The position numbers and the translations under genes were made by a program. This document shows, piece after piece, positions 1 to 33,714 of a DNA stretch of 33,714 bases. Within the stretch, counting starts at the first letter, position 1. The number at the start of each line of letters is the position of its first letter. The DNA lies in NCBI GenBank assembly GCA_943330235.2, contig CALQGY020000031.1, forward strand, positions 1 through 33,714. The letters are read 5' to 3'. This stretch comes from Candidatus Kuenenia stuttgartensis. GTDB lineage: Bacteria > Gemmatimonadota > Gemmatimonadetes > Gemmatimonadales > Gemmatimonadaceae. The notes beneath the pieces were generated by a model, which saw only the letters and a program-made list of their open reading frames with translations, had not been told where the DNA came from and ran no database searches.

Positions 1-2
1 TC

Positions 3-1076
3 GGCACGTTGGCCGAGATCATTCGCGGTCACATGGTCATGCCACCGCCGTCGCTGAGCGCGCTGCGACCCGAGGTGCCGGCCGAGGTCGATGCGGCCAT
101 TCAGCGCCTGCTGGCCAAGGACCCGGCAGAACGCTGGCCGTCGCTGGGGGACTTCGAGCGGGTGGTCGCGACGTTGGGGCAGACCGTGGCGACCGTACCG
201 ACCACGCCAGCGCCGCACGCGACCGCGGCACGCCCCTCGTCCATCGGCATGCGGCTCGTCGGCACCATCGGCATCACCGCGGTACTCGCCACGGCGGCCT
301 GGATGTGGAACGGACGCGGCCAAGCGCCGACGCGGCCAATCGCCGTCGCGGCGCGAACGAGCGACACCACGCAATCCGTGCCCGTCGCGGATCCCGCGCT
401 CCCGCCGTCCACGCGCCGCGAGGCGGTGCCCGGTGCGCCGGTGCGTGGCAGCGCCCAACGCGACCTCGTCCCCGTCGCGCCCACCTCGCGTGCGCCCTCG
501 AGCATGCCCTCGCGTGCGCCGGAGAGCGCCCTACGCACGGAGACGGCAGCCCCACGCGCGACACCGCTCGCCACGCCACCCGCCGCCGCGGAACGGATCG
601 CGCCGCCGCCGACGGCCGCACCGACCGCCGCACCGACGGCCGTGCCGGCAGCGGCAAACGCCGCGGCAAACGCACCCGCACCCGCACCCGCACCCGCACC
701 CGCAGCGACCGTCTCGCCGACCGGAGCTCCCACCGTGACCGCCGTCCTCGCCGACGCCCGCCAGATCGGCCGCGCCTTCGTCACGATGCTCAATCAGCGA
801 CGCGCGCGGGAGCTCGCCCAACTCGACGCCGTCGGTGGCAACTCGGCGACGCGCGCGGAGCTGATGGCGCTCGTGGGTACGGCAAACGACTTCGCGGCCG
901 GCTTCGAACGCCTCCCGTCCGCGCCGAGCGCGTGGACGTCGGGCTTTGAAACCGAGTGCTATCTGGATCTTGAATGGCGAGGGGGGCATCGCCTCATGCG
1001 GGTGACGCTCTACGCGACCCGCGCGTCCGGCGAATGGCGATTAGCCGGACTGGCGGTATTTCCGGTGAGCGAATGA
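3..1076 (+). CDS. Ser/Thr protein kinase, C-terminal part (5' end outside window)
   Basis: The reading frame is open to the left edge, so this is the 3' part of a longer gene. The first ~57 residues match the last helices of a Hanks-type kinase: a 'P-x-VP-x-x-V/L-D' stretch and then 'LLAKDPAERW', where the Arg is the conserved subdomain XI residue. The catalytic lobes lie upstream and are not visible. A single transmembrane helix follows at about residues 82-99 (counting from the TTG at 9), then ~140 residues of Pro/Ala/Thr-rich linker including an Ala-Pro hexanucleotide repeat, then a compact C-terminal domain (about 250-355) that resembles NTF2/SnoaL-like folds; that fold call is tentative. 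The expected topology is a cytoplasmic kinase with a periplasmic sensor tail. The three genes downstream encode envelope proteins, so it may monitor or control them, but no target is visible. Confidence 0.85.
   Translation, partial: GTLAEIIRGHMVMPPPSLSALRPEVPAEVDAAIQRLLAKDPAERWPSLGDFERVVATLGQTVATVPTTPAPHATAARPSSIGMRLVGTIGITAVLATAAWMWNGRGQAPTRPIAVAARTSDTTQSVPVADPALPPSTRREAVPGAPVRGSAQRDLVPVAPTSRAPSSMPSRAPESALRTETAAPRATPLATPPAAAERIAPPPTAAPTAAPTAVPAAANAAANAPAPAPAPAPAATVSPTGAPTVTAVLADARQIGRAFVTMLNQRRARELAQLDAVGGNSATRAELMALVGTANDFAAGFERLPSAPSAWTSGFETECYLDLEWRGGHRLMRVTLYATRASGEWRLAGLAVFPVSE
674..703 (+). repeat. hexanucleotide tandem repeat (acccgc x5) coding Ala-Pro
   Basis: Five exact copies of acccgc encode alternating Ala and Pro in the periplasmic linker of the kinase. 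The unit is a multiple of three, so copy number changes would keep the frame. Confidence 0.85.
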
Positions 1077-1132
1077 CACAACGGTGCCATGTGCACGACA
1101 TGCAGGATATGAACGGTTCACGATTCACATTT

Positions 1133-1137
1133 AGGAG
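1133..1137 (+). promoter_or_regulatory. ribosome binding site fixing the start of the CsgG-like lipoprotein
   Basis: AGGAG lies 4 nt before the ATG at 1142. It selects that ATG over several in-frame upstream candidates (from 974) that overlap the kinase gene and lack such a site. Confidence 0.7.
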
Positions 1138-1141
1138 CACT

Positions 1142-2092
1142 ATGCGCAGTCAAGCAGCATGGGCGGAGCGCCGCCAAGGCCGTCTCCTCGCGGCGGGCGT
1201 ACTACTCGCCCTCACCGCGTGCGGCAGCAATCCCGCCGTGCGTCGCGCGCGCGTGATCGCCGACGCCGATCGGGACGCGAAGGCGGCGGTCGCCAAAGAA
1301 GGCGAGTTGGATGTGGCCAAAATTCCCGCGAAGAGTTTTGCCGTCATCCCCTTCAGCGCCACCACGCACGACACGCTGATCGATCCGTTGCGCTACGGGC
1401 TGGCGTCCATGCTGGTGAATGACCTCGCGAAGTCGCCCCAGCTCAAGCTGGTGGAGCGGTTGCACACCGAGGCCATCCTGCGCGAGCTCAAGATGGTGGA
1501 CGACGGCATCACCGATCCCAAGGACGCGCCGCGCGCCGGACGATTGATGGGCGCGCGGCGGATGCTCATCGGCGATGCGGCCATTGGCTCCGATCGCCGA
1601 GTGCGCCTCAGTGCGCGCGTGGTGGACGTCTTGAGCGGCACGGTGGAAGATCTGCTCACCGCCGACGCGCCAGTGGAGCGTGTGCTGGACGCAGAAAAGG
1701 CGCTGGCGCTGCTGATCTTTGACAAGCTGGGCATCACGCTCACACCGGCGCAGCGCACGCGCGTCGAGCAGCAGCAGACCAAACAGTTAGCCGCGCTGGT
1801 GGCGTACGGTCGAGGCGCCCAAGCCGACGCGAAGGGCGATGCGGCCGTCGCGGCGAAGTCGTATCAGCAAGCGGTGCAGCTCGACGGGCGGTTCAGCGTC
1901 GCGCGCGCGCAGGCGGCGACCATCACGGTCGCGGCGACGGCGCCAACCGCCACCAACCTCGAGCGCGTGCTCGACTTCAGTGCGCAGGCCATCAACGTGC
2001 CCGTCGTCACCAAGACCGCCGACGTGGCGACCGCCCCGCTGGCCGCGAGCAACGGCTTTACGATCACCTTTGTCATCCGGGTGATTCCGTGA
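1142..2092 (+). CDS. CsgG/FlgO-like outer-membrane lipoprotein
   Basis: A 316-residue product. A lipoprotein signal peptide ends in the lipobox LTAC with Cys27 followed by Gly-Ser, which suggests sorting to the outer membrane. Residues ~60-170 have the CsgG-type pattern: 'FAVIPFS', a helix with 'LASMLVNDLAKSPQLKLVER', an 'AGRLMGARRMLIGD' segment and a strand 'VRLSARVVDVLSGTV'. Proteins of this family act in secretion of curli or in the envelope around flagella, but many copies have no known role. The tail has a TPR-like helix pair (A-x-G-A-x-A-D-x-G-D... SYQQAVQLD). It lies 65 bp downstream of the kinase and overlaps the next gene by 4 bp, so the genes are probably cotranscribed. No curli subunit genes are seen nearby. 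Family call is by pattern only. Confidence 0.75.
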   Translation: MRSQAAWAERRQGRLLAAGVLLALTACGSNPAVRRARVIADADRDAKAAVAKEGELDVAKIPAKSFAVIPFSATTHDTLIDPLRYGLASMLVNDLAKSPQLKLVERLHTEAILRELKMVDDGITDPKDAPRAGRLMGARRMLIGDAAIGSDRRVRLSARVVDVLSGTVEDLLTADAPVERVLDAEKALALLIFDKLGITLTPAQRTRVEQQQTKQLAALVAYGRGAQADAKGDAAVAAKSYQQAVQLDGRFSVARAQAATITVAATAPTATNLERVLDFSAQAINVPVVTKTADVATAPLAASNGFTITFVIRVIP

Positions 2093-3363
2093 GCGCCCGC
2101 TTCAACGCGCCCGTGTCGGCCATCCGTATCATGTCGCATCGCGCCGCGCATCGCGCCACGTACCGCCACACGCACCGCATCATCGCTGGTCTGGTTGCGA
2201 ACGCGCTGGTGGGCGTCATTGCGTCACACGCTGCCGGCGCGCAGTCGCTGCTCCCCTCCACGGGGTGGGGCTTAACGCCGACCCTCAACGTGTGGGCGTT
2301 CCCCACGAAGCTGCCGCAAGGCGTGGGCGATGTGCTCGCCATTGCCGAGGTGGCGGTCCCGTTTCGCGTGCGCGCCAATGTGGGACGCTGGCGCGCCGAT
2401 CTCTCCGGCGCCGCCGCATTCGGTGGCGTGGCCATTGCCGCCGAAGAAGGGGGGCATCTCGCGCAACTCGCGGGTCCCACCGACGTGAAATTGCGCGTCA
2501 CGGGTCCGCTCTTTGGCGACGCGAACATGATCACGCTGGGCGTCAACATCCCAACGGGTAAGGTGGGGCTCACCTCCGAGCAAACCAGCACGCTGCAACT
2601 CCTTGCCGCGCCGGCGCTGCAGATGCCGGTGGCCACCTTCGGCATGGGGGCCGGCGCCACGGTGGGTGTCATTCACGCCTTCCAGGGCGAAGGCTGGGCG
2701 CTGGCGCTCGGCGCCTCGGGGGAGAAACGCGCCGAGTACTCGCCGGTCGCGCTGGTATTGAGCGCGGGCCCGTCGTCCACGCAGCTGACGCCAGGGCTCG
2801 CGGCGCACGTCACGATGGGCTTCGACAAGACCGTGGGGGAAGGACGACTGAGTCTGTTGGTGCTTGGCGACGTATTCACGAAAGATCGCCTGCGCTTCAC
2901 CGACGTGCCGACGGACACCAGCAGTAACTACACCCTTGGACCGCAGGCGACGCTCTCCGCGCAGTATGACATGGGCACGAGCGGCTGGCGCGAACGCACC
3001 ATCAGTGCCGCCGCGCGGAAGCGCTCCGCGTACCGCAACACCACCGGCGCGACCGTGGCCGGTTCCTCGGGGACGTTTCTCGAAGGCGCTATCAATGCGG
3101 TGCGCGGCGGGCCGCAGGGCGCGGGTTTGGTCATCGGCACCGATGCACGCTGGCACTCGGGGATGCCGTTTACCGACGCGCTCGTGGGGGCGGCAGTCAG
3201 CGCGATTGGGGCAACCATCGGCGTGGAAGGCGCCGGCAGTCACACGGCCACGCGATTCACCGTGCACGCGATGTACGGCAGCTTCGATACGGGAAAAACC
3301 ACATTGAACGGCATCAACCTGACGCTCGGATTCTCCATCGCCGCTCGCCGGGAGGCGCAATGA
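2089..3363 (+). CDS. exported probable outer-membrane beta-barrel protein
   Basis: Length 424 residues from GTG 2089, which overlaps the preceding stop (GTGA); an alternative start is ATG 2131. An Arg/His-rich n-region is followed by a hydrophobic core (IIAGLVANALVGVIAS) and a probable cleavage site AGA-Q. The mature part has many short alternating strands rich in Gly, Ala, Thr and aromatic residues, no enzymatic motif and no Cys, as in outer-membrane barrels. The C-terminal strands end in 'NGINLTLGFSIAARREAQ' rather than a clean terminal Phe. I do not recognise a specific family. It sits between a CsgG-like lipoprotein and a propeller lipoprotein and overlaps both by 4 bp, which suggests a shared outer-membrane assembly. 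Just after the GTG the protein contains four tetrapeptides ending in His-Arg or Tyr-Arg. Confidence 0.65.
   Translation: MSARFNAPVSAIRIMSHRAAHRATYRHTHRIIAGLVANALVGVIASHAAGAQSLLPSTGWGLTPTLNVWAFPTKLPQGVGDVLAIAEVAVPFRVRANVGRWRADLSGAAAFGGVAIAAEEGGHLAQLAGPTDVKLRVTGPLFGDANMITLGVNIPTGKVGLTSEQTSTLQLLAAPALQMPVATFGMGAGATVGVIHAFQGEGWALALGASGEKRAEYSPVALVLSAGPSSTQLTPGLAAHVTMGFDKTVGEGRLSLLVLGDVFTKDRLRFTDVPTDTSSNYTLGPQATLSAQYDMGTSGWRERTISAAARKRSAYRNTTGATVAGSSGTFLEGAINAVRGGPQGAGLVIGTDARWHSGMPFTDALVGAAVSAIGATIGVEGAGSHTATRFTVHAMYGSFDTGKTTLNGINLTLGFSIAARREAQ
2131..2178 (+). repeat. degenerate 12-bp repeat coding four x-x-(H/Y)-R tetrapeptides
   Basis: The codons from ATG 2131 give MSHR, AAHR, ATYR, HTHR, directly before the signal-peptide hydrophobic core. 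The DNA copies have diverged but the four-residue phase and the terminal Arg are kept. See the window-wide finding on Arg tetrapeptides. Confidence 0.7.
3350..3355 (+). promoter_or_regulatory. ribosome binding site deciding the start of the propeller lipoprotein
   Basis: GGGAGG lies 4 nt before ATG 3360, inside the end of the preceding gene. It shows that translation starts at the first unit of the Arg-containing tandem repeat and not at one of the later ATG codons. Confidence 0.75.
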
Positions 3364-3431
3364 GCACGCGTATGAGCACGCAGACGAGCACGCGTGTGCA
3401 TACGCGTATGCACACGCGTATGAACACGCGG
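3360..3431 (+). repeat. 12-bp tandem repeat x6 coding (M/T/V)-(S/H/N)-T-R
   Basis: Six consecutive 12-base units encode MSTR, MSTQ, TSTR, VHTR, MHTR, MNTR at the extreme N-terminus, ahead of the signal peptide core. Four of the six units begin with ATG. Confidence 0.9.
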
Positions 3432-5879
3432 AAGCCGCTGCGTGTTCGCATGGCCCACCGCGCGACGATGATGGCGCTGGCCGCCGTCACGGCGGCGTGC
3501 GCGCAGAAAGATCTGCTGCAATCGCCCGCGGTGTCGCCGCGGCACGTGACGTTGCAGCTGACGACGTCGCCGGCGGCGCAACAGGCCGGTCCCGCGTTTG
3601 TGTTCGTGGCCGCGGCGTACGAAACCAGCGACGGCTACGAGACGCTCGCGTACAAGTTCGCGCCGCTCGTGCAGGGGAGCCAGCAGTTCGAGTTGCCGGT
3701 GGATCTGGGCCCGTGCATCGCGTACAGCCGCACGCAGGGGCGAGAGAATTGCCCGCTGTATGTCGCGGCCGCGCTGGTGCCCGACACCATGGCGATCCGG
3801 GATTCCACGCGCAGCCTCATCGGCGAATCATACGACTCCGCCGTGCCCGTCGGCCCGTTTGAGGTCACCGCCGGTCGCGCGCCCACCATCCCGCCGCTGG
3901 ATCTGTCGGTCTCGCACTTTGGCGTGGTGCAGTGGGCCGGCGACGAGGCGCTTCGCACCGGCGGCAGTGACGCGCCGAAGGTGACACTGGCGGGTGTGCT
4001 CGGAGAACTGGCGCCGATTGGCGGTGTGGCCAACGGCGCGGGCGCTCCGACGCTGTTCGTGCCCACGTTGGGTCTGCGACTCACCAACAACGACGCACCC
4101 GAGCAGTACCAGTCGTTTGTGCCGCAGCTGGCCATCTACGACAACAGCACATGGCGCATCGTGTCCGGGCCCAACCTGCCCAAGGTGGGGGGCAGCAACG
4201 ATTACACGAGCGTCACGGCGTTCTCCCGTACGGAAGCCTACCTCACGTCGCCGAACGGGTTGCTCAAATTCGACGGCACCACCATCGCGCAGGTCAGCAC
4301 CGTGTCGGAGCCGCTGTTTGCGGTTGCGAGCGCCGTGGTGGGCACCGCGAAGTACGTCATCGCCGGCGGCAACAACGGCGCGGTGTGGATCGGCAATACG
4401 CAAAGCTGGCAGCGGTACACGGTGCCGGTGGCGGCGCAGATCAATGGCGTCTGCATCACCGGGCCGAATGAAGCCTTCGTGAGCACCACCGGTGGCGGTG
4501 GTACGGTGTTCCGCTTCGATGGTACCGCGTGGACCGCAGTCCCCACGCAGGCCACGGGGCCAAAGCTCGACCTGCAGTGTCCGGCGCCGGGCCAGGCGTT
4601 CATTCTCTCGTCGGGGAGCGCGGCGTATCAGTGGAACGGGACGTCGTGGAACGCGATTTCCACCACCGCGATCGCGGGCACCGCACAGATGCGGTGGGGC
4701 GTGGTGTCGCCGACGGAGATCTACGCGTACCGTGACAGCGCGTTGGTTGCGCGCCTGTTCTATCGCTACAACGGGACGGCGTGGAGCAGCATCGGTCGCA
4801 CTCGGCTGACGACGTTTGGTGGGGCGCGTCCGTGGGCGCTGCCCACCGGCGGGGCCGCGTACGTGGTGGGGGGCAATGCACGCATCGAACGGATGACGCC
4901 CAGCGGGGTGAGCGTTGTCAGCTACCAGCCGTCGTTGCGCGATGTGTATGTGAATGCGGCGAACAGCGCGTTCGTGGTGGGCGCGTCGTCGTTTCTGTCG
5001 CGGTGGACCGGCGCGCAGTGGGTGGTGGATGCGCCGCCCGAGGGCACACCAAGCACGCGCATGCTGCATGGCGTGTGGAGCAGCGGACCGTCCAACGCGT
5101 GGGCCGTGGGGCAACTGAGCACGGTGTACAGCTGGAACGGCGCATCGTGGACGATGGTGAGCGACAGCCTGCGGCCGGCGGCCGTGCGCGATGACTACAA
5201 CGCGGTGTGGGGCAGTGGCAGCGATGTGTGGGCGGTGGGCGAGAGCAGCATTCTCCACTGCACCGCACCGGTGGCGTGCACCAACGAAAGTTCCGGCGGC
5301 ACGGGCGCGTTGCTCAGCGTCTGGGGTAGTGCGGCCAACAACGTCTTCGCGGTGGGCGATGGCGGTCGCATTCTGCGCTACAACGGGACCGCGTGGTCGT
5401 CGATGACCAGCCCCACCAATCGCGCCCTCGCGCGCGTGTCCGGTAGCGGCCCCAATGACGTCTGGGCCGTGGGCGACAGCGTGCTGTTGCACTACAACGG
5501 GACCGCGTGGGCGAACGTGCCCATGGTCGGATTCCTGAGCAACATGCGCAGCCATGTCCAATCGTCGCTCGAGCGCGCCCAGTTCAGCGGCCTCGGAAAT
5601 TTCTACCACGTGGCGCTGTGGGCCCGCGGTCCGCGCGAGGTCTATCTTAGCAACGAATTCGGCACGATCGCGCGCTATGATGGGAGCGGATGGATAGATA
5701 TCAGTGAGGGCCGATACCGACATCGCATGATGGCGATCCACGGCGCCGCCGGCCCCGCCGGCTGTACGCTCGGGGTGACTGAAGTGAACTATGTGCTCAC
5801 CGGCCCCACGTTATGGCGTGGCGTCGGGCCGTCGGGGTGCTTCAGCGCGCCCATGCAAGGACCGGCAGCGTGGCGATAG
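3360..5879 (+). CDS. large beta-propeller-type surface lipoprotein with W-x-x-V-G repeats
   Basis: An 839-residue protein. The ATG overlaps the upstream stop (ATGA). A 24-residue Arg-rich tandem repeat is followed by a hydrophobic core (MMALAAVTAAC) whose last Cys fits a lipobox, so it is probably a lipoprotein. Residues ~40-190 form a separate N-terminal domain. From ~190 to the end there are about nine repeats of a blade-like unit with a Y/F-x-G-T-x-W strand (for example YRYNGTAW, LHYNGTAW) often preceded by 'DVWAVG' or 'NVFAVG'. Such repeats form WD-like or Kelch-like propellers and are common in exported proteins of soil bacteria; their ligands are mostly unknown. No catalytic motif is seen. 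It is the last gene of the kinase-CsgG-barrel cluster and is followed by a strong hairpin, so it probably closes the operon. Confidence 0.75.
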   Translation: MSTRMSTQTSTRVHTRMHTRMNTRKPLRVRMAHRATMMALAAVTAACAQKDLLQSPAVSPRHVTLQLTTSPAAQQAGPAFVFVAAAYETSDGYETLAYKFAPLVQGSQQFELPVDLGPCIAYSRTQGRENCPLYVAAALVPDTMAIRDSTRSLIGESYDSAVPVGPFEVTAGRAPTIPPLDLSVSHFGVVQWAGDEALRTGGSDAPKVTLAGVLGELAPIGGVANGAGAPTLFVPTLGLRLTNNDAPEQYQSFVPQLAIYDNSTWRIVSGPNLPKVGGSNDYTSVTAFSRTEAYLTSPNGLLKFDGTTIAQVSTVSEPLFAVASAVVGTAKYVIAGGNNGAVWIGNTQSWQRYTVPVAAQINGVCITGPNEAFVSTTGGGGTVFRFDGTAWTAVPTQATGPKLDLQCPAPGQAFILSSGSAAYQWNGTSWNAISTTAIAGTAQMRWGVVSPTEIYAYRDSALVARLFYRYNGTAWSSIGRTRLTTFGGARPWALPTGGAAYVVGGNARIERMTPSGVSVVSYQPSLRDVYVNAANSAFVVGASSFLSRWTGAQWVVDAPPEGTPSTRMLHGVWSSGPSNAWAVGQLSTVYSWNGASWTMVSDSLRPAAVRDDYNAVWGSGSDVWAVGESSILHCTAPVACTNESSGGTGALLSVWGSAANNVFAVGDGGRILRYNGTAWSSMTSPTNRALARVSGSGPNDVWAVGDSVLLHYNGTAWANVPMVGFLSNMRSHVQSSLERAQFSGLGNFYHVALWARGPREVYLSNEFGTIARYDGSGWIDISEGRYRHRMMAIHGAAGPAGCTLGVTEVNYVLTGPTLWRGVGPSGCFSAPMQGPAAWR

Positions 5880-5882
5880 CTC

Positions 5883-5900
5883 GAACGCGATAACGCGTTC
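5883..5900. other. small hairpin just after the propeller gene
   Basis: A 7-bp inverted repeat (gaacgcg / cgcgttc) encloses the loop ataa, 3 bases after the stop. It may add to the larger terminator at 5919-5958 or protect the 3' end of the message. Confidence 0.4.
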
Positions 5901-5918
5901 TTGCGGGGCGTATACAAC

Positions 5919-5958
5919 CAGAACGGGCTCCGCGTCACTGCACGCGGAGCCCGTTCTG
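5919..5958. terminator. probable bidirectional terminator between convergent genes
   Basis: A perfect 16-bp stem (5919-5934 with 5943-5958), extendable by a T-A pair to 17 bp with a 6-nt loop, lies between the convergent propeller and S9 peptidase genes. There is no clear T-run on the plus side; on the minus side the flank is mildly T-rich (TGGTTGTATA). Stem length and location support termination for both genes. Confidence 0.75.
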
Positions 5959-5995
5959 ATTGCGCCTCATGCCACGAGGACGGTACGGCATGGCG

Positions 5996-8900
5996 TTACG
6001 GCACGATCTTCGCCGCCGGCGCCGTCTTCGGATCCACCAGCGGGCGCCGTTCCTTCAAGTGCTCTTCCATCTGCAGGCGCGGCACGCCTTCCTTGAGCCA
6101 TGTCGGCGCCGGCTGATCGCGCAGGAAGGTGTCAAACCATTCCGTCATGCGCAGGTTGTAGTCCTTCTGGTTGGCGGGGCGTGCGAGGCCGTGGTTCTCG
6201 CCCACGTACTCCAGCAACACCACGTCCTTACCCAGCTGACGCAGGTGGTTGTAGTACGTGATGCCCTGATTGAAGTCCACCGCGCCGTCACGATCGTTGT
6301 GCAAAATCATGAACGGGATGCTCAGATTCTGCGCGAAGTTCTGCGGCGAATTGCGCATGTACGCGGCCGGCACATCGTTGGGGCCACCCGTGAAGCGTCC
6401 CTGGCTCGAGATAAAGATGGACGCATCCGTGCTGCCGCTGTTCCAGTACATCGAGCCGAACATCGACACCATGTCCGTCAGCGGCGCGCCGGCCACCGCG
6501 GTCTTGAAGATGTTGGTCTGCGTCGTGATGAACGTGGTCTGATAGCCGCCCCAGCTGTGGCCCTGGAGCCCCACGCGCTGCGCGTCGATCATGCCCGTGG
6601 CGAGGGCGGCCTTCACGGCCGGCACCACGCACCACGTGGCCGAACGCCCCGGATCGTTCACGTGATAGACAATGTCGGGCTTCAGGAACGCGTAGCCGCG
6701 TGACGTATACACGCTGGGGTTGCTGTAGCGCGTGGCGTTCGGCTCGGTGTAGACGTTGAACTCCTGGCTCAGCTTCTCGTAGATGTACGTGAGCATCGGA
6801 TACGTCTTGCCCGCCTCGTACCCCGCGGGGAGATACAGCACCGCCTGATGCTTGCCCCCGCCGTTCTCGCACGTGTAGTTGATGAGTCGCGCGCCCGGCG
6901 TCCAGGCAATCTCTTTTTGCTGCGGGTTGGCGTCGGTGAGGCGACGCTCGTTCTTCAGGCCGTCATCGGCGGCGTAGAAGTCGGGATACTTCACGACCGT
7001 CTGCCGAGAGAACACCCACGTGTCCGCATCGCGTGCCTTGCGGTAGTCCACCTTCGCGTCTTCAAACGCGATGGTCTTCGCGCCGCCCTTCATGGCGTCG
7101 ATCTGCACTAACCCTTCCTTCTTCGTCCACTCGCCGTACGTCTCCATGTACAACGGCTTGGCCGGATCAATCGCGCCGCGGTCGCGCGGATCGGAGAGCA
7201 CGCGCGACTGATAGCGGATCTGCGCGCTCTTGCCGTTGCCCGTCACGTTGAGCGCGGGTCCGCCGTTCGCCGACAGCCGCCACAGGTCCCAGTTGTCGCG
7301 CACAAACAGCTGCGCGCCGTCGGTGCTCCACCCCACCAACGCGCCGCCGATGGCGGGCTTCACCTGATTGTGATCATCATCGGTGTCCCAGAACTGGGTC
7401 GGCACGCCCGTGGTGAGCACCTTGGTGGCGCCGGTGGCAAAGTCATATGACTTCCACTCGCCCAGATCGTAGTACGCGTACTTGCCGTTGTCGGGGGAGA
7501 AGCTGAGCCCCGCGCCGCCGGCGCGCCCGCCGCCACCGCCGCCACCCGGCACCTTGGCCTGCAGCATCTTCCGCGCGCCCGTCGCCACGTTGATGGCGTA
7601 CAAGTCGCGATACGCGCTGCCGTTGATGCCCTGCATGCGCTGGTACGGCGACACGTCGGTGCCCACGGCCCACGTGTCTTTGGGGCCCACCGACACATCA
7701 CGCACCTTCTCGTCGGCCAGCCGCACGACCTTGGACGAGGCCACCTGATACGCGGCGAGATAGCTGAACGCCTTGTCCTGTGCTTCCTGCACCTGCTGCT
7801 GCGCCTGCGGCCGCGGATCCTTCCAGTGCCACAAGATCAACGACGGCACTTCGGCATCCGTTTGCGGCGCGGCCGCCACTTGCCCCGAGCTGCCCGCGCC
7901 CGGCGCGGTGCCGGTGGTGCTCGGCGGCGTAAACCCACCCACGGTGCGCGGACGCGGCGCGCGCGGCTCGCGCACGCCGAAGTACAACACGCCTTCCTTG
8001 TTGCCCCACTCAATGGCGCGATCGCTGCTCACCACCAACCCGCTTGGCATGCCCGCGGTCTTCGGCGTGATCTCAATCGCCTTGGCGTTCATCGCGGCGG
8101 CGTGCGTGAAGAGCAGCACCGCGGCGTCGTCGTCCTCGCCGGCCGTGTCGGTCACCACGCGCATCACGGCCAACGCGTCGGACGAATCGCCCCACGTGAG
8201 ACGGCGATACGACGCCTTCTTCACGTCCAGCGAACGCGCGACGCCGGTGGACAGCTGCCGGATCTGCACGCTGTTCCCCGACTGATCGGCGGTCGCGATG
8301 GACAGCGCGACCCAGTCGCCCGAATCGTCAAACGCATACTCCGATACATCCGACACCGGCTGCGGCGTGCCGCCGGCCAGATTCACCAACTCCAGCGTCG
8401 CGCCAGCCGGCGCGCCACCACCGTTCCCGCCATTCCCACCGGCAGCGCGCGGCGCCGCATGATGCACGGCCAGCCAGTCGGACTTGTCGCCCGCAAAGGT
8501 GAACGCGCGCACGTTGTCGAACTCGCGCTTGGTGCCGTCGGTGAGATTGACCACGGCCAGCTTCGGCTGCGCCGCACCCGCTGCGGCGCCGGCTCCGGCG
8601 GGGGCCGCCGCGGGCGCGCCTCCACGCCCGCCTCGGCCACCGCGTCCCGCCGTCACGCTGCTGGCATACTGCAGAAACGCCACCCAATGGCCGTTACCGC
8701 TAATGCTCACGCCACCGGCCCCGCCGCGACCACCGCCGCCACCCGCGGACGCGTCACCAATCGGGAAACGCATCTCCTTGGCGCCGGCCGCGGTGCTGCG
8801 CACGATCACCTCGGCGTCGCCCTCGTTGGGGGCCAGCACGTAGGCAAACCACTTGCCGTCGTTGGAGAGGGCCGGCGTGCGGATCCCCTTCCAGCCCAGC

Positions 8901-9136
8901 AGGTCATTCACCGAGAGCTGCCGACCGACCGAGGCGGCCGGCGTCCACTTGGAGACCGGCTTGTCATCGTGCGCGCCGAACGGCAGCGACGTGAGCGTGT
9001 TGGCGACCGGCGTGGCGCCGGTGCCGGTGCCGGTGCCGGCGCCGGTCGCGGGCTGCGCGGGAAGGCGGAGGGCGCCCAGACTGCAGGCGAGGACGGTGGC
9101 CAGTGGCAGCCGTCGGGTGAAGCGAAGAGCAATCAT
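5996..9136 (-). CDS. secreted prolyl oligopeptidase family (S9) peptidase
   Basis: A 1046-residue serine peptidase of the S9 clan SC type, with an N-terminal signal peptide (core LPLATVLACSLGALRL) ending before an Ala/Gly/Thr-rich mature start. Residues ~80-770 hold the propeller region and the last ~270 the alpha/beta-hydrolase. The catalytic triad is intact: Ser861 in GHSWGGY, Asp950 in HNDRDGAV and His982 in ENHGLARP, in the order and spacing of DPP4/acylaminoacyl-peptidase-like members. The enzyme should cleave short peptides in the periplasm or outside the cell, probably for peptide nutrition. The propeller is enlarged by several Gly/Ala/Arg-rich insertions (near 8570-8650, 8710-8750 and 7510-7560), which explains a length above the usual 650-750 for the family. 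It is convergent with the propeller lipoprotein and divergent from the flavoenzyme. Exact substrate preference cannot be read. Confidence 0.93.
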   Translation of the reverse strand: MIALRFTRRLPLATVLACSLGALRLPAQPATGAGTGTGTGATPVANTLTSLPFGAHDDKPVSKWTPAASVGRQLSVNDLLGWKGIRTPALSNDGKWFAYVLAPNEGDAEVIVRSTAAGAKEMRFPIGDASAGGGGGRGGAGGVSISGNGHWVAFLQYASSVTAGRGGRGGRGGAPAAAPAGAGAAAGAAQPKLAVVNLTDGTKREFDNVRAFTFAGDKSDWLAVHHAAPRAAGGNGGNGGGAPAGATLELVNLAGGTPQPVSDVSEYAFDDSGDWVALSIATADQSGNSVQIRQLSTGVARSLDVKKASYRRLTWGDSSDALAVMRVVTDTAGEDDDAAVLLFTHAAAMNAKAIEITPKTAGMPSGLVVSSDRAIEWGNKEGVLYFGVREPRAPRPRTVGGFTPPSTTGTAPGAGSSGQVAAAPQTDAEVPSLILWHWKDPRPQAQQQVQEAQDKAFSYLAAYQVASSKVVRLADEKVRDVSVGPKDTWAVGTDVSPYQRMQGINGSAYRDLYAINVATGARKMLQAKVPGGGGGGGRAGGAGLSFSPDNGKYAYYDLGEWKSYDFATGATKVLTTGVPTQFWDTDDDHNQVKPAIGGALVGWSTDGAQLFVRDNWDLWRLSANGGPALNVTGNGKSAQIRYQSRVLSDPRDRGAIDPAKPLYMETYGEWTKKEGLVQIDAMKGGAKTIAFEDAKVDYRKARDADTWVFSRQTVVKYPDFYAADDGLKNERRLTDANPQQKEIAWTPGARLINYTCENGGGKHQAVLYLPAGYEAGKTYPMLTYIYEKLSQEFNVYTEPNATRYSNPSVYTSRGYAFLKPDIVYHVNDPGRSATWCVVPAVKAALATGMIDAQRVGLQGHSWGGYQTTFITTQTNIFKTAVAGAPLTDMVSMFGSMYWNSGSTDASIFISSQGRFTGGPNDVPAAYMRNSPQNFAQNLSIPFMILHNDRDGAVDFNQGITYYNHLRQLGKDVVLLEYVGENHGLARPANQKDYNLRMTEWFDTFLRDQPAPTWLKEGVPRLQMEEHLKERRPLVDPKTAPAAKIVP

Positions 9137-9286
9137 GACGTGATCCGGTGGGAGTCGTTCAAGAGACGCTGCCTACGCTAGCACCGGATCCGAGAGGGCG
9201 AAAGTTGTGACGTCTTGACGGATGCCGTGCCGACGCGGCAATTGGGGGACGCTGCTGATGGCTGCTCTCTCCTTCTGCCCCCTCCC
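9137..9286. promoter_or_regulatory. divergent intergenic region with a 9-bp inverted repeat
   Basis: About 150 bp separate the S9 peptidase and flavoenzyme starts and should hold both promoters. A perfect inverted repeat (gatccggtg at 9142-9150, caccggatc at 9182-9190, 31-bp spacer) could be a regulator site. No clear -35/-10 pair was recognised. If the flavoenzyme starts at TTG 9215, part of this stretch is coding. Confidence 0.4.
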
Positions 9287-10549
9287 GTGGACCGACGCAC
9301 GTTTCTCAAGACCAGCGGTGCCCCGATCGGGGCGGCCGCGCTCTCTGGGCTGGTGCCCCATGGGGCGGCTGCGGAGTCGCTCGCGGCCCGCGAGCCGGCA
9401 CGCGCGGAATCCGCGGCGGTGCATACGACGCCCCGTGCGTCGGTGGTGGTGATTGGCGCCGGGGCCTTCGGCGCGTGGACCGCCCTGCATCTGCGCGAGA
9501 TGGGGCACGCCGTGACGCTGCTGGACGCGTACGGACCCGGCAACTCACGCGCCACGTCGGGCGATGAAACGCGGCAGATCCGCATGGGCTACGGCGATCG
9601 TGAGCTGTACGCGCGCTCGGCGCAGCGGGCGATGGACGCGTGGCGCGCGCGCGAAGCCGAGTTCGGGGTGCCGCTGCTGGTGCCCACGGGGCGGTTGCAA
9701 CTGTCCCGCGATTGGACGCCGGCGCTCCGCGCCACGGAAGCGATGTTGACGCGCTTGGGGGCGCGGGTGGAGGCCATGACGCAGGACGATCTGCGGAAGC
9801 GGTATCCGCAGATGAACCCCGAGGGGATGGGCGTCGGGCTGCTCGAGCCGGGCGCGATGGTGATTCGCGCGAAGCAGGCCATCGTGACCGTGGCCAAGAC
9901 GTTCACGCAAAAGGGGGGCACCATCGCCATCGAACGCGCGCAGCCCGGGCGCGCGGACGGACGGCAGTTGGTGGACTTGGAGACGGGGAACGGCACGCGC
10001 GTGTCGGCGCAGACGTTTGTCTTTGCCTGCGGGCCGTGGCTCCCGCGCCTGTTTCCGGCGCTCTTGGGCAGCCGCATCAAGGTGCCGGGGCGCGACGTCT
10101 TCTACTTTGGCCTGCCGGCGGGGGATGCGCGGCTGGCGGCGCCCAACTTTCCCAACTTCTCGGAAGACCGGTACTACGGGTTCCCGAGTGTGGATGGGCG
10201 TGGCCTCAAGGTGTGCCCCACCACCGGCCCCACCACGTTCGATCCGGACACCGACGAACGCATTGTGTCGCCGCACGAGGTCCATCGGGCGCGTGCGTTC
10301 CTCGCGCTGCGCTTTCCGTCGCTGAAAGACCAGCCCATCACCGAGACGCGCGTGTGCCAGTTGGAGAACACGTCGGACGAGCACTTCATCATTGACCGGC
10401 ACCCCGACTACGACAACGTGCTGATCGCCGGTGGCGGGTCGGGGCACGGGTTCAAGCATGGGCCGGTGATCGGCAACTACATCGCGAAGCGCGCGCTGGG
10501 CGAGGCGACCGATCCGGCGTTCGACGCCATGGTGAAAATGGCGCGATAG
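9287..10549 (+). CDS. Tat-exported FAD-dependent oxidoreductase, sarcosine oxidase / N-methyltryptophan oxidase-like
   Basis: I chose GTG 9287 because it starts the protein with VDRRTFLK, a classic twin-arginine signal; TTG 9215 would add 24 residues (444 in total). The 420-residue protein has a Rossmann FAD site VVVIGAGAFG (around residues 53-62) and the C-terminal DAO-family block HFIID-x-HP ... IAGGGSGHGFKHGP. Cys357 in 'RVCQLENTSDEHFIIDRHP' falls where monomeric sarcosine oxidase attaches FAD covalently through Cys. The family oxidises secondary or N-methyl amines with O2, giving H2O2. Most relatives are cytoplasmic; the Tat signal implies folded, FAD-loaded export. The substrate is unknown: sarcosine, N-methyl amino acids or proline-like amines are possible. 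The neighbouring secreted S9 peptidase could supply amino acids, but that link is only inference. Confidence 0.88.
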   Translation: MDRRTFLKTSGAPIGAAALSGLVPHGAAAESLAAREPARAESAAVHTTPRASVVVIGAGAFGAWTALHLREMGHAVTLLDAYGPGNSRATSGDETRQIRMGYGDRELYARSAQRAMDAWRAREAEFGVPLLVPTGRLQLSRDWTPALRATEAMLTRLGARVEAMTQDDLRKRYPQMNPEGMGVGLLEPGAMVIRAKQAIVTVAKTFTQKGGTIAIERAQPGRADGRQLVDLETGNGTRVSAQTFVFACGPWLPRLFPALLGSRIKVPGRDVFYFGLPAGDARLAAPNFPNFSEDRYYGFPSVDGRGLKVCPTTGPTTFDPDTDERIVSPHEVHRARAFLALRFPSLKDQPITETRVCQLENTSDEHFIIDRHPDYDNVLIAGGGSGHGFKHGPVIGNYIAKRALGEATDPAFDAMVKMAR

Positions 10550-10576
10550 TGCTCTGATAGTGAGCTTATGGCGACG

Positions 10577-11491
10577 CTAAAACTTGAAAGCGAAGCCCAG
10601 CAGGGGGATCCCCGGGAAAATGAAATGGTTCCCCGCGCCCACCACGTTTCCGAACGCCAAGTCCACCGCCATCTTCTCGCCCAAGAAGCGGACGCCGTAG
10701 GTCGCGAACCCGCCGGCATCGCTTTCAAAGGGGACGAACCAGTTTTCCGTGATCAGCGCGACGCGCTTACTGACGCGGTGCTGGCCGCCGAGCGTCATGA
10801 CCGGTTTGCTGGATACGGAATTACCGACGTACCCCCAGCCGGCGCCGAGGGTCAGGTTGCTTTCGCGGGTGCCCTTGGTGGCCACGCCGTAGAGAATCCC
10901 GAGGGACTTTCGCGTGGACCCGGACCATGGCGTGGAAGCCAGTAGTCCGCCGATGGCCACGTTCAACGTGGGCCGCTTGATCACCGCGTACTTGGGCAGC
11001 GCGTAGAAGACGTTGTCGGCGATGTTGCCGGACGGGATGAGCGTCATGCCGCCGCCCAGCGAGAATCGATCGGTGACGCCCACCGATGCGCTGGCGAGGA
11101 AGATCCAGAAGTCGGCGAAGTACCCCTCGCCTTTGCGCAGCGGAATGGCCGTGGGGGAGAAGAGCAGGCGCGTGGCGTGCGGGTTCTCCGGCCACAGCAC
11201 GCCGTCGTGCAGGCTGGAAGCCGGATAGGCGGTCACCGCGGTGACCATGCTACGGGCGATCGAGACCGTCACGGACGGGGAGACCACGCGCACCGAATCG
11301 GCCGTGAGCCGGGTCACGCGACCGATGACCTTGGTCTGGTTGGTGAGCGTGAACGCGTAGACCAGACTGGTGTCGTTGACGCGCACGGAATCGAGGGGCA
11401 CGCGCTGCGCACGCGCGGGCGCAGCGGTGACGGCGAGCAGCACAGAGCACACGATCGCCAATCGTCGGGCGGTAGCCGAAACGCGAGTCAT
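10577..11491 (-). CDS. exported outer-membrane beta-barrel-like protein, unknown function
   Basis: I chose ATG 11491 because AAGGA lies 8 nt upstream; the 304-residue product then begins MTRVSATARR followed by a typical Sec signal peptide cut at ARA-Q. Residues ~25-100 look like a small soluble domain with strands (VYAFTLTNQTKVIGRVTRLTADSVRVVS), and the rest is a run of amphipathic strands ending in FAFKF, the C-terminal aromatic signature of outer-membrane barrels. No catalytic motif or Cys cluster is seen. Its own promoter probably lies in the region shared with the divergent hybrid kinase, which might sense or control the same envelope condition, but that is only positional. Confidence 0.7.
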   Translation of the reverse strand: MTRVSATARRLAIVCSVLLAVTAAPARAQRVPLDSVRVNDTSLVYAFTLTNQTKVIGRVTRLTADSVRVVSPSVTVSIARSMVTAVTAYPASSLHDGVLWPENPHATRLLFSPTAIPLRKGEGYFADFWIFLASASVGVTDRFSLGGGMTLIPSGNIADNVFYALPKYAVIKRPTLNVAIGGLLASTPWSGSTRKSLGILYGVATKGTRESNLTLGAGWGYVGNSVSSKPVMTLGGQHRVSKRVALITENWFVPFESDAGGFATYGVRFLGEKMAVDLAFGNVVGAGNHFIFPGIPLLGFAFKF

Positions 11492-11597
11492 CGGGTAGGT
11501 CCTTAGCAGAGCGAGGTGGGAACGTCGTCGTCTCAACATATCGTAGCCCTAATTCACGTTCCCCGCGAATTCCGCACCTCATGGTGATTGCTGGCCG
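11492..11597. promoter_or_regulatory. divergent promoter region with 8-bp inverted repeat
   Basis: This 106-bp gap between the barrel gene and the hybrid kinase is AT-richer than its surroundings. It contains gggaacgt (11518-11525) and acgttccc (11556-11563), inverted with a 30-bp spacer, flanked further out by gaggtg and cacctc. The AT-rich core near 11536-11555 may hold -10 elements, but none was assigned firmly. The minus-strand gene has a Shine-Dalgarno AAGGA here. Confidence 0.4.
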
Positions 11598-14500
11598 TTG
11601 GTTCCGGTGCGAATTTGGAGTTTGCGTCGCGAGCGGACATGGGAGTACCCCCGTGCGCCGAGTCGAGACGTCCATTTATTCTGGGCTGTGCTCCTGAGCC
11701 TGCTCCCCTTCGCGCGACGTGTCGCGCGCGCGCTACTTAGCTCCAGAGCGGTCGTGGTCGCGCTGGGTACGCTGCCGTGGCTGCTAAGGTCGCTTGTGCC
11801 GCCTGTGGGCGCGCAGCCGCCGCGAGCATCCGCGTCCGCGTCGGCGCGCCCGCAACCGGCGCCGCCCGCGACCGTCGTGCCGAGTGTGCGATACGTGCGG
11901 CAGGTCTTCGAGCCGCTGGACGGCGTCGCGGATGCGCAGATCGGTGCCATCGCGCAGACGCCAGATGGCTACCTGTGGTTCGGGACACGACGCGGGCTGG
12001 TGCGTTTTGACGGACTGGGCTACACGCAGTTCACGACGGAGAATGAGCCGGCGCTGCCGTCGGGGATCATTAACGGACTGGCCGTCGAGGCCGACGGATG
12101 TCTCTGGATCTCGACCAGCAAAGGGCTGGTGGAATACGACCATGGCGTGTTCACGCGGATCGCGGCCGACCAGGTCCCCGCGCAGTCCACCTGGCGCGCT
12201 ATTCGTGACCGCCGCGGGCGCGTCTGGGTGGCCGGCGCCTTTGGCGTCCGGGTGGGCGACGGTCGCCGCTTCAAGCCGGTCCCCGGCGCGGCGAGCTACA
12301 CGTACGCCCTGAGCGAAGACGCTCACGGACGCGTCTGGATGGCCGGCCGCGGGTTCGTCGCATCCATCGGCGACGGCGAGACCACCCCGACCTTCGCGAA
12401 GCTTGATCAGGGCGAACGGTTTTTCGACATGGTCAGCGATGGCGACAACGGGCTGTGGGTGGGGACGCGCAGCGGGGCGTTGCGTCTCGACACGCGCGCC
12501 CCCAAGGCCGTCCGCGTGATGCAGCGCGTCACCACGTCGACCCCCACGACGTCGGCGCAAGTCTGGGCCATCGCGCGCGATGCGCGGGGCGATGTCTGGT
12601 TGGGCACCCAGTCCCGCGGTGTGCTGCGGTGGGACGGTCGGCAACTCATCGCCGAAGAGCCGCCCAACAGCTATCCGCACTCCGTCTGGGCCATGCTGGT
12701 GGATATGCGTGGCCGCGTCTGGGTGGGCACGGCCGGGGGGCTCGTCGAGTACGAGCGAACGGCCTTCACGCAGATCGACGACGGCATGGCGATGCGGTCC
12801 ACCTGGTCGGTGCGCGCCGACGCGGCGGGCACACTCTGGGCGGCCACGGAAGACGGGCGGGTCCAGTATTTGGACCGTGATCACTGGGTGCCGGTCTATT
12901 TCGGGGACGGCGAACGCGTGTCGTCCAGCACGTGGCCACGCGCCAGCGGCGGGATGCTGGTCGCGGGCAACGGCGGCCGCGTGCTGCTGGCCACCACGCG
13001 CGGCGTCCGTGATGTCACGGACTCGCTGGGCGCACGTGGGCTGCCGATGGTCGGCATCTACGAAGACAACGACCGATCATACTGGTTGACCACGGATCGT
13101 GGCGTCTTTCACAGCGTGCGCGGTGTGGCGCGCCCAGCCTACGCGGCGCTCGGCCTCGACAGCACCGACAAGCCGTCGGTGATCCAGCGCGATGCGCGGG
13201 GGCGCCTGCTGGTGGCGGGCCCCGATCTGCGCATCGTCGACGGCGCGCGTGTCCAGCGAATCGGGGTGGCGGAAGGGCTCACGGATCCTGAAGTCCGGGC
13301 GGTGTACGAAGACCGCCAGCAACTCTGGATCGGCACGGCGGACTCCGGACTCTACGTCTATCGGAATCAGCGCGTGGTGTCGCTGAAGTCGTTCAACCCG
13401 CTCCTCCGACGCGGCATGAGTGGCATCGTCGAAGACGATGCCGGGCAGCTCTGGATCACGTCGGCCAGTGGACTGCTGCGCGTGTCGCGGCGCGATTTGG
13501 AGCGCGCGGCCGATGGCGCCGCGACGTCGGTGGAGGTGCGCCTATTTGATCGCACCGACGGACTCGCCAGTGCGGAATTCAACGGCGACTACCAGAGCCA
13601 GTTGTTGAAAGACGCGCGCGGGCTGCTCTGGCTCCCCAACTATGCCGGCGCCGTCGCGCTCGACCCGCAGGCGATCACGACCGATTCCGTACCGCCGCAA
13701 GTGCACCTCGAACGGGTCGTGATCGACCGCGTGACGCTGGACCCCGCCGATACGTTGAGGCTGGAGCAGCATCCTGGGCGCGTAGAAGTCTCGTTCGCGG
13801 CGACCAATCCACTGCTGGCCACCCGCACGCGCGCCAGCTATCGCATCATCGGGTTGGACAGCACGTGGCTCGATCTGGGACGGCGTCGGACCGTGTCCTT
13901 CGGACCGCTCGCCGGTGGATCGTACCGCTTGGAAGTGCGCGTCGCGAACGCGGTGGGCCCGTGGAATCCCGCCATCGCCACGATGACGCTGATCGTGCCG
14001 CGCGCGTGGTACGAACGCATCTGGTTCTATCCGCTCGTCGCGCTGCTGGCCATGGGCGCGATTGCGCTGATCGTGCGCGCACGACTCGCGGTCGCGCGTC
14101 TCCGCGAGGAGCAGCTGGAAGGGGTAGTGATGCAGCGCACCGCCGAATTGGAAATGTCCCGCGCACAGTTGGAAGTGCGTGTCGCCGAACGGACGCAGGC
14201 GCTGTCCGAGGAGCTCGAGACCCGCAGCCAGCTTGAGAAGCGGTTGGCCGCCGCGCACGAGCTGGAATCGGTGGGCCGGTTGGCGGGCGGTGTGGCGCAC
14301 GAGATCAACAATGCGCTCACGACGGTGATCGGCTTCACGGAAATGGCCCATGACGCCTCGGTCGGGAATAGCACGATGGCGGCCGACCTGCAGGAAGTCC
14401 TGCGCGCCGGTCGCCGCGCCGCCGACATCACGCGGCAATTGCTGGCCTTCGCCAAACGGCAGCACACGACACTGACGACGCTGCAACTCGACGACGTCGT

Positions 14501-15392
14501 GCGCGAACTGGCCCGGTCGATGCAGCATATGGTGCGCGATCGTGTGGCGATGGATCTCGTGATCGACACCGCTCTGCCACCGGTGCTCGCGGATCGCTCG
14601 CAAATCGAGCAGCTCATCGTCAATCTGGTGAAGAACGCCAGCGATGCGATGCTGCGCAGCGGACGTATCATCCTGCGTGTGACCACGCGCGCGCTGACGG
14701 TGGAACAGGCGGTGGGCTCCACGCTGCTCCCCGCGGGCGCCTATGTGCTCCTTGCCGTTGAAGACAACGGGGAGGGCATTCCACCCGAGTTGCTGTCTCG
14801 GCTGTTCGAGCCGTTCTTCACCACCAAGGGCCTCAAGGAAGGGACGGGACTTGGGCTCGCGGTCTGCCACGGCATCGCCTCACGCCATCAGGGCGGCATC
14901 GAGGTGGAAAGCACCGTGGGCGCGGGTACGTGCGTGCGCGTCTGGCTGCCGGTGCAGAGCGGCGCACCTGTCGTCGAGCCGTCGTCGCTCCCGCCCGCCA
15001 AGGGCGCGGAGATCGTGCTCGTGGTGGAGGATGAAGCCGCCATCCGCAAGATCATTGCGCGCAAGCTCAAGCAGCTCGGCTACCAGGTGCTCGAGGCCGA
15101 GGACGGCCAAGCCGCGTTGGAGTTGCTGGCGAATGCCGTCGATGCCATCGATCTGGTGGTGACCGACGTGCAGATGCCGCGCGTCTCGGGCATGGCGATG
15201 GTGCGTGAGATGCGTCGCAGCCAGCCCACGCTCCCCGCCGTGTTCCTCTCCGGCTATGCGGGGCTGGACGACGCCGAGTTGGACGAACTGCGCGCCATGG
15301 GGCCGCTGGTGGCGAAGCCGTTTACGCAGGATGAGTTGATGCGCGTGATCCGCGAGACGCTCGAGCGCGCCGGACTGTCGTCGCCTCGTTAA
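11598..15392 (+). CDS. hybrid two-component sensor histidine kinase with Reg_prop propeller and receiver domain
   Basis: A 1264-residue membrane sensor; the true start may be GTG 11607 or GTG 11688, as no ribosome site decides it. Order: signal peptide (VVVALGTLPWLL); two seven-bladed Reg_prop-type propellers across ~95-700 with blades such as GYLWFGTRRGLVRFDG and GRVWVGTAGGLVEYE; a Y_Y_Y domain (~725-800); one transmembrane helix (~807-829); a coiled coil rich in Glu/Arg; HisKA with phospho-acceptor His901 in GVAHEINNAL; HATPase_c with VEDNGEGIP and GTGLGLAV; and a receiver domain with Asp1190 in VVTDVQMP and the conserved 'AKPF' Lys. Families with this sensor usually end in an AraC DNA-binding domain (as in Bacteroides hybrid systems); here the protein stops after the receiver, so signalling must leave by phosphotransfer or protein contact. 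The FAD oxidase follows 10 bp downstream. Confidence 0.9.
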   Translation: MVPVRIWSLRRERTWEYPRAPSRDVHLFWAVLLSLLPFARRVARALLSSRAVVVALGTLPWLLRSLVPPVGAQPPRASASASARPQPAPPATVVPSVRYVRQVFEPLDGVADAQIGAIAQTPDGYLWFGTRRGLVRFDGLGYTQFTTENEPALPSGIINGLAVEADGCLWISTSKGLVEYDHGVFTRIAADQVPAQSTWRAIRDRRGRVWVAGAFGVRVGDGRRFKPVPGAASYTYALSEDAHGRVWMAGRGFVASIGDGETTPTFAKLDQGERFFDMVSDGDNGLWVGTRSGALRLDTRAPKAVRVMQRVTTSTPTTSAQVWAIARDARGDVWLGTQSRGVLRWDGRQLIAEEPPNSYPHSVWAMLVDMRGRVWVGTAGGLVEYERTAFTQIDDGMAMRSTWSVRADAAGTLWAATEDGRVQYLDRDHWVPVYFGDGERVSSSTWPRASGGMLVAGNGGRVLLATTRGVRDVTDSLGARGLPMVGIYEDNDRSYWLTTDRGVFHSVRGVARPAYAALGLDSTDKPSVIQRDARGRLLVAGPDLRIVDGARVQRIGVAEGLTDPEVRAVYEDRQQLWIGTADSGLYVYRNQRVVSLKSFNPLLRRGMSGIVEDDAGQLWITSASGLLRVSRRDLERAADGAATSVEVRLFDRTDGLASAEFNGDYQSQLLKDARGLLWLPNYAGAVALDPQAITTDSVPPQVHLERVVIDRVTLDPADTLRLEQHPGRVEVSFAATNPLLATRTRASYRIIGLDSTWLDLGRRRTVSFGPLAGGSYRLEVRVANAVGPWNPAIATMTLIVPRAWYERIWFYPLVALLAMGAIALIVRARLAVARLREEQLEGVVMQRTAELEMSRAQLEVRVAERTQALSEELETRSQLEKRLAAAHELESVGRLAGGVAHEINNALTTVIGFTEMAHDASVGNSTMAADLQEVLRAGRRAADITRQLLAFAKRQHTTLTTLQLDDVVRELARSMQHMVRDRVAMDLVIDTALPPVLADRSQIEQLIVNLVKNASDAMLRSGRIILRVTTRALTVEQAVGSTLLPAGAYVLLAVEDNGEGIPPELLSRLFEPFFTTKGLKEGTGLGLAVCHGIASRHQGGIEVESTVGAGTCVRVWLPVQSGAPVVEPSSLPPAKGAEIVLVVEDEAAIRKIIARKLKQLGYQVLEAEDGQAALELLANAVDAIDLVVTDVQMPRVSGMAMVREMRRSQPTLPAVFLSGYAGLDDAELDELRAMGPLVAKPFTQDELMRVIRETLERAGLSSPR

Positions 15393-15402
15393 CGTTCGAC
15401 CG

Positions 15403-16773
15403 ATGACTGATATCAGCCACGACCTGTCTGTCCGCGAATCCTTCGCCCGCGATGCCAGCGGGCTGTGGCGCGTCCCCGACGCGGTTGCGCGTCCGTCCAG
15501 CGCCGAGGAGGTGGCGGCGCTGCTCCGCGGGGCACACCGCGATGGAACCGCCGTCACCGCCGCCGGTTCGCAGACGAGCACCACCGGGGCCAGCATCTGC
15601 GATCGCGGCCTCGTGTTGTCGCTGCGCGCGCTGCAAGGCATCGGTGCCGTGAATCACGAGACGCGCACCGTCGAAGTGGAACCGGGGGTGCTGCTGGGCG
15701 ACTTGCAGCGCGCGCTGGCGGCCGACGGGATGTTCTTTCCGCCCGATCCCACCAGCGATCAGGAATGCACCGTGGGCGGCGCGATTGCGTGCAATGCCAG
15801 CGGCCCGCGCACCCTCCGCTATGGCGCCACGCGGGCGCATGTCGAGGCGGTCACGGTCGCGTTGGCTGACGGACGTCTCGAGCGGTTCCGTCGCCCGCAT
15901 CTGGAGAAGAACACGGTCGGGTTGCACATCGCGCAGGATGCCGTCGACTGGTTTGTGGGAAGCGAGGGGATCCTGGGCGTCATTGTCTCCGCCGAGCTCC
16001 GTTTGCAGCCGCGTCCGGCGCACGAGATTGGGTTGGCCATTCCGTTCCCGACCGAAGCACAGGCGCTGGCGTGCATCATCGCCGCGCGCGAGTCGCGCGT
16101 CGTGTCACCGCGCTGCCTCGAATACTTCGACGCCGAGTGCCTGGCGATGGCCCGCGACGCGCGCGGCGAGCCCACGTGGGCGCTTACCGCGGGCGCGATG
16201 GTCTACACCGAAGAGACCACGGTCGGCGACGACGAGCCGCCGCTGGAAGCGTGGCTGGAACTCGCCGATGCGTTTGGGGCCGACACGGATGACATCCGCG
16301 TGTTCGACGGCGAGAGCGCCATTTTTGAAGCGCGGCGACTGCGCCATGCGGTGCCGGCGACTATGCACGAACGCGTTGCGCCGTATCTGAAAACGGGCGG
16401 CCGTCGGATCTCCACCGATTGGGCGGTGCCGTATCGACTGGCCCCGCAGGCGGTGGCGATGGCGCGGGCCTACGCTCACGAGGCCGGTGTCACACCCGGC
16501 GTGGTGTACGGGCACCTCGGCAACGGACACCCGCATCAGAACTTTGTGGCGCGCACCGCCGACGAGGTGGCGCTGTTCGAACGCGTGGTCGAGCGCACGC
16601 TCCGCGACGTGATCGCCATGGGTGGCACGGTGGCCGCGGAACACGGTATCGGCAAGTTGAAGGCGCGCTGGCTCCCGTTGCAAATGGGATCGACGCAAAT
16701 CGCCGTCATGCGCGCCCTCAAACACGAACTCGATCCTAAGGGCATTCTCGCCCCCGGTAACGTCTTGGCCTGA
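15403..16773 (+). CDS. FAD-linked oxidase of the glycolate oxidase GlcD / D-lactate dehydrogenase family
   Basis: A 456-residue cytoplasmic flavoenzyme with no signal peptide. The N-terminal PCMH-type FAD domain (~28-200) shows 'RPSSAEEVAALL', 'VEVEPGVLLGDLQRAL', 'PPDPTSDQECTVGGAIACNASG' and 'FVGSEGILGVI'. The C-terminal FAD-oxidase cap ends with GHLGNGHPHQN, 'EHGIGKLKA' and 'LDPKGILAPGNVLA', all hallmarks of the GlcD/DLD group. These enzymes oxidise 2-hydroxy acids such as glycolate or D-lactate and pass electrons on to the respiratory chain. No partner subunits (GlcE, GlcF) are next to it, so it may be a stand-alone D-2-hydroxyacid dehydrogenase. The start ATG is 10 bp after the hybrid kinase stop, suggesting cotranscription. 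The precise substrate is unknown. Confidence 0.9.
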   Translation: MTDISHDLSVRESFARDASGLWRVPDAVARPSSAEEVAALLRGAHRDGTAVTAAGSQTSTTGASICDRGLVLSLRALQGIGAVNHETRTVEVEPGVLLGDLQRALAADGMFFPPDPTSDQECTVGGAIACNASGPRTLRYGATRAHVEAVTVALADGRLERFRRPHLEKNTVGLHIAQDAVDWFVGSEGILGVIVSAELRLQPRPAHEIGLAIPFPTEAQALACIIAARESRVVSPRCLEYFDAECLAMARDARGEPTWALTAGAMVYTEETTVGDDEPPLEAWLELADAFGADTDDIRVFDGESAIFEARRLRHAVPATMHERVAPYLKTGGRRISTDWAVPYRLAPQAVAMARAYAHEAGVTPGVVYGHLGNGHPHQNFVARTADEVALFERVVERTLRDVIAMGGTVAAEHGIGKLKARWLPLQMGSTQIAVMRALKHELDPKGILAPGNVLA

Positions 16774-16786
16774 CGCCGGCGTTACC
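16756..16786. terminator. weak hairpin overlapping the stop of the FAD oxidase
   Basis: ggtaacg (16756-16762) pairs with cgttacc (16780-16786) around the stop codon with a 17-nt loop. It lies in the 55-bp gap region between convergent genes. There is no T-run, so its role as a terminator is uncertain. Confidence 0.3.
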
Positions 16787-16828
16787 TGATCACGCCGGTG
16801 CCGTTGCGCGTCGTCGCGGTTCGCGCGG

Positions 16829-18268
16829 TCACTTCACCCGCGCAACCCCGATCACACTCCCCTTGTCCAGCTGCCGCACCCACGCGGTCAGCGCGCCGGT
16901 CTCACTGGACGCCAGGGCGGGATACCACTGCTTCGGCCCCGCGTCGGGTGCAGGCACCGGCGTAAAGGTGGGCCGTCCCGCGGCATCCACGCGCACGCGC
17001 GTCATGCCCATGCGGCGCGTGCCGTCCACGACTTCATCCCACGCGACCAGTGCGGAGCCGTCCGCCGTGATCACCACCTGCGGATGTGACGCGGCACCGC
17101 GCGTCGGGATGCGCGTGCGAGCGGAGAAGGGCGCGCCATCGCGCGACACCGCGTAGAACAGCGCCAGCGCCGCCATGTCCTTGCCGTCGGCGGGCGTGGG
17201 CCACACCACATGCGCACGGCGCTGCGTATCGATGGCCAGCGCCGGGCCGTTGTCGGGGCACCCGTCAATCTGCCAGTGGTCGTCGCTTACGCGTTGCGGC
17301 GCTGCGAAGGTGCGTCCGCCGTCGGATGATTTACTGAACGCGATATCGCGCTGACTGCCCGGATAGACATGGCGCCAGACCGCATAGACGGAATTTCCGT
17401 TCGCGGCGAGCGTGGTCTTGCAGCAGTAGCAGACGCTGCGCGTGATGCGGACGGCGTTCGCGGTCGCGGTCGCGGTCGCGGTCGCGTTCGCGGTGGATGG
17501 CGCCGTCGTGTTGTCGAGCGATGAGAAGAACAACTGCGAGAGCGCGGCCCGTTCGGTGGGATCGCCCTTGGGCATGGTCATCGGCGCGGCCGTCGCGCTC
17601 ATGGTGTGCTTGTGCGCGCTGTCGGCCTTCACGAGGTCGCGATGATCAAGCCACAGCACCAGCACGCGGCCCTTGGCATCAACGGCCACCGACTGCCACC
17701 CGCGCGCGCCGTCGCCCTCGCTGCCGGGTACGGCGCGACTGGTGGAGAAGGACGTGCCGCCGTCGGTGGAGCGCGCCGAGAGCAGCTTCCAATTGGCGCC
17801 GGCCTTGGCGGTCCATACCACGACGATGTCGGGCGTGCTGCCAGGGCGCGGCACCAGCACGACGCGCGGCGGCTCTTCGCCACTGACGCGCGCTTCACCG
17901 GGCACGCGGTTGACTTGCACCGGCGCACCGAACGACGTGCCGCCGTCGCGACTGGTGGCGACGAAGATGTCCATGGACGACACCGTCGCCGCGGAGAAGG
18001 CCACGGCCACGAACGCGCCCTGCGCGGCAATGGAGGGATTCGCGCTGGCGCGACCGTCTACGGTGAGCGTGGCGATGGCGCTCTGCGCGGGCAGAGGAGC
18101 GTTGAACGCGACGTTCGTGAAGGCGAACGCGCACGCCGCGATCAGGGCACGCGAGCGCGTGAGCGTCGGCGTCAGCGAGCGCGTCAGCGAGCGCGTCGGC
18201 AAACGCCTCAGCGAGCACGCGGCACGGAGGTTCTGCATGGTCATGGCGGTGAGCGAGAGAGGAATCAC
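16829..18268 (-). CDS. exported Asp-box (BNR) beta-propeller protein with four-cysteine site
   Basis: Length 479 residues from GTG 18268 (1 bp after the thioredoxin stop); ATG 18244 is an alternative. After an Arg tetrapeptide repeat and a signal core (ALIAACAFAFTNVAF) cut near PAQ-S, the mature part has at least three Asp-boxes of the S-x-D-G-G-x-x-F type (SRDGGTSF, STDGGTSF, SSDGGRTF), so it folds as a sialidase-like propeller. Annotation as sialidase would be unsafe: I do not see the full set of catalytic Arg/Tyr/Glu residues. The mature protein holds only four Cys: C280, C282 and C283 in 'SVCYCCKT' and C337 in 'DGCPDNGP', which look like a metal or disulfide site. The tract just before C280 is a low-complexity Ala/Thr/Asn repeat. 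Position directly after a TlpA-like thioredoxin supports a Cys-dependent function. Confidence 0.8.
   Translation of the reverse strand: MIPLSLTAMTMQNLRAACSLRRLPTRSLTRSLTPTLTRSRALIAACAFAFTNVAFNAPLPAQSAIATLTVDGRASANPSIAAQGAFVAVAFSAATVSSMDIFVATSRDGGTSFGAPVQVNRVPGEARVSGEEPPRVVLVPRPGSTPDIVVVWTAKAGANWKLLSARSTDGGTSFSTSRAVPGSEGDGARGWQSVAVDAKGRVLVLWLDHRDLVKADSAHKHTMSATAAPMTMPKGDPTERAALSQLFFSSLDNTTAPSTANATATATATANAVRITRSVCYCCKTTLAANGNSVYAVWRHVYPGSQRDIAFSKSSDGGRTFAAPQRVSDDHWQIDGCPDNGPALAIDTQRRAHVVWPTPADGKDMAALALFYAVSRDGAPFSARTRIPTRGAASHPQVVITADGSALVAWDEVVDGTRRMGMTRVRVDAAGRPTFTPVPAPDAGPKQWYPALASSETGALTAWVRQLDKGSVIGVARVK
17455..17494. repeat. hexanucleotide tandem repeat coding Ala-Thr/Asn
   Basis: Near-exact copies of a cggtcg-type 6-mer give alternating Ala-Thr and Ala-Asn residues in the propeller protein, about ten residues before the CYCC motif. 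The unit preserves the frame. Confidence 0.8.
18149..18196 (-). repeat. 12-bp repeat x4 coding T-(R/P)-(S/T)-(L/R) before a signal peptide
   Basis: Codons give TRSL, TRSL, TPTL, TRSR immediately before the hydrophobic core of the propeller protein's signal peptide. Same four-residue phase as in the other exported proteins of the window. Confidence 0.75.
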
Positions 18269-18269
18269 G

Positions 18270-18815
18270 TTACGAACCGAGGGCCCGTCGCACGGCGGCG
18301 GCGAGTGTGGTATCGCCCTGTCGGAAGGCGCCGATCTTGCGCCAGCGAATCACGCCGGCGCGATCGAGCACGAACGTTTCGGGCACGCCAATGGTGAGGA
18401 ACTTGAGCGAGAACTCGTGATCGGGATCGAGCCAGACGGTATAGCGCATGTCGTGCTCGGTCATGAAGTCGCGCACGTCGGCGCCCATACCGGCGGCATC
18501 CACACTGACGCCCACGGTGGTGACGCCCTGCGCGGCGAACTGCTCGTGCAATGCTTCGAGCTGCGGAATTTCGTCTCGGCAGGGCAGACACCACGTGGCC
18601 CACACATTGAGCACCACCACGCGCCCCTTGAGCGCCGCGAGTGCGACGGGTTGGCCCTCGAGATCGATGGCGGCGTACGCCGGTGCCGCCGCGCCAATCG
18701 CCGGCGCGCGCAGGTCGCCCGCACTCCGCCCGCCGCAGGCGGCGAGGAGCGCGACGCTGATACCGCAGAGCAGGCGACCGACAGACGACGGGATGACGCG
18801 GGGCATCGGGATCAT
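18270..18815 (-). CDS. TlpA/ResA-type thioredoxin lipoprotein
   Basis: A 181-residue periplasmic thiol-disulfide protein. A lipoprotein signal ends at LLAAC (Cys27, then Gly-Gly). The thioredoxin fold shows the active site WATWCLPC (Cys76, Cys79), the following 'EIPQLEALH' helix and the cis-Pro loop GVPETF (Pro145), with the beta-hairpin insertion 'DLEGQPVALAALKGRVVVLNVWATW' typical of ResA/TlpA. Such proteins reduce specific periplasmic Cys pairs, for example in cytochrome c maturation or in copper-site assembly. No cytochrome genes lie near. It starts 10 bp after the TonB receptor stop and ends 1 bp before the four-Cys propeller protein, so the likeliest client is that propeller. Client identity is inference. 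Confidence 0.93.
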   Translation of the reverse strand: MIPMPRVIPSSVGRLLCGISVALLAACGGRSAGDLRAPAIGAAAPAYAAIDLEGQPVALAALKGRVVVLNVWATWCLPCRDEIPQLEALHEQFAAQGVTTVGVSVDAAGMGADVRDFMTEHDMRYTVWLDPDHEFSLKFLTIGVPETFVLDRAGVIRWRKIGAFRQGDTTLAAAVRRALGS

Positions 18816-18825
18816 GGCTGGTGGA

Positions 18826-21174
18826 TCAGAAGGCGAACTGGAGATGGCTCGAGAACGTGCGCTGCGGGAACGGATGGAAGAGGAAGTACTTCCGGTTGAG
18901 CAGATTGTCTGCGCCCACCGACGCCGAGAGGTGCGAGCCGATGCGATAGTTCACGTGCGCGTCGGCGGCAAACCACGCGCTGAATCCCTGATACACGTTG
19001 GGATTCACATCGGTGTTGTCGAGCGTGGTCCAGAGCGCGCCGCTGTATCGGCCGCCCAGCGAGATCGCGAGCTTCGACATGGGACGATACGTCGCCTGGA
19101 AGCTGGCGCGCCAATCGGGGATGTTGGGCAGCTGCTTCCCCACCGCCGCGTCGGCCGCCGCGGTGGCACTGGCACGACCGGAGAGCGCCAGCGTCTTGGC
19201 ATCGAGGTACGTCGCGCTGCCGCTCAGCTCCAGACCGTGCACGAGCATGTCGTGCTCGCTCAGCACCAACTCGGCGCCGTTCGCGCGCACGTGATCCACG
19301 TTGGAGATGTACGAGTAGAACGTATTGGAACCGGTCACCAGCGGCTTAAACTGCGAGATAATCGCGTCATGGATGTCATCGCTGAATAGCGACAGCTGCG
19401 CCTTCGCACGCGCAAACGTGCGCTCGGCGCGCACCTCGGTGGACAGCACATTGTCCGGCTTGAGATTCGGATCCGGCGCGGTGAACGTGCTGCCGGTCGT
19501 GACCAGCTGGAACAGTTCGCCCGCCGTGGCGAAGCGATACGCCTTGCCCACCGACGTCGTGACCGTCCAGTCGGGGGACGCGCTCCACGCGAGCGTGGCC
19601 TTCGGCGAGAAGCCCGTCGCATTGCGCGTGGGCTGCGTGATCTTGGTGGTGCCGTTGGCGTTGTAGCCGTCGAACGCCTTCCACTGCTCGTACCGCCCGC
19701 CGAGCGTGAGGCGTACCGAGGGACGGATGCTCCAGCTGTCCTGCGCCCAGAGGGCCGTCGTGCGCGTCTTCCCGTCACCTTCCGACGCCACGGTGGTGAG
19801 CACCGGCGAGGACGCCGTCCAGTCGGCGGTGTTGTAAGTGGGATTGTTCAGCGCGTACTGATCGAGGTGCGCGCCGAACGTGACCGTGTGCGTCGCGAGC
19901 GCGCCGCCGCGGTGCCACGCGCCCTTGAGGTCGACGGTGCTCCAGTTCGTGCCCGAGAGCACCGCGACACGACCAGCGGGGCCGAGCGTGGTCACGCTGG
20001 CCGATGCGCTGGAGGAGAAACGCTGACGATCAGTGTCCATGCGGTAGGACGATGCGACGAGCTCACCGTCCCAGTTCTTCCGTCGGTCGGTGCGCAGCGA
20101 GACACTCTGCGCGCTGTGCTGCTGCAGCAGGCCGTAGGTGCCGCTGGCGAATCCTGCCTGCGAGGCGTAGGAGGGGGCGCCCGCCTTCGTGAGGTAGGTC
20201 TCGGCGCTGGCATCGGCGTCGTTCTGCCAGAAGCCGTACGTGTACGCGGCACGCACGCCGGGCGCGAGATCGTAGGCCACCTTGATCTTCGCGTTGGTCA
20301 TCTGCGTGTGCAGCAGGCCCGTCGCGCCGAGGACGTTGGCGGCCGCATTCAGTTTGTTGGTGGCGGCGAATCCGCCCACCGTACCGGCAGGGAAGGTGCC
20401 CGCGGTGACGTACGTGAGCGGCTGGCTCTTGCTGTCCTGATAGTTGCCGCTGACGCTGAAGGAGAACTTGCCCAGTCGGCTGCCGAGGCGCGCGGAGGTC
20501 TGCGACGTGCCGTACCGCTGCTTGGTGGCGTAGAGGTCGAACAGCTGCAGCGCCTGCGTCTGCGCGATGGAGCCTTCCAGCTTTTCGGGCATGCGCGTGG
20601 TGATCTCCATGACCGCGCCCATCGAGTTGCCCGGATACGCCGCCGAGAACGGGCCGTACATCATGTCGATGCGCTCGATTTCTTCGGGCGCCACGAGACC
20701 CCAGCGCGGACCGCCGATGTTGTTGTTGTTGGCAATCAGCGCCGTGAGCGGCACACCGTCGGCGAAGACCAGGCTGCGGGCGCTGGAGCTGATGCCCCAG
20801 ACGCGCGTGGCCATCACGGCCTGCGTGTCGCCGTTGTTGCGCTTCCGCAGGAAGACGCTGGGGAGGTATTTCACGGCGTCTTCGGTGTCCATCAGGTTGA
20901 TGGTCTCCTCGACGTGTTTGGCCGTGACGCTGGCCGAGACGGGGAGTGTCAGCCGCGTGAGGGCGGGGCGGCGGTCACGGTCGGCGGTGACGGACATGCC
21001 GCCCAGCTTGGCGACGGAGTCGCGCTGTGCGGATGCCTTGGCCGAGGCCTTGGCGGAATCCTTCGCGGCAGGCTTTGCGGCGGCCTGTGCATTCGCCGCA
21101 CCGGCCATGAGGTGCGCCGCGACGACCAGCGTCGTGGCGGAGAGCGAGGAACGAATCGACATGATGCGACCCAT
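18826..21174 (-). CDS. TonB-dependent outer-membrane receptor
   Basis: A 782-residue receptor. The signal peptide (MSIRSSLSATTLVVAAHLMAGAANA-Q; start at ATG 21174 or 21162) is followed by a Lys/Ala/Ser-rich stretch. The plug (~60-175) contains 'EDAVKYLPSVFLRKR', 'RSLVFADGVPL' and 'EEIERIDMMYGPFSAAYPGNSMGAVMEITTR', the standard plug sequence of siderophore/metal receptors. The rest is a 22-strand-type barrel ending in '...RTFSSHLQFAF' with C-terminal Phe. The family imports metal chelates, cobalamin, sugars or copper using TonB energy. The plug segment is Met-rich, but the protein has no Cys, so the Cys/Met site described for the copper receptor OprC is not conserved. Neighbours (Met/His/Cys-rich protein upstream, thioredoxin and four-Cys protein downstream) favour a metal substrate. 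The 232-bp leader upstream contains repeats. Confidence 0.93.
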   Translation of the reverse strand: MGRIMSIRSSLSATTLVVAAHLMAGAANAQAAAKPAAKDSAKASAKASAQRDSVAKLGGMSVTADRDRRPALTRLTLPVSASVTAKHVEETINLMDTEDAVKYLPSVFLRKRNNGDTQAVMATRVWGISSSARSLVFADGVPLTALIANNNNIGGPRWGLVAPEEIERIDMMYGPFSAAYPGNSMGAVMEITTRMPEKLEGSIAQTQALQLFDLYATKQRYGTSQTSARLGSRLGKFSFSVSGNYQDSKSQPLTYVTAGTFPAGTVGGFAATNKLNAAANVLGATGLLHTQMTNAKIKVAYDLAPGVRAAYTYGFWQNDADASAETYLTKAGAPSYASQAGFASGTYGLLQQHSAQSVSLRTDRRKNWDGELVASSYRMDTDRQRFSSSASASVTTLGPAGRVAVLSGTNWSTVDLKGAWHRGGALATHTVTFGAHLDQYALNNPTYNTADWTASSPVLTTVASEGDGKTRTTALWAQDSWSIRPSVRLTLGGRYEQWKAFDGYNANGTTKITQPTRNATGFSPKATLAWSASPDWTVTTSVGKAYRFATAGELFQLVTTGSTFTAPDPNLKPDNVLSTEVRAERTFARAKAQLSLFSDDIHDAIISQFKPLVTGSNTFYSYISNVDHVRANGAELVLSEHDMLVHGLELSGSATYLDAKTLALSGRASATAAADAAVGKQLPNIPDWRASFQATYRPMSKLAISLGGRYSGALWTTLDNTDVNPNVYQGFSAWFAADAHVNYRIGSHLSASVGADNLLNRKYFLFHPFPQRTFSSHLQFAF

Positions 21175-21406
21175 GATCTGAGGATTGCGCTATCCTGCGC
21201 CCAGACCGGCACCACCGACCGGGACGTGCGACGCGCTGCCGGAATGGGCGCGCGAGCGGCACGTCGGGAGACGTGATGCGGGAGCAGGAGGACAACGCGA
21301 TGAGTGGACAACGCGCACGGTGGCACGTTGGCGCGAACGGGCAGTGGCACGGCGCTGCGACACACCGGATGCCGTTGCGGCAATCGGGTGTCGAGCGGAC
21401 TGACGG
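21175..21406. promoter_or_regulatory. leader/promoter region of the TonB receptor with repeats and a hairpin
   Basis: No convincing gene lies in this 232-bp stretch. It contains a perfect 6-bp hairpin with 4-nt loop (21260-21275, cacgtc/gacgtg), two copies of ggacaacgcg spaced 16 bp apart (21290-21299 and 21306-21315) and two copies of gtggcacg 24 bp apart (21320-21327, 21344-21351). Repeats with near-helical or regular spacing suggest regulator sites. The TonB gene therefore probably has its own regulated promoter besides any readthrough from the upstream gene. Confidence 0.45.
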
Positions 21407-21898
21407 CTACGAGAGCGCGGTCCGTGGTGGGCCGTTCGCGAAGGGGAGCGCGAGGTCGGCACGCTGTGGCGCGTGCTGGACGTCGGGGTAGATGGCGACC
21501 GTCGCCTGCAGCGACTCGGGCACGTGCATGGCCGCCGGGGGGCACGGCAGCGTCGCGGGGGGCATGGTGCTGCAGGTGCCGAGGCAGGTGCAGCAGGACT
21601 GTCCCGAGTCGTCAGGGGCGTCGGCGGGCCGAGCGGTGATCGCGTTGTCGCCTGTGCGCGCGGCGACGTCGTGTCCGGCGTCGGCCATCTCCATGGAGGC
21701 CATGTCCATGGACGCCATGTCGTGGGACATCGGCATGGCCGCCGGTTTGCTGCCGTGCATGCCCCCGTGCGGAATACCGACCGATTCCAGCCCGGAGTGC
21801 TGCGGGCACGCCATGATGCCGGCTGGCTCGGTGAGCGCCGTCGCGAACCAGACGCCCCAGAGGGCGATCAGGACGCGGAGCCAGACGGGGCGTTGCAT
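21407..21898 (-). CDS. exported Met/His/Cys-rich small protein, putative metal (copper) binding, DUF2946-like
   Basis: I chose ATG 21898, which gives 163 residues beginning MQRPVWLRVLIALWGVWFAT, a good signal peptide or membrane anchor. The mature part carries 'GIMACPQHSG', 'HGGMHG', 'AAMPMSHD', then a Met ladder with two DMASM units followed by EMAD and 'AGHD', and a Cys cluster SCCTCLGTC plus a later PCPP. Met and His repeats of this sort bind Cu(I)/Cu(II) in periplasmic proteins such as CopA-type oxidases and PcoE-like proteins. The size, a short Cys/His-containing body and a tail 'LPFANGPP' recall DUF2946 proteins, which in other bacteria sit beside TonB-dependent copper receptors; this family call is tentative. 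It is upstream of, and in the same direction as, the TonB receptor. Confidence 0.65.
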   Translation of the reverse strand: MQRPVWLRVLIALWGVWFATALTEPAGIMACPQHSGLESVGIPHGGMHGSKPAAMPMSHDMASMDMASMEMADAGHDVAARTGDNAITARPADAPDDSGQSCCTCLGTCSTMPPATLPCPPAAMHVPESLQATVAIYPDVQHAPQRADLALPFANGPPRTALS

Positions 21899-22070
21899 AG
21901 CGTGAACAATAGGGTGGCGACGGCGGGGGATGGAAGGGGGAGGGAGTCGCCGGCGGTCTCCGGTGCCCTCGGTGCTGGCGGCGTCGGGACGGGCATTGCC
22001 CGCGCCGACGCCGTGTCGCATGTTGCCCCGCGATCACTCCATTTCTCTCATCCAGCCCGCCGACCTGCCC
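21899..22070. promoter_or_regulatory. divergent intergenic region (172 bp)
   Basis: This stretch separates the Met/His/Cys-rich protein from the S51 peptidase and should contain both promoters. I see no strong Shine-Dalgarno for either gene and no convincing operator or hairpin. In-frame extension of the peptidase back to 21930 would cover part of it, but that extension lacks signal character. Confidence 0.3.
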
Positions 22071-22898
22071 ATGCTTCGACGCGACTTCCTCGTTACCTCT
22101 GCCCTGGGCACCGCGGGCGCACTGACTACGCACATGACACCGGACGGCAGCACGACATCGGGCGCGGAGGAGCGGCCCGCGTCGGCCGCCGCCACCGCCA
22201 GCCCGCGCGCCACGCGCAAGATTCTCATCGCCGGCGGCGGGTTCAACACGGCGTTCATCCGCTACATGGCCACGCTGACGGGTAAGGCGCGTCCGCGCAT
22301 CTGCTATCTCCCCACGGCGTCGGCCGACAGCGTCGAAGGCAGCCTGTCGTTTTTCCGCAGCTGCGCGCCGCTGAACGTGGAGCCGTTCGTCCAGGAGAGC
22401 TTCATCGAAAGCCTCTCGCAGAAGCTGGGGTGGGACGAGGTGTTGTTGTCCATGGACGCGATTGTCTGCTCGGGCGGCAATACGCTCAATCAGCAGGCGA
22501 TCTGGAAGGCGCAGGGCATTGACGTGGTGCTGCGGCAGGCGTGGGATCGCGGCATTGTGCTGGGCGGCGCGAGCGCGGGGTCGCTCTGCTGGTTTGAAGA
22601 AGGCACTACCGATTCTCGCCCCAAGGCGCTGTCCATCGTGAAGTGCCTCGGGTTCCTGAAGGGCAGCCACTCGCCGCACTATGACGCCGAAGCCGGTCGT
22701 CGCCCGCTGTATCAGAAGCTCATCAGCTCCGGCGAGATGAAACCCGGCTATGCCTGCGATAACGACGCCGGCATTTACTTCGAGGACAACGAGGTCAAGC
22801 GCGTGGTCTCGGCGCGGGCCGGTGCGCAGGTGTATTACGTGAGCATGGTGGACGGCAAAATCAACGAACGCACGATGAAGCCGGACGCCATCGCGTAG
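22071..22898 (+). CDS. Tat-exported S51 family peptidase (PepE / cyanophycinase-like)
   Basis: I chose ATG 22071, giving 275 residues starting MLRRDFLVTSALGTAGAL, a twin-arginine signal. The body is the class I glutamine-amidotransferase-like fold of S51: 'KILIAGGGFNTAFIRYM', 'PRICYLPTASADS', 'DAIVCSGGNTLNQQAIWK', the nucleophile elbow GGASAGSLCWF with Ser168, and 'GSHSPHYD' with His203 in the place of the PepE catalytic His. PepE cleaves dipeptides with N-terminal Asp, and cyanophycinases cleave cyanophycin; which applies is unclear. PepE itself is cytoplasmic, so a Tat signal implies a periplasmic role, perhaps in peptide scavenging like the S9 peptidase of the window. It stands alone, divergent from the putative metal module and convergent with the DNA polymerase gene (21-bp gap). 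Confidence 0.88.
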   Translation: MLRRDFLVTSALGTAGALTTHMTPDGSTTSGAEERPASAAATASPRATRKILIAGGGFNTAFIRYMATLTGKARPRICYLPTASADSVEGSLSFFRSCAPLNVEPFVQESFIESLSQKLGWDEVLLSMDAIVCSGGNTLNQQAIWKAQGIDVVLRQAWDRGIVLGGASAGSLCWFEEGTTDSRPKALSIVKCLGFLKGSHSPHYDAEAGRRPLYQKLISSGEMKPGYACDNDAGIYFEDNEVKRVVSARAGAQVYYVSMVDGKINERTMKPDAIA

Positions 22899-22919
22899 CG
22901 CATCCGCGATGCCAGGCGG

Positions 22920-25394
22920 CTACGCGAAGGCCCCGTGGTCATCCATGCCGCCCAGTGTCGTATCCAACACCGCGCGAATCGTATCTCGTCGCGCGGTGAA
23001 CAGCCGCAGTTGCACGTCGTCATCGAACAACGCCGCGAAGTCTTCCGGGGCAAACGCGCGCGCGAGCCGCGCGACAAAGCTGCGGCGCAGCAGGCGCACG
23101 TAGTGCTCCACGTCGTAGTCGCGCGCGTCGACGGCCTCATCGCCTCGGGTCTCGTCGTCGTATTCCGCCACCATGCCGCCGGTGCCGTTCTGCCGCCGGT
23201 ACACGTGCACGCGCTCACCCATACGCCACGCGGTGCGGCCGCTGCTGAACACGGCCTCGTAGGCAAACTCCCGTCGGAGCGCGCGCGTCGCGAGGTAGCG
23301 CTCCGGGGACTTGGTGAGTCGCACGCGCGACGTGACGTCCCGCGTCGGAATAGCGCGGTGCCGCAGCGCGCTCACGGTGTCCAGATACGCCGAGCGCACG
23401 CCCGGCACATCACCGGCGAGCAGATGCGCGATGGCGCGGCGCAAGAACAGCTCGCCGTACGGTTCGGCGCGACTGGATCGAAACGCGACACCGCGCAACG
23501 TCAGCACGCCGTCGTAGCCCAGCAGCGCATAGTTCTTCGGCTCGTGCGACAGCATGGCCGCGTACCGCCCCTCGAACTCCAGTTGCACCAAGGGCGGCAG
23601 CAACGCGGCGACCTCCGCCACGACGCGGCGCTCGTCGGCTTCGTTCCACTCGGCCGGGACGGCGAAATACACGCCGTCGGTGTCGGCCTCTAGCAGCGTG
23701 ACGCCGCGCGCCGCGAGTTCGCGACACATGAGGCCCAGCATCGCGCGCCCGCGACGCGTGACGGTGTTGGCGGCGTGCACGTCGGCAAATCGTGTGAGCC
23801 CCTCACCGGCAGCGAGATAGCCGTACGCCGAATTGATCACGAGCTTCATGGCGGCGGACATCGCCTCGTGCGTATAGCGTTCGGCCGAACCGGCGGGCGC
23901 CCGCTTGGCGCTGGCCTTCGCGGCGAGGCGCTGCTCCACCAACTGGTCGACGAGCGCCAGCAGCGCGCCGAGGTGATCGCGTACGGGCCCGATGCGAAAG
24001 GCGCGCATGAGCGATGGATACAGACTGGCCACGTCGGCCTTCACGACGCGCGTGGCGACGCCAGCGGCGAAGAGGTGCAGGGCAGCGCCGCTGTGCACGG
24101 TGCCATCGCCGGCCTGATGCGCGGGTAAGGCCTGCCCGGCCCGCAGATAGGCGCGCACCAGCAGCGGATCGATGACGCCCGTGGCGGCGCCGGCATCGGC
24201 GAGTCGTTCGTAGCGGCGCGGTGCCATGCGGGCCAGCGCGAAGGCGGCGCCGCCTAGCATGGTGGCGAGCCCCGCGACTTCCTCCACGTCGGCCGTCGCG
24301 TAGCGCCGCACACGTGCGGGGTCGCCCTGGTACACGAGGTGGATCTGGTCGCCGGGGATGCGTTCGCGGTCGGGGCCGGCGATGCCGAAGTGGCGCGCGA
24401 CCGCTTTGAGTCCGTGGCCGGGCAGGTCGCGCGCCGAGAAGTCGTAACGGCGCACGGCGTCGAGCGTGTCGATGAGTTCACGGCCCGGCACGATGTAGCG
24501 CACGCGGCGGCTTGCGTCGCGTCCGTCGCCGCCGGTGCCCTCCACCGTGGCGCCCCGTCGCGCGGCGCCCCGTCGCGCGGCGCGCTGCAGCAGGTGGCGA
24601 TGCCCTAATCGTCCGAGGGTGAGCGGGACGCGCAGCCGACGCGCGCGCTGCTCGAGAAAGGGCAGATCGAAGCCGTGCAGGTTGTGGTTTTCGATGACGT
24701 CCGGATCGGCGCGCTGCACGGTGGCCACGAGGCGTCGGATGAGCGCCGCTTCGGCGGCATCGTCGAACCCGTCGGCTTCGAGGAGCTCGACGTGGCCGTC
24801 CGGATGACGCACGGCCACGAGGAAGATGCGATCGTGCTGCGCGTCGAGCCCCGTGGTTTCGAGGTCGAATTGCAGTCGATGCAGCTGTGCGAATGCGAGG
24901 TCGCGGAAGTACGTGCGGCCGGTGGCGACGAGATACTGCTCCTCGGGGGGGAGCACATGCAGGGACTCGGCCGGCAGGTCGCGCAGGTGAGCGACGCGTG
25001 TGCCCAGCCGTGCGCTGGCGCCGTGCAGGATGGCGCGCGTGAGCGTGTCGGCGCGTGTGGCCGAGACGAGGAAGCGGAGTGCGCCCGGGCCGTCGAGTTC
25101 GCGGTAGCGGACGACGGTGCCGGTATCGACGGTCGCGCCCTCGTCAGGGCGTAGCTGCGCGCCCAGATGCTGCAGATCGGCCAGTGAATCCAGCAGCAGC
25201 CACGGGCGGAAGCGCACGTCGTCACGGACGAGCGTCCGGTCGGCATCGGGGCCGTGGGGCGCGTCGGGTACGCGACGCCAGACGGTGGCGCGGCCGTCGC
25301 CGTCGGCCCACACCGAGACGATGCCCGGTGTGGGGTCCCAGCCCCAGAGCCACTCGTCTTCGCGCCGCGCCGCGGAGGGCGGGGTCGCCGTCAA
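22920..25394 (-). CDS. family B DNA polymerase with intact 3'-5' exonuclease
   Basis: An 824-residue polymerase from TTG 25394; the frame is open to 25655 but those extra residues are Arg/His-rich noise overlapping the previous gene. Exonuclease motifs: FDLETTGL (Asp177, Glu179), NHNLHGFDLPFL and YATADVEE. Polymerase motifs: A 'KADVASLYPSLM' (Asp454), B 'KLVINSAYGYLA', C 'EADTDGVYFA' (Asp571, Asp573). All catalytic residues are present, so it should be active and proofreading. Bacterial family B enzymes such as Pol II act in replication restart and translesion synthesis. The N-terminus 'EDEWLWGWDPTPGIVSVW' is like other bacterial members outside the classical E. coli Pol II. A 10-residue Arg-rich duplication lies after the ExoII motif. 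It begins 8 bp after a surface lipoprotein gene, an odd partner; no other repair gene is nearby. Confidence 0.93.
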   Translation of the reverse strand: MTATPPSAARREDEWLWGWDPTPGIVSVWADGDGRATVWRRVPDAPHGPDADRTLVRDDVRFRPWLLLDSLADLQHLGAQLRPDEGATVDTGTVVRYRELDGPGALRFLVSATRADTLTRAILHGASARLGTRVAHLRDLPAESLHVLPPEEQYLVATGRTYFRDLAFAQLHRLQFDLETTGLDAQHDRIFLVAVRHPDGHVELLEADGFDDAAEAALIRRLVATVQRADPDVIENHNLHGFDLPFLEQRARRLRVPLTLGRLGHRHLLQRAARRGAARRGATVEGTGGDGRDASRRVRYIVPGRELIDTLDAVRRYDFSARDLPGHGLKAVARHFGIAGPDRERIPGDQIHLVYQGDPARVRRYATADVEEVAGLATMLGGAAFALARMAPRRYERLADAGAATGVIDPLLVRAYLRAGQALPAHQAGDGTVHSGAALHLFAAGVATRVVKADVASLYPSLMRAFRIGPVRDHLGALLALVDQLVEQRLAAKASAKRAPAGSAERYTHEAMSAAMKLVINSAYGYLAAGEGLTRFADVHAANTVTRRGRAMLGLMCRELAARGVTLLEADTDGVYFAVPAEWNEADERRVVAEVAALLPPLVQLEFEGRYAAMLSHEPKNYALLGYDGVLTLRGVAFRSSRAEPYGELFLRRAIAHLLAGDVPGVRSAYLDTVSALRHRAIPTRDVTSRVRLTKSPERYLATRALRREFAYEAVFSSGRTAWRMGERVHVYRRQNGTGGMVAEYDDETRGDEAVDARDYDVEHYVRLLRRSFVARLARAFAPEDFAALFDDDVQLRLFTARRDTIRAVLDTTLGGMDDHGAFA
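24550..24579. repeat. exact 15-bp direct duplication inside the polymerase exonuclease region
   Basis: Two adjacent identical 15-mers (gcgccccgtcgcgcg) encode a repeated RRGAA-type pentapeptide in a loop between the ExoII motif and the 'YIVPGRELIDTLD' segment. Likely a slippage expansion in a tolerant loop. Confidence 0.9.
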
Positions 25395-25402
25395 CGATGC
25401 GG

Positions 25403-28207
25403 CTATGGGCGCTGCCGTTCGAACGACATGCCGACGGCCGGCAGCGTGGCCCCGCTGATGGTACCGATCAGCCAGCTGTTCCCATTCGTTGCGGTCGCGA
25501 ACGCCCCGACAAACGTGAACGTGAGGCCGTTGCTGGTGGTCATGGTGAACGAGACGCTGGTGCCGTTGACGGTGCCGCTGACGGCGGTGATGGGAATCAC
25601 GCCGACGCCGCCGAGGGCGATCTGTCCGGCGGTGTTGAGCGCGGAGAGTTGGCAATCGCCGGCGGTGGTAGTGCAGTTGTTCTGCGGCGCGGGGGCGGCG
25701 GTGGGCGTGGCCAGCGTGAGCGTGTTGCCGGACTGCAGCAGGCGGATGTGCCAGTGGATATCACTGCACGCCGTGTCGCCGGACCAGAAGCCGGTCATGG
25801 ACACGGCGGCTCCGGTGCCGGGTCCGGGCGTGAAGCAGGACTCGAACGGCGAGAAGAGCGCGCGGCCGCTGGCATCGGTGATGCCCGTGGTGAGACTGAC
25901 GGCGTAGCCGTTGGCGTTCTCGTACGGGGCCGCGGGGGTGAACGTCGCCGTCTTGTTGGCCGCGTTGTAGGTAATCGCGCCACTCACCAGCGCGGCCGTG
26001 TTGCGATTGCGCACGACGAAGGTGCTGCTGGTGAGCGTGGCCGCGTTGAGCGCCTCCGAGAACGTCACCACCACCGGTGCGGAGGCGCCGACGTTGCTGG
26101 ACCGGTCGGCGGGTGAGATGGCCGTTACGATCAACGGTGGCGCGTCGGTCGTGAACGCCGACTGCACGGCGGTGACGGGGTTGCCGGCAAGATCGCGGAT
26201 CCCGGCCGTGAGGTTGATGGTGAAATTCGTTCGGTAGGCCAGCGGTGCCGACGGGACGAAGCGGGCCGTGTTGGTACCCGGCGTGTCCTGAATGCTGCCA
26301 GCCACCGGCGCGCCGGAGCTCGTGACCTTGAGGGCGAACGTGGTGGTGGTGAGTGACGCCGGTTCCAGCGGTTCACTGAAGACGACCACGATCGGTGTCG
26401 ACGCATCCGCCACCACGGCGTTGTTGGCCGGCGTAATACCGAGCACGCGCGGCGGCGTGTTGTCGATGACTGGGCCGGTCACGAACACGATGGTCAGGTT
26501 GGCGGCGAGTGCGTTTCCCGCACTGTCTTTCGCGGCGGTGGTGATCGTGGCCGTGTACGACGTGAGCCCGTCGAGGTGATCGTTGGGCCGGTAGGAGATG
26601 GTGTTGGTGGCGGCGTTGTAGGCCACGGCCCCTGCGACCGCGGCGCCCGTGCCGGTGGCGCGGAGCGTCAGCGCGGCGGACGTCATCGTGCTCGCGTTCA
26701 TCGGCTCGCTGAACGTGGCACTGACGGGGAAGTTCGGGTCGACGTTGGTGCTGCCCGTGGCCGGCTGTGTGCTGATGACGGTGGGCGGCGTGATGTCGGG
26801 CGGCACGGTGGTGAAGCGCGACACGAAGGCGGCGGTCAGCGCATTGCCGGCCACGTCGCGCGCGTCCGTGGTGACGCGTACCGTGTAGGCCGTGCCGAGG
26901 GCCAGCGGCGCGCCGGGCGTGAGTGTGGCGCGGTTGGTGGCGGCGTCCAATGCCACGGTGGCGGTCACGGGTGCGCCATCGCTGCTACGCGTGAGCGTGA
27001 GCGAGCTCGTGGAAATGGAACCGGCAAGCATCGCCTCGCTGAACAGCACCTGCACCGTGGTGGTGAGCGGCACGTTGGTGGCGCCGTCGGCGGGGGTCAC
27101 GGCGGTCACGGCCGGTGGGTTGTTGTCCACCGGTGGCACCGTGACAAACGTCGACGTGATGGCCGCGAGCGGGTTACCGGCGACGTCGCGAATGGTGCCG
27201 GCCAGGCTCACGGTGTACGACGTGCTGGTGGTCAGCGGCGCGACGGGCGTGAGCGTCGCGGTGCGCGTGGCGGAATTGTACGTGCGGTTGGCTGTGACGG
27301 GCGTTCCACCCGTGGTCGTACGGAGGGCGATCGCACTCTCGGTGACGGACGTCGCATCCAGTGCTTCGCTGAACGTCACGCTGACCGCAGTGCTGGTCGC
27401 GACGTCGCGGGCGCCGTTGGGCGGCGCGATGCTGGTGACCGTCGGCGGCGTGTCGTCGATGGGCGCGGCGGTGGTGAAGCCGGCGCTGTAGGCCGTCAGC
27501 AGTTGATTGCCACTGACGTCTTTGACGCCGGTGGTCACGCGGAGCGTGTAGCCGGTGCTGGGGGTCAGTGCGGCGGCGGGGGTGACGCTGACCGTCGTGG
27601 CGCCCGGCGTGTAGGCCACGGTGCTCGTCACCGGCGCATCGGTGGCGGTGAGGCGCAGCGAGACGCTCGTGGTGGTCACAGACGCCGCCGACAGCGGCTC
27701 GCTGAACGCGATCGTCACCGGCAATCCGATCGCCACAGCGGTGGCGCCGGCGGCTGGGGCGGAGCTCAGCACGCGCGGACCCGTGAGGTCGAGCAGCGTG
27801 AACGTCGACTGCGGCGTAACGGGAGACGGCGACGACACCGCGCCCGCGCTGCCGTTGGCGGCCACGGTGTAGCGGTAGGTCTGCAGCTCCACGAGCCCAT
27901 AATCGGTGAAGCTGTTGGTCGTGGCCTCGCCGACCTTCACCCCATCGCGCAGCACGGTGTAGCTGCGTACCTGCTCATTGGCGGGGTTGGCGGTCCAATC
28001 CACGCGCACCGAGGTGAGCGACACCAGCGTCACCGTCACGCCGGTGGGGGCGCTCAGCGTGGCGGGCCCACTGACGTCGCTCGCACAGCCGATGGCGAGT
28101 AGGGCGGCGCACGACCCGACGAACGCGTTCAAGCGCGTAGACGTCTGCGATCGCGATCGCGTTCGCGTGCGCGAACGCGTCCATGCGCGCGAAAGAAGCG
28201 AGATCAC
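25403..28207 (-). CDS. lipoprotein with FN3 and six Ig-like (Big_5) repeats and a novel C-terminal domain
   Basis: Length 934 residues from GTG 28207, overlapping the stop of the upstream gene (GTGA). An Arg-Ser/Thr dipeptide repeat precedes the signal core; the lipobox LLAIGC gives Cys41. An FN3-like domain (~51-132) is followed by six Ig-like Big_5 repeats, each opening with a 'T-P-P-x-V-x-x-x-x-P-x-x-G-A-x-x-V' strand and containing 'V-x-F-S-E-x-(L/M)' and 'Y-T-V-x-(L/V)-T-x-x-x-(K/R)-D-x-(A/S)-G-N', as in surface adhesin-like and S-layer-like proteins. The last ~132 residues (about 803-934, from SMTGFWSGD) form a separate domain with four Cys that resembles the small lipoprotein encoded just upstream. 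Expected to sit on the outer membrane surface; binding partner unknown. High Thr/Ala/Val content and internal repeats explain the large antisense open frames. Confidence 0.88.
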   Translation of the reverse strand: MISLLSRAWTRSRTRTRSRSQTSTRLNAFVGSCAALLAIGCASDVSGPATLSAPTGVTVTLVSLTSVRVDWTANPANEQVRSYTVLRDGVKVGEATTNSFTDYGLVELQTYRYTVAANGSAGAVSSPSPVTPQSTFTLLDLTGPRVLSSAPAAGATAVAIGLPVTIAFSEPLSAASVTTTSVSLRLTATDAPVTSTVAYTPGATTVSVTPAAALTPSTGYTLRVTTGVKDVSGNQLLTAYSAGFTTAAPIDDTPPTVTSIAPPNGARDVATSTAVSVTFSEALDATSVTESAIALRTTTGGTPVTANRTYNSATRTATLTPVAPLTTSTSYTVSLAGTIRDVAGNPLAAITSTFVTVPPVDNNPPAVTAVTPADGATNVPLTTTVQVLFSEAMLAGSISTSSLTLTRSSDGAPVTATVALDAATNRATLTPGAPLALGTAYTVRVTTDARDVAGNALTAAFVSRFTTVPPDITPPTVISTQPATGSTNVDPNFPVSATFSEPMNASTMTSAALTLRATGTGAAVAGAVAYNAATNTISYRPNDHLDGLTSYTATITTAAKDSAGNALAANLTIVFVTGPVIDNTPPRVLGITPANNAVVADASTPIVVVFSEPLEPASLTTTTFALKVTSSGAPVAGSIQDTPGTNTARFVPSAPLAYRTNFTINLTAGIRDLAGNPVTAVQSAFTTDAPPLIVTAISPADRSSNVGASAPVVVTFSEALNAATLTSSTFVVRNRNTAALVSGAITYNAANKTATFTPAAPYENANGYAVSLTTGITDASGRALFSPFESCFTPGPGTGAAVSMTGFWSGDTACSDIHWHIRLLQSGNTLTLATPTAAPAPQNNCTTTAGDCQLSALNTAGQIALGGVGVIPITAVSGTVNGTSVSFTMTTSNGLTFTFVGAFATATNGNSWLIGTISGATLPAVGMSFERQRP
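28133..28180 (-). repeat. (S/T)-R dipeptide repeat before a lipoprotein signal core
   Basis: Sixteen codons encode T-R-S-R-T-R-T-R-S-R-S-Q-T-S-T-R in the n-region of the Ig-like-repeat lipoprotein. The underlying unit is 6 bp. It gives seven Arg ahead of the hydrophobic core. Confidence 0.8.
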
Positions 28208-28680
28208 GTGGTCGTACTTTTCTCGAAGGTGATGGTGGTTTCGGGAATGGTCGCGCCGCTGATCTTGCCGGTCATCAGTTTGTCGTCCGCCATCCGCCCC
28301 GTGAACGTGAACGTCCGGTTGTTGGAGAGCGTGAAGGTGAACGTGATGGTGGGATTGGTGAACGAGCCGCTCAGCGATTTGACGACGACCGGCAGCTCAC
28401 TGCCCACGTACGCGACGCCCGCGGGGCTGAACGGAAAGAGCGCGCAGCGGTCGGGGAGGCAGTTGGGGAGCAGCGACAGCGTGGTCCCGGTCTGCACGAT
28501 TTCGACGTGCAGATGCACGGAGCCCGCCACTTCCACGCCCACCCAATAGGCGTTGGCAGACTGCGCAGGGACGGCGGGTTCGAGGGTGGCCGGGCCGCCG
28601 CACGCGGAGAACGCGAAGACGGTCGCCGCGAGGGCCAGCGTCGATGTACACGTCGAACGCTTGGAACGCACACGCCACAT
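28204..28680 (-). CDS. small lipoprotein, stand-alone version of the neighbouring C-terminal domain
   Basis: A 158-residue protein, starting 3 bp after the upstream stop. The signal peptide (core LALAATVFAFSAC) ends in a lipobox with Cys27. Residues ~43-158 are predicted all-beta and align by eye with the C-terminal domain of the next gene's product: 'AYWVGVEVAGSVHLHVEIVQTGTTLSL' parallels 'GFWSGDTACSDIHWHIRLLQSGNTLTL' there, and both end with a strand pair, 'N-x-x-TFTF-x-G', then 'GTISGATLP' or 'GKISGATIP' and an F-E-(R/K) ending. Two Cys (in NCLPDRC) may form a disulfide. I do not recognise a named family. The pair probably arose by duplication, and both may act at the same surface site. 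Confidence 0.75.
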   Translation of the reverse strand: MWRVRSKRSTCTSTLALAATVFAFSACGGPATLEPAVPAQSANAYWVGVEVAGSVHLHVEIVQTGTTLSLLPNCLPDRCALFPFSPAGVAYVGSELPVVVKSLSGSFTNPTITFTFTLSNNRTFTFTGRMADDKLMTGKISGATIPETTITFEKSTTT

Positions 28681-28683
28681 AGA

Positions 28684-29784
28684 TCAGTGCCGGGAAGAGG
28701 AGGGGGCCGCGCGCCTGGGCGCGCTGGCGTTGGGAAGCGGTGCCGGACCACCCATGCCGGCGAGGCCCATCGCATTGGCCATGGAGACCCACTCGTCAAC
28801 GGACGTCACGCGGGTGGTGTCGTCGCGGTAGCGTGCCGACGCTTGCAGGATGGTCGCGCGTTTTTGGGCACGCGGCACATTGGGGTTGGCGAGAATGTCC
28901 GACACCACATCGTGCAGCGAATGGAGGTTGTCGAAAATGATCGCGGCCTCGGGGTACATACTCGAAAACAGCGGTGCGATGCCGGGCGACATGGGCATCA
29001 TGCTGGGCGGCGCGCTGTCCACCAGCACAAAAAACCGGCGCACCACAGCGTTCACATTCGCATCGCGGTCGGCCTTCGTCGCGCCGGCCAGCAGCGCGTC
29101 GTACAGCGTCATCTGCACCCAGTGATACGACCAGATCAGCCCGTTGAACGTGGGCGCCTGCTGCCGAAAGGCCAGCGAATAGGGCTGCCCTTCCATCAAG
29201 GTCATGTCCTTGGGCTTCGCACTGAACGCCACCGCTGGGCGCGACCGATAGTACCGCAGCAACGCCGCCACATGCGCATCCCGTTCGGCGGGGGCATCGG
29301 CGTCGTGCGTTAGCACGTCGTACAACTGCCGGTGCAGGATGTGCGCCCAGTTGAACATCTCGAGCGTTTCAGGGGCCAGCAGCGACCAGTCGGTGCCCAC
29401 AGCATGTTCATCCAGCGGCAACCGCGGTGGTTTGCGCAGCAGCGTGCGGCTGATGTACGCGTGTTCGCGCTGCTCAAGGTGCTGCGCGCCCGTGCTCGGG
29501 AACTGCCAGAGCTGCTGGTACAGAATGGCGTGCCCGTAGTCGAACGCGTTGAACAGGCGGCTGGCCGCCGGATACGCATCGTTGAAGGCGAAACTGTGGG
29601 CGCCGGGCAGGTAGGTCTGCTCGTAATACCGGCCGCTCTGTGCCGACGCGGCGGTGTACGGCATCAGGACCGTGAGCGCGGCAGTCAGCAGCTGCGACCT
29701 GCGCTGCGACCTGCGCGGTGACATGCGCGGTGACATGCGCGGTGACATGCGCGGTGACATGCGCGGTGACATGCGCGGTGACAT
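28684..29784 (-). CDS. exported His/aromatic-rich helical protein of unknown function
   Basis: A 366-residue protein. AGGAG (29793-29797) fixes the start at ATG 29784, the first of six MSPR units. After these and RSQR-RSQ comes a signal core (LLTAALTVLMPYTAASA) cut near residue 48. The mature part is mainly helical with recurring His in amphipathic helices next to aromatic and acidic residues: FDYGHAILYQQLW, EREHAYISR (written here with its context REHAY), MFNWAHILHRQLYD, WSYHWVQMTLYDALL and DNLHSLHDVVSD. This regular placement suggests a metal- or heme-binding helical bundle, but no known signature was recognised. The C-terminal ~25 residues are a Pro/Ala/Ser-rich tail. It follows a barrel protein gene by 11 bp and precedes a lipoprotein gene by 3 bp. 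Confidence 0.7.
   Translation of the reverse strand: MSPRMSPRMSPRMSPRMSPRMSPRRSQRRSQLLTAALTVLMPYTAASAQSGRYYEQTYLPGAHSFAFNDAYPAASRLFNAFDYGHAILYQQLWQFPSTGAQHLEQREHAYISRTLLRKPPRLPLDEHAVGTDWSLLAPETLEMFNWAHILHRQLYDVLTHDADAPAERDAHVAALLRYYRSRPAVAFSAKPKDMTLMEGQPYSLAFRQQAPTFNGLIWSYHWVQMTLYDALLAGATKADRDANVNAVVRRFFVLVDSAPPSMMPMSPGIAPLFSSMYPEAAIIFDNLHSLHDVVSDILANPNVPRAQKRATILQASARYRDDTTRVTSVDEWVSMANAMGLAGMGGPAPLPNASAPRRAAPSSSRH
29713..29784 (-). repeat. six 12-bp tandem copies coding MSPR, each with its own ATG
   Basis: Six exact in-frame copies of a 12-mer (atgtcaccgcgc on the coding strand) open the gene; two further 12-bp units coding RSQR and RSQ-L follow (down to about 29689). The exact identity of the six copies points to recent expansion. 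Confidence 0.95.
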
Positions 29785-29792
29785 GGCGTGCG

Positions 29793-29797
29793 CTCCT
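29793..29797 (-). promoter_or_regulatory. ribosome binding site overlapping the upstream stop codon
   Basis: AGGAG, 8 nt before ATG 29784, shares its first bases with the TAG stop of the barrel gene (TAGGAG). This fixes the start at the first repeat unit and suggests translational coupling of the two genes. Confidence 0.75.
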
Positions 29798-30758
29798 ACA
29801 GCTTGAGAGGGCGACTCACCGTCGTGCCGACGGTGAGGAACGAGGCGCGGCTTTCGCCCGTGAACAGCCGGCCGACGGCCGCATCGAGCACGATGGAGCG
29901 CGTCAGCTGGGCCCGCAGTCCGGCTTCCGCCGTCCAGTCCGCGGCGCGGCCGATGCTGCGGTACTTCTGCGCAAACACGTCGGCGACCAGCATGATCGCG
30001 TGCAGCGGAAACGTGTGGTCGATGGCTGCACCGGCGATCCAGCGATCGTGCGTGGCAATCAGTGGGGTCGCGAGCGCCACGGACCCATTCGCGGACGCGC
30101 TCGCGCCTGGCGCAGCGACGGTCAGTGGGGCCGGTGCGCAGAGGAGACGCAGCGGCAGGTCGCCGCCCGCGCCGATCACGTTGCAGGCACCGTGAATGGG
30201 CGGGATGATCTTTTCGAAGCCGACCGGCACGCGCACGGTATACGTGCCATAGCTGCCGTTCAGATGCAGACGACCGGCGCGGCTGCTGCGGGTGAGCAGC
30301 GCTTTCACGGCGTATGTGGACGGCAGCGCCGCGGGTCCGGTCGGCACGAAGTACTCGGCGGCCAACGCGATGGCCGGCACGTGCTGCGACTCCATGACCA
30401 GCTGATGCTCGGTGCCGATTCCCACGCCGCCCACACCGGAGCGCGGACGCGCGGCGCGCTCGTTGAAGAACACCGGCGAGCGGACGCTGATTTCCGTCCG
30501 CGGCAGCAGTCCGTACGACACGCGCGGCTCGAGCTGCAGGCGATACCGATTGAGCGACAGCTTGTCGAGCCGCCCGTTGCCGACGCTCACTTCGAGCGAT
30601 CGGCGCGCCGTGGGGGTGGCGTCACTGATGCGCAGCGGCCGACCGGAGTCGACGTTGCGATAGTCAACTTGCGCGTCGGCGGCGCGCGGGCCGAACCACG
30701 CCGCGGCGACGGCGGTCACGGCCAGTGCGCGCATGGCGGACCTGTGGAAAGCGCTCAT
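29796..30758 (-). CDS. exported outer-membrane beta-barrel-like protein, unknown function
   Basis: A 320-residue protein with a Sec signal peptide (MRALAVTAVAAAWFGPRAADA-Q; ATG 30758 or 30734). The mature part has strand-loop-strand character with 'LEVSVGNGRLDKLSLNRYRLQLEPRVSYGLLPRTEISVRSPVFF', reminiscent of transporter-type barrels that begin with a 'GL...TE' turn as in the phenol-degradation MetA-like family. It ends '...VGTTVSRPLKL'. A Cys pair in 'HGACNVIGAGGDLPLRLLCAP' could form a disulfide in a loop. It is the first gene of the five-gene cluster reading to the DNA polymerase, so the promoter of the cluster should lie in the divergent region upstream. Confidence 0.7.
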   Translation of the reverse strand: MSAFHRSAMRALAVTAVAAAWFGPRAADAQVDYRNVDSGRPLRISDATPTARRSLEVSVGNGRLDKLSLNRYRLQLEPRVSYGLLPRTEISVRSPVFFNERAARPRSGVGGVGIGTEHQLVMESQHVPAIALAAEYFVPTGPAALPSTYAVKALLTRSSRAGRLHLNGSYGTYTVRVPVGFEKIIPPIHGACNVIGAGGDLPLRLLCAPAPLTVAAPGASASANGSVALATPLIATHDRWIAGAAIDHTFPLHAIMLVADVFAQKYRSIGRAADWTAEAGLRAQLTRSIVLDAAVGRLFTGESRASFLTVGTTVSRPLKL

Positions 30759-30895
30759 GGTGGAAAGCTACTCCGACCGTCCCGTAAAGTCTCCCATCAA
30801 CGGACGTCGCGTGTCGCGGTGTCGTGCGCAGGCGCCGCCTGCACGCGTGGTGCGTCCGTTGACGGCCTCAGCGTGCGCGCCTAGCTTCTGGGGCT
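30759..30895. promoter_or_regulatory. divergent promoter region with nested inverted repeats
   Basis: A perfect 10-bp inverted repeat (tcaacggacg at 30797-30806, cgtccgttga at 30853-30862) encloses 46 bp that contains a second perfect hairpin (gcaggc/gcctgc with 3-nt loop, 30828-30842). The region must hold the promoters for the barrel-to-polymerase cluster and for the glycosyltransferase pair. The repeats may be operator or cruciform sites. Confidence 0.5.
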
Positions 30896-31741
30896 ATGCG
30901 AAACGGTGGGGAGGCTGATCGTCTGAACCGCGCTCCCGACGATCGGGTGCGCCCGTTTGGGGTATCGGCGTACGGCGAGGTGCGCATCGCGGCGGTCATT
31001 ACGGCCCGGAACGAAGCCGGTACTATCGCCGAGGTGGTGCGATGCACCGCCGCCCATGTGCATGAGGTGCTGGTCATGGACGGCCAGTCGCTCGATGAGA
31101 CCGCCGCGCGGGCCGAGGCCGCCGGGGCCCGCGTCATTCGCGACACCGGACGGGGAAAAGGCGCAGCCATCCGTCAGAGTCTCGCCGCCACGACGGCCGA
31201 CATCGTCGTCTTTCTCGATGCCGACGGCTCACACGATCCGGCCGACATCCCCGCGCTGGTCCGCCCGGTCCTGGAGCGGCGCGCCGAACTGTGCGTCGGC
31301 AGTCGCTTCTCGGGCGGCACGGATGAGCTCTCGGTCACGGTCAGTCAGCTCGTCCGCACCATCGGGAACGTGGCGATGAACATCGCCATCAACACGCGCT
31401 TTGGTGTCGCGCTGACGGATACGCTGAACGGATTCCGGGCGGTACGTCGCACGGTCGCGTTGGAAGTGCAGCTGCAGGAGAACCGTCACACCATCGAGCA
31501 GGAGATGGTGATGAAGGTGCTGTCGTACGGCTACCGGGTGGTCAACCGGCCCACGCACGAATATTCGCGACGGTTCGGCACCAGCCATATTGCCGTATGG
31601 CGCGAGTGGCCGTCGTTCGTGCGCTGCGTGGTGGTGAACATCTTCCGTCCCATGCGGGCGGGCGCCCTGCCGGCCGCCGAGCGCGGTCCGGACGATGACG
31701 CGCACTCGGCCGTGAAGACTTGGATGCAGGGCGACGCATGA
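30896..31741 (+). CDS. family 2 glycosyltransferase, polyprenyl-phosphate sugar synthase-like
   Basis: A 281-residue GT-A enzyme without transmembrane helices. It has the nucleotide-sugar fold start 'VRIAAVITARNEAGTIAEVV', the 'VLVMDGQSLDETA' strand, 'RGKGAAIRQSL', the metal-binding DxD in 'VVFLDADGSHDP', and the acceptor region 'GSRFSGGTDE' and 'TDTLNGFRAVRR', then 'EQEMVMKVLSYGYRVVNRPTHEYSRRFGTSHIAVWREW'. This order is that of dolichol-phosphate mannose synthase and related polyprenyl-phosphate glycosyltransferases, which make the lipid-linked sugar donor used by GT39 enzymes. The next gene is GT39-like and overlaps by 4 bp (ATGA), so the two probably make and use the same lipid-linked sugar. 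The sugar is not determinable. Confidence 0.9.
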   Translation: MRNGGEADRLNRAPDDRVRPFGVSAYGEVRIAAVITARNEAGTIAEVVRCTAAHVHEVLVMDGQSLDETAARAEAAGARVIRDTGRGKGAAIRQSLAATTADIVVFLDADGSHDPADIPALVRPVLERRAELCVGSRFSGGTDELSVTVSQLVRTIGNVAMNIAINTRFGVALTDTLNGFRAVRRTVALEVQLQENRHTIEQEMVMKVLSYGYRVVNRPTHEYSRRFGTSHIAVWREWPSFVRCVVVNIFRPMRAGALPAAERGPDDDAHSAVKTWMQGDA

Positions 31742-33597
31742 GACGCGATCGCGCCGCGCTGGTGGGTGGCGCCGTCGTGATTGCCCTCTGCGCCCTGTTC
31801 ATGCCGTCGGCCTGGTATGACGCGCTGCCGCGGCAGGCGGAGATGCCACCGCGGCCCATGAGCGGCGTGCTGCTGTTCCGCCTGCTGCTGGCGTTCGAGG
31901 CGGCGGTGCTGACCATCGCGGCGGTGGCCGGGTGGCGCTATGTGCGTGGTCCGTCGCTGGACGCGATGGTGCCGGGGCTCGGTGATCGCGAGGAGGCCGG
32001 CGATCTGTCGGCCCGACAGGCCACGTGGTGGGGGGCGCTGATCACCCTGCTGGCGATCGCGCTGCGCCTGTATCACGCCGACGCCGAGTTGTGGCTGGAT
32101 GAGATTACGCCGCTGCTCGACTACGGCGGGTTGTCGGTGCCCGCGGTCATCGGTACGTACCTGCGTTCCAACAACCATTTGCTGAACACGCTGCTCATCA
32201 AGGGCATGGTGGCCGCGTTCGGCGAGCAGGCGTGGTCGGTGCGCGTGCCGGCCATCGCGTTTGGCGTCGCCGCGGTACCGCTGGTGTACGGGTGCGCGCG
32301 CGTGGTGTTGTCGCGGCGCGCGTCGCTGTGCGCCGCGTTGTTGCTGGCGGTGTCGTACCATCACATCTTTTTTTCGCAGAATGCGCGCGGCTACACCGCG
32401 TATCTGTGCTGGGCGTTACTGGGCACGCGCGCGCTCATCGATGCGTTGCGCCATGATCGTCGGCGGTCGTGGGCGCTCTTCGTGGTGGCGACGGTGCTTG
32501 GCTTTGCGGCGCTGCTGCATGCGGCGTTCGTGTTCGCGGCGCAGGGGCTGGTGGCCTTGGGCGTGGTGTGGCAGGTGCGCGCACAGGGCGGCGACGCGGT
32601 GGCGCGGTGGCGTCGGGTCCTGGTGGTGTTCGCCATCGCGGGCTTGGTCAGTCTGCAGCTGTACGCCATCGCGTTGCCCGATGTGCTGGTGGTCATCTCC
32701 AGCGTCTACAAGCTGCAGAGCACGGGCTTCGTGTTCTTCTCGGGCGAGTTTGCGCGGGAGATGCTGCGCGGCCTGAGCGACGGCTTCGGTGGCGCGGCGC
32801 GCGTGGCCGCCGTGCCCGTGCTACTGGTGGCGGCGGCGGGCTTTCTGGCCCTGCTGCGGCGTTCGTGGGTGCTGGCGGCGATGCTCGTGTTGCCGGGCGT
32901 GCTCACCGGCACGTTTCTCGTGGTGCGTGGGCTCACCGTCTCGCCCCGGTTCTTTCTGCTCTGGTTGCCGCTGACGGCGATCACGGCCGTCGTGGCCCTC
33001 GACGCGGCCATCGAGGCGATGCGTGGACACTTCCGTGGACACTTCCGTGGACACTTCCGCGGACGACTCCGCGGACGACTCCGCGGACGACTCGGCGAAC
33101 GTCTGTGCGAGTCGCCGGCGCTCGCGCAACGCGTGCTGGTGGGGAGCGTGGCCGGCATGGCGCTCCTGTCGCTGGCTTCGCTGCAGCGCTACTACGCCAT
33201 TCCCAAGCAGCCGTACCGCGAGGCGATTGCGTACATCGAGCAGCATCGCGCGCCGGCCGATCCGGTGATCGTGCTGTATCTGGGCGAGTTCGGCGTGCGG
33301 TATCACGGTGCGCGGATGGGAGCGCCGCTCGAGTCGCGCTACCACTTCGTCCGGACGATGCCGGCGCTGGAGGCGGTGATGGCGTCGCGTGGCACCGGGC
33401 ACGTGTGGGTGCTGACGACGTTCGAACGCGCGCTCCGCATGGACCTCCCCGACATCGATGGGCGTCTGCGGCGCGACTGGGTGGAGCGGGCGCTGTTTCC
33501 CGGCACCATCGGTGACGGGGGCGTTCGGGTGTGGACGGAGGCGAACGGGAGCGCCGACACCCTGCCGGCCGCACGGCAGGCACCGCCGCGGCGCTGA
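31738..33597 (+). CDS. GT39-like polytopic membrane glycosyltransferase
   Basis: Length 619 residues from ATG 31738, overlapping the GT2 stop. About eleven to twelve transmembrane helices are visible. The first large periplasmic loop has 'RLYHADAELWLDEITPLLDYGG', with the Asp-Glu pair typical of protein mannosyltransferase/ArnT-type enzymes, and 'FFSQNARGYTAYL' matches the conserved Arg-Tyr region of the family. The enzyme should transfer a sugar from a polyprenyl phosphate to a periplasmic acceptor such as lipid, polysaccharide or protein; the upstream GT2 would make the donor. A loop at residues 429-452 consists of three RGHF and three RGRL repeats, followed by another transmembrane helix (VLVGSVAGMALLSLASL) and a C-terminal soluble domain of ~150 residues. 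Specific product unknown. Confidence 0.88.
   Translation: MRRDRAALVGGAVVIALCALFMPSAWYDALPRQAEMPPRPMSGVLLFRLLLAFEAAVLTIAAVAGWRYVRGPSLDAMVPGLGDREEAGDLSARQATWWGALITLLAIALRLYHADAELWLDEITPLLDYGGLSVPAVIGTYLRSNNHLLNTLLIKGMVAAFGEQAWSVRVPAIAFGVAAVPLVYGCARVVLSRRASLCAALLLAVSYHHIFFSQNARGYTAYLCWALLGTRALIDALRHDRRRSWALFVVATVLGFAALLHAAFVFAAQGLVALGVVWQVRAQGGDAVARWRRVLVVFAIAGLVSLQLYAIALPDVLVVISSVYKLQSTGFVFFSGEFAREMLRGLSDGFGGAARVAAVPVLLVAAAGFLALLRRSWVLAAMLVLPGVLTGTFLVVRGLTVSPRFFLLWLPLTAITAVVALDAAIEAMRGHFRGHFRGHFRGRLRGRLRGRLGERLCESPALAQRVLVGSVAGMALLSLASLQRYYAIPKQPYREAIAYIEQHRAPADPVIVLYLGEFGVRYHGARMGAPLESRYHFVRTMPALEAVMASRGTGHVWVLTTFERALRMDLPDIDGRLRRDWVERALFPGTIGDGGVRVWTEANGSADTLPAARQAPPRR
33022..33093 (+). repeat. 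12-bp tandem repeats: RGHF x3 then RGRL x3
   Basis: Three exact copies of cgtggacacttc are followed by three exact copies of cgcggacgactc, in frame. They lie in the loop between two transmembrane helices of the GT39-like enzyme and put nine Arg and three His beside the membrane. Confidence 0.95.
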
Positions 33598-33672
33598 CGG
33601 CCGGTCGCGCCCGCCGCGACACGATGGCGGCGCCGTGCGAGGCGCCGTCCGCGAGGCGCCTTACGCGAGCGC
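33598..33672. terminator. intergenic stretch with GGCGCC hairpins, possible terminator
   Basis: Between the stop of the GT39-like gene and a probable convergent gene end, ggcgcc occurs at 33629-33634, 33641-33646 and 33655-33660; any two can pair as hairpins. No T-run follows, so termination is only suggested by position. Confidence 0.3.
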
Positions 33673-33714
33673 TCAGGCCGCTGGGGTCAGCCGCTGCGGC
33701 AGCCAGTCCAGCCA
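33673..33714 (-). CDS. probable 3' end of a minus-strand gene (13 codons plus stop)
   Basis: On the minus strand the last bases read WLDWLPQRLTPAA and then TGA. The composition is protein-like and the position, convergent with the glycosyltransferase genes, is reasonable, but the fragment is too short for any family call. Confidence 0.4.
   Translation of the reverse strand, partial: WLDWLPQRLTPAA

Follow-up and report, generated by a model that had tools for sequence, protein, structure and literature searches.

Basic tandem repeats beside membrane segments in a Gemmatimonadota genome: probable local products of a genome-wide duplication process

In Sec signal peptides the n-region is a basic, acid-free stretch directly ahead of the hydrophobic core, in keeping with the positive-inside rule, and acidic residues beside the core harm both Sec export and positive-inside topology. 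In exported Plasmodium proteins, lysine-rich repeat expansions are reported to create targeting signals, with targeting dependent on repeat number (PMC5207086). A review of tandem repeats (PMC3899988) describes an N-terminal bias of such repeats and selection against frameshift. In titles and abstract openings of the open-licence literature, we found no report of repeats of the kind described below in Gemmatimonadota, or of 12-bp repeats in signal-peptide n-regions.

We analysed six Arg-containing tandem repeats in a 33,714-nucleotide stretch of DNA (the window, meaning the whole stretch). A sequence-only reading had described them as lying next to membrane segments in six unrelated genes, and had proposed that the genome repeatedly builds charge there through in-frame, slippage-prone DNA. 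All six repeats are present where that reading placed them or a few bases away (Table 1), and they are beyond chance, as the score of each, set against its own 40 codons, was reached in 0 of 1000 codon shuffles. The arrays at 2131 and 28180 are weak (score 17, compared with 74.5 for the MSPR array). Every unit in the window is 6 or 12 bp long, one being also readable as 24 bp.

Table 1. Tandem arrays of the window, with gene context, Tandem Repeats Finder (TRF) rows and Pfam matches
Feature	Position	Strand	Context	TRF	Pfam
Degenerate 12-bp repeat (SHRAAHRATYRHTHR)	2131..2178	+	Ahead of hydrophobic core; gene start 2089 or 2131, end 3363	1.9 good copies, 2135-2157	No match
12-bp array, start codon within first unit (MSTRMSTQTSTRVHTRMHTRMNTR)	3360..3431	+	Ahead of lipoprotein-type signal, gene 3360-5879	12-bp, 5.9 copies, 77%, 3360-3430	
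12/24-bp array (SLRRLPTRSLTRSLTPTLTRSR)	18149..18219	-	Ahead of signal core, gene 16829-18268	12-bp, 75%, 18151-18214	BNR-like, below cut-off
6-bp (S/T)R array	28133..28180	-	Ahead of lipobox, gene 25403-28207	6-bp, score 38, 28147-28179	Ig-like (Big_5)
Near-perfect 12-bp array, MSPR x6 + RSQR	29689..29785	-	Ahead of signal core, gene 28684-29784	12-bp, 7.5 copies, 96%, 29696-29785	
12/24-bp array, RGHF x3 RGRL x3	33022..33101	+	Loop between hydrophobic segments, protein 31720-33597	12/24 bp, 88-94%, three overlapping rows	PMT_2

As far as the sequence can show, the six arrays are translated. The first ATG of the MSPR array, at 29784, is preceded by AGGAG at a distance of 8 nt, and each MSPR unit carries an ATG of its own. 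GGAGG lies 4 nt upstream of the ATG at 3360, and the genes at 2089 and 28207 start in a GTGA overlap with the preceding stop codon. A simple rule classes genes 3360-5879, 16829-18268, 25403-28207 and 28684-29784 as signal-bearing, and in the signal-bearing window genes a net positive stretch is followed by a hydrophobic core with a cleavage site or lipobox, as in a Sec n-region. Inspection by eye gives gene 2089 a core and an AGAQS end, yet the simple rule assigns it to the TM class. The repeat at 33022-33093 is interior to a polytopic protein and belongs to a loop, not an n-region. The arrays bear out the description of in-frame, slippage-type repeats, apparently translated, that adjoin membrane segments in a basic context.

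No Pfam family is common to any two of the six genes (two have no match, and two have matches below the curated cut-off). This supports the claim that the genes are unrelated, which is likely but, with four of the six lacking a match or falling below the cut-off, unproven. The arrays are absent from the closest orthologues found, which are 52-71% identical over the aligned part. No array is present in the orthologues for 2131 (L230, in G002), 28133-28180 (L220) or 18149-18219 (L160-L167, 8 examined), and the orthologue for 3360 (L190, in G002) starts with MNTTLTCFRARAL and is also array-free. In L063, MSLHTQSSRRLLARTLL stands in place of the MSPR array, and the corresponding loop of L153 includes a short stretch, WRSRPKR, where the alignment has 27 gap positions. 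Because these closest orthologues lack them, the arrays are lineage-specific. Gene duplication was rejected as their source, given the array-free orthologues and the absence of a shared Pfam family, with two of the six genes matching none.

The repeats of the window belong to a much larger population. We scanned 1.205 Mb, 30% of the Gemmatimonadota assembly, to which the array counts refer, and searched one motif in the whole assembly. Genes were called with a home-made codon model, which missed the long ORF 22920-25655; starts were taken as longest-ORF starts, and signal peptides were assigned by the simple rule, not by a trained predictor. The scan returned 139 tandem arrays, of which 51 have 12-bp and 39 have 15-bp units, compared with 38 after codon shuffling that left intergenic DNA unchanged and 0 in Markov-shuffled sequence. 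Perfect 11-16-bp duplications occur at 105/Mb, against 17.5, 15, 5, 15 and 0/Mb in the five relatives sampled, whereas those of 17-40 bp are not raised (2.5/Mb, against 0-10). The size window is narrow: exact duplications number 56 coding and 15 intergenic at period 12, 3 and 9 at 13, 2 and 6 at 14, and 25 and 8 at 15, with none, coding or intergenic, at periods 16-23 in the scanned 1.205 Mb. A frame filter acts within genes, where 62/62 arrays past the first 45 codons have periods that are multiples of three (3n), as do 32/36 N-terminal and 25/41 intergenic arrays. In 99 perfect 2-3-copy duplications the repeat runs on average 5.2 bases past two units (0.9 expected), as would be expected from slippage between short direct repeats. 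A common unit motif was sought and rejected: for 5-mers shared by 12 or more of the 115 units, the top enrichment was 2.2-fold, with no single motif.

Array richness may extend to some other members of the phylum. G005 (5 arrays in 14 kb) and G011 (4 in 15 kb) hint at a second array-rich species. A survey of named contigs gave 54/Mb of 11-16-bp duplications, but a protein with Lys/Ala repeats, encoded close to the query gene in several of the contigs, raises this value, which is no clean yardstick.

Arrays are not spread evenly along genes. Their density is 0.31/kb in N-terminal regions, 0.064/kb elsewhere in genes and 0.33/kb in intergenic DNA. Array midpoints peak 50-75 nt past predicted starts (14 observed, 2.3 expected; 6x); the bins from -150 to 0 hold 0.8-2.1x the expectation, and midpoints show no rise between -25 and +25.

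Enrichment before signal cores was assessed at several thresholds, all reported here. Pre-core sequence is the densest class, with 0.56-0.80 arrays/kb (scores 13-20), a density that stems in part from the window itself. It exceeds that of soluble genes over their first 28 codons 2.2-2.6 fold (p 0.010-0.059), and is also above that of intergenic in-frame periods (0.18-0.34 arrays/kb; p 0.001-0.003) and of the 45-residue stretch that follows cleavage (p 0.003-0.035). Without the window, which was chosen for this feature, the ratio is 1.8-2.0 (p 0.07-0.18). Counted per gene, pre-core arrays are found in 12/296 signal-class genes and N-terminal arrays in 17/571 remaining genes (p=0.43). When every array within codons 1-45 is counted, p ranges from 0.001 at the loosest threshold to 0.40 at the strictest. 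A 12/15-bp repeat lies in the first 50 codons of 24/296 signal-class, 9/147 other membrane and 12/424 soluble genes (signal versus soluble, p=0.0017, in a count that takes in the mature N-terminus after cleavage). Other designs, and removal of the window, reduce this effect, and a strong signal-peptide enrichment was rejected. In the 30% scanned, enrichment ahead of signal cores is around twofold, and without the window it is not significant. The claim of the sequence-only reading that the genome specifically builds charge by membrane segments is not supported: the same 12/15-bp arrays occur in intergenic DNA and within genes, and soluble-looking proteins start with them as well (MSERMSERMSER, MSDRMSDRMRER), some with acidic units (MSER, MSDR).

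The composition of the arrays differs by context. In the charge test, three of the twelve signal-class proteins, which are polytopic, were moved to the other group, giving nine arrays before cleavable signals and 20 other N-terminal arrays. Each of the former nine has 20% Arg or more and no acidic residue, whereas among the latter 6/20 are at least 20% Arg (p=0.0007) and 9/20 are acid-free. Without the window, the Arg result is 6/6 before signals (p=0.004). Acid-containing arrays number 0/9 and 11/20, respectively (p=0.005), a contrast that weakens to p=0.064 if the three polytopic proteins are kept as signal-bearing. Median Arg is 28% in the nine arrays and 20% in array-free n-regions (p=0.016). 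Those n-regions are basic in their own right and almost devoid of acidic residues (R 0.21, D+E 0.04). A filter against acidic units, together with the multiplication of already-basic sequence, can explain the Arg excess before signals.

We consider it likely that the six arrays arose locally from a genome-wide mutational process, filtered by site tolerance, and do not represent a dedicated export-tuning device. A process in this lineage would create and grow tandem arrays with units of ~12-15 bp, probably by slipped-strand mispairing between short direct repeats. Units of 11-16 bp would survive in intergenic DNA and nearly only 3n units (12, 15) within genes, and arrays would persist mainly where constraint is weak: in intergenic DNA, in N-terminal tails, in the n-regions of signal peptides and in cytoplasmic loops. 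Next to a signal core, tolerated units would be basic or neutral only; at soluble N-termini, acidic units would survive too. Given the harm that acidic residues do to Sec export and topology in that position, the pre-core survivors would look Arg-rich. A purifying filter would then be the reason for the charge difference, and an adaptive role would be lacking. The window arrays lengthen n-regions, and one loop, by ~12-30 residues; any effect on export would probably be small and a by-product.

Some observations fit mutation and tolerance less well. The midpoint peak at 50-75 nt is not predicted by pure tolerance; together with the higher density in N-termini than elsewhere in genes and the flat midpoint counts around the start itself, it would fit a hotspot in the first 10-50 codons, irrespective of where the protein goes, in which arrays preferentially arise or persist owing to slippage linked to transcription or initiation, or to low cost there. 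The review cited above likewise reports an N-terminal bias of coding repeats, notably in pathogenic bacteria (PMC3899988). However, intergenic density is equally high, the starts are longest-ORF guesses and N-termini are also tolerant coding positions. Such a hotspot is possible but less likely than not; it overlaps with the mutational process filtered by tolerance, and both could hold. Nor does the proposed process account for the upper size limit of 15-16 bp. A distinct engine that makes duplications of 12-15 bp only (for example of repair-patch or primer length), exploited for heritable N-terminal variation including signal-peptide charge, seems improbable.

Pre-core density is greater than simple tolerance needs, and Arg is above the level of array-free n-regions. 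These two points, the Arg contrast between pre-signal and other N-terminal arrays with or without the window, and MRAR, MRHR and MAVR arrays ahead of by-eye signal peptides in three congeneric species would fit the adaptive reading proposed originally, in which the number of Arg-bearing units is selected and tunes Sec targeting or helix orientation in frame. Against this stand the per-gene test, the density ratio that is not significant without the window, the basic and nearly acid-free character of n-regions that carry no array, and the array-free orthologues examined; we regard such tuning as unlikely. Misassembly, or arrays that lie upstream of the true starts, might be suspected from a fragmented source assembly (223 contigs) and from the non-3n periods in 4/36 N-terminal arrays. 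Yet frame is kept in every array past the first 45 codons, ribosome-binding sites or GTGA overlaps precede four window arrays, and one array lies mid-protein. An artefact of this kind is very improbable as a general account, and a start-calling artefact is unlikely for the six window arrays.

The several-fold excess of 12-15-bp duplications over the sampled relatives, with its sharp upper size limit, makes this bacterium a natural setting in which to trace unit size to a step of replication or repair. Within one genome, MSPR stands before a signal core and MSER or MSDR at soluble-looking starts, which suggests that local charge rules decide which units survive. Should copy numbers turn out to vary, the n-regions of signal peptides would offer an instance of frame-neutral variation open to direct testing.

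Coding minisatellites and VNTRs resemble these arrays in having head-to-tail units of more than 10 bp, in frame in genes. TRF and our own scan find such units in the four clear window arrays; the exceptions are 28133-28180, with its 6-bp unit, and 2131, with fewer than two good copies. The differences are the narrow unit size (12-15 bp, none of 16-23) and the several-fold excess over the sampled relatives. Phase-variable contingency loci built on simple sequence repeats share the slippage-prone repeats near the 5' end of exported-protein genes, whereas the units here are multiples of three and give no frameshift on/off switching; phase variation was rejected on the 6- or 12-bp units of the window and the uniformly 3n arrays past the first 45 codons. 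The lysine-rich repeats of Plasmodium are likewise basic tandem repeats at exported proteins, in a eukaryotic system of host-cell targeting supported by experiments; the present case concerns bacterial Sec n-regions. The Sec n-region itself shares the basic, acid-free stretch before the hydrophobic core, which is lengthened here by tandem duplication.

The sequence-only reading had placed six Arg-containing repeats in the window (contig C31 in its entirety; source assembly 4.02 Mb, 223 contigs, 91.6% complete), and all six were found at those positions. Four form clear arrays with units of 12 bp or 12/24 bp, and the score of each of the six was reached by 0/1000 shuffles of its own 40 codons. 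The ribosome-binding sites, the GTGA overlaps and the mid-protein site of the 33022 repeat together indicate, from sequence, that the repeats are translated. The gene at 18268 is without a clear ribosome-binding site, and its plausible starts all precede the repeat. The window also holds in-frame 6-bp arrays that are Arg-free (TATATA-, GTGTG- and APAPAP-type stretches) and an ORF, overlooked by the codon-usage gene caller, which we take to resemble family B DNA polymerase.

Positions of repeats and associated features in the window and in related contigs (L, fetched loci; G, genomes; C, contigs)
Feature	Position	Gene	Remark
Window repeat	2131	2089	degenerate, <2 good copies; GTGA stop-start overlap at 2089
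Window repeat	3360	3360	12 or 12/24 bp; GGAGG before 3360
Window repeat	18149	16829-18268	12 or 12/24 bp
Window repeat	28133	25403-28207	6 bp; GTGA stop-start overlap at 28207
Window repeat	29689	28684-29784 (MSPR)	12 or 12/24 bp; AGGAG before 29784
Window repeat	33022	31720-33597 (PMT_2-type)	12 or 12/24 bp; mid-protein
Arg-free window arrays	17454-17494; 9014-9046; 671-704		6 bp
ORF, 911 aa	22920-25655 (-)
Intergenic arrays	L302:1635-1931; L303:1562-1933; L310:1626-1921		14 bp
Array	L249:8859-8928 (G000:C77)		12 bp, unit TCGCCACGCGTT
MSPR, small and Ig-like genes	G029:C1:4279282-4283554		order as in window 25403-29784; array-free
Overlapping pair 2089/3360	G002:C390:1600-5249		kept as in window 2089-5879; arrays absent

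Arrays were then counted over 1.205 Mb (30% of the assembly), made up of the window and 60 stretches from elsewhere in the genome. The count at score 20 was 139 (period 12, n=51; period 15, n=39), compared with 38 after codon shuffling, which left intergenic DNA unshuffled, and 0 after Markov shuffling. Density was 0.33/kb in intergenic DNA (41 arrays), 0.31/kb in the first 45 codons (36) and 0.064/kb in remaining genic sequence (62), and periods divisible by three accounted for 25/41, 32/36 and 62/62 of these arrays, respectively. Perfect duplications in coding/intergenic DNA numbered 56/15 at 12 bp, 3/9 at 13 bp, 2/6 at 14 bp and 25/8 at 15 bp; the 1.205 Mb held none of period 16 to 23 or 25 to 30 and three of period 24. 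Periods 8 (n=36) and 9 (n=77) were also frequent, both here and in relatives. Perfect short duplications with two to three copies (n=99) ran on average 5.2 bases beyond two units (0.9 expected). Such an extension is consistent with slippage at short direct repeats, although longer arrays in partial decay would raise it as well.

Duplications of 11-16 bp reached 105 per Mb here, compared with 17.5 in G029, 15 in G020 and G034, 5 in G028 and 0 in G057 (133-400 kb sampled from each relative). Small loci of 36 relatives, totalling 361 kb, held 4.4 arrays/100 kb. Array density in G034, of the same family, was equally high (13.5/100 kb versus 11.5 here), but 7-bp units dominate: over 133 kb (L132-L141) they form 14/18 arrays, 11 of them intergenic, and the size preference differs from that seen here. 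When whole genomes were searched for three ATG-NNN-NNN-CGN units in a row, there were 8 distinct sites here and 16 across 13/29 relatives of the genus, many in another reading frame or outside clear genes. The reversed control pattern matched 6 times in this genome, so the excess is not particular to this motif. Intergenic arrays in L302, L303 and L310 lie near a Lys/Ala-repeat protein gene, two of them opposed as inverted arrays (CCTACGGGAGGGGA and its reverse complement). The translated L249 array matches MSPR protein residues 7-40 and is perhaps a further pre-signal array.

By eye, the array was absent from all 27 of 29 fetched MSPR homologues with a visible N-terminus; the closest, L063 (71% identity), is array-free. 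Ordinary short n-regions (the basic N-terminal part of signal peptides) are present in the orthologues L190 (for 3360) and L230 (for 2089), both in G002, and in L220 (for 25406) and L160-L167 (for 16829). In the PMT_2-type protein the array lines up with 27 gap positions within a loop whose L153 counterpart is WRSRPKR, and L156 and L154 are likewise array-free. The 29 relatives of the genus yielded a single orthologue exceeding 50% identity for each of 25406, 2089 and 3360; for 31720 the best was 62% identical, and the same genome had a second place at 50%.

Arrays occurred before the hydrophobic core (pre-core) in 12/296 signal-class genes and N-terminally in 4/147 other membrane and 13/424 soluble genes (signal class versus rest, p=0.43). 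Reruns left out the window, since it had been picked for its arrays, and gave p=0.20-0.25. Over scores 13 to 20, density was 0.56-0.80 arrays/kb pre-core, 0.20-0.45 and 0.21-0.25 in the first 45 codons of other membrane and soluble genes, 0.13-0.38 in the 45 residues after cleavage, 0.18-0.34 for intergenic in-frame periods and 0.04-0.23 in the rest of genes. At scores 13 and 20, pre-core density exceeded that of intergenic DNA (p=0.003 and 0.001) and of the post-cleavage residues (p=0.035 and 0.003); compared with membrane genes outside the signal class, p was 0.19 and 0.09. Relative to the first 28 soluble codons it was 2.6-, 2.5- and 2.2-fold at scores 13, 16 and 20 (p=0.010, 0.025 and 0.059), or 2.0-, 2.0- and 1.8-fold with the window excluded (p=0.074, 0.12 and 0.18). 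When arrays anywhere within the first 45 codons were counted, p lay between 0.001 (at score 13) and 0.40 (at score 25). The enrichment at signal cores appears weak, and greater n-region tolerance can explain it. The sequence-only observation is correct and its interpretation holds in part; the per-gene result and weak density enrichment do not bear out a device specific to membrane segments.

Composition differed with context. The nine arrays before cleavable signals contained 29% Arg and 0 Asp/Glu in 197 residues; Arg and Asp+Glu were 12% and 8% in other N-terminal arrays (n=20), 5.5% and 10% in interior arrays (n=59), 19% and 5% in intergenic arrays (open-frame translation) and 21% and 4% in array-free n-regions. 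Acid-containing arrays made up 0/9 before cleavable signals versus 11/20 elsewhere at N-termini (p=0.005; window excluded, 0/6 versus 11/20, p=0.024) with three polytopic proteins, owners of two of the 11, moved out of the signal class; with all three returned, the contrast was 2/12 versus 9/17 (p=0.064). Arg reached at least 20% in 9/9 versus 6/20 (p=0.0007; window excluded, 6/6 versus 6/20, p=0.004). Start-codon arrays show the contrast clearly: MSPR (window), MRAR (G022), MRHR (G025) and MAVR (G017) precede signal-peptide-like stretches, but MSER and MSDR begin two proteins of this genome that look soluble.

Together, these results place the repeats in a genome-wide, size-limited and unusually abundant minisatellite population, not in a system with demonstrated membrane specificity. 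Probably, slippage would create arrays with units of ~12-15 bp, frame selection would purge units not divisible by three from genes, local-charge selection would purge acidic units beside signal cores, and the remainder would persist at tolerant sites, n-regions included. That Arg-bearing copy number adaptively tunes Sec export or topology is favoured by the higher median Arg of the nine pre-signal arrays than of array-free n-regions (28% versus 20% per sequence, p=0.016); given the weak enrichment at signal cores, we regard it as unlikely. Arrays peak 50-75 nt downstream of predicted starts (14 observed versus 2.3 expected), which leaves room for an N-terminal hotspot.

Literature searches listed no paper recognisably concerned with arrays of this kind, whether in Gemmatimonadota or in bacterial n-regions. 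According to a review (PMC3899988), repeats that would shift the frame are selected against in coding DNA, and coding repeats tend to lie at the N-terminus, particularly in pathogenic bacteria. For exported Plasmodium proteins, another paper (PMC5207086) reports basic repeats, with a targeting efficiency that varies with repeat number.
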